Source of the DNA: Trametes villosa
Taxonomy: Eukaryota; Basidiomycota; Agaricomycetes; Polyporales; Polyporaceae
Reading direction: 5' to 3'
DNA: 64,000 bases
NCBI GenBank assembly: GCA_002964805.2
Contig: PUDQ02000056.1
Coordinates: 372,001-436,000, forward strand
Shown here: piece after piece, positions 1 to 64,000 of the stretch
Numbering within the stretch: position 1 is the first letter of the stretch
Layout: each line of letters begins with the position of its first letter
The notes under the pieces: model-generated
Databases searched by the model: none
What the model was told of the DNA's origin: nothing
The model's input: the letters and a program-made list of their open reading frames with translations, nothing else
Translations under genes and position numbers: made by a program

Positions 1-1665
1 GATGCTCACGATGAAACGGTGCGTACGACGTACCCTTGACGCAGTTGTAAACAACCCCCAGTAATTGTTTACCACCGTTGATCTCGACTAAAGGAATGCA
101 GACCTCCTCGACGACAATCCAGTAGTGCTTATGGCGGCGCAGTGGGCAGTCTTCACGAGGTTCACCGTTGGGCAAAGTCGCATCGCTGTCTTCCACCTCG
201 GAGATGCTCCGTTTCAGGCTCTTTGAGGATCGAGGAGGCGGATCCTTGAGAGTTCGCGAAGATGCACCTTTGAGGCGGCCGGAGGGAGGCGCAGGCGGCG
301 TCGGCGAGGTTTCAGGAGGTGAGTTCACCGCCTCCCAAAACTCGGGTGTCCGAGTCGTCTGATTGAGGATATCGCCGTGACACACGAGGGTCGGGACGTA
401 TTCTACGCCCGCTTCGTTCAGCTGATGGAGGACGGTGCCCTCCTGGTCGACGAGCTCGTAGTGTGCGCGCCACGCGTCCTTCAGCCACACGAAACGTCCC
501 GTCTGGCGATCGAGAGCGACGTAGCCCCGGGTACCTCGCCCAGCCATGCCGCACGCACTAAAGGATGGCTTTCCGACGAGGAACTTCTTCACGGTGTCGC
601 CATCCGGTACGTCGAGGCAGTAGCGTGGCCACTCGGGACCGAGCGACGCGCGGAAGTCATCGCGGACGTACCGGAAGACGAAGTCGTCGGGGATCTCCTC
701 GTCTTCACCAAGCACGCGGTTCGTCCGGTCGAGGTCTGACTCCCGAGGTTTGGCCGCTTCATCCATCCGCTTGTAATCTTCGTCCTTGGGGCGGATGCGT
801 ACAGCGCTCGGGTCCAATCCGAGTTGCTCGTCGTCGAGGAGTGACATCCGCCATAGCATCTCGCAGAGAAGGTCTGGGTGATCGACGTAGTCGATCGCAG
901 GAGTGACGATCGTCCCCGACCTGTCCCACCGCATGAAACGGAATAGCCGGCCGATGATAATCACCATGTACAGAGCTATGCGGTGCTGGTGACGGAATAT
1001 GTGCTCGCCGTAGTTGATGAGCTGACCGCGGACCTTCTTGCGTTCTATCGCGTCCGCATCCAGTCCCTTCTTCTCCCGGTCGTCGTAAGGGTCGTTCTGC
1101 GTATCATGAGACTTGAATTCGATGGGGACCATTTGGTCAGCCCAATGCGGCCGACCGTCCGTGGGTACGCAGTCGGGGCGGAAGAAGCCAGCGTCGAACT
1201 TCCACGCGGCGTAGTCCCCTTTATCTGGAGCGTGTTGAGATTCTGCTAGCTCGAGACTTGCATTGACGATGTTCGCATTTTTGAGGGCACTGATCTGACA
1301 ACGTGACGGTAAACAACGAGACTCGAACGATACCGACGGGGTAAGCTCACAAATTTCTGCGAGACCTCGGCTTCAAGCATGTCCTTCACTTCCTCCAAGT
1401 CGGCCAACTCGTGGAAGATGTTCCCTTCAGGACGCTGGCGGTCCTCGTGAGCCACCCCAGCGGGCAAGGGAAAGAAGCTGTCGCGGAATTTCTCCAGATC
1501 GAGTCGGACAGCTTTGTGAGCCATATCCTCGATGGCGGCCGCGCGGTAGTGCTCTAAGCGTTTGTGTTCAGCTGCAAGCGAGCCGGGTCCCGTGTCGGTC
1601 GAGCCGTGTCGGGTCCTGTACTTCCCAGCGGCAAGTGGACTAGTTTTCGCTTTACGGAAGCTCAT
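1..1665 (-). CDS. FunK1-type fungal protein kinase, 3' end off the window (gene 1)
   Basis: Two exons are visible on the minus strand: 1351-1665 (ATG at 1663-1665) and 34-1294, with the intron 1295-1350 starting GTGAGC and ending TCAG. At position 33 a GTACG donor opens the next intron, which runs off the window, so the exon carrying the HRD loop is not present. The readable part gives about 525 residues. It contains FFPLP near the N terminus, a middle domain (RWDRSGTIVT, then WRMSLLDDEQLGLDPSA) and an N-lobe block GRGTRGYVALDRQTGRFVWL followed by KDAW, whose lysine is the likely ATP-binding residue. It ends with TLVCHGDI and a region before YNCVK. Order and spacing match gene 2 at 2521-5074, so the two are paralogues. 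In this family the kinase domain follows an N-terminal extension. The substrate is unknown. Confidence 0.82.
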
Positions 1666-2520
1666 AGTCAGATATGATTTACGAGTAGGAAGTGGACATA
1701 TAGTCCGAGGAGAAGAAACGCACCAAACGCTGAGGGAAGCTGGGCCCCTTATAAATGTGGGCGAGGAGGTCTGTGTCCTGAGCAAGTTGTGGCTAAGCTG
1801 TGGTCGCTGTGATAGGCAGAAAGCAGCCCTGGCTACCCTGGCTAAATGTCGTGGCCAGTCAGAGGAGGCTTACGCGTCGCTTCGTAAGATTAATGATTAC
1901 CGTAGCCCTGGACAATGAAAGATATGCCGACGGACAATGGGCGAATAGGTGGTGGTGGACGGGTTCCAACCTAGAGTTTCCCAATTCGGTCTCGCCATGG
2001 CTGGCGGTGATTGCCGAGCAGCCTGAGCGCCTGTGCTGAGGGGCCCACCCTCCAGCTCCAGCGTGTCTTTGTCCTACCCATGTCGAGCCCGAACGTCCTG
2101 ACGTATGAACTGGTAGGCCCGAGAACCCGCGGGGACACTGTTCTAGAGGGCTTCTTGCTTGATGCGTTGAAGCGCCTCTCGCAAATAATATTCCGCTTAC
2201 TACCCCTGCCGACGAGATTTCAGCCTGAGGTTAAGCCCGACATCATGAAGTTGGACGGCGCAGCAGAGCTTGGATATGACGTATTAAAAGTCGTGCCTGG
2301 CTCAAACATCGGCTGATGCTGAAGGTAAAATACATGCGTAGAGGACAAGAACAGTGTGTGTTAGATTCATACGGCAACTAGCGTAACGTGTATGCTATCA
2401 TGAGATATACGTAACGCCGCATCGAGGGAAAGCTTGAACTGGGTGTCCGGACGTGGGGCGGATGAGTGCGTGACGGCCTCGAATATCTTGGAGATGCCAC
2501 AGCAGTAGCGGTCCGAGCCG
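1666..2520. other. Intergenic gap between two FunK1 genes
   Basis: This stretch holds the 5' flank of gene 1 and the 3' flank of gene 2, both on the minus strand. I see no supported coding exon or RNA gene in it. Confidence 0.6.
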
Positions 2521-5074
2521 CTAGTGGCGCGAGGAGTCGTGCCCCGCCGACCCCGTATTGTCGCCCTCGGCCCGTCGGTCATTGATCACCAGCGCCCAGT
2601 CCTCATCATGGATCGCCGTCGACAGCGCTTGCAACATGTACTCGTGGCTTTGAGCGTACTCTGCAAACACGAGCTGCTCTTCGTCCGGCTCTTTAGGCTT
2701 CTGAGGCTCCGCGGGCCGCCATGCTCTTGGGGATCCTGGCTCCGGCGAGGCGTCTGGGGAGTCCAATTCGAGGTCGGCGATGCTCCCTATTCGAGGAACC
2801 TTGGGAGTTGGACGTGCGGCGGAGGGACGCCGCGGCGGAATGGTAATAGACTCCTTCATGAACGTCTCCAAGTCCCTCTTGTAGTCCTCGACCGTGCAGT
2901 GGGCGCTGAAAGCGCGGAGCGTCCACGCGAAGAAGTCGTCTAGGGGCGTGTCGAAGATGAGAGGTCGCCACAAGTTGTGCAGTCTCAACCGGCCGTCGCG
3001 GATTGCGATCTGCTTCGCATAGCTACAGCAGTATTTCCCGTCGCATATGTAGTAAGAGTCGAAGAACCGCGCGACGTAGCTGCCTACGTCCGTGCAGTTG
3101 TTGCAGAGGTGCCGCAGGCCATAGTCGAGGACGACATAGAAGAAAGATTCCAGCTCGTCGCAGGCTTCGATAGCCTTGTCGAAGTCGTTGAGCGTGGCGA
3201 CGGACATGTATCTTCGCGTCCCCTAGAACACATGTTCAAGTTGCATCAGTTAAACGCATTGCGCGGGATCGATGAGAGAGGGATACCATGCGTTCTTGCT
3301 GTCTAGCGCGCGGAAAGACGCAGTCCGTGTCCGCGCGTACGGGCTGGGACAGCTCCCAGTCGGCCAGAACGCCCCGCGTCTTAACAGCCCTAGCCCCGCT
3401 CTTCCGAGGATGAGGTGTGATCATCGGAATCATCAGTACATTACCTCCGCTGACGTCGCAGTGCATAATCTTCGCGAGGTTCATCGCATCTTGGTGAGCT
3501 GCGCAAGTAGTTATCAGCGAATGTGACGAATCTGAGAGGTACTATTATGAGCATACCTGTGACGCAGGTGTATACGACCTCTAGCAGCTGCTTCCCGCTT
3601 TTGATTTTCTCTAGAGGGATACAGACCTCCTGGACGACGATCCGATAGTGCCGGCGGCGTTGGAGCCGGCTCTCCTCGTTAGGATCATCATTCTCGATCT
3701 CTGAGAACTTCCGTTTCGAGGCCTTCCGCGGGGGCGAGAGCAGCGCCTCTATAGTACGCGAAGACGCCGTGCTTTCGAGGGGACTGGAGGATGGGACGGT
3801 GGCGGTCGGAAGGTCGGCAGAAGCGGTAGGCCATTTCTCGAGCGCCCAGAACTGGGGGCGTCGGGCCGTCTGGGTACGGATGTCGCCGTGGCACACGAGG
3901 GTCGGAACGTGGAGGACGCCTGCTTTGTTCAAACGATCTAGGATGGTGCCTTCTTGGTTGGCGATTTCGTAGGGGTTGCGCCATGCGTCCTTCAGCCAGA
4001 CGAATCGGCCCGTATTGCAGTCGAGCGCGACGAAGCCACGCGTGCCACGGCCAGCCACATCGCCGCTCGCGCTGAACGAAGGTTTACCGACGAGGAACTT
4101 CCGCACGGTGCGCCCGTGTGGTACCTCGAGGGAGTGTCGCGACCAGTCACGGTCGGCGCCGAGCGACTTGCGGAACCCGTCGCGGACGTATCGGAAGACG
4201 AAGTCGTCGGGGACGACCTCGTCGTCGTCGAGCACGCGGTCTTCATGGTCGATGTCTAGCTCGGGGTGGGGCTCGGCTGCCGCGTCCATGATCGTGTAGT
4301 CCTCCGTTCCCGGCAGGATGCGGGTCGCACTGGGGTCAAACCCTAGTCGCTCGTCGTCGAGGAGCGACATCCGCCACAGCGTATCCGCGAAGAGGTCGGG
4401 GTGGTCGAAATAGTCGACTTCGTGAGTGAGGATCGTCCCTGCTCGGTCCCACCGCACGAGACGAAACTGCGGCCCGAACACAAGCAGCATGTACAGGACC
4501 GTGCGGTGCTGGTAACGAAATATCTGCCGTGCGTAGGCGTCCAGGTAGTCACGATTTTGTTGGATGGTGATGTCGTTCACCTCCGTGTTGTACTCTGGGG
4601 TCGTCCGGACGTGATAGGGCTCGCATTCCGGGTCGTCCTCCATGAACACGACGGGGACCACCAGGTCTGCCCAGTGAGCCTTCCCGTCGCTGGAAATCCG
4701 GTCTGGCCGGAAGAAGGCCGCGTTGACGTTGAGCTTGAGGTCATCTTCCTCGTCTGGATCCGGTACCCTGATGACGTGACGCTCAATGATCGCAGGCTTG
4801 AGCTTTGTCGTAGGATTGAGGTCATACGCAGCGTTCAACTTCTGGATCTGTACGAACGGTGGTGAGCAACGAGACAGGGTAGCGTTAGCAGACTTACGAA
4901 GTACTCCGAGAGTTCTCCCTCGGACATGTACTTGATGTCCCCTTTCACCATGGATATGCCGGCGGTCCATCCCGGGCGGTCTTCTCGTAATACGCCTGTC
5001 GGAACACCTTCGTCGGGCAATGGAAAGAAACAGTCGAGAAACTCCGCGCTCTCGAGCCTGACGATGTCAGCCAT
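2521..5074 (-). CDS. FunK1-type fungal protein kinase (gene 2), HRD changed to HCD
   Basis: The four exons are 4898-5074, 3557-4847, 3287-3498 and 2521-3222, and they encode about 793 residues in one frame. The start is the ATG at 5072-5074; the stop is TAG at 2521-2523. The N-lobe has GRGTRGFVALDCNTGRFVWL followed by KDAW. The catalytic loop reads KIMHCDVSGGNVLMI, so the usual HRD is HCD, while the Asp and Asn are kept. GVLADWELS stands at the DFG position. Exon 4 opens with GTRRYMSVA, where the paralogues have GTWQFMS, then the family helix DELESFFYVVLDYGLRHL. The C-terminal third is polar and proline-rich. Introns are 50-64 bp. It may be active but atypical, or a pseudokinase. A further 5' exon cannot be ruled out. 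Confidence 0.85.
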
Positions 5075-7325
5075 ATGTTCAAAAAAGCTAGTCACAGGAG
5101 CTGCAGATAGATCCGAGAGAACTAGTACGGTGCAGCGAGGCCAGGATGATTGTACACAGCGGGTACTACTGGGTGGACAGTGGGAGCGAAGTTGTGAAAG
5201 TCCACTGAAGAGGGGTTCGCGAGACAAGACGTGGCTACGGTGGCAGCATACGGTGCAACTCCGCAGAGATCTTATGGTCAGCGCAGACGCAAAATTGATA
5301 GAGCATCTGAAATTCACTAAGCCTTGGACAATGGCAAACATGGCTTCCGCTAGACAATGGCTGCAGTGGACGAGTCGCGCCCGCCGCCGGCCCAACCAAG
5401 CCTGCGAGACGCCCGTTTGGGGCTCGCACGGCCGTTGCCGAGGCAGTAAACGCCCATTTGTAGCGCTCCCCTTCCTCTTCCTACCACGACTGCGATAAGT
5501 GATTCTGGGCAAGCTCGAGCTGTTGTTTCGCCCGCGACTATCTGTCTATGCATACTAGTTCGACCTGGGAAACGATGCCAAGCCTGATGGCCACTCAAGT
5601 ACTCAAGTTCCCTCAATCTCCAAGGTCAGAGTCTGTCGGGATCGCCGATATTTCCCTTCAACTGAACAATTCGCGGTAAGCCTCCTGGGCCTTGCGCGTA
5701 CCGGCATCAATGTCAAATTTTTGATAGGACTTGGGGCGCGGCTTCCGCGATTACTTTTTGAAGTGCATATCGCTTTTCCGAGGGCGAATTGACTCGGAGT
5801 TATGCGAGTGCTCTCAATCGGGGTCATTGGACATCCAGGGAATCCATGCCTTTGCGGGACTCGCGAATGGGTGAGTGCAAATTGCTTCAGTAGCGTCGCC
5901 TAGGAGCCTAGGAAATGTATTTCGCAAACGGCGACACGCCCCAGCTTGCAGAGCACGCGTCGCTGTGGCCAAGGGCCTATCTTCGTTCCTGGGTTACGCA
6001 AACATGTCTGCAAGCTAGGACCTGGCGGCTCCTAAGCATCGCGAGCAGCGAGCCTCTGCCACACTCGCGCATCTGTGGGCGCCGTGTTCGTTAACGGGGT
6101 GGAATCCCATCGGACACAGTTCCTTCACCCGTATCGCTCGACTCACGCTTCGCACGCTGTAACTTCTCGAACACGGTGGCGTGCATTTACGGCCTGCGGA
6201 AGCGCTGATCGAGACGTAGGAAGCGTGCTGCTACACCTGTCAGGTCAGGGTAGACTCGGACGCAACGATCCCCGGTGACTGATCAAGGGTGCCCATATAA
6301 TCGTTGAAGGACGGTTCGACGCGCGCGTAGATCAGTCTAGCGTTCGTGCGACGGAAGTCAATCGTTGTTCCCTACCAGTCAATATGATCGTCGTAAGTGA
6401 AAGCGAGAAGTGGCAGCGACTGCGGCTGCGGCTGGATACGCATTGGCGCGTTGTGGCTACTTATTTGCAAGAAGGCGCTTCGAAGTCGAGAAAACCCCAG
6501 TTCAGGTCTTGGGCTGCATACCTGTTACACGATACATATGAGACGACGCGTCCGAAACGTAGGTTAACCAGACTTGCGCACACTGCCTGACCTTAATGAC
6601 ACTCATATCACGGTCGTGGCGAGGGCGGCGTAATGCACATGGGTATTGCGATGAACCTTATCCGCCTTCCTTACTCAGACTGGGATTCGGAGAAGGAACG
6701 AGCCGTGGCCGTTTCAAGCGCCCGCCGTCTACGCCGTTCTTCCTTCAACCAAACGCTCGGGTTCGAAGACAGCCTGCCCCGCGTATGTCATACTTTCGCC
6801 CATATGTAGTCGGAGTGTATCAAACTTTGACTAACTTGTATTGGCCTTCTTTTGACTGCTAGCTGGCCTCGATGCCTCCCCGGGCCTTCTGTCGACTTAG
6901 ACGTCAAACGACTCGGACGACCCTTCTCCCCCCGCCGACGTTACTCGGAGAAGGAGCTTGTGCATCTAGAATGCGGTGATAGCGCAGAGGGGTAACCCGG
7001 ACAGCGACCCAGATATCCAGGCAGCACCTCTGGGCATGCAAGGCGATGTCTATCGGCTCAAGTTCACGTCGCTTCGAGTGCCCTGGATTCCCGCACAAAC
7101 AAGAGTCCGGCGGGTGCCGAGGTGTGTACATCGTTGGAGGTGCATTATGCGAATAGGCATCGCGGGATTAACCATAGAAAACGCAATCATCGATATCCGC
7201 AAGCTCCCTATAAGGTGGCTGCCCTTCAGTTTGTGGTTCTTCGAACACGACGTGTATTCAGTACTGACATGACGATCTGGCAGGCGTCAAGCGCTATATC
7301 GGTACGCGAAGAGTAGCACGCCCAG
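5075..7325. other. Long intergenic region without a supported gene
   Basis: Reading frames here are short, overlap on both strands and show no family motif, no consistent splice chain and no similarity to other genes in the window. I see no RNA gene. Confidence 0.5.
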
Positions 7326-7695
7326 TGCTCGGTCAGTACTTAGTTCTGACATTCGTCTCTCGTGAAAGTGCGATGCTGATGAGCATTTAGCGCAGCCTCC
7401 CGCATCTTTGCTGGCAGCGGGGGAGCTCTATTGGTGATCCAAGCGTCATTCACCGGTACTGCCGGCGCCAGACGAGCATCTTTTTCTACCATCGCGCTTC
7501 GGTATGTCCATCTACCACGTACAAGTGGTGTGTGTGGCGACGTTTTCACATACTTCCCATCCCCGAGGCCACCGAGTGTGGGCGTTCTCGACCCACATCC
7601 TTCTGAATGAAGGTGCGGTCCTTTCTGTACGGCTACAAGATCCTCTTTTGGCAAGCCAGCAGTCTGCAAGAGCGCGAGGCGCAGGCATATGACGT
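7326..7695 (+). repeat. Decayed fourth copy of the promoter block of the 12-exon family
   Basis: This stretch shares a run of landmarks, in the same order, with the blocks upstream of copies A, B and C: TCGGTCAGT, then CTGACAT, then GCAGCCTCCCGCA, then GCCGG-GC-AGACGAGCA, then TTCTACCATCG. Spacing is similar but many bases differ. No family gene follows at the expected distance, where the ATG would fall near 7970. It is best read as the relic of a lost copy or of a dispersed repeat. Confidence 0.55.
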
Positions 7696-9279
7696 CGTGC
7701 CGGTGATGTGACGTTCGAACGACAACTGCGAGTCATTGCTGCTGGTAAGCCCTCTATATGCATCTGTGGTTGGGCACTAGGATGCATCTCACCTCATCAG
7801 CAAAAAGGGAAATCGAATGGAGCCCTCTGCAGTGGGCGATGAAGGTGGGAGAGTGCTGCAGGCGCCTGCATCGCTTACCCGGACGTCTTGCAGGCCGATG
7901 GAGAACGCTGCAATTGTAAGTAGCGAACGATTGACATCTGTAGAATTTCGGCAGGAAAGATTTGCTAATGTAGAGCATTGTCATATTGTCATAAGACACG
8001 GAGGGTGTTTACAGCACGATGTAAAGGTTTGACTGAAGGTCGACGGAATTCGCGGGCGGCGCCGATACGGCGGACGTAAGCGCCCGAATGACGCGTTGTC
8101 CCGATCGCGCGCGCGTGCCTTTCCCTCTGCCCCTCTCTGCCCTCTCCCGCCTGGGGCACTGAACTCGGGGTATAAAGTCTTCTCTACTCCCTGTTCTGTG
8201 GATTCGCTTCTTTCCCTCTTACCACCACCTACTCCACTGGCATCCCTCGGACACGTCGCTTTCCTGCTCCTACTGCGCACCGAGGTGAGTCGACTCCCCA
8301 GGCCTTCGGTGCCCCTCCACTCATCTGGTATATCTGCGCTGTCTCCCTTGTACTCGACGTCGACATGCACACCTTATCGCATTCTCATAACAGGTACTAA
8401 ACAAGAAGGCTATCCTCGCGCCCATCCGCACCGCCGTCTACCTCCGAGCCCCCTCGGACCGTGTTACAAGCTATTTTTGTGAGTATGTCGTGCATGTATG
8501 CGCATATACTCAGCCGTTTTCATGCAGGGGCCGCATGGATGCCTACTGATGCAAGCTTCTCATGAAGGAGGACGAGGATATGTGAGTACTACACCCCTGT
8601 GCATGACGTCCCTGCTCTGAGCTGCCTTCCGCCTCCGAAGAACTTTTGATGCCCGCTTCTGATTTTCGGTGCGTCGGCCCTATCTCGCCATGGCTCTCAC
8701 TCGAACTCACAGATTTATACAGATTCATACTCACCCGTTAGCGGCCGGGCACGGCAACGTGAGGGGTATTGTAGGAGCATTGAGCGAGGGTTTCGTGCAT
8801 GCCAGGTAAGCCTCGGGCGTCCCTCACCATTATGTACTAGTAAGGGACGTGTTTACTCGCTATGTAAGGCACGGCAGCCTATGGATTCGTCTACTGTTCG
8901 AGTAATATAACTTGTTTTTCTGCATTCCTGGTCTGCATGGCTGTAGGATCGCGGATATCATAAGTATAGTATTTTAGTACGCTATGGGGCCCCACGCGAA
9001 GCACTGCAGAGATCCATAAAGCATTGCAGCACTGCGCGCGGATAGCTGCAAGGTGATATAGATCCCCGCGCGAGATCTTGTAGCCCTCTACAGGGTGTGG
9101 TGCGACGTCTTGCAGAGCACTCGATACCGCCATGATGTGCTAGTAGACTTCATGGATAGACTATAATTCATCCTCTTCGACTACGAATGCTACAAAGTAC
9201 TACCTTTCCTACAGTATACTGTAGCCATCTACAGGCGGTGCCCCCCTTTTGCTGACGCTAGACGCACTTTTACTAGAGG
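7696..9279. other. Intergenic region with a TATA-like site and a perfect 16-bp palindrome
   Basis: GGGGTATAAAG lies near 8167-8177, followed by pyrimidine-rich sequence and plausible splice signals (GTGAGT near 8284, CAG near 8391), but I could not build an ATG-started reading frame across them. A perfect palindrome CTACAGTATACTGTAG lies at 9209-9224. I see no supported gene. Confidence 0.4.
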
Positions 9280-9984
9280 TGTGCGCATACTACTTGGCTC
9301 TGTTTCGACATCTCAAATCGTACGGACGCGCATCATCGAAACCCCCAAGATACTACAGCACTTTTTCTATTCAATGCGAGGCGCACATCCTTCGCTTTGA
9401 TTTAGTTTGAATGCACCATGTATTCCTGCCATGGCAGGCGTCTACTAATGTATGAATCCGCAACGAATCGTGCGCTACTCGGTCAGTCTTGACATCTGGC
9501 TCCCTCGAAACTACGAAACTGAGAAGCACTCTGCACAGCCTCCCGCAACTCTCGCTCCTGCGGGGAAGCGCTTCATAGGTGCCTTCGTGAGCTCAGCGCG
9601 TTCTCCTGCCACTGCTGCCGGTGCAGGCCGAGCACCTCCTTCTACCATCGTGTGACTCTGCGTACTCCCGCGACGCCCAAGTGGCGCGGATGGGGACTGT
9701 CCTACGCACTTCTCAGCTCGAGACCGCCGATGGCTCGCTTCTTGATCTACGTGCGCAGTCGAAACACACGCCAAATGTGAAGACATCGGACACCGGAGGT
9801 CAGTAGATTGCATTAACAGCGAATCTCTATTCTGCGAACCTCACAAGCTAGTTGACTGCACGTCCAAACCAAGGCCGAGAGCTACGTCGACGCGCGGAGA
9901 CAACAGAACGCCGGAGCTTTGTTTCTGAGCGTGAATGTTTTTCAGGATAACTCTGCGCATTAATCATATCTGACGTCGAGCAGC
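9280..9984 (+). repeat. Conserved upstream block of copy A
   Basis: About 700 bp here is clearly related to 19030-19730 (upstream of copy B) and to the minus strand of 42340-42960 (upstream of copy C). Shared landmarks in order include GGCAGGCGTCTAC, AATCGTGCGC, CACAGCCTCCCGC, CTTCTACC, GGACACCGGAGGTCAGT and CTCTGCGCATT. The block duplicated together with each gene and probably carries its promoter. Confidence 0.8.
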
Positions 9985-9992
9985 TATATAAG
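9985..9992 (+). promoter_or_regulatory. TATA box of copy A
   Basis: AGCTATATAAG stands about 110 bp before the ATG of copy A. Copies B (19737) and C (42332-42340, minus strand) have TATATAAA at the same distance, which supports a real core promoter. Confidence 0.75.
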
Positions 9993-10100
9993 GGGGCCCA
10001 GGACGCCGCAATTCCCCAGCACCTTCATCGCACCGCTCTCAAGCCAGCCACTCTCGCGTATAGCTAACTCCAATCGGCCATCGACCTGCACTTTCAAGCC

Positions 10101-13100
10101 ATGACTGTCACTAAGACTTTGAACTTCGCTCTCGCGTGAGTGCTCTCCGCCAGTATTTTGACGTCAATCTCATAGTCCTAACCGTAATATTTCAGCCCCG
10201 GTTTCCGCGGTTCCTGCAAGCTCGCTTTGGCGTTCGTCCCGCCCGGGGGTGTCGCCTTCAAGGATGTTTTCCCCGTAGCATGGAAGTCTAGGCAATGGCA
10301 AGGGTATGGGTAACCCTCATACCCATGCATGGATCGACCCATGGGTCGTGGGTACAGATATAGTATTTAGCAACCCGCAATAAATCCTTACCCACAAGCA
10401 AGGATACCCGTACCCTTGCCCGGATTAGGCAGCCATATTGACCACCCAAGGCTGTGCAGAGTGCTCGAGCCACAGCCCGGGAACCGTGGGATTTGGTGGC
10501 ACAGAACTGTATAGATTCATGCACCCACCAGCAAGGGCCGGTGTCGGAAGGGTACCCACCAGTCCAACAAATCCACAGCGCAGTCGCCTACCCAGCACAC
10601 CCAAAAATGGCTAAGTCTAACCAGAACACTAAGCAGACCAAGGCAGCCTCGAAGCCGCCCACGAAGACCTCAGCAGCACGCTCACAGCCTCTGAGGAAGT
10701 CCACATCGGTGGCCAGCGTCGGCAGCACCACCTCCAGCACTCAAGCCCCGAGCAAGAAGACTGCCGCCGCCCGGGCACACCCAGTCAGCAGCGGTGATGA
10801 AGCCCCACCGCCGAAAAAGTCACGCAAGACAACCGTGGAAGAGGTCGAAGATGTCGACGCCCAGCAGCCGGGCAAGAAGAAGGACACAGCTATTGAGCTG
10901 AGCACGGACGAGGACAGCGGCGACGAGGTGCCCGGCGAGAGCGCCGAGGCCGAACTCAGTGAGCACTACCGTACTATGCTACGACTACATATGAGCCTCA
11001 TACATGCAACAGTCCGCCTTCAGAAGCGATGGGTGTCGCCGATCTACGGGTTCTTCAGCCCGACGGTCGACATCGTCTACTGCGGTAAGCGCCGCGCGCA
11101 CCAGTTCTCATGCGCGAAGTCGAGCTGCGACTTCACGACGCGGCGCTTCCTCGACACAGGCGACCGCTCGACCGGAAACATGCGCAAACACGCATTGGCG
11201 TGCTGGGGAAACGACGTCGTCGAGCGGGCGATGGAGACGGCGTCGCCGGACGAGGCCCGCGAGAAGGTGGTCAAGAGCATCCTGGAGACGGGAAGAATCA
11301 GTACGTTCTTCTCGAGGAAGAACAAGCAGGCGGTCTCCTACAGCCACATGCAACACACTAAACAAGAGACACGGTGAGTAACATATTAATGACGGCGAGC
11401 ACACGTACCTACTTACCGTCCTTCAGGGCCGAAATCGTCAAATGGGTGTGCCAAAGCCTCCGCCCATTCAGCATCGTGAAGGACGAAGGCTTCCTCAGCT
11501 TGATGAAGACCGGACGGCCAGGGTACTATGTACCCTCGCCGTCGACGGTATTGCGTGACGTCAAGCTCGTGTTCGCTCGAACGCGCCAGCGCATCGCGCA
11601 GCTCCTGCAGGTACGCGACGTCAGCTCACGAAGACGAGAGAGGCGAGAGGCTTACTAGAGTGGAAGGACTACGAAGGCCGCCTGAGCTTCGCGACGGACG
11701 CGTGGACGTCGCCGAACCATCGCGCGTTCGTCGCGATCACCGTCCACCTGGAGGTCAAGGGTCAGCCGTTACGGATGTTGCTCGACATCGTCGAGGTTGC
11801 GAAGGTGCGTACCGCAGCTCCGCGCACGCGCGCACGTCGTCTTCGAGTGCTGACCTAGTCGCGGATGACCAGTCACACACCGGCGTGAACTTGGCGGCCG
11901 CCTTCGCCCAGGTTCTGCAGGATTTTGGAATCGAGAGCAAGGTGAGCACTCGGAGATGTTAACGAGAGAACGAGGACTTACGATGACCCGACAGATCCTC
12001 AGCGTGACCTGCGACAACGCATCGAACAACGATACGATGACGGATCACCTCGCGGAGCTCCTGGAGGCGTTCGGGGGGCAATTCGCCCGCACCCGGTGCT
12101 TCCTGCATATCCTCAACCTGTCGGCTCGCAGCCTGATCCGTCAGTTCGACGTCAAGGCGGTGGCCGACGCTGAGGAGGTTGACGACGACGTCCGTGAGCT
12201 GCTTGCTCATGTGCAGGAGCTAGAGGCTGAGGAGAGGGCACTTGCCGCCGAGTTGGGTGGCGAGGAGCCGGGAGCCGACGGCGAGGACGAGCTGCTGAGC
12301 GACGACGATGACAGCTGGGTGGATGAGGTGGCGACGCTGGAGGGGGAAGAGCTCAAGGAGTACGAGAGAGAGATTCGTCCCCTGAAGATGGTGCTCACTA
12401 AGGTTTGGGTTCGCCACCCTGCGGGAGAAGCGCACGCGTTCACACGGTTTGACAGATGCGAAGGCTGGCGTTCAAGATCATTCACTCCACGACGGTCATC
12501 CTCCCCGCATGGAAAGCCATCCTCGAGGAGCTCAAACTCGACGAAAAGCTCCTCTCGCGTGACGTCAAGACTCGTTGGAACTCAACATTCGACATGCTCG
12601 AAGACGCGATCACCTACCGCGACGCCATCGACGCCCTGTGCTCCAAGCAGGAGCGCGGTCTGCGGGCGTTCGAGCTGTCTGCCGAGGAATGGACGCTCGC
12701 TGAACAGCTTCGCGACACTCTCAAGGTACGTGCGATCCCACGGATGTTATTTTTGACTTGCGCTCACTCTCACGACCGCCGAACCTGCCCGCGCGCTGTG
12801 CCCTCTGCCCTCTGCCCTCGCCTGTGCCCGCGTTCCCGCTCCTCCCATGCCACACCTTTCGTCTGCACCCCCATCTTCGCCCTCAACATCTCCTCTCATG
12901 TCTGCTCTTCGCCTTTGCCCGACATCCTCGCCCCATCGCCCATGGCCATCCGCGCGCCCGCTCACCTAATGGCTACCAGATCTACAAGGACGCCACGCTG
13001 TACTTCTCTCGCGACACCCCCAGCCTGGCGATGGTCATCCCCGCCATGGACCATATCGACGCCCACCTCACGAACAGCACACGCCCGTCAAGCCATCTCC

Positions 13101-16100
13101 ACCCGGCCATCCAGACCGCCCTCGGGTTCGCCAAGAAGACGTTAAATAAGTATTACAAGATGAGTGATATGTCTGCGACGTACAGGATCGCGATGGGTAC
13201 GTACTGTCATCGTCGTCGGGCGAGCACCTCACTAACCTTCCCTTCTCGCAGTACTTCATCCGGGACACAAGATGCGTTACTTCGAGCAAGCTCGCTGGCC
13301 CGCCGCGTGGCTCAAGAACGCCCGCGAGATGGTTCGCGAGGAGTACGAGCTGCATTACGCGTCTGGCGACCACCTCGACGACGCCGGCGAGGAGGAAGAA
13401 CCTTCTGATCACGATGTGCCCCTCGTAAGTCCTGTGCATGTTGCACACCCGCTCGTCGAGCTCACGGACAGTTCATTCGTGTAGGGTGCCAACATATTCG
13501 ATCATCTCCCCGGCCTGAGCGCGCTCACGTCGAACGGCGACGACGAGCTCACACGCTACCTCGCAACGCCGCCCGAGCCCACGAAGGACGCGATCGCCTG
13601 GTGGCACGCCCAGCGCTCGCTGTACCCGCGCCTCGCCCGTATGGCACTAGACTACCTTTCCATCCCTGGTATGTCTTCCTCCACTGCGATCGCCTCTGTC
13701 TGTACTGACTGCCGCCCGCGTGTTTCACAGCAACGTCCGTCGACGTCGAACGAACGTTCAGTCGCGGACGCCGCCTGTTGAGCCACGTCAGGAGCCGCCT
13801 CAGCGCGCAAACGACGCGCGCCGTCATGTGCGTGGGCGACTGGGTCCGCCTGGGCATTGTGCGGTCGGAGGACGTGCGCGCTGTGTCGAAGCTCGACGAG
13901 GTCGCTGGCACAGGGCTCGATTACGAGATGGAAGATGGATGGGATCGTATTGAGCAGATTCTGGCTGATCAGCGTTCCGACGCTTGAGGTCTCGTGAAGC
14001 ATGTACTACATTTTGTTTGTGTTCGTGTACGTCGGCGTGTGTGGGTGCGCACTGCGCGCGCGCGCGCGTGCGCCCTCGCGCTGTCTGTTATGTTCGCGAC
14101 CTGTCCTTGGACTCTACCTCGGGCTCTCTCGTCGTACGCGGCATCCCCAGCTGCGGCTCGTGCACGTCGTTCTGAATGACGTCTCGCTTGTAGTACTTAG
14201 AGCCTGCATGTTGTGCCTACGCCGCCGCCGTCTCTTTGCGCCTGCGCCACCGCCGTCTCTCCGCGGGTTGCCGTTGTGGCTGCCGCTGCCGCGCGCTACA
14301 TTTTTCGTCGCTTTTGCTCTCGACCACCACGGCCCACTCGCTCATCATGTCCCGCCCGTCTTCGTCACCGCCCGACCTCGTCTACATCTCCGATATTGTC
14401 TCGCCCTCGCCCTCGCCCCCGCGATCTCCTTCAAGCTCGCCTGCGCTGCCGGCCTCTGCAGTCGTGCCCGAGCCGGGGCACATCCGGATAGAACTCCTTC
14501 GCGACGACTGGACGAGCCCTCGCGGCCAGATTGTCATCCACTATCTGGTTCTAAGGGTGTATGAGATGAGTACTAGGGTCATTTATGAGGTACATACCCG
14601 CTATCTCGGCTTGTGAGCATTCCATTCTCACTACAGAGCTTGTAGTATCCTCTCCCGACCACCTTTGAGGCTTTCCGAGCTCTACCGTCTTCGGCCTTCC
14701 ACAACTGGGTGCAGGATCTTGAAGAGGACTCGTTTGTGGTGCCTGTGGGAGCTCTGGATAGAGAGCAGCTCGACCTCCTTTTAGACTTCTTCCGCATGTG
14801 GTCTTTCTTCCAAGGCCATAGGTACCTTCGGGCGGTGTGGGAGGAGTTCGTTGGACTACAGTTGTTCCTTGCTCATTCTGGGCTACCGGGGGGAGCTCCG
14901 GCTCCTGCTTCCAATGCCCAGTTGCTTGCTCTCTCACGTTGGGCTCGACAAGCTTGTCCGGTATGATTCTGCCTCTGCCTCATTGCCATACTACTAGCTG
15001 ACATGAACTGCTACCTAGGAACTATTCAGTACTTCTTAGGAGTAGTGTAGCACCCCCTGTACATGGCAATCTATCGATTTCTCTGTCCATCTAGGTCTTT
15101 GGACTATGCTCACATAAATATACTTTTGACCCGGGGATACGAGGATTGCCCTCACAATGGGTGAAGTACCCATGGGTTCATGACCCGGGGATAGGGTAAC
15201 CCTAACCCTACATACCCACGGATCGGTGGGTATGGGTAAACGAGGGTATGGGTGAGGGTGAGCTCAAAAGTACCCAAGGATATACCCACGCCATTGCCTA
15301 ATGGAAGTCAGTACCTCTTCTCGCCCGCGAGGTCTAATGTTACCTGCTGAGCCTCACAATCGCGTTCCAACAGGGTGTTCGAGCTCAACGAAGGAGGTAA
15401 ACACCCGTTTGCGCGATGACGAACCTCCGACAACCCGCTAACCTCTCGCTCAGGCACTCAGACCATCGTCTGGACCGATAAGTGAGTAGTACCTACTACA
15501 AGGAAAGTCCTGCCTCTAACGCGACGTACTACCAGTCTCGCGGGGTGCCGCGCCACCGTGGACAGCACGGACCTCGTCACTGTGGAGGAGTATCAGATTG
15601 TTCCGGTACGGTGGCCCACGCTCGCCCGATGTCTTCCCTCTAAGCCGTGCTCACCGCCTCGGTCTAGGCTGGCCACGCTACCGACCTTCTCCTGGACAAC
15701 AGTCAACCAAAGAAGCCTGTGTATAGTTTCACTGTAATTTCCAGTTCGTTGCCCCTTCTACACGCCATCTTATCGTGTTCTTGTAGGAGCCAACCTTATT
15801 TGGCGGCGCTGGTAACACTAAATCCCGCGTCAGTAACATGACCGGGACTGACATCGACCGCTTTGGAACCGGTGCGTTCCTCGTGTCGTCGGCTCGTGGG
15901 GCCGCGTTACCCGGTACTGATGAGTTCCGCCTGCGCCTAGGATTTGTTGTTGCGAAGAACGGCAAGCAGACGATGGACACCGTCCTCGTCATTCCCCCGG
16001 TCAAGTGCGCATCTACGCATATAGCCATCCCTTCCGGCAACTGATCGCTCATATGTGCCCTGCAGGGACGGAGGATCGGTCTACATTGACTACGTCCCTC

Positions 16101-17036
16101 TCCTCAAGGTCTGGGCGAACGCGGACGTCAAACAGTCGGAGATCCTCCCCGCGGCTTTGGACCAGAAGGCTACGGCTTGGGAGGCCGATCTCTCCAAGCT
16201 CAACGAGAAGCGCATCGACATTCAGATTTCTCGCCAGCAGAACGGCACCATCAAAGGCACCGTCGAAGCTCCACGCGTGGCCAAGATCACCGCCAGCGCT
16301 ATCGCCCAGGAGTCCTTCGCCGTATCCGAAGGTCCCTACGTCAGTGTCACCCGATTCATTCGGATGCGCAGACTGTTCGAACACGCTCATATTCTGCACC
16401 GCAACAGCACGTCACCTACACTGCCAACATCGCCTTCGCGCTCCCCGGCCTCGTCGGAGATGCGATCGAGACCATCGTCAACAATCTCCCCGCCGGGGAC
16501 TATACCGACATCAAGATCGTGTCCAAGGTGGGCTTGCGACCGGTTACGCCATGTCTCTACCGATCCCCGAGGATTGACGACGTCCCTTTCCTAGGGCTAC
16601 GACACCGAGGCCTCGCTTACACTCACGCTCCCAATCTCCGGCAGTTGCAACAAGGCCGAGGAGCACGTGAACATCGCCATACGGGAGTCGCCCCCGACCA
16701 TCTACGGCAAGGCGTTCATCAAGGCCCACAGCGGTGCAGTGCTGCTCAACACCAAGAGCGGCCGCGAGAAGTGGATGGAGATCAACCCCGCCAGTCAGTA
16801 CTGGGTTGGGATCGCCAATCCCAACAGCGAGGTACGCTGCACGTCCGGGCCCGTCCCAATGCATGCCTGAGTTCTCTAAAGGGCTCACCCTCGCTCTCTA
16901 ACAGGGCACAGCTTTCGACGCCCTCGCTGATGCGCAGGCGTTTGCCGCGGCCCGCGCCGCCGACGCTCAGGCTGCTGCTGCCGCCGCCGCCAACGACGAC
17001 GATGACGACGACGGCGAAAGCGACGACGATGCCTGA
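10101..17036 (+). CDS. Unrecognised 12-exon family protein, copy A, carrying a hAT element in intron 2
   Basis: Exons: 10101-10135, 10196-10285, 15374-15396, 15454-15481, 15536-15605, 15668-15733, 15787-15871, 15941-16004, 16066-16339, 16408-16527, 16595-16831 and 16905-17036, giving 407 residues without a stop. Every junction and phase matches copies B and C. The protein begins MTVTKTLNFALA, has no visible signal peptide or membrane segment, and ends in an alanine-rich then Asp-rich acidic tail. Conserved stretches are GFRGSCKLALAFVP, VPLLKVWAN, KATAWEADLS and LTLPISGSCNKAE. I do not recognise the family and assign no function. Intron 2 is about 5.1 kb instead of about 67 bp because a hAT element sits 3 bases past its donor. 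The left donor now reads GTCTAG, so correct splicing is doubtful. Confidence 0.75.
10280..10288 (+). repeat. Left target-site duplication of the hAT element
   Basis: ATGGAAGTC occurs here and again directly after the element at 15301-15309. hAT elements make 8-bp duplications; nine bases match here, so one base may be chance or shared with the target. The uninterrupted site in copies B and C reads CCTGGA(A/G)GTCAGT, which confirms the insertion point. Confidence 0.9.
10607..13987 (+). CDS. hAT transposase with BED-like zinc finger
   Basis: The ten exons are 10607-11373, 11427-11610, 11661-11804, 11873-11941, 11995-12402, 12456-12725, 12980-13196, 13252-13424, 13485-13668 and 13731-13987, with phases consistent throughout, giving 890 residues. 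Residues 1-110 are basic and low-complexity, suited to nuclear import. A BED-like finger follows (FSCAKSSCDFTTRRF, then MRKHALACW). The RNase H-like core shows LSFATDAWTSPNHRAFVAIT, ILSVTCDNASNNDTMTDHL and FARTRCFLHILNLS. An acidic insertion follows, then RDVKTRWNSTFDML. The C-terminal hAT dimerisation region has WWHAQRSLYPRLARMALDYL and SVDVERTFSRGRRLLSHVRS. The ATG at 10607 follows CCAAAA and opens the frame of exon 1. The 254-bp intron 12726-12979 is pyrimidine-rich and unusually long. Confidence 0.93.
14347..14966 (+). CDS. Predicted second gene inside the hAT element
   Basis: Two exons, 14347-14589 and 14646-14966, are joined by a 56-bp intron with GTACAT donor and TTGTAG acceptor, phase 0, giving about 187 residues. 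The first part is Ser/Pro-rich (MSRPSSSPPDLVYISDI). The second part reads TFEAFRALPSSAFHNW, then REQLDLLLDFFRMW and YLRAVWEEFVGLQ, which looks like amphipathic helices. I do not recognise it. It lies between the transposase stop and the 3' end on the same strand, so it would travel with the element. It could be a transposon accessory protein, a captured host fragment or a chance frame. Confidence 0.45.
15301..15309 (+). repeat. Right target-site duplication of the hAT element
   Basis: ATGGAAGTC repeats the bases before the element. This right copy restores the natural donor context GTCAGTACC of intron 2 of copy A, whereas the left copy is followed by the transposon end. Confidence 0.9.
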
Positions 17037-17300
17037 GGAAACACGAAGCAAGAGGCCGATGGATACACCAACGTGGGCGGTATCGGCAGACGCAGTGGCG
17101 GGACGATCGCACCACTCAGGACGTGCGCACCGCACCGCGCAAACGCTACCCCATGCCGAGACCCTGGACGTTGTGTGGTATACGCCGTCCGCTTATTGTG
17201 AACGGAGGGTCAGCCAGATAATCTTGTAGCCTGTGAACGAGCCCGAAGTGCAATGTGTATACAATGACACTTGTAAGATACGACAGCCGAAGAAGTGACG
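17037..17300 (+). repeat. Conserved 3' flank of copy A
   Basis: After the stop codon about 200 bp is shared with the 3' flanks of copy C (minus strand, about 40115-40311) and copy B (about 21900-22010), including CTTGTAGCCTGTGAACGAGC (17225-17244). It is probably 3' UTR and polyadenylation region, duplicated with the gene. No separate coding sequence is supported. Confidence 0.7.
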
Positions 17301-17374
17301 CGAATAAAGCCTATATGATTTGGCGAGCCAACCTCATTGTGGGTCTCCGACAACCGACCTAAGTGGAGACCCCT

Positions 17375-18473
17375 TCAGCTGTTCATCAGGTACTTTGATG
17401 CGTCGAGTTGGTCCCCCACGACGTCGTCCGTGGGCCAAACACGTCTTCGGCGAAGGAACTTGTTGAATATCTTGATCGTCGCGTCGTGGGTGTCGAGACG
17501 CGCCGCACGCGCCTGCGTCAGAGCCCGACGGGCCTGAACCGCGCTTTCGTCCTCCGAGTCGTCAGGGCCGAGCCAGTCTGCTCTTGAGATTTGATCTGTG
17601 CTGTCGTCGCCGTACTCGTGGTCCGAGAAGTCGCTGTCGTGAGCGTCCTCAATGTACTTGTCGCGCAACTCGGAGGAGGTATCAGCCACGGATTGCGTCG
17701 TCTTGGGGGAATCGGTGGAGAAGGACTTGCTATCTTGAAGCTGTTGCTCGAGTACGCGGTAGCGAGCGACATGCAGCACGAGCCATCGTCGCAAGAGGTC
17801 GTTGAGGGGGTGGTTCGCAAGGCCGTCCTTATCGAGGAACTTGAGTTCGGGGCCGTCGACGTTGACGACTCCATAAGAGACTGCGCAGCTCTTGACGGCG
17901 CTGCACCGAATCGAGCTCGCCTTGTAGCTGACATTCTGGAAGTCATAGAAGTAGCTGTATATGAGGTGCGCAGCACCGCCTTCCCCGTCGCTGTACGTAT
18001 GCCGGAGGTAGCGCGCGCCGTAGTGTAGGAGGAGGTGGAAGAACGACTCGAGTTCGTCCGCGAGTGTGAGCGGACGTTCGGGATGCCTCACTTTTGCTAC
18101 CGCAAGGAACTGCCACGACCCCTGGGTCTCAAGTAAGTGATGTAAGCGGATGGCAGAGGTAGGAATGCTATACACGCACCATGATCCGTTCGTGCTTCAT
18201 TGACAGATGTCGCGGCGATAGAGCTTCTTCGGGCGCGAACCTGCCAAGCACCGCGAAATCATAGGGAGACGATTCCCCCGGTTTGCTGTGGGTAGCTAAT
18301 GCAATGACATCGGAATTCCTGCCGCACAAACCTGGGGACTCCATATGGGTCATGTTTCGGAGTGGCAGCGTGAAAGACGGCTGAGAACTCGGGTGCCAAC
18401 GCAGAGACTTGGTCACTATAGCCGCGCCGTGCAGATAGCCTGGCTGAGATATTTCTTCCTGTATGTATGCCAT
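17375..18473 (-). CDS. C-terminal-only FunK1 gene (F1)
   Basis: Two exons, 18180-18473 and 17375-18121, would give 346 residues. Exon 2 begins at the P+1 loop (GSWQFLAVAKVRHPERPL) and continues with the FunK1 C-lobe helix ADELESFFHLLLHYGARYL, an acidic linker and the tail WPTDDVVGDQL. That tail is nearly the same as in the gene at 43785-44698. Exon 1 ends DFAVLGRFAPEEALS...KHERIM, which aligns loosely with the DWE segment GFLADWELANFAPEDGS of the gene at 26464. The N-lobe and HRD loop are absent. The start codon at 18471-18473 is uncertain and exon 1 looks decayed, so this could be a relic or a tail-only protein. Confidence 0.6.
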
Positions 18474-19029
18474 CTAAAGTAAGCGTCCTATCAGGCTTTG
18501 GGCAAGTGTCAGAGATACGCACGCTGCCTTGAACAGGATACAAGCCTGATCGTGGTCGACGCAAGAGCCAGGCCGCAGGCGCTTACCCTCGAGTCTAACG
18601 ACTTCGGTCTTCCTTTTTAGGACGGGGTGACCATAGCCACACTGAGCGCCCACGTGAAGCGCCCACGACTGCTTCCCGCGATCCGCTTTCCTTTGGCTCC
18701 CCCGCGGTCTCCAGCATCCTCTCTAGTCCGAATGCGCGGAAAGCTCGTGAAATACATCGAAAGAGTTCGAAATCCTATCCATACGACTACGAGGTTCCTT
18801 CTAGCACGCTGGCAACCTGCAAGGGCGCCAGGCGCGGCCCTACGGTGAGACCGTGGTCACGGTGTTACGTTCGAGCGATAAAAGTTTGGGTCCATCGCTG
18901 CCACAGGTAAAGCACTATGACTTCATCTGTGGTTGTTTTTTAGCATACATCTAACCTAGAAGCACTTCTCCGGCAGTTCCTTTCGTGCATCTTCGACCAA
19001 TCCTTCACAGATGAGCGTAACATTGGAGG
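18474..19029. other. Intergenic gap
   Basis: I see no coding exon, RNA gene or clear repeat between the tail-only FunK1 gene and the upstream block of copy B. Confidence 0.5.
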
Positions 19030-19730
19030 GGTGCGCGTACTGGAGTCTACTACCTGTGCTCGTTCTCGATATCTCAATACGTGTGCGCCCGCATCGGGAC
19101 CCCATATATATGTCAGCACTTGTTCTCTACAACAGAAATCGCACATCTTTCGCTTAAGGTTGGTTAGAGAGCAGCATGTATCACTGACATGACAGGCGTC
19201 TACAGATTTGTCCATCCCCGAAAAATCGTGCGCAAGCTATTTGGTCAGTCCTGACATACAGCTCCTACGAAGCTATGACACTGAGAAGTGCTATGCACAG
19301 CCTCCCGCGACTCTCGTTCCTGCGCGGGAGCGCGCCATCGGTCCCTCGGAGAGCTCAGCGCCTTCCGTTGCTATCGCCGGTGGACGCCGCGCACCTCCTT
19401 CTACCGTCGTGCGACATCATGTCCACGCGGGACGCGCAGTCGGCACGTGTGGGTATTTCTCTATGTTCTTCCCAGCCCGAAACTGCCGATACGCTACTTG
19501 ACCTACGGGCGCAGTCACACCACACGCCAAAGGGGAAGACATTGGACACCGGAGGTCAGTAAGTCGCGGAAAACAGCGCCATCCATTCCAAGAATCCTAC
19601 AACCTAGTTGATCGCACGTCGACACCAATGTCGAGAGCTACAGTGAGCAGGCGGAGACAATAGAACTCCGGAAGTTCAGTTTTGACGGTAATTTCTCTAG
19701 GATTACTCTGCGCATTCGTCCCCGACATCG
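19030..19730 (+). repeat. Conserved upstream block of copy B
   Basis: This matches the block upstream of copy A over about 700 bp with the same landmarks in the same order (GACAGGCGTCTAC, AATCGTGCGC, CACAGCCTCCCGC, CTTCTACC, GGACACCGGAGGTCAGT, CTCTGCGCATT). It is followed by a TATATAAAG box at 19737-19745, 111 bp before the ATG. Confidence 0.8.
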
Positions 19731-19736
19731 CAAAGC

Positions 19737-19745
19737 TATATAAAG
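19737..19745 (+). promoter_or_regulatory. TATA box of copy B
   Basis: TATATAAAG lies 111 bp upstream of the ATG at 19848, the same position as in copies A and C. Confidence 0.75.
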
Positions 19746-19847
19746 AGGCCCAGGACACGGTAATCCTTCAGCATCCTCATTGAACAGCTCTCAGCCCAAC
19801 CACTCTCGTCTATAACTACCTTGAACCACCGACCTGCACTTCAAACA

Positions 19848-21808
19848 ATGGCTGTCACCTCCAAGACGTTGACTTTCGTCCCCGCGTGAGTGTTCGCCCC
19901 CTCTATTCAGGCGTCGAATCCGCGGTGCCAACAATGATATTACAGCCCCGAGTTCCGCGGCTCCTGCAAGCTGACCTTGGCCTTCGTTCCGTCCGGAGGG
20001 GTCGCCTTCAAAGAGGTGCACCCCGTAGCCTGGAGGTCAGTGAATGATCACCCGCGAGGTTTACTGTCACTCGCATGGGGCTCACGATCGTGTCACAACA
20101 GGGTCTTCGAGCTCAACGAAGGAGGTAAAATTCCGCCCGCTCGATGACGAGCTGCTGATACCCTGCTTACTGCTTTATTAGGCTCTCAGACCGTCGTTTG
20201 GACTGATAAGTGAGTCGCACTGATTAGAAGCATAGCCCTGCATCTGACCCGACGTATTCCTAGTATCGCGGGTTGCCGCGCCACCGTGGACAACACCAAC
20301 TCCAAAGTTACCACGGAGCCTGGGTATCAGGCTGTCGCGGTACGTTGACGCTCGGCCTAGTATGCGCTCCCCGGACACCGCGCTAACCGCCTTCTTTTAG
20401 CCTGGCTACGCCACCGATCTTCTCTTGGACAGCACCCAGAAGAACAATCCTCAGTACAGCTTCACTGCAAGTTTCAACCCACCCTCCCTCCCACCTTCCT
20501 GTTCGCCCTCTGACCGTTACATTGCAGAAGCCTACGCCGTTCGGCGGACCCGGGAACTACAAATCCCGCGTCGGGAACATGAGCGGTGTCAACATCGACC
20601 ACTTTGGAACTGGTGCGTTCCTCGTATCGTCGGCTCGCATGATCCAGTGCTGACGAGCTCCGGCCGCGTCTAGGATTCATTGTCAAGAAGAACAACAAGG
20701 AGACGATGGACACCGTCCTCGTCACGAACTCGGTGAAGTGCGCATCCACACACACGGCTATCTTTTCCCGGTGCTGATCGGTCGACTGTACGTTGCAGGG
20801 ACGGAGGTTCAGTCTTTATCAACTACGTCCCTCTGCTCAAGATGTGGGCGAACCAGAGCGTCGAACAGTCGCAATTGCTCCCCAAGTCTTGGGGCCAGAA
20901 GGCTACCGCTTGGGAGGCCGATGTCTCCGAGCTCACCAATAGGGAGATCACAATCGAGATCTCTCGCGGCGGGGACGGCAAGATCAAAGGGACCGTCGTC
21001 AGCGGCGTCGCCGCTATCGCTGAGCACTCTTCTCTGGCTAAGGTCCAAGACAGACACCTGGAGGCGGGGGCCAACGTAAGTGCTCCCTCTCCTTTGCATG
21101 CATGACACGGTATACCAACGATACTGATGCCTTCCGTCGCAGCCTCAGGTCACGTACACGGCCAGGATTGCTTTTAAGAACCCCAACATCGTCAGCCAAG
21201 GGATGATCGCCATCGCCAAACATCTCCCGGCCAATGTTTATTCCCACATCAAGATTGTTGTCAAGGTAAGAATTCCCTTAATTCAGCTACGCATTTTGCG
21301 GCTCGGCGGTGGCACTAATTACTGGGCACGTCCCGCAGGGCTCCGACATCACTGGGCGACTCACGTTCACCCTCCCCGCTTGCGGTAGCTGCAACGAGGC
21401 CGAGAAAGACGTCGTCGCTGCCATCAAGGACTCGGCCTCGTCTCACGGCAAAGCGTACGTCACGTCGCACGGCGGCGCTATGTACGTCTCCTCGGAAGAC
21501 GGCTGCGAGCAGTGGACGGAGATCTACCCTTCTCGCTCCGAGTGGTACGGCAATGTGACGACGACCGAGGTGCGTTGCACGCTCGGGATGCGGCCCGACG
21601 TACGCCTGGGTTTTGATCTCAAGGGCTCACCTCCTCTCTCTGACAGGGTGCAGCCTTCGACGCCACCGCCGATGCGCAGGCCTTCGCCGCTGAACACGCC
21701 GCCGACGCTGCCGGGGACGACAAGGACGACAAGGACAATGAGGATGACGAGGCCACCGAGGACGACGAGGGTACCGATGACGACGAGGCCGCAGACGGAA
21801 CGGCCTGA
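19848..21808 (+). CDS. Unrecognised 12-exon family protein, copy B
   Basis: Exons: 19848-19885, 19946-20035, 20102-20124, 20182-20209, 20264-20339, 20401-20466, 20528-20612, 20674-20737, 20799-21075, 21143-21265, 21339-21569 and 21647-21808, giving 420 residues. It starts MAVTSKTLTFVPAPEFRG, has no signal peptide or membrane helix, and ends with a long acidic tail rich in DD, DE and DK. Cysteines recur in RGSCKL, AGCRATV and LPACGSCNEAE. Intron 6 (20467-20527) uses a GC donor (GCAAGT), as copy C does. The gene looks intact, so it may be the best copy for working out function. The lack of targeting signals suggests a cytosolic or nuclear protein, which is inference only. I do not recognise the family. 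Confidence 0.82.
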
Positions 21809-21849
21809 AGCGATGCGAAGTGAGAGGGGGGCGGAAACCGCAGCGCCGG

Positions 21850-22353
21850 TGGTGTGAGTGGCCGCACGAGGAGGCCCATCACAATCAGCCCACCCCAGCG
21901 CGCGAACGCTACCCCAGGAGCCGCTAGCCGATGCGTGGTACATACCATCCGCCTACTGTGAACAGAGACCCAGTCCGATTATCTTGTAGCCTGTGAACGA
22001 GCCCGAATATCAGTGTGTTTTTGATTCGGATATTGATCTGATACGAACGCGTACGCACGAGAATGAGGGTAATATGTTTATAAAACAACCTCACTGCAGG
22101 CCGTTTGAGTGGTCAACGCCATCGGCGTGGCGAGGCTTACTGCCGTCCTACAGGTCGGCTTCCACCCTCGCGAGCGGTGGCTCCGACCGCGGGCGAGGCA
22201 GTTTCAGGCGGGCGACTTGCCACAAGCATCTGAATACGACTCTGTAGTAGCGAACGAACTCAGATTGCAAGCTACAATGAATCCGTAGAATATCCATAGA
22301 ATACTACACCGTGTGGTGTTGTACTCCGATAGGAAGTAGAGCATGCGCCGCCC
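21850..22353. other. 3' flank of copy B, then gap
   Basis: Around 21930-22010 lies the same 3' flank seen after copies A and C (GCCTACTGTGAACAGAG, CTTGTAGCCTGTGAACGAGC). The rest, up to the convergent gene ending at 22354, shows nothing supported. Confidence 0.5.
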
Positions 22354-23173
22354 TCAGTCAGCGTCAGCACCCATCTCCGCCACTATCGAGCCCTCATCGT
22401 CGCTGCCCGACTCAGCCTCCAAGTCTTCTTCGTCGGAGCCGGGCTCCAGTAAGAGCAGCGCGCGTTCTAGTCGCTGCTGGATCGCGTCGTGGGTGAAGAA
22501 TGCGGCAGAGGTTTCAAGCCACTCGCGCTTTTGCCGCTGCAGGGCGTCGAACGCTGCCTGTTGGCGAGCCCTACGAGCCGCGGCCAACTTTTGGGCCCTC
22601 CACGTCGGATGTTGTATCTCGGATGCCACGGGTTCCTTTAGATAACGCGATCTGGCGTTCTTCTGGTTTCGCATGCAGTCTTCGAAATCCATGAGCGCCT
22701 CGGTCAGGGGCCATGGCGCGAGCTCCTGCACACAGTCGTACTTGAGTACGCCCTCGAGTAGCTCTGGCGTGCGCACGCGGAGGATCTCCGCCGCTGATAT
22801 GCCGCCAAAGGTGGTGCAGTGGACCCCGTAAATGGCCGTCTTTTCAGCCTGCGTGTCTCCGGCGTCGAGGTCCGCGAGCCTCCGCGTGACTGCATAGAGC
22901 AATACCCAGAAGAAGGCCTCCGTGTCGTCCTCCACCGCAGCGGCGACGGTGAAGTCTTCGTTGACGATAGCTTCCAGAAGCTTGCGTGACATGAACTGGG
23001 AAGGGCCCTGGTTATCGATAGATCAGAGACGGCGGATTTTTGGAGTTCAACGAGAGTTTTACCGTGATGGCTTCTCTTCCCGGTGAGTCAAATAGTGATG
23101 GTGCACGCGATGAGAGACTTGCACCCTCAAAAAGCGCAAGTCCAAGTGCTGGCGTGGCAAATGAATAGGCCAT
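22354..23173 (-). CDS. C-terminal-only FunK1 gene beginning at the P+1 loop
   Basis: Two exons, 23063-23173 and 22354-23007, separated by a 55-bp intron, encode 254 residues. Exon 1 (MAYSFATPALGLALF...) supplies 37 residues unlike any kinase segment. Exon 2 starts GPSQFMSRKL, the equivalent of GTWQFMS in full-length kinases, and continues with VEDDTEAFFWVLLYAVTRRL, the FunK1 C-lobe helix. Towards the C terminus are AAFFTHDAIQQRLERAL and an acidic end. There is no ATP-binding lobe, HRD or DFG equivalent, so it cannot be a kinase on its own. The phase-0 junction sits exactly where the full-length genes also have an intron, so the structure arose by exon recombination or truncation at that intron. 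Confidence 0.75.
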
Positions 23174-23913
23174 CTTGAGGAAACAATGAATAGAGAATGT
23201 GATCAGCACGGTGGTACTCTGTCCTCTCACGAGCAGGCTTTGCGGCTTGTCCGAGAGCGCGCCGGTTCCACGTAAGTGCACGTACCTGACAGATCCTGAC
23301 TTCGTTGTGTAATGTAGGGAGCAGTTAGAAAGACCTCATATGAGATTCTTCATCCGATGCAGCGGCCGGGTGCTAGATGGCTGGATTTTCGCAGAACACG
23401 CTTTCTCGGCGCGGTTCGAACTGGTGCCACGCTCGTAGCGCCCGGAGGACTGCCCGAAACGGCACGGCAATGCACCGCCACCTTATTAGCCTTGCGCGCC
23501 GCCGGGCCCACGCCGCCACTGGCCAGCTGTTGCAGTCTTCGAGTCCAGGGGAGGCCCTCATCTTGCGCTGCGCTATCACCGACTGGTAGCAGCTTCGGAA
23601 GCGATAGGGATTATTTTGAAGGTCAGAGTAGTGCATTGTCAGGTAAGCTCATCTTCCCGCCATGATACTTATGCTCACCCTTCTCATGTCGATTCGTTGC
23701 TCCAGCCTATACGCTCCTGTTAGGCCAAGAGATACGGCGCTGCGACCTTTATACTGAAACAGCCCTGGCTTGAAAGAGGACAAGGCGCTACTGCGTCTGT
23801 GGAACTCCTGAACGACATTCAGCATGCTCGTACAAACCCGGTCCACTCGTCATCGTATCTCGCATCTGAAAGAAACACCCGAGCTGAAGCCCTTGAAAAC
23901 TGCGGCCTCATCC
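23174..23913. other. Divergent intergenic region
   Basis: This lies between two divergently transcribed tail-only FunK1 genes and presumably holds both promoters. No coding exon is supported. Confidence 0.45.
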
Positions 23914-24644
23914 ATGGCGTCTGGCATCATCAGCGTGCCTCTGGAAGAGGTCCGCGGTATAACTATCACGGTACGAGCTTCATCTTCCGCCGCAACGTGC
24001 TGGCAGGACTGTGTTGACGGGCAGTCGTCCAGGGCGGCTCGTTCCAGTTCATGTCACGCCGTATCCTGAGGCGTCTCGCCGAGGGAGAGAGACCTATCCA
24101 GGCTATGGTTGAAGACAACGTGGAGTCATTCTTCTGGGTTCTGCTATACGCATGGCTGAGAAAGCTTGTCAAATCGGGAGCCGACGACGAGCACGAGCAA
24201 GACGATATCTGCGGGCTATTCCACGATATATTTGGCGCAACGTCGATACACCAGATTGGCGGCGCTTGAGTGGGCAAGACGTCCGGACTCATCTCACTGC
24301 TGCAGTTGGATGTCGTTCAAGAACACACGAGCTCTCCACTCCTCTGGTTTCTTTTCGACTACCTTCAGGACATGCTCGAAGAACGTGCCCAGTTCGCAGC
24401 AACGATCTTGGGCAAGAAGGCGGAGTTGGAAATTCCAAGCCGGCGGGAGGGCAACAGCCGCCAGTCAAGACCGAATGCCTTCAAGGCAACGCACAACTAC
24501 GACTTCAAGAATGATCCTCTCCCCAAGAAAGCACCCCCTTCCATCGCCGATCCGGTGCCGACGTTCTTCACCTATGCCGAGATGCAAAGGAGGCTCCGTA
24601 AGGTTCTGGTGGCTTGGGAGGAGATTCTAGCACAGCAGACCTAG
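23914..24644 (+). pseudogene. C-terminal-only FunK1 gene with a single in-frame TGA
   Basis: Exon 1 is 23914-23970 (MASGIISVPLEEVRGITIT) and exon 2 is 24033-24644, joined in phase 0 by a 62-bp intron. Exon 2 begins GGSFQFMSRRI and has VEDNVESFFWVLLYAWLRKL. The frame is then cut by TGA at 24267-24269, but it stays open and homologous to the gene at 22354 on both sides, ending in FFTYAEMQRRLRKVL before the stop at 24642-24644. No other lesion is visible. It is either a very young nonsense pseudogene, a truncated 97-residue product, or a stop that is read through or edited. Confidence 0.7.
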
Positions 24645-24954
24645 GGAGCGGCGCCGGGATAGGATCAATCGTAGGTAGGCTGGCCCTGGGTGCGCAGAAC
24701 ACCGCGCCAAGTCCGACGCCAGGGTCTGTCTCCTCTGTTTCGTTTGTACTCGTGTTATAATCTCTGTACAGCTCTTGCCGAGTTCAGTGCGCCGCCGACT
24801 CCGTCAAGGCAAAGCGCAGGCTATGCAATCTGCTGCGGTACGGTGCTACAACTGCGCACAAACCGTTAGCGCACGCCTCTGTCCACCGTCTGTATATCCA
24901 CAACACGCATATACTCACCAGTATCAGAAGCGAATCCCCCTATCTGTAGCTCTT
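24645..24954. other. Convergent 3' gap
   Basis: Short region between the ends of two convergent tail-only FunK1 genes. Nothing else is seen. Confidence 0.5.
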
Positions 24955-25760
24955 CTACGGGTGCCCCTCCCGGCTGTCCTCGTTCCCGTTCGCCCGTCGT
25001 CTCCTAAGAACCCTCCCCTGCAGCGCCTTCTTCGTAATGGTCGGCGGCAGCTGGAGGAGCGCGCGTTGCAGCTGCGCCTGCATCTGGGCGTGGCTGAAGA
25101 ACACCATAGACGCCTCGTGGCACTCGCGCCTTCGCTCCTCGACGGCCTCGTATTGTGCCACTAGACGTGCTCTGTAAAGGGCGGCCTCCTCGCGTCCCAT
25201 CTCCGTCAACGGCATGATGTCGTCCTCTGCGGGGACATCCGGTGGCGTCTTGGGCCAGTGTATGCCAGCGAGCAAGTCCTTGTAAGCGCGCTCATAAAAG
25301 TCTCCTAGAATGCAGGCAAGCGGGTACTCCACGACCGCTTGCACGCAGGGGTGATGCAGCGCCGCTATGAACAGGTCTGGGGTGCGTTGTTCGAGGATCT
25401 CCGCAGCGGACGTTCCGCCGAACGTCCTGTGATGGGCGATGTGTATGGCTCGCTTCTCTAGCTCGGTTTCCCCGACATGGGCGCCGGCGAGCTTGCGCGT
25501 GACCGCGTAGAGCAGCACCCAGAAGAAGCTCTCGAGGTCGTCTTCCAGCCGTGTAACGATGACCTGTTTGCGGTGGACGAGCGCGACGACGAGTCTGCGA
25601 GACTGGAAGTGCACTTTTTCCTGTCAGCCACGGAACTGGTCAGTGAACTGGAATGGACGACGGCTTCGAGCCTGAGGGTAAATACCAACGATGATATGAG
25701 CCCCTCCCGCAACGGGTGTCTCTCTTGCGTCAGTTGACTCCCAGTCCTCGCGATACACAT
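24955..25760 (-). CDS. C-terminal-only FunK1 gene
   Basis: The exons are 25686-25760 (25 residues, MCIARTGSQLTQERHP...) and 24955-25620, phase 0, for 246 residues. Exon 2 opens EKVHFQSRRL, a diverged form of GTWQFMS, followed by LEDDLESFFWVLLYAVTRKL, FGGTSAAEIL and a tail ECHEASMVFFSHAQMQAQLQ. The tail (positions about 24960-25140) is clearly homologous to the exon downstream of the F-box gene at 35569-35805. The catalytic lobe is missing. It is most similar in layout to the genes at 22354-23173 and 23914-24644, so these three form a local cluster of one subfamily. Confidence 0.72.
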
Positions 25761-26463
25761 CTTCTGCAAGTATATCCGAGGCTTCTATGCGATCACTCCG
25801 GGACGCACACGAGCGTGTCAATCGGGGATGCAAGCTATGTTTCCTTCCTGAAGGACCCTGACAAAACCGCATAAGTGCTCTTATGGCTGGTGTAAAGGTG
25901 AGACTCTTCGATCTGCTCTCACATAAACTACACAATCCGTACTCATCGCACCGCCTGGGCATCGGTATCAGCGGACTGCCCTCATCTGGAACCGGTGCCT
26001 TCTACATACCTGGTTATATCCACCAGCGTATACACGGCTTGAGATGCGTTGATCGCTATGGATCCAGGAGATCCGCTCGCTCCTCTTGCGCGTTAGTGCG
26101 AGGCAACGATGGTTCGCCAGCGCTCTGCTGCAGTGACCTGACTGAGTTTAGAATGAACACGTGAAGATATGCACGCGGCAACAGGCAACGTGTGTCAGTG
26201 AAGAAAGCGTGTGCCCAAGAACTCAGCGACCGCCAGCCACGCTTCTTGTCCTGCACCTCGTCCAAATGTGCCTCAGCCCCTACGTTGTAACTGTGCGATT
26301 CGCGCCTATCCTATACGACGCGTAAGTTTGGCCTCACACAACGCACGAAATGAGAAAAGCGATTGTTCAGCGAAGACGTAGCATGTAGTAACATGCAATC
26401 CGACGCGATGCTACTACATCTGTACACACCCCGTTAGCACGCATGATCCTCCGCACACACCGC
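25761..26463. other. Intergenic gap
   Basis: I see no supported exon, RNA gene or repeat here. Confidence 0.45.
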
Positions 26464-27046
26464 TCACAACGCGCGGCCACTCACCAGCTCCGCATCCGGC
26501 GCCCGCGAGTCCATGTCAATCGGCTTGTCTGTCGGGCCCTTCACCGCGCCCTCCTTATCACTCCGGAGGACCTCGCCGTACACCCCGGCCCCGGGTTCGT
26601 GCATCGGCGGGTTTTCGAGCTCGTGAGTCGCGAGCCGGTTGAGCGCGGGAGGAGCGCCGGACAGCACATGGGCGGAGTGGCTCATGACCGTGTCCCCTGG
26701 AGCGGTCGCGGGCGCATAGAGCCTGTCGTCCGGGACCGCGCTATCGACCCCCCGCTGTACAGGAGACTCGGGTTGCCTCACGTAGGCGACAGACATAAAT
26801 TGCCAGGTTCCCTAACGAGAATATGAGAGCATGAGAAAGACGCAATGATCGAGTAAAAGGGACACGCACCGTGCGCCCAGGATGTCTCGCGTGCTCCTTC
26901 GAACCGTCTTCCGGCGCAAAATTGGCTAGCTCCCAATCGGCCAAGAAGCCGTGTTTGACAGGCTCTGTGAGCGCGTTGCTCTGGCTCGGACTACTCTCGG
27001 AGTTGCCGGTGAGTACTCTGGAGGTGGGAGATTGTTTGTCAGACAT
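26464..27046 (-). CDS. Chimeric gene: FunK1 DWE segment and P+1 loop fused to an F-box gene fragment
   Basis: The exons are 26870-27046 and 26464-26811 (58-bp intron, phase 0), giving 174 residues. Exon 1 (MSDKQSPTSRVLTG...GFLADWELANFAPED) is the counterpart of exon 1 of the gene at 43785. Exon 2 begins GTWQFMSVAYVRQPESPV, as in FunK1. It then switches to VDSAVPDDRLYAPATAPGDT, GVYGEVLRSD and PIDMDSRAPDAEL, which match the last conserved part of the F-box gene at 34092-35805 (VDMAVMDDLYAPGVAPGD, IYGEVFRRGD, PIDMDAWALYAEL). The fusion even includes the F-box splice donor sequence GAGCTGGTGAGTG, here read as coding. It is probably a genomic recombination product; its promoter region resembles that of 43785. 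Confidence 0.72.
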
Positions 27047-27199
27047 GGCTATGGCTGAGAGTGATCAGGAGTGACAGAAGATGGGTGCACGAACGTGAGC
27101 GAGCAGACGAGTAGATATACTCGAGAGAGTGGTGGCTAAGACGGCGACGCGTGGCTCAGTGCAACGGGCCAGGCACGTGCTCAATAACAAAGGAGACGA

Positions 27200-27290
27200 G
27201 AGACGGTGAGGGTGGGACAATAGGCGACTTTGTACGCCTAATCCAGGTCGTGGTCGAGGTCGGAGTGGTTGCCAAGTCGCACGCGCGGGT
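27200..27290 (-). promoter_or_regulatory. Shared FunK1 upstream element before the chimeric gene
   Basis: On the minus strand this reads CTCGACCACGACCTGGATTA, then GCCTATTGTC and CCGTCTC. The same string of motifs occurs upstream of the kinase genes at 27973, 43785 and 51013, and more weakly those at 36535 and 45221. It is a candidate common promoter element. Confidence 0.5.
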
Positions 27291-27734
27291 GACTGAGCAA
27301 GCCGCCTTGACTCGGAGGCCGATTGAGTGAGTAAGAGGCGGCTGCGACGACCACGACCGTGACTCACTGCATCCCGCTACACTCCAGCTCGAGCTCGCTC
27401 ACGAGCGTGTTGGGAAATTGTGGAAGTCGAGGTGCCCAGATGCGAGTGGAAGCATGATAGGGAGTGCCAGCCTTAGAAGTTGAAGCGTACGCAGGTGCGT
27501 TGTTACTTGAAAATGAGCTGCTCTCCTACACGGAGGATTTGTTTTCGAGATCAAAGCCTTGCCGAAGTCTGCAAGCACATCGTCGATTGCGCTGTTGTCC
27601 TACCCTGCTGCGATGATCTTGGGTGCCATGGCTTGATGCAGAACTCGTTAAGCGACGAGCGGAGTGTTGAATGCCGTCTGCATTAGGAAATCCCACCCAA
27701 GTTCGCCATGAGACGCCCGCCCGCGTCAACAGCT

Positions 27735-27790
27735 TGCCTTCAACCACGACTTCGAGTAGGCCCATTGTCTCCATTGCCTCCTGCTATCGA
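27735..27790 (+). promoter_or_regulatory. Shared FunK1 upstream element before the gene at 27973
   Basis: CAACCACGACTTCGAGTAGG followed by CCATTGTC lies about 220 bp upstream of the ATG. A TTTATAAA box follows at 27902-27909, and a possible 38-bp 5' UTR intron (GTAAGT to TCAG, 27929-27966) ends just before the ATG. The inverted duplicate upstream of 54082 keeps all three. Confidence 0.55.
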
Positions 27791-27972
27791 TTTAGCTTAA
27801 AGTACCTGCACAATCAGCCGCTGCGCTCGAAATTCGCAGCATTAGCCAGAACCACGCACATCCCGCAGCGTGGCTAGTTTAGCCACGGGCTCGTTCACAG
27901 ATTTATAAACCTTGCGAGCGTCTTCCCTGTAAGTCCTCACCGCCCTCTCACGTTTCTCTCTCTCAGCTCACG

Positions 27973-30900
27973 ATGGATGAGTTTAAGGAAAAGCCAGCTC
28001 CACAGCCCGTCTCTTACGCAGCCCCGTCAGGCCAGAAGACGAGTCCGTACAAACCGGCCAACTCGAACAATTTTGACCCCAGAAAGCACGGGCTCTCGCT
28101 ACAGCCTAACGCCACTCTAGACAGACGCCTCGAGGGCGGTTCAAGCATGGGCACAACGGTACTCGTCGAGCTGGCGGAATTCGTCAAGGATCTTCTCCCA
28201 ACGCCCTCCGAGGGTCGGCCCGAGCTAGATACCAAGACGGTGGACGATGTGAAGGACGCGCTCTCCAAGTTGTTCTACAGCAGCTCGGAATCGAAGAAAG
28301 CTGTGAACTTGAAGGAGGATGATATTGCGGAGGCTTTTGTATGTGGAATGCTCTCTGCGGCCCCGTCTTCGACTAATGCGACGACTCTTGTAGGTTAACG
28401 TCCTGAACCCTTTCATACTGTCTCACAAGTACAAGGCGGCGCTCTCGAGGTACAAGGCCAACGCATCAGACGCCTCAAAGTCCAAGGTCGATGCCGCGAT
28501 CTATCCCGAGGACCGGCTACCAAAGGGCGACTGGCCGGACTGGACATACTGCCGCTTCTACATCGAGTTCAAGAGGGGAGAATCTAGATACGATCCCTGG
28601 GACGACCGAAAGGGGAAGATCGCGGAGAGCGAGGCGCAGTCGCGCCTCGACGTGCGCGCCCAGCTCATCACGTACGCACGGCAGGTCTTCCTGTATCAAC
28701 ACCGAATCGCGCTCTACTCCCTCTTCATCATTGGCGACTCGTTCCGCGCCATGCGCTGGGACAGGTCCGGGGTTATCGTGTCCAAGAAGGTCAACTACGC
28801 AAGGAACCCAGAGCCGCTCCTGGCCCTCATCTCGCGGCTTCTCCTGCTCGACGAAACTCAACAAGGCCTGGACCCGACCGCGACGCTGATCAAACCTGGT
28901 ACGATGGCATTCCGGCTCATGGACGAGCTTGCTCAACCCGACGAGAAGCTCGACATGGACTACATGGAACCCGGCACCGAGAACTACAAGCCCCCTCCGG
29001 CTCGCCCTCAGTCTCCTCCCGAGACGTCCTCCAAGACACCCTCCGCGCCGTCAGGAGCGACCGATGTGGATGTTCCTCAGCAAGGAGACGCCGCGTCCCA
29101 GCCTGCAAAGACGACCAAACGGCGCAGAGCGAAGAAGGATGCTACGCCCGGCTCGTCGGAGGAGTCTGCCCAGCCGTCCCGAGGCGACGCGAACCCCGAA
29201 CCCGCGCCTGAGGACACAGACCCGGACCTAGCAGAGGTCGAGAAGGTCGAGGGAGATCCGCGCGTGTTCAGATACGTCCGGGAGAAGTTCCGGGAGTCTC
29301 TCGCTGCAGGGTGGCCACGCTACAAGCTCAAGGTCGGGAAGGACGAGCGGGTGTTCCTGGTCGCGAAACCGATGTTCCAGTCGTCGTCAATGTTCGGTCG
29401 GGCGACGCGAGGGTACGTCGCCCTCGACGCGAAGACCCAGCGATTCGTATTCCTGAAGGATTCCTGGCGCCCCTTCTACGAGGGCGTTGAGCCAGAAGGC
29501 GTCTACTTGGAGAGGTTTGCTGGAGACGACCAGATCGTCGTTCCGGCCGTTCTCCGTCACGGGGACGTGGGGAACCAAACCGCGTTCACTGCCCAGTACG
29601 AGCAGACTGTGAAGGAGAGGATGAGGGCGGACGTGCGTCGCAAGGCAGCCGATACCGCTACATCCTCGACCGAGGAACCAGGCTGCAGTAGGAAGCGCCC
29701 TCATACCCTTCAAGATGAGGAAGGCGGCACCTCCAAGCGGCCTCTCCCTTCAGAGGAACCAGACGAACCGGACGCCGGAGGAACCTTGCGCCATCATATC
29801 CATTATCGCATTGCAGTGCAAGACGTCTGCCTGCCCTTCGAGGAGTTCAAGTCAACGTATCAGTTGATCAGCCTGATGGCTGACTGCATTGAAAGTACGT
29901 CCTTCCGTATACGTCGTTCCTGCCGCCATAAACTGACTGCATTTCCCCAATATTTCGCAGCTCACTATTTCGTGTACACGAGGCATGGTCTCCTGCATCG
30001 GGACATCAGCGCGGGGAACGTTCTCATTCTCCCGCGGCTTGTGCTTGTCGATGGCAAAGAAATCGTCCAATGGCGCGGAGTATTGACCGACTGGGAACTC
30101 GCGAAGCCATATACCGAGGATCGCTCCTTAGCGAAGGCTAGGCAGCCCGAGCGCACGGTACGTCGCACCAGCTTACTGAGAGCACTAGTTCTGACATTTG
30201 TGCAGGGTACCTGGCAGTTCATGTCGGTCGCATACGTTGACTCGCAATGGACACTCCCTATTGCCGTCGCGGACGAGCTGGAGTCGTTCTTCCACGTCAC
30301 GGTCTTTTATGCTGTGCGGTTCCTCCCCCACACGCTCACGAACGTGACGCAGTTCGTCATCAGATATTTCGACACCTTCCGTATCGACGAGGAGGACACG
30401 CGGCTCTGCAGCTCTTCGAAAACCCAGGCCGTCTCGACTGGTGGCTTCGCAGAAGATCCCCAGGAGCTCGAATTCGTCACCGTTAATGATCGTAACAAGG
30501 CGACCCCCCTCAATAACCTACTGAGCCAGATGCTCCAGCTCTTCCGATGCAGATACCTGATTCTGAGACACGCGCGCAAGCAAGCACGCGCGGCGCGTAG
30601 CTTGAATGCTATCAGCAGCGACATCACCAAGGGCACAAGCGTGCTGCTTCGCAAACGTGGCGGAGAATGGCGCGCTCGTCGGGACCCCCTTCCCGAGAAC
30701 CCCAAGGAGGACGCACCAACGGAGAAGGAGAGGTCGATGGCCGAGAACCTCGACACACATAGCTGGGTGCTGAACCTTTTCGCCGACGTTCTCGACGGTA
30801 CGGACCCCAGTGAATGGAAGGACGCCTGGGTCGTCCAGGACCAGCTCGTCGACTACGAACCTCGAATCATTCTGAGGAAGGAGGCCTTCACCACTCGCGG

Positions 30901-30997
30901 TACGGGCTCGCGCGGGACCACCGACGGGCCTCTCAAACGCGCCAGGACGAGTGAATCAACGTTCGCTGATTCGACCGGCTCCGGCAAATTCCTCTAG
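27973..30997 (+). CDS. Full-length FunK1-type protein kinase
   Basis: The exons are 27973-28338, 28394-29894, 29961-30157 and 30206-30997, giving 951 residues from the ATG at 27973. An N-terminal region (LVELAEFVKDLLPTPSEG) is followed by RWDRSGVIVSKKVNYARNPE and a Ser/Pro-rich linker. The N-lobe has GRATRGYVALDAKTQRFVFL and KDSW with the likely ATP-binding Lys. Exon 3 carries HGLLHRDISAGNVLILP and GVLTDWELAKP, and exon 4 starts GTWQFMSVAYVDSQWTLP followed by ADELESFFHVTVFYAVRFL. The C terminus ends with a basic KRART motif that could be a nuclear localisation signal. HRD, Asn and the DFG-position Asp are present, so activity is plausible. Introns 2 and 3 are 66 and 48 bp and stop-free in frame. 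Confidence 0.9.
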
Positions 30998-31665
30998 TCT
31001 GGCCTCTTTCTTATCAGCGGCGAGGCCCAGCACCGCTCGTCTGGTCAGACGGGCTGTAGTTCGCGTCTTACGAAGATGGCTAGGTCCGTGGACACTCACA
31101 TACCTGGATGATCACGCATCGCCTCCCCTTTCGCTCGCCCCGGCCTCGAGGCAGCCGAGACGCTATTGCGCAATGCGTACTGGTGTAGCCTCGACCGTCC
31201 TCTTCTTCCTGCAATCTCGTCTGCTGATTACCTATGCTACTCTTTTCTATTCCCTTTCAATACGTCTTCCATATCCTAGGCACCCAGAACAGTTGTATCC
31301 CCATGAGCCGAACTCTTTCCTGATAGCTATCTCTCTTCTCTACCTGCTGTACTTTACGCATACCATTTTTCCTGTTCATACATTCATCGTTCGCCTGCCA
31401 AACCCCCAAGAGAAACTGACAGACCGCGGATTGATGGTAGGTCACGGCTCGGGACGCGTGCCGACACAAAGTGCTATCATCGTTTGTTCTTGAGATATGC
31501 ATTATCTGCTCGTTAACTTGACTGACAAACGATGCTCCACTTGAAGCGAGGGCGCCCATAACGCCCACGAAGCTGGCGATCTCGTATTCCAAACAGAGCT
31601 ACATCATACACACAAACCACACACGGCCTAACAACACGCGGCGCACCACAAGCCCAAACCCGACC
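30998..31665. other. Convergent 3' region
   Basis: 3' flanks of the FunK1 gene (plus) and NUG1 (minus). AT-richer than its surroundings; no exon is supported. Confidence 0.5.
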
Positions 31666-33784
31666 CTACTCTGCATCCATGAACGTCGCCCCCAAACCGA
31701 CATCCTCGTCGACCTCCATGCCGCCCGCCTTCCGCGCCTGCCCGAGCGCGCGGGTCGCCGCGCGCCGCGCCTTCTTCGCCTCGCGCTTCAGCACGCGCCG
31801 CCCGAGCGGGTTCGCGCTCGCCATCGCCCGCCGTGCGTGCTCCTCCACCGGCGCGTCGTACGCGGGCACGTCGTGCGAGCGGCGCAAGCGCTTTGGCGCG
31901 GGCGGCCGTGCGCTCTCAGAGACGGATGTGGCGGATACGCGGGTGGAGGCGAGAGAGGGCGTGGGCGAGGCGGAGCGCGAACGCTTGCGGGGGATGTGTG
32001 GCGCGAGGTCGTCAGACTCCATCTGTTTCCTGGCGTCGGGGTGTGCATGAGCGTTGTGCGTGACGTTGGGGAATCCGGGGAGCTCACCCGTCCTCGTCCA
32101 TCTCCTCGGAGGCGTCCTCAGCAAATGGTTCGTCCGCCATCTCCGCGTCCGGGGACCCGCTGTCGCCGAACGCGCCCGCGTCCGCTGCGCCGAAGAGGCC
32201 GTCGAGCGTGAACGGCTTCGCGAGCTGCGTGACGATCTGCGCCTGGCCGACGGTCTCCGCTCCGGGCGCGATCTCGTTGCTGCCGCCGGGCACGGTCGAG
32301 GGGATGAGGGAGGGGTGCACGGTCGGCGGGACGGAGAAGTAGGGGATCTTCTGGTGGTTCCAGTCCATCAGCACCTGGCGCGCGGCTGCGAGGATGTCCG
32401 GAGTTCCGCCCTGCAAAGAATATCAGCACACGGATGCAATGTAAGAGTAGGAGAACGGACCTTGAGCAGACGACCGTTCGTGAGGGCAACCATGGTGAGG
32501 AACTCCATCGGCGACGTCCAGTCCTCGACGTTGTACAGCTTCTTGATGACCGCGGGGTCTGTACGAGCCAGGATTTCCTCCACTGCGCAAATAGGCGTGA
32601 GTTTCAACAGGACAGTAGCGGCCACCGAGGACGTACCGATCACGGTGGGGTCATCGATGTCTTCCACCTTGGTGACGTTCCGCAAGAGGACATTGCTCTT
32701 CTTGCTCCCCTTGCCATCATCAAAGTCGTCGTCGTCGAAGACGACACCAGGGGAGTCGATCACGCGCAGGCCCCGCTCGAGCTGCACTGTCTGCAGCTCC
32801 TTCGTGTGCCCTGGCTGTGCCGCCACCGCACATGCCTGTCGTGCGAGACAAGTCAGTGACACTCGGGCAGGATCCACAGCGCACAGCAGCTCACCTTAGA
32901 GCGCTTCAGAGAGTTGATGAGACTGCTCTTCCCGACGTTGGGGTAGCCGACTATGCCGACGGTGATGCTCTGCGCGCTCGGCTTGTACGCCTTCAGGAGA
33001 CGCATGAGCGCGGGTGCGGTGGAGGAGGACAGGTTCGACCGCTGGTTCTGGTTCGCGGACTTGAAGGGAAGAGTGGGGGTAGAGTGCCGGAGATATCGAA
33101 GCCATGCTTGTGCGTTGTCGCGCGGGATGAGGTCTGCGAGGAGACGTGGTCGGCATCATGTGCCGCATAGTATGAAGCACGCCGACGTACCAATCTTGTT
33201 GAGGACAAAGACTAGCTTCTTGCCCTCGCCCTCCCTCCGGCGGACTTCCTCTTCCACCAGCCTACTCCTGCAGCCCTCAGGATCGCGAGCATCAAGGACG
33301 AGGATGACGATGTCGCTCTCGTCGATCACTTTGTGCAGCGCGCGGACGTAGTGGCGGCGGAGCTGCTCCTTGGTCTTGGGCGCGCCGCGTGAGGATGAGG
33401 GGTCCGCGGAAAACGCATCGTCGTCTACCGCCGCGGAAGATTCGGCGAGTGCCGCGAGGGAGGATAGTGTGGGCTCCGATGCCATCTGCGCGTCGGGATC
33501 CAGGCGCGGTGGCTGCGACTACCGGTGAGCCACTGCGTGATCGGGATGTGGTCTGACATGTACGCACAGGTTGGACGTGTTTTCCGGCATTTCGTGCCTT
33601 CAAGCTAGGTAGACGCGGTACGCCAGGATCCTTCTTCAATTCTAGGAGGAATCAGGAGATCGTGTAGGGGTTTGTGCGCGCATATACTCACTCGATTTCG
33701 TAGGTACGTCAAGCTTTCGGTGTTCTGTTTCAGCATTAGTATTTTAGAAACTGTATGAGCTGGATACATACTATTTCTGCCCAT
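31666..33784 (-). CDS. NUG1: NUG1/nucleostemin-family nucleolar GTPase
   Basis: Nine exons: 33772-33784, 33692-33724, 33568-33641, 33191-33512, 32895-33133, 32637-32835, 32461-32582, 32088-32410 and 31666-32029, giving 562 residues. The GTPase is circularly permuted as in the YlqF/nucleostemin class. Motif order is [10 protein letters not shown], then NKID (split by an intron), then [19 protein letters not shown] and DSPGV. The N terminus is short and basic (MGRNKHRKLDV, then [15 protein letters not shown]), the RNA-binding and nucleolar-targeting feature of the family. The C terminus holds acidic stretches, [11 protein letters not shown] and a basic [15 protein letters not shown]. Known members act in nuclear maturation and export of the large ribosomal subunit. 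This is one of two clear housekeeping genes here and looks intact. I chose the 13-bp first exon because it restores the frame with a consensus GTATGT donor. Confidence 0.9.
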
Positions 33785-34091
33785 GGCGGAGACCGTATGA
33801 AAAGACGTGAAGGCTGCAGCGGAGGAAGAGGAGAAAAACGCGCAGGGAAATTAGCGCGCCTTGCAGCTAAAGTGATCGGGACAAAGTTCCGAGAATCTCG
33901 GACCCGGGACAATGCAGGCGCAATAGACGCCCGATAGCCTCCTTAGCCTCTCCTGGCTTGGCAGCGGTGACCTTCCGCTGCAACCACCACCACCTCTTGC
34001 TGCCAAACGTTCTTCTACATCTATTCTGCCGTCTTGTGTACCAAAAACACTGTCTTTCTGAGGGCGTTTCGCGTCTGGTAACTAGGAAAGC
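33785..34091. other. Divergent promoter region between NUG1 and the F-box gene
   Basis: About 300 bp shared by two divergently transcribed genes. No coding exon is supported. Confidence 0.5.
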
Positions 34092-35805
34092 ATGGTATTC
34101 ACACGTCGAAAGGCGCATCTAAAAGCGGCATTAGAGGTCCGTAGTCAGTGGCATTACCCAGCGAGAAGGACAACTCATCTGGAGACCGACGTGTACTAGA
34201 ATGAACACATTCTAAAGCTCCCTTCAGAGCTGCTCCGCATGATCTTTGACTATTTCATAGATGAGCCTTGCAAGCCGTGGCTCGCGTCCTCGGCCAGCTC
34301 TGTAAGCCACTCATGCCCGAGGTGGAGGCTGCGCTCTACAGGGAAGTTAATCTCGAGAGCTGCAAGCGCGTCTCTATCTTGTGTCGCTCGATTGTCAAGC
34401 GGAAATACCGCGCGGTCTTCGTCCGCAAGCTCGTCATCTCCGTCCGCGGCGGTGCGAGCATCAAGCAACCCCTGAAGAACGCGCTGCCGCTGCTCACGAG
34501 CCTCTCCTGGATTGAGCTCTCGCTCGACGAACCCTCCATCTTTGACACTCTCCTTGACATCCCGTTCCGCCTCCGCAACTGCATCCTCGGCGGGGAGACC
34601 TACACTCCCCACCTGGAGGACATCCTAGCACGGCAGCCCGACATCGAGAGGCTCTCCCTCGCTTTCATGCCAGCATCAGACGAACAAGCACACCCGCAGA
34701 TCTCGCGACCGGATATCCTTTCGAAGCTCCAGGCGCTGACGGTGTTCGCCACCCGCTTCCCCCTCACCACCATCGCGCACCCTTACCACGTTGCCCACCT
34801 CTCGATCATGGGTGCAAGCCACGACGACATCACGCATGTCGTGAACCTGTTCAGCAGCACGCTGGAGACGTTCTGCTTGCTCCGGGTTCTTGACGACGAT
34901 TGCACCGCAGCCTGCTACTGGCCCACATCCACGCTCCGCAACGCGCGCCTCCCGAAGCTCGAGCACCTAAAGGTCACAGACCTGTACGGCCCCTTCACCG
35001 ACGTGCGTCCCAGCCCAGCTCACCCTGTACGGAACTGCGCTGACCCGCCGATTTGACTTCATAGGTCCCTTGCGAGGCGGACGCAATGCCTGTACCCGGT
35101 CTCACACAAGGGTGCCCCGCGCTCAAGACGATCATGTGGAGCGTCGACATGGCGGTCATGGACGACCTCTACGCGCCCGGGGTCGCGCCCGGGGACATGA
35201 TGATGGCCACCTACGCGCGCGTGCTGTTCGACGCGCTCCCCGCGCTCGGGCGGCTCGCGATCCACGAGCTCGGGGACACGATGCGCGGCCCCGAGGGCGC
35301 GATATATGGCGAGGTCTTCCGGCGCGGCGACGAGGGCGTGGTGACGGGCCCGGCGAACGAGCCGATCGACATGGATGCGTGGGCGCTGTATGCGGAGCTG
35401 GTGAGTGTGCGCGCGTCGGATCGTTGTGGGCGCTGGGTTATGCATGCTGACGGGTTGTGTGCAGATGTAGCACCGTGTGGGATATTGATTTCGTTGCCCG
35501 TGCGTTGTGCCATTCATGGCGGGGAGAGTAGACGCGCGAATTCTCTGAATAGGCGCGAATTGGGCTAGTACGACGGAGAGGCCGGGGCGCAGTTCCGCAA
35601 GGCGCATGATGAGGAGCGCGAAGACCGAAAGCGCGTGTGCCGCGAAGCGTCTGCGGCGTTCTTCAGCCCCGCCCAGATGCAGGCGCAGCTGCGGCGCGCG
35701 CACCTCAAGCTGCCGCCGACGGTTGCGGAGAAGGAGCCGGAGGGGAGGGCCCTTCGGGGACAACGGGCGACCGGGGACGAGGACGCCGGAGAGGCCCCTC
35801 CGTAG
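34092..35805 (+). CDS. F-box gene followed by a FunK1 tail exon; apparent frameshift
   Basis: Exon 1 is 34092-34136; exon 2 is 34200-35002 and opens NEHILKLPSELLRMIFDYF, an F-box motif. Between about 34255 and 34290 the frame must shift to continue with VARVLGQLCKPLMPEVEAAL, so there is an indel, an unrecognised intron or an assembly error. The rest, with YREVNLESCKRVSILCRS and a repeat-like alpha/beta region, is open to 35002. Exon 3 (35065-35400) ends ALYAEL. Two endings are possible: a tiny exon ATG-TAG at 35463-35468, or splicing to 35569-35805. The latter encodes REASAAFFSPAQMQAQLRRA and is homologous to the tail of the FunK1-derived gene at 24955. Members of the F-box class are adaptors in SCF ubiquitin ligases. 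The target is unknown. Confidence 0.62.
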
Positions 35806-36534
35806 GAGAGCTGCAAGTAGGGCGGTCCACTTCCGGAATAGCTTAAGGCTGACAGCGGGCTCGACACTTAGCGCACGACGAGGGTGGGGCGGTGGGGGTA
35901 GAAGAGCTTCGCTCACTCGTGTTCGCGCTAGAGCGGCTTCGTAAAGTCAGTGGGTGACGCGCTCTAGCGCTCAGGTCTATCCGTAACACCGTCCGGCGTG
36001 GTCATGGAGAACAAGGAACAGGGGAAGCGGGATGGCAGGAATGAGGGTGTGTCCGCATGCGGGTTCGATCAGAGTGAGATATCGGCGGCGATGGTAAGTA
36101 GCGAGGGGAAGTAGTACATGCCGGTGGGCGTCCCGAGGCATGCGGCACCTCGGAGGACCGCAGCCGTGTCCTGCGAATCGCCACATCGTTTGTTATTGGG
36201 GGTCAGCTCCGGCGTGGGGTTCGTAGGTGAAAGATACATGTATGCTCACAGTATACACAGCCGGTATCCGTACATGAGGCAGTGACAAGGAATGACGAGA
36301 CGATGGATTCAGTATGGGCCACTACCCTATGCCCTCACGCGACCGGGGCATGACCAGCGTGGAGGCAAGCCGTTGCGAAGAAAGCATAGCGGGCATGGTG
36401 AACATTGCTCTAGTAAAAAGAGAGCGCATCCGGACGCGGCTGGGATAGAGCGAAGGAAGGGGCAATGTGCGGCGTGCACGGTTTGCGAGGGGCCCCGGTC
36501 CTAGCCTTCTGCGCAGGACGCGACTCCACCCCAC
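35806..36534. other. Convergent 3' region
   Basis: The first 60 bp (GAGAGCTGCAAGTAGGGCGG and onward) is repeated after the F-box pseudogene near 50143. No other feature is supported. Confidence 0.45.
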
Positions 36535-39427
36535 TCAGCCGGACGGATGGGGATGGCTCCCGCTGCTGGCGACCGAGGCCCCGGACTGCGAGAGCTGGCT
36601 AGAGCTGGTCGAGGCGGCGGACGTCGATTCGTCGGTCCTAGCGCGCTTGACAGGCCTATCGACGGTGCCGCGAGAGCCCTTTCCGCGAGGCGGAACGGCC
36701 TTTTTCATCGCAGCGGCGCGGGGATCGTGGTCGACGAGCTGGTCTTGAACGACCCAGGTGTCCAGCCTAGAGAACACCTCGTCTGGCATGTCTATAACGT
36801 CGGCGATCAGATTCAGCATCCACGGATGGTCGAGAGACCGAGCCGTCGCTTCGACCTCTGCTGTCGGCGCGGATTTCCGGAAGTTCGCCACAGGGTTGAG
36901 GTCCTTGGGAGCCCGCCGCCGCCACTCCGAGTCGTCACGCTCGCGTCGTAATGGCGCGCCCGAGCCCCTCGTGCCGGAGTCCGCCCTGGCAGCGGACAGC
37001 TTCGACAGTTCTGCTTGGTCGCGCTCGTGCCTCAAGACGGCGTATCTGCATCGGAAACCGTCGAGGACGCTTGCGACCAAGGTGTTCATCGGGTTGTTTC
37101 CCACGAAACTGAGCTCTTTCCAGAGCGTATAGAGCCCAACCCGGCCGTTCGTGACGGTGAATCCCTTCAACTGGCTGCATAGACGCCTGCCTTCGTGGTC
37201 CGTCTGGAATGCGTCGAAGTAGTCTTCAACGAATCCCGGCACGTTGAGGATTGTGTGGCGGAGAAAGCGCACGGCGTAGAAGAGCGTGACGTGGAAGAAG
37301 GATTCGAGCTCGTCGGCGACAGCGACGGGGAGCGTCCATTGCGAGTCTACGTGCGCAACAGCCATGAACTGCCAGGTACCCTATGCAGCGCTGTCAGACT
37401 CTGAAAGAACGGGAGGACTAGGACAGTGTGGTAGCTCACGATGCATTCAGGTTGTCTTGCCTTCTCCATGGAGCGGTCCTCTGAGCAAGGCTTCGCAAGC
37501 TCCCAATCCGTTAACACCCCACGCCACCTGACTGTGATCTTCCCTGTGCTCTTAACCCTTACAAGACGAGGGAGAATGAGGACATTGCCTGCGCTGATAT
37601 CGCCATGCAGGAGACCGTGCTTCGTATACGCGTAGTAATGAGCTGCGAGAAGCAATTGTTCAGCAACAATTTCTATAGCACCAATTGCCTGAGGACGTAC
37701 TTTGAACACAGTCCAGCATCAAGCTGAGGAGCTGGAACGTCAACCTGAACTCTTCGAAGGGAAGACAAACGTCCTTCACCGCGACACGATAATGAACGTG
37801 CTGACGTAGGGTCCCTTTGAGAGCCTGCCTATCCGGTTCCTTGGAAGAGAGCGGCGACTCCGGGTTGTCGCCAATCTCTTCGTCAAGAGTGTGGGGACGC
37901 TTGTTGCCGTGGTCGTGTTGAACAAGCGACGTAGAAGCGGTGCCATTCGCCTTACGGCGCTCCTCATCACGTATCCTCTGCTTCACGAGCTCCTGGTATT
38001 GCGCAGTGTAGGCGTATTGATCGCCCACGTCCCCGTGGCAGAGGATGGCCGGAACGATGATGTCGTCGTCTCCCTCGAACCGCTCGAGATGAACGCCTTC
38101 AGGCAGCGCGCCCTCGTAGATAGGGCGCCAGGAGTCCTTCAGGAAAACGAATCGACGCGTACGGGCATCGACAGCAACGTACCCGCGCGTGGCCCGCCCG
38201 AACATCGACGATGAATGGTACATCGGCTTCGCGACCAGAAACACCCGCTCGTCCCTCCCGACCGTGAGCTTGTAGCGTGGCCACCCTGCGGCGAGAGACG
38301 CTCGGAACTTCTCCCGGACATATCTGAACACGCGCGGGTCTCCGTCGACCTCCTCGACCTCTTCTAGGTCCGAGTCTTGGTCCTCGGGTGCGGGTTCGTG
38401 ACTCGCATCGCCATGGCCCGGCTGGGGAGCCTGCTCGGAACCCGGTGCGTCTGTCTGGGTCGCTCTGCGCTCTTTAGCCGTCTTTGCAGGCTGGGACGCG
38501 GTATCTTCCTGCGCATGCGGCCCCGAAGAAGTCGATCCTGGTTGCACGGACGGAGTTTGCAAGGATTTTCCGTGAGGAGGGTGAGCTGGAGGGGGGTTGT
38601 AGTCCTCGGTGCCGTGTTCCATATAATCCATGTCGAGCTTCTCGTCGGGCTGAGCAAGCTCGTCCATCATCCGGAACGCCATCGTGTCAGGTTTGATCAA
38701 CGTCGCGGTCGAGTCCAAGCCCTGCCGTGTTTCGTCGAGCAGAACTAGACGGGTGACAAGAGATAACAGAGGCTCCGGGTTCTTCGCGTAGTTGACCTTC
38801 TGGGACACGATGACGCCGGACCTGTCCCAGCGCACCGCGCGGAAGGAGTCGCCGACGAAGAAGAGGGAGAAGAGCGTGGTCCGGTGTTGATACAGGAAGA
38901 CCTGCCGTGCGTACGCGACGAGCTGAGCGCGGACATCGGCCCGTGAGCGCGCCTGGGACTCTGAGAAGGTTGTCCCTGCGCGGTCGTCCCATAGATCGTA
39001 CCGCGAATCTCGTACAAACGCCAGGTAGAAGCGACAGCAGGCCCAGTCCGGCAAGTCGTCCGCTGGCACTCGGTCCTCAGGATAGATCGCGGCGTCGACT
39101 TTGAGCTGCGCGCGATTCGACGTGACATACCCCGAAAGCGCCGCCTTGTATTTGTGAGGCATTACGACGGAGTTGAGGACTTTGACCTGTAGCAACCGTT
39201 GAGTAGGTAGTGAACGCGGCGACATACGGCACCCAGCTTACCAGGTTCTCCGCAATCACACCCGGGGCCTTCTTTGAGTCCGCGCTGCTGCAAAGCAGCT
39301 TGGAGAGGGCGCCCTTCACTTCGTCCACCGCCTTATCATCCAGCTTCGGCTGACCCTTGGCAGGTGGCGTTGGGAGAAGATCTTCGACGAAATCAGCAAG
39401 CTCTACGAGGACACTTGTGTTCATCAT
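36535..39427 (-). CDS. Full-length FunK1-type kinase with HRD changed to HGD
   Basis: The exons are 39242-39427, 37701-39186, 37440-37642 and 36535-37380, giving about 906 residues. The start is taken at ATG 39427 (MMNTSVLVELADFVEDLLP). The upstream sequence is related to the longer N terminus of the gene at 27973 but has decayed, so this protein has lost about 60 residues. The N-lobe has GRATRGYVAVDARTRRFVFL and KDSW. The catalytic loop reads HGLLHGDISAGNVLILP: the HRD arginine is glycine, while Asp and Asn remain. GVLTDWELAKP is intact. Exon 4 begins GTWQFMAVAHVDSQWTLP and ADELESFFHVTLFYAVRFL, and the C terminus has VKRART. HRD arginine loss often changes activation-loop control, so activity may not depend on loop phosphorylation. 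Confidence 0.88.
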
Positions 39428-40311
39428 CCAGCAGCCTTGGAAAGTAGCAGAGAGTTGCGGAATTCTGGGGCGACCCGTGCTTGCGAGGATTGCAGTTGTT
39501 GATGTTGCCTCCAAGTCAGGCCGGCAACCTCTTGTACAGACTAATCGTCTGGCCTTGCGGGGCTACGAAGGAGGTCCTGCGGATTCAATAGCGTCAGAGG
39601 CTCTCATGATGAAGCGCTAGAGAAACAGTGTACAAGTGAGATGAAGACATACAGAGAAGGCGTCCCGTGCACAGTTTTTTTTGTCCGACTTGGCGGGCGA
39701 GCTCGAGTTTGCTTAACGGGCGACGCCGCGGTATGTGAAGTGCCGTGTGGGTCTAAATAGCGGCTGAGATACTCAACCCCAGCAGTGCATTTGGAACGGG
39801 TTAAACGAGATGGGAAGACAGTGAGGACAGTTTGAAGCTCACTCGAGGTCGTGGTTGAATGCAAGCAGCCCGCGCCGACAAGCGCTCGTTGTGGCTATGA
39901 TCAGCATAGTCACTTACCTCCGATCGCACCGCCGGCGGAACACGACCGAGGCTGTAACAAGTTGAACCTACTAGTACGAGGCGGCGTGCATGCGAGTAGC
40001 AATTATATACTGGGCAGTACTAGAAACACGCATGATTTATTCACATTCGTCGACGGTCGTATCTTACAAACATCGTCGTATACTGAGTCCATTGCGGGCT
40101 CTCGGGCTCGTTCACAGGCTACAAGATAATCTGGCTAACCCTCCGTTCACAATAAGCGGACGGCGTATACCACACAACATCCAGAGTCTCGGCATGGGGT
40201 AGCGTTTGCGCGGCGCGACGTGTAGATCTTGATGGGTGCGATCGCCCCCGTGCTGTGTCTGCCGATACTACCGACGTTGGGGTATCTGTCTGCCTCTTGT
40301 TTCGTGTTTCT
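39428..40311. other. Promoter side of the HGD kinase and 3' flank of copy C
   Basis: About 39815-39865 holds the shared FunK1 upstream element in a diverged form (GAGGTCGTGGTTGAATGC). About 40115-40311 is the conserved 3' flank of copy C, matching the flank of copy A. No coding exon is supported. Confidence 0.5.
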
Positions 40312-42227
40312 TCAGGCATCGTTGTCGCTTTCGTCGTCGTCATCACCGTCGTCGTCGCCGTCAGCAGCGGCGGCGTCGATGGCGCGGGCCGTCGCAAATG
40401 CCTCCGCATCAGCGGGAGCGTCGAAGGCCACGCCCTGTCAGAAAGAGAACGTGAGCCCTTCAGATTAGAACTCAGGTGTGCGTTGGGTCGCGTCCCAAAC
40501 ACAGAACGCACCTCGGTCAGCGGCGTCTCGCCGTACCAGCTGGCGATCGTCGGGTAGATCTCGACCCACTCCTCGCGGCCGTCGTCCGAGGTGAGGCACG
40601 CGGCGCCGCTGTGGGACGTGACGAATGCTTTGCCGTAAGACGTGCCCGACTTCTTGATCGCGGCGATGACGTCCTGCTCGGCCTGGTTGCAGCTGCCGCC
40701 GGCGGGGAGGGTGAGGGTGAGCAAGCCCGCGATGTCGGAGCCCTGCGGGAATTGCCTTGTCAGCGCTTCCGAGCCGCAGAGAGCGTAGTAAAATCGAGGG
40801 AATTTGTACCTTGATAACAATCTTGGTGTGGGGATACACTTGGGCCGGGAGATGGTTGGCGATGGTGTTCATCCCACGGCTGACGATGTTGGGCATGGTG
40901 AAAGTGATGTTGGCCGTGTACGTGACCTGAGTCTGCGATGGAAGGCACCAGTATGGTTAGCATCCCTTCCGAGTCGGTTCGTACGCAAAGGAGAGGATGC
41001 ACTTACGACGGCGTCTGCGTCCATGAGACTGTCTTGGGCGACACTGGCCAGGGCGATGGACTTACTCTCGTCAGCGACAACGGTACCCTTGATGGTGCCA
41101 TTCTTCTCGCGAGAGATCTGGATATTGATGCGCTTCTCACTGAGCTGGGAGAGATCGGCCTCCCAGGCAGTAGCCTTCTTGTCCAAAGCCGCGGGAAGAA
41201 TCTCCGACTGCTTAACGCTTGCGTTCGCCCAGACCTTGAGCAGGGGGATGTAGTTGATGTAGACCGACGCTCCGTCCCTGGGAGGGCGCATGCAAGCGAT
41301 CAGCGCCCAGAAGGGATCCCCCACATACGTGGATGCGCACTTGACCGGCTTCATGACGAGGACGGTGTCCATCGTCTCCTTGCCGTTCTTCTCGACAACG
41401 AATCCTAGACGCGGCCGGAACTCGTCAGCACTCAGGCTGGTTGACGTGGTTGTGCGGGCAGATGACACCGGGGACGCACCAGTTCCAAAGCGGTCGATGT
41501 CAATCCCGGTCATGTTCCCGACCCGGGATTTGACATTCCCGGCGCCGCCGAACCGCGAAGGCTCCTGCAGTAAAACTGTCAGGTGGCGTATAGAAGCATG
41601 GGTCAGTTAGAACTTGCAGTGAAACTGTATAGCGGCTTCTTGGGCTGACTGTTGTCCAAGAGGAGGTCGGTTGAGTAGCCAGACTAGAAGGAGGCGGTTA
41701 ATACGGTGTTGGGCGAGAGAATAGAGCAGGCGCTATCGTACTGGGACAGCCTGATACTCCTCCATAGTGACCATGTCGGCGCTGTCCACGGTGGCACGGC
41801 ACCCCGCGAGGCTAGCGGTACGTCGTGTTAGGGAACGGTTTTATTCGCAGTAAATGCTACGCACTTGTCAGTCCAGACAACGGTCTGAGAGCCTGATAAA
41901 GCGGTAAGCGGGATATCGGAGGTTCGTCGTCGCGCGAACGGGAATTTACCTCCTTCGTTGAGCTCAAAGACCCTGTGGTGACGCGATTGTGAGGCTCAGG
42001 TAAGTCACACTAGCAGTCTCGGGCGATGAAAGGTACTGACTTCCAGGCTACGGGGAAAACGTCCTTGAAGGCGACGCCTCCGGACGGGACGAAGGCCAAA
42101 GCGAGCTTGCAGGAACCGCGGAACTCGGGGCTACGATATCATCGTCAGCACTATGAGCTCGACGTCCGAGCACCGGGGCGAGCACTCACGCGAGAGCGAA
42201 AGTCAAGCTCTTAGAGGTGACGGACAT
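40312..42227 (-). CDS. Unrecognised 12-exon family protein, copy C
   Basis: Exons (minus strand): 42190-42227, 42041-42130, 41950-41972, 41865-41892, 41742-41811, 41618-41683, 41480-41564, 41341-41404, 41007-41277, 40810-40932, 40512-40742 and 40312-40434, giving 403 residues. It starts MSVTSKSLTFALAPEFRG and ends with an Asp-rich tail. VPLLKVWAN of copy A is IPLLKVWAN here, and KATAWEADLS is the same. Intron 6 has a GCAAGT donor. The gene is intact and closest to copy A, including the 3' flank, yet lies on the opposite strand about 25 kb away. I do not recognise the family. Confidence 0.82.
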
Positions 42228-42331
42228 GGCTTGGAAGTGCGGGTTGGTGGTTCGAGTGGGTTATAGATGGTGGTGGCTGGGCTGGGAGCTATACGATGAA
42301 GGTGCTGGAGAATTGCGGTGTCCTAGGCCCC

Positions 42332-42340
42332 TTTATATAG
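42332..42340 (-). promoter_or_regulatory. TATA box of copy C
   Basis: TATATAAAG on the minus strand, about 110 bp upstream of the ATG at 42227, the same distance as in copies A and B. Confidence 0.75.
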
Positions 42341-42960
42341 CCGTTCGAGGTCGGGCACGAATGCGCAGGGTTATCCTGAAAAAATTACCGTACCGTCAAC
42401 AACAAAGCTCCGGAGTTCTGTTGTCTCCGTACGTCCACCGTAGCTCTCGGCGTTGGTTTCGACGTGCAATCAACTAACTTGCAGGATTCGTAGAATGGAG
42501 ATTCGCTGTTCGTGCAATCGACTGACCTCCGGTGTCCGATGTCTTCACATTTGGCGTATGGTTTGACTGCGCACGTAGGTCAAGAAGCGGACCATCGGCG
42601 GTCTCGGGCTGAGAAGTGCGTAGAACAGTCCGCACACGCGCCACTTGAGCGTTGCGGCAGGACACAGAGTCACACCATGGTAGAAGGAGGTGCTCGGCCT
42701 GCACCGGCGGTGGTGGCACGAGAACACGCCGAACTCACCAAGGGACCTATGACGCGCTCTCCCGTAGGAACGGGAGTTGCGGGAGGCTGTCCATAGTGCT
42801 TCTCAGTTTCGTAGCTTCGAGGGAGCCAGATGTCAAGACTGACCGAGTAGCGCACGATTTGTTGCGGATTGATACATTTGTAGACGCCTGCCATGTCAGT
42901 CATACAGGGTGCATTCAAACCAATTCAAAGCGAAGGACGTGCACTTTCTAGAGGTTCTGC
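42341..42960 (-). repeat. Conserved upstream block of copy C
   Basis: The minus strand matches the upstream blocks of copies A and B (CTGCGCATTCGT, GGACACCGGAGGTCAGT, CACAGCCTCCCGC, GGCAGGCGTCTAC). This fixes the duplicated unit as promoter plus gene plus 3' flank. Confidence 0.8.
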
Positions 42961-43784
42961 TGAGAGAAGCTCTGTGATAACATGAAGGGACTCGGTGCGG
43001 CGTCCATACACAGATATGGGAGACGCGTGGAGGCCCGCCTCGGTGCGTGCGCACTCGGCCCTCAGCGCTCAGCTAGCGGATCATCGTTGACATCGATAGA
43101 GTATCAATCCCAGATAGAACACGTCTCACAACGCAACTACCGCGGTGCTTACACTTTGTTACCTTCCTTTACGAGTACAGATTATCGCTTGCGCAACCAC
43201 GGCATAGGCTTTGAGGCCCCTCCTGAGGGAGTCCGTTCTTCAGCTCAATACTTGGGTGGTCTGCCACGCCGGCGGCCGGAAGAAGTCAAGACTTCGCAGT
43301 CATACGCCATGACCTGCGCAGAGCTTGTGATTTCTTTTGATTCTCGAGAAAATAGCGGCGAAATCATACCAGAAATATTCGGGCTGCCACCCGGAGGGTC
43401 GCGCGGGCCAGAGTAGCAGTGCGAGGAGCGAGAAACTTGCGAGGAGCGAGCGCTTGACTCTGCGGTGGCTATGATCCCACCTCCCAGAAAGGAAGGACGA
43501 ACTTGGTCGTTGTGGTGAGTAGGCGCCCATACTTGGGCTCTCAACTCGACCACGACTTGGACTCGGATTAGCCCTACGAGATTGCCTATTGTCTTGCCCT
43601 CGCCGTCTCCTGCTTGATTTCCTCTTTTTAACCCGTGTTTGGCGTGTTTCACTTAGCTAGGGCTCGCGTATCGCCGTATTTGAGCCACGCGTGGCCATCT
43701 TAGCCACCACTTTCTCGAGCATATCTACCCGCCTGCTCGCTCGTGTTTGCGCACCTATCTTCCCCCTCTCGATTGCTCTCAGAC
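42961..43784 (+). promoter_or_regulatory. 5' region of the tail-only FunK1 gene with the shared element
   Basis: Near 43548-43612 the plus strand reads CTCGACCACGACTTGGACTC, then CCTATTGTC and CCGTCTCCTGCTTGATTT, like the element before the full-length kinases. From about 43685 to the ATG the sequence closely matches the minus strand just upstream of the chimeric gene at 27046 (TTAGCCACCACT, CTCGAG, TATCTAC, CGTCTGCTCGCTC). Confidence 0.55.
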
Positions 43785-44698
43785 ATGCCCGAAAGACAAC
43801 CTCTCATTTCCACAGTACTCACTGGCGGCTACGAGAGTATTCCGAGCCAGAGCAACGCCGCGTTCACAGATCCTGTCAAACAGGGATTCTCGGCCAATTG
43901 GGAGCTGGCCAAGGATGTGCCGAAAGACGTTTCGAAGCATCGCGAGAGACCGCCAAAGTGGGCGGTACGTTACTCTTCTACCCAATTGCTGGTTTTTCCT
44001 TCATGTGCTCATCCTCTCGTTAGGGAACTTGGCAATTCATGTCCGTTGCCAACGTAAGGCACCCCGAGCAACCTGTGACCGTTGCGGACGACCTCGAGTC
44101 GTTCTTCCATGTGCTTCTATATCACGCCATTCGCTATCTTCGGCATAACCTACCGAAATCCGTCACGTCCTTCATCGTTGAGTACTTCGACACCTTCACA
44201 CTAGTCGACGCCGACAAGATCGAATGCAGCACCATCAAGGACCACGCGATGTCTCTAGGCGTGGTGAAGGTCGGCTCCAAGCCCCTTACGTTCCGGTTCG
44301 ACGACGATGGGAGCACTGTGCATCCCCTCAACGCGCTGCTGCGTAAATGGGCCGACTACTTCGTATGCCGGTATACAATTCTGAACCGGCAAGACGACGA
44401 CAAGCCTGTTCCTGTTGCACAAGGGGGCCGGACGAAGCCTCGATCTGCCGTCGCCACGATGAAGGAGGATCATCCTAATCTATTCTCCGACTCGGACTCG
44501 GAGGACGAACTTCTGGATGACGCCTGCGAGAACTCAGCACCTACTGCGATCCGATCCGATGCCGAGGTGGAGGAGAAAGGCAAAGCACTGGACACGCACC
44601 GCGCAACGATCAAGCTCCTCAAGTCATTCATCCGGCCCAGATCCGGCTGGGAGTGGTCGACAGACGACGTGGTTGGAGACCAGCTCGGCGACAGCTAA
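43785..44698 (+). CDS. C-terminal-only FunK1 gene with its own first exon
   Basis: Exons 43785-43964 and 44024-44698 (59-bp intron, phase 0) give 284 residues. Exon 1 (MPERQPLISTVLTG...) enters kinase homology only at GFSANWELAKDVPKD, the DFG-equivalent segment, where the usual GVLTDWE Asp is Asn. Exon 2 begins GTWQFMSVANVRHPEQPV and carries ADDLESFFHVLLYHAIRYL, an acidic linker and WSTDDVVGDQL. It has no N-lobe and no HRD. The frame is fully open and the promoter is shared with the chimeric gene at 26464, so this is a recurring gene type, not random debris. It may act as a decoy or scaffold for full-length paralogues, which is inference. Confidence 0.78.
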
Positions 44699-45220
44699 AT
44701 GCTAAGAGGTACATCGTCGACAGAACAGGCTCCTTGATGAAGTTGGCGCGCGACCACGACAGGGGACCTCTGGATCGGAGTCGCTCAGCATGCAGTACAG
44801 ATACATGAGGTTATGACATTCCGTGAGAAGGTACAACGGGACGAAGGCGTAAGCAAAGGCAGATGGCGCGTGGAAAGACGGCAAGGGGAGAGGGGTCGAA
44901 CACTCGATACTCGCGACGCAGGCCGACACGAGGAGCGGACACGAGGAGGAGCGGGTGGGCGGCATCGGGGTACCAGGACATTCAATCGCAAGGTGAATGT
45001 GCATCGTGTCGGCGCAGGGAGACTGTCGAGGGTCTGCGTGTACAATCTCGGTGATCTCGGGGTGGTGGTCAGGGCGGGCTGAGCGCTGAGCGAGTGGCGA
45101 ATACATATTGCAGGTCCGGCAGATCTGAGAAGCATCCGCCCGAGCACGACCGTTCCCGATCCAGACGGGGGCCAGTCATAGGGCGCGCAGCGGGAAGAGC
45201 ATCCAAGACCGCCGATGTGC
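44699..45220 (-). repeat. Convergent region with a fragment like the 3' flank of the DUF6534 gene
   Basis: On the minus strand about 44885-44995 reads CCCCGATGCCGCCC, CTCCTCGTGTCCGC and GCGAGTATCGAGTG. This resembles 63147-63235 just after the DUF6534 gene (CCCCGATGCCGCCC, CTCCTCGTGTCCGC, CGAGTTCCGAGCG). It may be a remnant of a duplicated DUF6534 3' end. No coding sequence is supported. Confidence 0.4.
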
Positions 45221-48062
45221 TCAGCCTGTCTTCGCGCGCTTGTTGGTGTTCCGGCTACCTCTCGTTTCGAAGTCTGCCATATCGTACGCGTGCTGCACAA
45301 GGAGGTTCGCCCGAGGCGCATAGCTGCCCAGCTGGTCCTTGCCCATGACGCCCGTGTCGGCCCATTGATTCTCGTCTGAGATGGATAGAGTGTTGAAGAA
45401 CAGGCCGAGGACCTCGTCGTGAGTGTCCAGGAGCGCGGCGGTCGCTGCCAACACCCCATGAGAGACGGCGTCAGCCCGAGAGACTGGCGCCGGTTTCCGT
45501 GTGACGTGCTGGACCAGCGGGGCGTATGTGGTCATGAAATCCCAGCTCTGGGTGGGAGCCTTTGCGATGGATGCGGATGCAGACTGCGCTTGGCTGTCCG
45601 CGATCCGCCGGAGCTTCTCCTTGTACTCCATGGCCTGGTATCGCGCGGAGATGAGGTCGAGGAGCTCCTGAATGAGACTGTTGAGGGGATTCCCAAGAAC
45701 CATGGTACGCTTCCGGAATTCAACCGTCTTGCCACCGTAGTGGAGAGTTCCTAGCCGCATGGCGGTCTCTTTCGCAATGCCGCAGTGCTGGCCGTCCGCG
45801 TCGTTCTTGAACCCGTCGAAGTAGTCCATGACGAAGTCCTTGACGTTCGTGATGTTGTGCGGCAGGTACCGGGCGGCGTAGAAGAGCACGACGTGGAAGA
45901 AAGACTCCAGTTCGTCGGCAACGACGATGGGGAGCGTCCATCCCGATGCCACGGAGGCGATCGACATGAACGGCCAGGTTCCCTGGGGTAGATTCAGTTC
46001 ACGGTTGTAGTGTAAAGTTTGAGTATGTGCACGCACCGTCCGTTCTGGCTTCCTCGCCTTGTGCTCGCTGTCCTTGGACACGTGCTTCGCAAGCTCCCAG
46101 TCCGTCAATACGCCATACCAAATCACGACCTCCTTTCCCTCGGCGTTCTTCGCATGCCGCGGAAGAATCATGACGTTTCCAGCGCTGATATCGCGGTGCA
46201 GAAGGCCGTACTTGGTGCATGCCTGCTCATGAGCTGGTGAAGAGTGATGGCGCGCATTAGTTTAGCTGCAAAATGAGGAATAACACGACACACTCTTGAT
46301 ACACTCGAACATCATCTCGATGAGCTGGTACGTGGAGCGGAAGCAGTCGAAGGGAAGGCACACGTCCTTAACGGCGATCCGATAGTGCCTATGGTGCCGG
46401 AGGGTCGTTTCCTCATGTCTCATGAGTAAGGCTTCATCCTCAACAACGAGAGCAGCGGGGGCACCATCTGTTGTGGCCGCGCGACCGCCGACGTCTGCTT
46501 CCTCGCGAGCGCGCTTTCGGTTGCTGCTCCGTCCGGCAGACGGGTTCGTCCGCGCCGTCTCGGCCCTCGCCTGCGTCCGCGCGATTCGTCGTTCTTCGTC
46601 TTGGTTCTTCTTACGCAGCTTCTCCTCGTAGACAGCTGCGAACGGGCGTTGCCCGTCGACGTCGCCGTGGCAGAGGAGCGCGGGGACTATCATGTGCGGT
46701 TCGTTCGCGAACATCCCCAGATACCTGCCTTCCGGCTCGACACCCTCGTAGCGCGGCCGCCACGAGTCCTTCAGGAACACGAATCGCCGCGTGCGCGCGT
46801 CCACAGCGACGTAGCCCCGAGTAGCGCGGCCAAACATTGAAGACGATTCGAAGAACGGTTTCCCGACGAGGAAGACCCGGTTGCCCTCCCCGACGCGAAG
46901 CTTGTATCGAGGCCAACCGGGGACTAGCGAGGCCCTGAACTTCTCTCGAACGTATTTAAAGATACGTTTGTCGCCGGGAAGCTCTTCTGGGACCACGCGG
47001 AGGTCGGGGTCTAGTTGTCGCAGAGCGGCTGCTCTCGACGGGCGACCAACCCGCGAGCTCCCAGGGTTGACGGAAGCGCACGAGGTTTCGGCGCCGTTTG
47101 CAGCTGGGGCAGATGTCGGTTCAGTGGTATCGTCGGCTGCGCTGGGCGATTGCGACTCGGCGGCAGCCGCGGAGTCCCCGGCGGTCAGACCTTCGGCAGC
47201 GGGGGGGTCTTGCTCGGGGTATCGGAAGTCCATGTATTCGACGTCTACGCCGGGGTGTGGTAGAGCAAGCTCGTCCATCAGATTGTAGGCTGCAGAGTCC
47301 TCTGTGAGCATCGTCGCTGTGGGGTCCAGGCCCTGAAGCGTGTCGTTGAGTTGAGCAAAGCGCCAGAGGAACTGAACCAGTTTGTCAGAGCTCGCGATGT
47401 AGTCGACCTTGCGGGACACGATGACTCCGGACCTGTCCCATCGCACCGCACGAAACTCGTTTCCGCCGAAGAGGAGCGAATAGAGTGCCGTACAGTGTTG
47501 GTGGAGGAACGCGTTGTGCGCGTACGCGATGAGCTTCGCACGAACGCCCGCGCTTGTTTCGTCGTCGGGCTCCGATGAAGCGTCGGGCGTGTCGTCCCAC
47601 GGGTCGCACTTGATCTCTCCACCCTCGAATTCTATGAATAGTCGACAGTGCGTCCAGTTAGGCTGCTCGTCGGAGGGGAGATGGCCGTCAGCGTAGAGAG
47701 CGGCGTCGACCTTCGAGCTCGTTGAGTCGTACTCCTCTGTGTTGTATCGTGAGAGCGCGGCCGTGTAACCGTTCGGCAGGCTGAGCTCGTTGATGACTTT
47801 CACCTACAGTGATTTCAGTCGAGGAGAACGCATAAGAGGGGAGAGAACAGTTACGCACGACAGCTTCTGCGACCGTATCCTCTTCAAGCTTCTTGGCTTT
47901 GTTTCTCCCGTCAAGCGTTCCGTCGAACACGGCGAAGAAGGCGGCACGAGCTTCTATGAGCTGCGTGCGAGTAATAGCCTGGGTCACCGGCACATCCTCA
48001 GGCGGAGCTGGGAGGATGTCCTGTATGAACGTCTCGAAATCAACAAGCACGTTGGTCCCCAT
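45221..48062 (-). CDS. Full-length FunK1-type protein kinase
   Basis: The exons are 47859-48062, 46294-47803, 46037-46233 and 45221-45982, giving 890 residues from MGTNVLVDFETFIQDILP. Blocks in order are RWDRSGVIVSRKVDY, LDPTATMLTEDSAAY, FRYVREKF-like FKYVREKFRASLVPGW, GRATRGYVAVDARTRRFVFL with KDSW, then YGLLHRDISAGNVMILP and GVLTDWELAKH. Exon 4 has GTWPFMSIASVASGWTLP and ADELESFFHVVLFYAARYL. It ends with NKRAKTG, a basic motif in the place of KRART. Catalytic HRD, Asn and the DFG-position Asp are kept. It is more diverged from the pair at 27973 and 51013 than they are from each other. Confidence 0.9.
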
Positions 48063-49089
48063 GCTACACCGTGCTAGAGGAGAACAGTATAAGCCGGCTC
48101 TAGAGGAGAGGATTAGCGGATAGTATTACCTGGGGTAACCGGGTTGTCGATTTGTGGTTTCTGTCCCCTTGACAGGTCTTTGCTCGTGTTGCTCGCGTTT
48201 GGTCAAGAAGAGAGAGTCTGGTAAAACAACCAAGATGGGGCGGACCTCCGTCGCTGAGGAACATGAGGGAGTAAAGGAGTGCGACGGCACACCTATTAGG
48301 GAAGCAGCACCAGTCAATGTAAGTATCGGAATTCGAGACACGTTGGTGGCTAAACTGCTCACACTCCGGGACGCGCGCGGTTATGGCTCAGATTCAAAGC
48401 CAGTATTTTCGGTCCCAGAGAGAAATTGTGTGGAGGCCGCCAGTAGAACGGAATTAGGAGACAATGGGGACGGTGGGCTAATTTGCAGTCGCGGTTGAAG
48501 GCAAGCCGTTGAAGCGCTAGCGCGGCAGTGGGCGTCTCGTGGCGAACCTAGTTTTCCTAATCCGAACGCGGTTCAGCACGGCCCCTTCGCTCGCCTTCGC
48601 TCGTTGCTTAAACTCAACTTGTTGCATCAAGCCGCGAGTCCTAGATTTACCACAGGTTGGTAGAGCGACAACACGCCCGGCTCTTCTATTGACCGCTAAT
48701 GTCGCACTCGTTGAAGATCAATCCGCAAGAAGCGTTGCCACGAGGTGAAAACTCATGTCTCCACTGAATGTAAGTACTGTTTGCGCCGCAAGCCTGTCTT
48801 CTCTCTTCCTCACGACGCGAGCATCGCTGCATCGCACAACCACTTTGGCACGCACCTTTGTACGTACTCCGTTACTTGAACACTTTTGTTGATCTACTAT
48901 TTTGCTTCCAGTGAGCTTTGTCCTCTGGGACGAGACCTACGCCGCCCAACTTGAAGGGCGCTTTGAAGGGCGCTCACCAGCACGACGGGCTCTCTTTCTT
49001 CATCACACCGAATGAACAGGAGAACTGACAGTTAGTGCAGTGGATTATCCTCCCACATTTCCAGGTCCCGACTCACGTCGTTTGCCCCC
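48063..49089. other. 5' region of the FunK1 gene at 45221 and gap
   Basis: About 48450-48600 resembles the upstream sequence of the gene at 51013 (GACAATGGGGAC, CGGTTGAAGGCAAGC, GTTGAAGCG, GGGCGTCT, TTTCCTAAT). A reading frame at 48154-48498 has no support and is not annotated. Confidence 0.45.
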
Positions 49090-50150
49090 TCTTTCCGTCT
49101 CCGATCACCACCGTCAGAAACTCCTACCGGACAACTCTCCTCTATACTCTCCTTCTCGGCGAAGAGACCAACGCCTGACGTCAAAAAACTCTCTTTCGCC
49201 ATCATCGCAGGCGATCAGAAGCACCCACGGATCTTTCGACCGAACATTCTCCCAAAGATCAAGGCTCCGACGGTCTTCGCCTTCTTCTTTCTTCTCCGAT
49301 CTCTGCCCTCACACATTCCTATCGCGTCGCTCACCTCCCAATCATTGGCACGAGCCATGATGACATCACCCACGTTGTGAACCTGCTCGGGAGCACCATG
49401 GAGACGTTCTGCCTGCTCCAAGTCCTCGACGCCGACTGTACCGCCGCCTGCTACTAGCCCACATCCTCCCTCCGGAACGTGCGCCTCCCGTCTCAAGCTC
49501 GAGCACTTAAAGGTCGCCGACTTGTACGATCCATTTGCTAACGTACGTCCTCGTCCGACTCCTACACGGCCCCGCGCTGACATACCTTTCCCGCCCCACA
49601 GGCCCTCTGCGAGGCAGACGTCATGCCCGTGCTGGGCATCGCACAGGCGTTCCCCGCGCTGAAGACGATCATGCGGAGCGTCGACAGTGCGGTGATGGAT
49701 GACCCTCGCCCGAGGTCGTGCCCGGGAACATGGCTACCTATGCGCACGCGCTATTCAGCGCTGTGCCCCCGCTCAGCCGGCTCTCGATGCACGGCCTCCG
49801 AGACCCGATGTACGGCCCACGAGGCGAGTCAACTGGCGTTGCCATCCGCCGCGGGTCACTTTCCCAGATCATGCTCAATTGTTATGAACGCATATCCGAA
49901 TACTCTGAGTCAGGCGCTGGATGGTACTAGCCGCAGGTGATCAACGCTCACCCAGACGACGGTACGAAGACGGAGCCGGAACGTGAGGAGGCAGCCGGTT
50001 ACAGAGCTCGCCAAGTGGTACGCGAAGCTGCCCGGAGCGAAGGCGTGCGTGCTGCGAACCGTCTGTGGCGTTCTTTGTCTACGCCCCAATGTAGGCACAA
50101 GGGCGGCAAACGGAAACGAGGGCGGCGGGGAGGCTAACCTATAGGAGAGC
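49090..50150 (+). pseudogene. F-box plus FunK1-tail pseudogene
   Basis: This is homologous to 34600-35805. Readable islands are SHDDITHVVNLLGSTMETF, CTAACY then a TAG in place of Trp (about 49456), DVMPVLGIAQAFPALKTIM, and a region matching TYARVLFDALPALGRLAIHE in shifted frame. After it the FunK1-tail part is recognisable: REEAAGYRARQVV, then AFFVYAPM followed by TAG where the functional tail has Gln. The F-box exon itself is not found. Multiple frameshifts, small deletions and stops make it non-functional. It keeps the F-box-then-FunK1-tail order, so that arrangement predates the duplication. Confidence 0.72.
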
Positions 50151-51012
50151 TGCACGTAGGGCGATCCACATCCGACAAAGCCTCAAGCTTCAAGGTCGAG
50201 CTCTCCCTCTCCGGCACCAACAGCGGGCTCGAGACCTGGCGCGTGGAGCGTGGCGGGGGCCGCGGGAGTGAGGGCAGAGGGGCATGGCCCGTTCGTGTTC
50301 AAGTTCGCGCATCCCTTACTACCGCTTCTTCCCTTTCTCTTCCAAATCGAGGCCTGTCGCGCCTTCATACTTTCCGCCCTTCTAGTCTTCCGACTTGAGC
50401 TTGTCTTCCACCTCAGCCCCCATCTCCCTCTAAGATGACGTTGTCGGTAGCAAGGGCTCGGGCGCGCTGTCAGCCGACTTCACCAAGCCGCTCCCGCGCG
50501 CGAACATGAACGAGCTACGCTCGTGTACATCGTCAAACGCGTATGGCACAGCAGTTCATGGCATTTTGAGGAAATCACTGGCACCTTGGAGAACCGCGGT
50601 CGTTACGTGCAGATCTGTGCGCCGCTCAAGCTGAATGCCTGTCGAATACGAGAATGATATGGCGCGTTGGCAAGCGTATGATACAGAGTGAGGGAGGTAG
50701 TGAAACGGAATATGTAAGGTGGATGTCATGAACAGCTGGTAAATGTGCAACAGGGCGTGGAAAGCGAGATGGTAGACGATAGGGAACATAGAGAGGACAG
50801 ACAAGAGGTACATGGAGCATAGATAGAGACAAGCGAGATTGTCCGACGAACTGTGGACGCCACACCACTGCGAAAGGGAATCCTTCCGATATACAACTGC
50901 CCAACCGCCTCGAACCAGTAGGGGCGAGGAGAGACGCGCTGCGCGGGCCGGAATTGCAGGCTGAGGCAGCCATGATGACGACTTTTGTCGCAGGACGCGG
51001 GCGTTATCCATA
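50151..51012. other. Convergent 3' region
   Basis: Starts with a short repeat shared with 35808-35860 (GAGAGCTGCA-GTAGGGCG). The rest is AT-richer flank of the FunK1 gene; no exon is supported. Confidence 0.45.
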
Positions 51013-54000
51013 TCAACCGGACGGGTGGGGCTGGCTGCCGCTGCTGACGAAAGAGAAGCCGGAGTCCGGGAGCTGGTTGGAGCTGGCCGGGGTGGAAAAC
51101 ATCGATTCACCGGTCCTGGCACGCTTGACTGGCCCATCGGTAGTCCCGCGCGAGCCCGTGCCGCGAGGCAGGACGACCTTGTTCATCAGAACGATCCGGG
51201 GCTCGTAGTTGATGAGCTGGTCCTTGACGACCCAGGTGTCCAGCTTAGCGAACTTCTCGTTAGGCATGTCCATGGCGTCGGCGAACAGACTAAGCATCCA
51301 TGGATGGTCGAGAGACTGCGCTGTCGCTTCCTGCTCTGCTGTCGGCGCAGGGATCCCGTCGTTCGTCCGAGCGTTGCGAGGCTTGGGAATCTGCCGCCGC
51401 CACTCCTGCTCACCCTCCGAGTCGCGGAGAAACAGGCCTTCCTTTGTGCCGGAGGAATTAGCGGACTTATTCGACAGTTCTGCTAGTTTGCGCTTGTGCT
51501 TCAAGACGGCGTATCGGCATTGTAAACCTGTGAGGACGTCGGTGATCCAGTCGTTCATCGGGTCGTTCTCCACGAAACCGAGGGTCCGCTGCTGAGAGAG
51601 CACAACCTCGCCGTTCGAGACGGTGCTATTCTTCAGGTGGCTGCATAGACGCTTGTCTTCGTCCTCGATCAGGAATGTGTCGAAGTAGTCGGTGACGAAT
51701 TGCGTCACGTTGAGGATATTGTGTCTGAGGAAGCGCACGGCGTAGAAGAGCGTGACGTGGAAGAATGATTCGAGCTCGTCGACGACAGCGATTGGGAGCG
51801 TCCATTGCGAGTCGACATAGGCAACAGCCATGAACTGCCACGTACCCTGCGTCGCTGTCAGGAAGAATACAAGGACAAGACCAGCGTGACAACTTACAGT
51901 GCGTTCAGGTTGCCTTGCCTTCTCCGTGGAGCGGTCCTCCGAATAGGGATTCGCGAGCTCCCAATCCGTTAACACCCCACGCCATCTGAGTTTGACGCTT
52001 TTGGTGCTCTCAACCCACTCAAGGCGAGGGAGGATGAGGACGTTGCCCGCGCTGATATCGCGATGCAAGAGGCCGTGTCTGGTATACACGTAGTAGTGAG
52101 CTGCGAAAAAGGACGTTAGCATGCAATTGTGGAGGCGCTTATCGCTTGAGGACGTACTCTTCACACAATCCGACATCAGATGGAGGAGCTGATAGGTCGT
52201 CCTGAACTCTTCGAAGGGAAGGCAGACTTCCTTCACCGCAATCCGGTAATGAATGTGATGCCGCAAGGTTCCTTCGACGCCCGACCCGGTTGGGTCTCCA
52301 GAAGGGAGCGGCCCCTTGGAGTTGCCGCCAGTCTCGTCCGCAGGAGCGTGGGGACGTTTCCTACCGCGACCGGGTTGCTCAGTCGAGACAGAAGCGGTGT
52401 CGTTTGCCTCGCGGCGCGCCTCGTCCCTTATCTTCCTCTTCACGATCTCCTCGTATTGCGCGGTGTACGCGCATTGCTTGCCCACGTCGCCGTGGTAGAG
52501 GACGGTCGGAACGATGATCTTGGCATCCCCCTTGAAGCGCTCCAGGTGAACGCCTTCTGGCTCCACGCCTTCATAGAAGGGGCGCCAGGAGTCCTTCAAG
52601 AATACGAATCGGCGCGTCCGCGCATCGATGGCGACGTAGCCCCGCGTGGCCCGCCCGAACATCGACGACGACTGGAAAACCGGCTTCGCGACGAGATACA
52701 CCCTCTCTTCCTTCCCGACCTTGACCTTGTACCGTGGCCACCCTGGGGCGAGGGACGCTCGGAACTTCTCTCGAACGTATCTGAACACTCTGGGATCTCC
52801 GTCGACCTTCTCAATATTCTCCAGATCTGGGTCGGAGTCTGGCACTCCCGGTTCGCATTCGGTGACCGCGGCGTCCAGGGGCGGCTGGGCTGCCTCCTCG
52901 GGACCAGGTGTCGCGGGCTTCTTGGCTTTGCGCCGTCTCGTCGTCTCTGCAGGCGGGGACGACGATCCTGCATGTTGAGGCATGTTGGGAACATCCGACG
53001 CAGACGGTGCAGAATGTTTGTCCGAGGACGTCTTGGGAGGAGGGGGAGGGCGGGCTGGAGGGGGTGTGTAGTCCTCGGTGCCGGGTTCCATGTAATCCAT
53101 GTCCAGCTGCTCGTCGGGTTGAGCGAGCTCGTCCATGAGCCGGAACGCCATCGTACCAGGTTTGATCAGCGTCGCGGTCGGGTCCAGGCCTTGTTGAGTT
53201 TCGTCGAGCAGGAGAAGCCGCGAGATGAGGGCCAGGAGCGGCTCTGGGTTCCTTGCGTAGTTGACCTTCTTGGACACGATAACCCCGGACCTGTCCCAGC
53301 GCATGGCGCGGAACGAGTCACCAATGATGAAGAGGGAGTAGAGCGCGATTCGGTGTTGATACAGGAAGACCTGCCGCGCGTACGTGATGAGCTGGGCGCG
53401 CACGTCGACGCGCGACTGCGCCTCGCTCTCCGCGATCTTCCCCTCCCGATCGTCCCATGGATCGAACCTGGACGAGCCCCTCTTGAACTCGATGTAGAAG
53501 CGGCAGTGTATCCAGTCCGGCCAGTCGCCCTTCGGTAGCCGGTCCTCGGGATAGATCGCGGCATCGACCTTGGACTTTGAGTCGTCTGATCGGTTCGCCT
53601 TGTACCTCGAGAGCGCCGCCTTGTACTTGTGAGACAGTATGAAAGGGTTCAGGACGTTGACCTACAAGAGCCGTTGTATTAGTCGAGGACGGCGCCGCAG
53701 AGAGCATTCCACATACAAAAGCCTCCGCAATATCATCCTCCTTCAAGTTCACAGCCGTCTTCGTTTCCGCGCTTGCGTAAAACAGCTTGGAGAGCGCGTC
53801 CTTCACGTCGTCTACCGTCTTGGTATCTAGCTCGGGCTGACCCTCGGAGGGAGTTGGGAGAAGGTCTTTGACGAAGTCCGACAGCTCAACGAGTACCGTT
53901 GTGCCCATGCTTGAACCACCCTCGAGGCGTCTGTCTAGAGTTGCGTTAGGCTGGATCACGAGCCCGTGTTTCCTAGGGTCAAAGTTGTTGGGGTTCGCGG

Positions 54001-54082
54001 GTCTGTACGGACTGGTCTTCTGGCCTGGCGGGGCTGCGTAAGAGACGGGCTGTGGAGTTGGCTTGCCGTTAGACTCCTCCAT
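51013..54082 (-). CDS. Full-length FunK1-type protein kinase, inverted near-duplicate of the gene at 27973
   Basis: The exons are 53717-54082, 52158-53661, 51898-52100 and 51013-51846, giving 968 residues from MEESNGKPTPQPVSY. Most exon boundaries and lengths match the gene at 27973 exactly (first exon 366 bp in both). Motifs are RWDRSGVIVSKKVNYARNPE, GRATRGYVAIDARTRRFVFL with KDSW, HGLLHRDISAGNVLILP, GVLTDWELANP, GTWQFMAVAYVDSQWTLP and DELESFFHVTLFYAVRFL. A KRART motif lies near the C terminus. Introns 2 and 3 (57 and 51 bp) are multiples of three and stop-free in frame, as in the duplicate. The linker between N-terminal region and N-lobe has diverged most. Catalytic residues are all present. 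Confidence 0.9.
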
Positions 54083-54385
54083 CGTGAGTTGAGAGGGAGA
54101 AACGTGAGAGGGCGGTGAGGACTTACAGGGAAGATGCTCGCAAGGTTTATAAATCCGTGAACGAGCCCGTGGCTAAACTAGCCACGCTGCGGGATGTGCA
54201 TGGTTCTGGCTAATTGCTGAGAATTTCGAGCGCAGCGGCTGATTGTGCGAGTACTTTAAGCTAAATCGATAGCAGGAGACAATGGAGACAATGGGCCTAC
54301 TCGAAGTCGTGGTTGAAGGCAAGCTGTTGAAGCGGGCGGGCGTCTTATTGCGAACTTGAGTGAGATTTCCTAATGGGGACGCCAC
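51013..54385 (-). repeat. Arm 2 of an inverted segmental duplication
   Basis: Counterpart of 27670-30997 on the opposite strand, including upstream TTTATAAA, GTGGCTA-ACTAGCCACGC and the CCACGACTTCGAGTAGGCCC element. Such large inverted repeats can drive inversion or deletion of the 20 kb between them. Confidence 0.85.
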
Positions 54386-54699
54386 TCGACACTCCGCTCA
54401 GCGCTTAACGTCTAGAATCAAGCCATGACATGCGGGGTACCGCAGCAGCAGGGTAGGACAAAAGCGCATCGGATACGTATCGCGCCTACGAGCCTGCTAT
54501 GAACATCGCGAGCGCACACAAGCAGTGACGCGGACCGACCCGTAGCAAAGAGCGCCTGCACTTGGCGGAGAGCACTGTAGTCGGTACAGCAATGACGGCG
54601 CGCAGAGCGCATGTAACGTGGACCTTAAGAAGTTTGAGATAGCTGACTCGAGTACATACATGAGGGCTACAGACGATACATATTCCTTACACACAGATC
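54386..54699. other. Intergenic gap
   Basis: Lies upstream of the FunK1 gene ending at 54082 and downstream of MET22. I see nothing supported in it. Confidence 0.5.
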
Positions 54700-56699
54700 T
54701 TACAAAGCAGCGGTCTCCTCTTCCTTCTTCGCCTGCAATACGGCAGCAATGACCTTGCCATGCACGTCCTTGCCCGCGGCGACCACACCGAAGTTCTCGC
54801 CCAGCGTCCTCCCGAGCCCGAAGTCGAGGGGCTCTCCGCGGCCATCGGTGATGACACCGCCCGCTTCCTCGACGAGGACAGCTCCCGGCGCGTGGTCCTG
54901 AGGTACGCATCAGTCATAGTCGCAGCTCGTCAGAAAGAAACCCGTACCCAGATCTTCTCCTTGTACCCCGCACCCGTCGGCATCCGCAGGTACGCGCCTC
55001 CATCCCCACGCGCGAGCGCGCAGTACTTCGCCTGGCTGTCCATCCGCGTCGGCGCGCGCGTGATGCCCAGGATCTGCGCGACGCGCTCGTTGAAGCTCAG
55101 CTTCGCGTGCGCCTTCTCGACGCTCTCCAGGAAGTTCAGCGTCTCCGCCGTCGACGGCGGGATCGTCAGCTGCGTGGGCGCCGCCGAGAAGGGGCTCTCG
55201 AGAGACAGCTGGTACGCGCCCTGCCCGCGCACAGCAACGAAAATGCAGCCGCGCGGGCCCGAGGGGTCCGCTGCGGAGACGGGGAGGTTCGGGCAGCCGA
55301 TGACGCCTAGTGTGGGGCGGGAGTCGACGATAAGCGAGAGACAGACGGCGTATTGCTCGCCGCGCAGGAAGCCCTTCGTGCCGTCGATCGGGTCGAGCGT
55401 CCAGAAACCTATCAAGCACGTATGTCAGCCACTATTTCCTGCTGCATTCAGCCTGGGTGCCAGGTCGCTTGCATGTCAGAGTAAGACTCCACCCTCATTC
55501 ATGGACCATCGAAGTGGGCACTTCGCCATCGTCGATCGTGCTCAAGAATCGATCTGAAGCTTAATCCCCTATGACCAGCAAGAAAGCGCTGCTGCACGCG
55601 CCATTCGAGTGCGCAGGACTCCCAGATGTCTGGGACACGAGCACACTCTTCATTCGAATGGCGCGTGCTGGAGCCCCGCGCTGGTCCTTGCTCGTCGATT
55701 CAGAGACAGCCACGATCAAGGTCATACCGCTTGATCATGATGTGATGGAAGGTTTGAACCTCCATAAACGAGCTCTGACGAGCCAGGGATGTGCCACAGA
55801 TCGGGAAAATCATATGTGAGATATCCCCGGTGTAGTCCAGCGCTGGCGCGGGTGCGAGTTCCGGCGCAAGTACGAGGGCGCATACTCGGCATGTACTGTA
55901 CCTTCGAGACGTGACCCACTTACCGTCAAAAGTAGCGTTCAAGCCATCTCGTCGCGAGCTGCACGTTTATGGTGGCGACTCGGCGCAATGTGCCGCGTAG
56001 ACTCACTTCGGGGAACAGAGCATCCCCGCACCAACGGTCAACCTATGTCGGCCAGTGCTCAGAGTGATACCAGTAAGCCTGCAATCGTATGCGGTTGCAG
56101 GCTCATGGGTAAAGTAGAATCGTCGGGTGACTCGAGTAGAGGCTAAGATGCACTTCGGGGGGAAGCGTGTGCGTGCCCAAAACGCCGCGAAAGAATATAG
56201 ACAGCATGGTTCAAATGAAGAGAGCACTCACGTCCTGTCCTGCCGCCCTCGTAGTTTCCGCGGTCAATTGCGTCCAGCAGTTGTTCCGACGTTTGCGCCT
56301 GGCTTGGACCGAGCCCCCACTCCTCCTTCTCGCCCTCCGCGAGCGGCGCGGTCAGCGTCTCACCCGCAAGCTGGATGATGCGCTCCTTCAGGGCCTTCCC
56401 CGACTCTACCCGGAGGTCCGCTGCGTCTTCCTCGCCGACGATGGGGTCCTGGGGGAACGTCCGGCCGAGGATGGTGTTGACGACCGCCTGCGCGGCGTAA
56501 TCGCCCACTATCCGCGCCCATCCGTCAGCATCCGTCCTCGCTCCGACACGAATGACCACGCACCAGTGACCGGGCTCGCGTCCTCCTTCGTGAGCGTCTC
56601 CTGCTTGACGAGCTTGTTGAAGACGGAGGCGGTGAGCCCGCACGCGCGGCGCACGGCGGCGATGGCGATCTGTTTTTCAGCGGCGTAGGTGGTGGACAT
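54700..56699 (-). CDS. MET22: 3'(2'),5'-bisphosphate nucleotidase (PAP phosphatase)
   Basis: The exons are 56564-56699, 56232-56507, 54948-55408 and 54700-54897, giving 356 residues, the usual length for the HAL2/MET22 family. Motifs: SPVT at the start of the metal site, DPIVGEEDAADLR with the GEED metal ligands, LDPIDGTKGFLRGEQYAVCL with the DPIDGT signature, and DHAPGAVLVEEAGGVITD, the WD(x)AG-type motif. The enzyme removes the 3' phosphate from PAP, and also PAPS, in sulfate assimilation. In yeast it is magnesium dependent, inhibited by lithium and sodium, and linked to salt tolerance. The start MSTTYAAEKQIAI fits the family. Intron 2 is 823 bp (55409-56231), over ten times the local norm, and contains a perfect inverted repeat. 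A broken duplicate lies at 63470-64000. Confidence 0.94.
55594..55668. repeat. Inverted repeat inside the long MET22 intron
   Basis: GCACGCGCCATTCGA at 55594-55608 pairs perfectly with its complement at 55654-55668. Between them TCCCAGA-TG-TCTGGGA forms a second, nested hairpin. It suggests a small inserted element or a structured RNA segment. Confidence 0.6.
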
Positions 56700-57589
56700 G
56701 GCGCGCGACGAGGAGGATTTCGGCGTTGGGCAGCGCGCCACGCGGCGCGCGCCGCGTCGGCCGCATCGGGCGCGCCCGCCAACCACGCCTCTGCGCTTTG
56801 CAACGATGTTCCCGCGACAAGACACAGGATCGCTCAGCATTCCAAATATCTGTCCAAGTCACGCCTAGCGATGAGTGGTTCAAAGCGTCGAGCAGGAGGA
56901 TCGCGCAGTCGAACGGCGAGCGAGCGATTTCAGACGAGAACCATTAAGCGCCCTTAAACTGCCGCCCGTTGCAGCGCCGGTTCCGACGTCCACTGACTGG
57001 CACTTGTCCGGTGCAGTCATCCTGGCTTAGCTGCAGACCTTCGTCTCCTCGCAATTGTGTTCGAAACTTCTCGCAAACTTTCACCAACAGCTCAGTTAAA
57101 GGTTTTAATTTGAGTGGTGGCAGGGGCAACTTCCTCTCCGAGCTTGGAAAGCAATTGGCAAGAGGTCCTAAACGATGAATTCCAACAGAGGCATCGTGGT
57201 ACGGCTACCGCACACCCTCCTGTCAACGACATATGGAACCCTAGGTACGTGATACTGCTTCTGCCTGTGTATCCGATGATCTGACGCACCCCGAGCGAGT
57301 AGGTAGACGGTATCCAGCGTTTCCCCACCCAGCCACAGCGAGCGGACCTGTCTTTGGCGACGCCGACATTATTGATTGGCACCAACGCCTATGAATACAT
57401 GTTGACGAATTCATTCTCGGTAACAGGTCGTATGCTAGGACCGAAGCTCCAGCCTTTATCTGCTTCCCGCATCCACCAGAACACGAATGCCCGCTCTGCC
57501 CCAATACGTCGGTAGCGCCCCGAATAGCCCGTCCCACACTTGAATGCCACAGCATCGCGGATGCCACCCACCAGCATCCCGTGTATAAG
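56700..57589. other. Upstream flank of MET22
   Basis: Presumed promoter of MET22, then sequence with no supported gene. Confidence 0.5.
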
Positions 57590-58260
57590 CGTGGTACCTT
57601 CGCAGCCCATCAGGTCACATGCCACTCGCTCGCACCTCTGCACCTCGGGACGTTACTTAGGTGCGACCGCGCTCCGGGAATACGTTGACGCAGGCAAGCC
57701 GGCGCCGCCTCTCCTCCTCCGGGCCCTCTCTACGGATACTCCGACGACGCCAGGTCGGTTTGTAGTGGCAGCAGCCGCTCTCCCCTCGATCGGGTACCAG
57801 CATACGAAGGTGACTCTGCGCTCGGAGTCTGATAGATTCTAGTGCTGCTGTCGTGACGTCCGCACAACATAGGGCTACAGTCTGGTGCGTGTTCATGATT
57901 CAAACCTCCGCCTTCGCAGTCCGTCAGGTCTCATGTCGCCCGCCCGCACCCCTGCAACTCGGGATGGCAAGTGCGACCGCGCCCTGGGAATACGCTCCAG
58001 CAGATGAGCCGGCGCCGTCTCTCTCTTGGCTACACTCCGTCTGCCCCGCTTCTCCGCGCTCCGGTGAGCGCTCTCGACGGATACTTTCGCGACGCAGGGT
58101 CGACCCGTAGCAGCAGAAGCCGCTGCTCGCTCCATAGGGAACTCGCATAGGAAGACGACTCTGCTCTCGGAGCCTGAAAGATCTTCATATTCAAGTTTAC
58201 GCCAGGAAGTACGCACCACCTAAGACTACAGTCAGGTGCGTGCGCATCATTCGAACCACT
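57590..58260. repeat. Diverged tandem duplication, two units of about 310-350 bp
   Basis: Unit 1 (about 57600-57900) and unit 2 (about 57910-58255) share, in order: CATC/CGTCAGGTC-CATG, GTGCGACCGCG, GGGAATACG, GAGCCGGCGCCG or AAGCCGGCGCCG, CTCTC-ACGGATACT, GAAG-TGACTCTGC or GAAGACGACTCTGC, TCGGAG-CTGA, and CTACAGTC-GGTGCGTG. Unit spacing varies because of small indels. No coding frame is shared. Confidence 0.65.
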
Positions 58261-60619
58261 GCGACCTGCGGGATACTGACCTTCGTCTTCTTCTTGCGCT
58301 GCGCAGCTCATCACACCAACCACTCTGGGTTTGGACGCTCGACAGATACGTGTTCTTGCATGTCACCGGCGAAGGCCCCTATGCGCTGAGGTGTCCGACA
58401 TGGAAGGTGGCCTCCTCGAGAACCCTACTCGTCGAAGCCCTACCACGCTTCGCGGACTCCGCAACATCTCATCTGTCACGATCGCAGGCCCTAGAAGCCC
58501 AGGACTAACTCGTCCTCTACCGCTTGAGCACGGGGCTGCCACGCACGAAGACATCCCTGTCGCCGGAAGACGTTTCAAGTGTGCGTTCTGGCCGCGAGGG
58601 AACGCGCAACGCGCGAAGGCCCTTCGGCCACCGCAAACTTCCCTCCAGTCTGAGTGAGCGCGTTTCGAACCCAAACACGGCGGCAACGTGTTTTGCCTAT
58701 CGTGGCGTACGTGCTATCGGCCGACGCTCCTGCCGCCCCAGTCCGAGCCTCAGCGGCTCAGCCTGCGCCCAAACCTCGATCCCACCCGGGTGGACGGGAC
58801 GGGACGCCTGGCGATTGTGGACGAGCGAAGGTGGCAACCCGAGGACGGCGCCACCAACAGAAATAGTCTACGTAGCGGCCACCTCGCACTGCGGCGGGCG
58901 CCACAGATCCGACCTTCCGGCCTGTGCTATGTGTTCGCACCGCGATCTTCAGGAACCCGGAGGCGCCTACATACCGAAGAGAGCCCGCCGCCGCCACCTC
59001 GACGCACGTTCTCCAACTCGCGCACCCCTCGGTCGTAGAAATTGGTGTGGTTCGTAGAGCCGAGTGATTCATTCGCTCCCGCAGCCGTCGGTACGCCCGT
59101 ACAGCATGGGCGCGATGCGCAGACTCAATGTTCCATTCCATGTGTTCTAGGAGTCCGGAGAGGGAGAACGCCTGTGTCATGGAAGAGATGCGTGACGACC
59201 GCTCCGTGGTCTTCGGGTCCCCAAAGGGTGAGAGGATTACCCTACTCCTCGTAACTCCGTTACTCCGTGTGGTGGCGCATGAGCGTTCCGGAGGGCGCGC
59301 GGAAGGTGGTTGATATCGCCCGCTGAGCCGCTCGCAGGCCGAGCTGGAACGTTGAGGCATGCCCCATTGCAAGGCGCGCCCGGTACTCTAGTGAGTATAC
59401 TGAGGGATCTCTGTTGGTGAGGTACGGCAAAATTGACGCATAGTACCCATCTAACCACCGTACCAACAGTGGCTGATACTTCAGGCGATACCATGCGGAG
59501 TGAGGGGCGAGAGGACGATATGAGCCGCTTTCTAGCAGGTGGCGGTGGTGCAAGGCATGAACGCACCGGATTGGCGCCCTTGTTTCCAGCTGCTATTATG
59601 TCGCAAAGTCCTTGCCCGAAGATCATCCATCAGGCACTGCGAGATCAGCAATATAGAAGAGCGTCGTCGTCCGGTGCGGGTTTCCGAACGAGTCGACGGC
59701 GGTTGCTACCGTCTACGCCACAGATCGATCGTGCAATGCGCATGGCTCGGATAGGTAGTCTCGTCGTCGTCCTTACAATGAACGCTGCACCGAGCCCACT
59801 TGCAGTCCCGCCACGCTGAACACACTGTCAGAGGAGGTTCTACAGATCTCGCCTACCGATACGTCAACCTAGCCGGCGGACGTTGACAGGTGCACCCCCT
59901 GGACGGCCCACAAGAGTCAACAACGTCGCGTACTGTACCCGTACCCACCGCGCGGCTCTCTCGACGAACCGCATGTGGCTGGATAGGGCGGACCAGCAAA
60001 TCAGCATACTTATCCTGCACCCCGATTGCAGGGGTGACGGCCGCGGTGTTCCGGGGAAAGTCTGGCTGCGGTTTCGAGCTCTGACATATCAATCACGCCC
60101 AGTCTGACGTTGCGTTCGCGATGAGCTGCCGCGAGAGAAACTGTGTAGAGGGCCGGGGCGCCGTTCGCACGATAGATGATGATGGCGATGGTGCGCTGCG
60201 TGCGCGGGTGCGGATGCGCGAAGCTCGAAGTGCGAGGGAATGGATCTGCGAGTTCGAAGGCGCGGGGTCGCGGGGGGGGGGTCGCGGTCGCGGTGCACGT
60301 TGCGGGCGGCCAGGCACGCGCGCGCGATGCATCAGGCGCGCCTCCACCGCTCGCGCTATAAACTGCTTAGCGGCGTACTTAATCTGTACGTCCCTTGTTC
60401 CCCAGGCCCTTTTCTTCGCCTCGAGCTCGGTTGCCGCCAGATCTCCTCCGCTCGCCCTCCGCGTTCGCCGCCCGCTATAAGAACGGCGCCCCGGCCGCTG
60501 CAGCGCCTGGCGGAGCCCCCGCTGCCCATGCTCAGGCCTGCCCCTGCTGTCCCCCCGCGACGCGTCTGAGCCTCCGCGCTCGCCTCACGCCCCAATCGCG
60601 CCCGCGCCCTCCCGGCGGC
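58261..60619. other. Long GC-rich region without a supported gene
   Basis: There are many overlapping open frames on both strands, as expected in GC-rich noncoding DNA, but no family motif or coherent splice chain. A 10-G run lies near 60270-60279. TATA-like motifs near 60357 (CTATAAACTG) and 60473 (CTATAAGAAC) precede the DUF6534 gene. Confidence 0.45.
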
Positions 60620-63097
60620 ATGGATGTCCCCGCGCAGATACCACAGATACCACCAGGCGCGATCAAGCTCGACGACACGCTCGGGGCTGCGTTTCTCGGC
60701 CACTTCGTCACCACTCTGTACGTGCAGCGCCTGGCGTGCCTCGCGCTCGTCTTCTGTGGGGCTGTGGCTTATCGCGCGGGGCGACTGGCAGGCTCTATGG
60801 CATCACGACGCTCCAGGCGTTCATGTACTACAGGCGGAACCAGAAGGATAGCAAGGCGTTGAAACTTTCGGTCAGTACAAGCAGTCCTTCCCATGTTCTA
60901 GCGAGTGCGAGGTACCGCCTCAGAAGAGAAGAAGAGGCTTGGAATGTGCGGTGTGAAGGGAGAGGATGGATCTCGATGGCGGTGGTAGCCCAGTAAGTGT
61001 GTGTCGGCGTCTCCCAACAAGCATATGCGCCGTCCTCCTCCCCGAACGCAAGTACCTTCTGGCCTGACTCTATGGCGGCAGAGACAGTGTCTACACCATA
61101 CGCTCGAACATTTCGCTAACTACTGTACTATAGGTATTCGTCATATGGTAAAGCCCGAGGTTCCGTCACGACACCACGGAAATGGATACTGAGCGTCTGA
61201 CGTGCAGGATCCTCGATAGCCTCCATGCAGGACTCATCACCGGGGCAATGTACTGGTATTGTATCACGAGCTTCACCAATCTGCGGGCAGTGCAACGACC
61301 AATATGGTGCGTAGACATATCAGTGCTGCAGTCGCGTACCGACTAAATGCGCTGTACTACCATACAGGCCTATACCGGTGAGTTTCACTGGAAAATCGTA
61401 TGCATGGCCATGAGCTAACACCTTGCTCCTGGTACGCAGACTATGATCATCGTTTCGGTAGGTTGATGACGTGACGCGGCGTGTTACACTTCTCACCCCC
61501 CACCCGTGATCATAGAACCTCAGTAACTCGATAGTCCGCACGTGAGTACCACCAGGCTACCCGCTCGCCCATCCTATGGTTCTCATCGCGAGGTGCTCTT
61601 TTGTTGTAGTATCTTCGGCTACCGTCTGTGGAAATGTGAGCCCTTCAACACCGCCCGCCTAGTCCATGCCCTCACCCCCATTGCGCCCAGTGAGCCGCCA
61701 CAAATGGATTCTGCCCGGTATCATCGTGCGTCCTACCCCCGCCCTGCGCGCAATCGGGAGCTGACCATATTTTGCATCGCCGCATCTAGGCCTTCTTCTC
61801 CGTGTTCATCTTCGGTATGTCACCGGTCCCGCGCGTCCCGTCTTCCTTCCCGTCTGACAGACGTCACGACCGGCGGCAGTGGACGCCACTTGTAGGTCGA
61901 CGTCTTCAAAATTAGCCTCACCCCCGCGCATGCTCACGCCCGAACCAATGATATTCAGACTTCTCCGTCAAACTGTGAGCGGGAGCGCCCCGCTGGTCCG
62001 TGCTCGCCGGCCCTCGATACTAACAGCGCCTTTTCACAGATACAGCATCCCGCTGTACAGCGACATCAGCCTCTTTTCTGTACGTCGCTCACTCCACCAC
62101 ACGCTGTCTTACCCTGTTCCGGTCGGTTTTTGCTGACTCTGGCTATGCGGCGGCTTGCAGTGGAGCTTGTATCTCGGCCTGTCCGTGGAGGCGACAGTTG
62201 ACTTGATAGTCGCCGTCGCGCAGTGTCTCCTCCTAAAGAGCTTCGAGACCGGGATCCGGAGGTGCGCCCGCCCCGTCCATCCCTCACTCTGGCGGCATCC
62301 AACTTAAGCTGACGTGTTTGCCAGGACGGACTCTATCATCAGGGTGCTCATCACCTATAGCATCAACACAGGGCTCCTGACGAGGTGCGTCAGCGCGGTG
62401 GCCGGCGTGTTCGGATCCGGGAGTCGACCGCTGACTTTGACGTCTCTTCCCGCAGCCTGTGTGCCATCGGCGCTCTCGTCTCGGTCAGTACACCCCCCGT
62501 CTCGTCTCAGTCTCGTCTCAGTCCACGCTCACGCCGCCTCGCATCCGCACAGTACGCCGCGGACCCGACGAAGTTCATCTACTTCGCGTTCTACTTCGTC
62601 CTCAGCAAGCGTACGTCCTCCCCTCCCCCCTTCCCCCTTCTCTCCCCGCGCCTCGCACTTCCACGTGAGGCTGACGCCGACGCGCAGTGTACGTGAACTC
62701 GCTGCTCGCGACGCTGAACGCGCGCGGGTCGCTGCTCGGCGGGCGCACGCGCGCGCCGCGCGTGAGCAAGATCGCGTTCCGCACGCCGACGGCGTCGACG
62801 GACCCGAGCAGCTCGCGCTCGTACGACCCCGCCTCGCTCGAGGCCGGGAACAACGTCGAGGTGCGCTGCCCCTCTTCTTCCCCCTCCTCCCGTCTCCCTC
62901 CTCCCGTCCCCCCATCTCCCGCGTCCCGTCTCCCGTTTCTCCGCTCGCGTGGGGCTGACGGGGCGCGTGCACTGCAGTTTACGACGGTGATCACGGGCGA
63001 CACCCCGTCGGGGCTGTGCGACGACACGGACGACATCGCGCTGGAGTGCATATGCGCGAAGGACAAGGACAGCAAGGGCGCCGAGTCCTTCCCCTAG
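60620..63097 (+). CDS. DUF6534-family multi-pass membrane protein
   Basis: Secure exons: 60620-60717, 60792-60870, 61208-61306, 62161-62261, 62325-62384, 62456-62483, 62553-62610, 62688-62860 and 62978-63097. Exons between 60871-61207 and 61307-62160 are uncertain; short pieces such as IFGYRLWK near 61610 belong there. Family landmarks are LDDTLGAAFLGHF at the N terminus, LYGITTLQAFMYYRR, ILDSLHAGLITGAMYWY, WSLYLGLSVEATVDLIVAVA, then RTDSIIRVLITYSINTGLLT and YFAFYFVLSK-LYVNSLLATLNAR. These form the seven hydrophobic helices typical of this agaricomycete family, probably at the plasma or internal membranes. The C-terminal tail is soluble and Ser/Asp-rich. Its biochemical role is unknown. Gene integrity is unproven because two junctions could not be fixed. 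Confidence 0.8.
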
Positions 63098-63469
63098 CGC
63101 TCCGCGCCCGGCGTCCCCGAAGGCGCCCCGACGCTCTGAAGCCCCGATGCCGCCCCGCCCGCTCGCCTGCTTCTCCTCGTGTCCGCCCCTCATGGCCGCC
63201 CGCGTCCCGAGTTCCGAGCGTCCGATCCCGATCCCGCACCCCGCTACGCGTTACGTCCTGCCACGCCCCGCTGCCATGAACTTTCTTGCTCGGATGGACG
63301 GGATGGATGGATGGATGGATGGATGGAAACTTGAAGTACCTTTACCGCAGCACCTATCCTACGCCTAATGTTCTTGTGTTCTGCTTTTGCATGTATCGCG
63401 CGTATGCTGTATCATACCGGCCTGGTTTGACCTCGACGCCTACGCCGGTGGTGAGGCCTCCTGCTCACC
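63098..63469. other. 3' flank of the DUF6534 gene with a GGAT microsatellite
   Basis: A (GGAT)n tract lies at 63301-63326. The preceding 100 bp resembles the minus strand near 44885-44995. Confidence 0.6.
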
Positions 63470-64000
63470 GTCGACTCCCGCACCACGCCGCAGCGCTGGG
63501 CGTCATCGGCTGCCCGAACCTGGCCGTTTCTGTAGCGGACCGCTCGGGCACGCGCGGCTGCATCTTCGTCGCCGTGCGTGCGCCTCTCGCTTGAGAGCCC
63601 CTTCTCCGCAGCTGACGATCCCGCCGCCGACGGCGGAGACATCGGACTTCCTGGAGAGCGTTGCGCAGGCGCACGCAAAGTTGAGCTTCAACGAGCGCGT
63701 TGCGCAGCTCCTGGGCATCACACGCGCGCCGACGCGGATGAAGTCCTGTGCGCTCGCGCGTGGGGACGGCGGCGCGTACCTGCGATAGCATGTCGACGGG
63801 TGCGGGGTACGAGGAGAAGATCTGGGTAATGAATCCTTCTTCACGTTCTCAGGCACTGGCTGAACTGTACCACAGGACGATGCACTGGGCGCCGTTGTGT
63901 TCGACGAGGCGGGTGGTGTCATCACCGCGGTAAAGAGAGCCCCTCGACTTCGGGCTCGAGAGCACGCTGGGCGAGAACTTCGGTGTGGTCGCCGCGAGCG
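63470..64000 (+). pseudogene. Partial duplicate of MET22, broken, running off the window
   Basis: Similarity to MET22 begins within its third exon (LGVIGCPNLAVSVADRSGTR) and continues through LTIPPPTAETSDFLESVAQA, AKLSFNERVAQLLGITRAPT and ALARGDGGAYLR, then a GYEEKIW segment. After a remnant intron comes the last-exon region (VVFDEAGGVITA, STLGENFGVVAAS). Relative to the intact gene there is a deletion of about 20-30 bp near 63585, loss of a few codons near 63740, a TAG at about 63786 and frame changes. The DPIDGT exon part is missing, so it cannot make an active enzyme. Confidence 0.85.

Follow-up and report, generated by a model that had tools for sequence, protein, structure and literature searches.

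Several FunK1 loci of Trametes villosa that lack the catalytic half of the kinase are best read as truncated copies, which were probably produced by birth-and-death turnover of an expanding FunK1 array. The observations behind this reading are the structure of an internal deletion, separate origins in the tree, the absence of detectable catalytic parts, and the occurrence of open and broken frames side by side. The stretch of 64,000 nucleotides analysed here (the window; contig PUDQ02000056.1) is part of a FunK1 (Pkinase_fungal) gene cluster. FunK1 kinases are an expanded and poorly understood family in complex fungi, and in birth-and-death evolution duplicated families yield truncated paralogues and pseudogenes. 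In a preliminary description of the window six tail-only loci had been presented as a single generated gene type; instead, at least three origins were found (T17; T43 with its 27k copy; group B).

Profile searches and features of the window

A FunK1 profile was built from 109 full-length polypore proteins and run with filters off on the 1857 open reading frames of at least 20 amino acids in the window, and matches with E < 5 were considered. A separate profile search at E 1e-3 covered 2.5 kb of DNA on the 5′ side of T17, of T43 and of a further copy on contig C1. T17, T43 and the C1 copy are labelled A-type, while T22, T24 and T25 form group B. The following features were recorded:

17375..18121, minus strand: T17 tail exon, A-type, 248 codons open, without the catalytic half; profile match 649-856
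18180..18473, minus strand: possible first exon of T17; donor GTGCGT, 58-bp intron
22354..23007, minus strand: T22, B-type tail with 217 open codons; similarity to FunK1 confined to some 40 residues (E 2e-3)
24036..24641, plus strand: T24 (locus 23914-24644), B-type tail of 202 codons, interrupted by an in-frame TGA at codon 78; similarity to FunK1 confined to some 40 residues (E 3e-5)
24955..25620, minus strand: T25, B-type tail with about 220 open codons; similarity to FunK1 confined to some 40 residues (E 2e-3)
26467..26811, minus strand: 27k exon 2, 18 tail residues (GTWQFMSVAYVRQPESPV) followed by an in-frame fusion to the end of the repeated gene X
26870..27046, minus strand: 27k exon 1, copy of the T43 deletion exon, DNA 80% identical over 389 aligned bases
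35539..35833, plus strand: 35.5k, C-terminal piece of a T25-like B tail with the N-terminal part missing, downstream of gene X
43785..43964, plus strand: T43 exon 1, the ATG and initial ~30 codons of the parent, in frame with the DWE segment
44024..44698, plus strand: T43 tail exon, A-type, 224 codons open; profile match 652-855
49859..50100, plus strand: 49.9k, shorter C-terminal piece of a T25-like B tail, with matches split over two frames; a gene X copy lies upstream of it

Genes X and Y are mosaic repeats within the window. Pieces of both matched no Pfam family, and an F-box/LRR-like nature of gene X, suggested by the look of its sequence, is unsupported.

Absence of the catalytic half

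Five of the six loci described as tail-only (17375, 22354, 23914, 24955 and 43785) were upheld, but 26464-27046 retains only 18 tail residues; on the minus strand it keeps the DWE segment and matches profile positions 623-651 and 652-671. No match to the N-lobe or the HRD catalytic loop was found upstream of the five tail loci among the open reading frames of the window (E < 5), in agreement with the preliminary description. An upstream exon restoring the HRD loop, named there as the refuting observation, was likewise not found in these frames, nor within 2.5 kb on the 5′ side of T17, T43 or the C1 copy (E 1e-3). Across the genome 35 of 38 A-type tails were found together with catalytic parts, 27 of them by profile, one spanning the boundary of a retrieved segment and seven because the N-part of Pkinase_fungal is matched upstream of each on its own strand. 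A single A-type tail-only case was located outside the window, on contig C1 (C1:6660-6661 kb).

At the PF17667 cut-off of 24.1 bits, T17 and T43 were assigned to no family and T22 gave no PF17667 match; T25 (E 0.1) and the piece of T24 before its stop (E 0.066) matched below the cut-off, and the full-length control FL51 scored 127.4 bits. The segment formed by the P+1 loop and the next helix (GTWQFMS..DELESFFHVLLY) and the tail were matched by T17 and T43 over the profile positions given above. Group B is not counted as carrying the FunK1 tail, because its match stays within profile positions 652-693 (E 3e-5 to 2e-3). The tail exons begin with GT/GS/GP..QF or an equivalent, which in the diverged start of T25 (24955) is KVHFQS in place of QFMS. 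The phase-0 intron that precedes GTWQF in full-length kinases was recovered with intron and exon ends in T17, T43 and the 27k copy, and by acceptor position only at 22354, 23914 and 24955.

The DWE segment (DFG-equivalent) is intact in neither T17 nor T43. T43 reads ANWEL (Asp to Asn), the 27k copy has DWE without the tail, T17 has a degenerate remnant at best, and none was seen in group B. The end of the possible T17 first exon weakly resembles the parental DWE..ERT end (shuffle p 0.04 and 0.05, uncorrected, for the best two of six references), and the proposed first exons of T22, T24 and T25 showed no DWE remnant (shuffle p >= 0.06 against each of the six references). All loci had been credited with a lineage-specific first exon. 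This is wrong for T43 and the 27k copy, because both carry the parental 5′ flank, ATG and ~30 first codons; the exons at 43785 and 27046 thus derive from the start of the full-length parental gene. For T17, T22, T24 and T25 a first exon is only possible, because among 2000 YAG acceptors picked at random in the window 989 permitted a phase-0 exon from ATG to GT of at least 20 codons with an intron of 45-120 bp, and 219 still did so when a strict donor was required.

That the loci belong to full-length kinases, with first exons overlooked because of a divergent N-lobe or an assembly error, is very unlikely. The divergence of group B might hide an N-lobe of its own from the profile; however, the unfiltered 109-protein profile finds nothing upstream, the tail exons of T22 and T24 point apart with 1.03 kb between them, about 0.8 kb separates T25 from a gene X piece, and the T43 junction is an in-frame fusion that occurs in two copies.

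Separate truncations of A-type copies

T17 has a full-length sister kinase elsewhere on its contig, at C55:310-313 kb, and in the tree T17 groups with the full-length L010 (support 99). The DNA upstream of T17 has no other match in the genome. The C1 copy is placed beside a full-length tail of another clade (support 97; 94). T43 stands beside T17 and L010 with a support of 74 (66 with group B added). The DNA upstream of T43 is matched at three places in the genome, namely at T43 itself, at the 27k copy and immediately 5′ of the full-length L010 (77%). In a three-way alignment of T43, 27k and L010, the 5′ flank, the ATG and the exon start are common to all, and T43 and the 27k copy share an identical deletion junction as well as the flank. 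The internal deletion comprises about 1.77 kb as measured in the coordinates of the parent-like L010.

Under birth-and-death turnover, duplication and deletion in the cluster would repeatedly strip the N-lobe and the catalytic loop from copies that retain the last exon. In the T43/27k lineage an internal deletion joined the ~30 first codons of the parent in frame to the DWE exon and spared the 5′ flank, the ATG, the last intron and the tail of the parent; the 27k copy was broken later and fused to a piece of a neighbouring gene. T17 represents an independent 5′ truncation and the C1 copy another.

T17 ends 9 and T43 ends 3 residues past VVGDQL, and both are without the parental C-terminal extension. 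This common ending is a coincidence that the truncation model leaves unexplained.

Frames had been described as mostly open. This applies to four of the five tails, which are fully open (an observation against decay), but not to 23914 with its in-frame TGA. No frame-breaking lesion was seen in T17, T43, T22 and T25; lesions are present in T24 (the TGA), the 27k copy (tail lost), 49.9k (two frames) and 35.5k (fragment). The probability that the T43 frame stayed open since duplication under neutrality is ~0.06 at half of the T43/27k divergence, 0.22 at a quarter and 0.004 at the whole of it.

The dN/dS ratios (w) suggested as a check were below 1 in the tails, namely 0.10-0.11 on the T17 branch (values of at least 0.3 are disfavoured), 0.21 on the T43 tail branch and 0.14 between T22 and T25, but exon 1 of T43 and 27k is unconstrained (w 1.2 and 1.65 in two estimates; <=0.57 disfavoured). 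The tail values of T17 and T43 lie well below 1 and that of T22/T25 is lower than plain decay predicts. The T17 and T43 branches, however, also cover earlier time as full-length kinases. The A-type copies appear to be heading for decay.

Group B

Group B is a more diverged set, which probably lost the kinase half before its own duplications, so that it would have been tail-only already at its diversification. It is the sole credible candidate for a retained catalytic-less family. The proposal that group B, and perhaps T17 and T43, form a functional family whose tails serve as decoys, adaptors or dominant negatives by binding to FunK1 partners or substrates is nevertheless unlikely. In its favour, w = 0.14 between T22 and T25 is preferred over w = 1 (2dlnL 45.8, 207 codons), the identities at the three codon positions of this pair are 0.62/0.60/0.47, all three B places found in the genome with T22 are tail-only, and the T17 branch has the low w reported above. 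Against it, the group B estimate comes from the T22/T25 pair, which is saturated, and T24 carries a stop. Three-copy codon fits that included T24 were dropped, as was a comparison of the T22up and T24up pieces, which overlap each other. The end of T25 compared with the 35.5k copy gave w 0.54 by codon model (about 0.25-1.2) and 0.99 by Nei-Gojobori, and therefore indicates no clear recent constraint; three full-length tail pairs gave 0.25, 0.32 and 0.53 for comparison. T22 has no relative in the protein collection, although polypore proteins are included there (none of 4679 candidates at E <= 1e-3). The structure model of T22 is of low confidence (pLDDT 49), and the model of the T17 tail (pLDDT 73) gave three matches at E <= 10, with none among solved structures at E <= 0.001. 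Equally doubtful, or slightly more so, is the narrower form in which group B is a C-lobe/tail module that lost the kinase half once, was duplicated under purifying selection and serves as a stand-alone FunK1 regulator.

Tail-only proteins are also annotated elsewhere. Five of seven tail-size matches to the T43 model (P0001-P0005) are without precomputed PF17667 and cover 76-79% of the model, as a widespread tail-only class would predict. Four of the five, however, have the Met of GTWQFMS as their first residue, and the remaining one starts a few residues ahead of GTWQF, apparently within the intron. These start points fit intron-blind calling of the last exon of a full-length kinase, and a widespread class is highly improbable. 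Only P0005 has a named source (Trametes cubensis, ONZ51_g10695).

Comparison with known systems

The tails resemble full-length FunK1 kinases (PF17667, e.g. of Trametes) from the P+1-loop equivalent onward, share their phase-0 intron and lie in the same cluster; T43 and 27k also have the parental 5′ flank and exon 1 start. They differ in lacking a detectable N-lobe and HRD loop and in staying below the PF17667 cut-off, and T17 and T43 also in lacking an intact DWE and the C-terminal extension. Separate truncations, mosaic duplicated blocks, and open and broken copies nested among full-length genes are as in birth-and-death pseudogenes, whereas several frames open over 217-284 codons and purifying selection between group B copies are not.

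According to published descriptions, a transposon-truncated TOR copy with some expression data in Fusarium oxysporum (PMC6001611) and the Ffk kinases, which may be competing pseudokinases (PMC3591445), are likewise extra kinase genes with lost or possibly lost catalysis, but belong to kinase families other than FunK1. The accessible parts of PMC3203195, PMC6001611, PMC5852033 and PMC3591445 contain no description of tail-only FunK1 genes, and none was found among the best 15 of 989 and the best 10 of 63,671 matches in the broader literature.

Tail-only "genes" in databases call for caution, as they can be last exons called without introns. If translated, a tail would yield a C-lobe/tail protein devoid of catalytic activity. 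The locus shows one concrete route to catalytic-less genes in a FunK1 array, the in-frame internal deletion, and provides a testable case for whether catalytic-less products are ever retained.

The FunK1 array and its truncated loci

The window corresponds to C55:372001-436000. In the 46.7 Mb genome (140 contigs), 131 matches to Pkinase_fungal (PF17667), the domain of the FunK1 kinases, were listed as exon pieces, not genes. The best-scoring public proteins for one full-length window kinase were from Trametes and allies, the first with 48% identity over 98%.

FunK1 kinases of the window, full-length or nearly so
14-1321, tail beyond the window edge, in piece L011
2521-4970
28394-31045
36538-39186
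45224-47803
51016-53679

A profile from 109 full-length polypore FunK1 proteins was run with filters off on the 1857 window ORFs of at least 20 aa, and matches at E <5 were reported. Of the six tail-only loci in the preliminary description, five have a tail starting at the GTWQF (P+1-loop) exon or its equivalent, and this search found neither an N-lobe nor an HRD segment close to them; no upstream exon restoring the HRD loop, which had been named beforehand as a refutation of the tail-only gene class, was found with this profile. The sixth instead comprises the DWE part and 18 tail residues, followed by gene X, a repeated gene.

Loci of the preliminary description
17375-18473, tail T17 (A-type)
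43785-44698, tail T43 (A-type)
22354-23173, tail T22 (group B)
23914-24644, tail T24 (group B)
24955-25760, tail T25 (group B)
26464-27046, minus strand, 27 kb copy: DWE and 18 tail residues, then in frame into the end of gene X

The short first exon proposed for every locus can be drawn at each, but 989 of 2000 random acceptors permit one as well, and 219 of 2000 still do when a strict donor is required. For T43 and the 27 kb copy it is not lineage-specific, the alignment showing an exon 1 start shared with the full-length, parent-like kinase of piece L010.

Internal deletion in T43 and the 27 kb copy

A genome search with the 5' DNA of T43 matched three places, namely T43, the 27 kb copy and the DNA just upstream of the L010 kinase (143 bp, 77%). 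In a three-way alignment all have the 5' flank, the ATG and the opening of exon 1 in common (L010 MSNDNPPTPRTYDSNNESSPGK.., 27 kb copy MSDKQSPTSRVLTGNSESSPSQ.., T43 MPERQPLISTVLTGGYESIPSQ..); about 32 codons in, both truncated loci skip, without loss of frame, to the DWE portion of the exon preceding GTWQF, with endpoints at 2211 and 3994 of L010, about 1.77 kb apart. The common start, the in-frame skip and this gap therefore identify an internal deletion; the simplest history is a single deletion that was later duplicated. The two copies agree at 80% of 389 aligned bases (K 0.24), and the DWE motif reads NWE in T43 and DWE in the 27 kb copy. No constraint is visible in the evolution of exon 1 since the duplication (dN/dS, w, 1.2 by Nei-Gojobori and 1.65 by codon model, with values <=0.57 disfavoured, 2dlnL 5.5). 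T43 has 284 codons and no stop, which is weak evidence of upkeep: in 4000 simulations at half the copies' divergence the chance of its staying open neutrally was about 0.06 (0.22 with a quarter of this divergence and 0.004 with all of it). In the 27 kb copy, a chimeric open frame (26467-26811, minus strand) joins the 18 tail residues to about 97 codons of gene X.

Seven tail-sized database proteins match the T43 model and five lack PF17667, four beginning at the Met of GTWQFMS and one just ahead of GTWQF. Because such starts are expected of last exons called without introns, the five lend no support to tail-only genes.

Census of and selection on A-type tails

A genome search with the T17 tail (E <= 1e-3) gave at least 38 matches, a lower bound. 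The upstream DNA of 31 was checked: 27 have the N-lobe and HRD-DWE inside 2.5 kb, and C55:371331 has HRD-DWE in the 280 bp examined, its N-lobe being window 14-1321. The remaining seven, all on C3, each have a same-strand Pkinase_fungal N-part match upstream according to the piece listing, bringing the kinases that have catalytic parts to 35 of 38. T17, T43 and C1:6660418 lack any catalytic part in the 2.5 kb upstream, the last also when checked 2.9 kb upstream; the tree sets the three apart as independent events, with firm support for T17 and the C1 copy and less for T43. The C1 copy (C1:6660418-6661140; L022 8418-9167, minus strand) is a further separate tail-only FunK1 copy, in which the open frame extends upstream of the tail and the usual intron is absent.

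In the tree the T17 and full-length L010 tails form a sister pair (support 99), and T43 adjoins this pair (support 74; 66 once group B is included). The DNA upstream of T17 had no other genome match; its proposed first exon may finish in an eroded DWE..ERT end, judging by shuffle p values of 0.04 and 0.05 for two of six references. The T17 tail is open over 248 codons, and its model is a mostly helical body (pLDDT 73, pTM 0.71, 12 sequences) with zero matches to solved structures at E <= 0.001.

In two fits each, w was well under 1 on the tail branches of T17 (0.10 and 0.11; w=1 rejected, 2dlnL 12.4 and 13.8) and T43 (0.21 in both; 2dlnL 13.9 and 13.3), but these branches also cover the period before truncation and approach saturation, so the low values do not date the constraint to after it. 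After VVGDQL, T17 ends 9 residues on (17375-17405) and T43 3 residues on (44680-44698), both without the C-terminal extension of the L010 tail; the DNA downstream showed no remnant of it.

Group B tails and their neighbours

T22 as genome query found three places, T22, T25 and T24, and no public protein relatives of T22 were found. The group's match to FunK1 is confined to profile positions 652-693, the P+1/helix segment. In the tree, T22 and T25 are sisters with support 100 at the tip of a branch 2.8 changes per site long; they share 41-42% identity, with codon-position identities of 0.62, 0.60 and 0.47. Their w of 0.14 (2dlnL 45.8 vs w=1, 207 codons) is rough because the pair is saturated; three full-length control pairs of tails gave 0.25, 0.32 and 0.53. 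Since none of the three copies has more than a tail, truncation most simply predates their split, and the constraint would then have acted on tail proteins, although a full-length B kinase may have existed and been lost later. Against constraint on B tail proteins count the in-frame TGA of T24, the fragmentary B pieces at 35.5 and 49.9 kb, and the T25 end compared with the 35.5 kb piece (w 0.54, about 0.25-1.2, by codon model; 0.99 by Nei-Gojobori). For T22 the structure model, made with two sequences, cannot be relied on (pLDDT 49).

Besides the 27 kb chimera, gene X occurs near 34.5-35.5 kb and near 49.2-49.9 kb. Every piece is followed on the same strand by a group B tail, whole or in part, 0.07 kb to 0.8 kb away; apparently an ancestral neighbourhood of X and B tail was duplicated and disrupted on several occasions.

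Repeated genes X and Y
34502-35470, plus strand, gene X piece
49189-49854, plus strand, gene X piece
26757-26467, minus strand, gene X piece
15302-17298, plus strand, gene Y
20048-22018, plus strand, gene Y
40041-42045, minus strand, gene Y
9288-10288, 19048-20038 and 42038-42949, gene Y 5' blocks

The one gene Y copy searched had no Pfam match; C1 carries distant relatives near 9.6 Mb. Two copies have their 5' block head to head with a truncated locus, starting about 0.6 kb from the T17 5' end in one case and about 0.8 kb from T43 in the other.

The single generated gene type first proposed holds at best for group B, and any decoy or dominant-negative action is conjectural. Loci without a catalytic part do exist, but they go back to several origins, and most of them are what an array that duplicates and deletes ordinarily produces.
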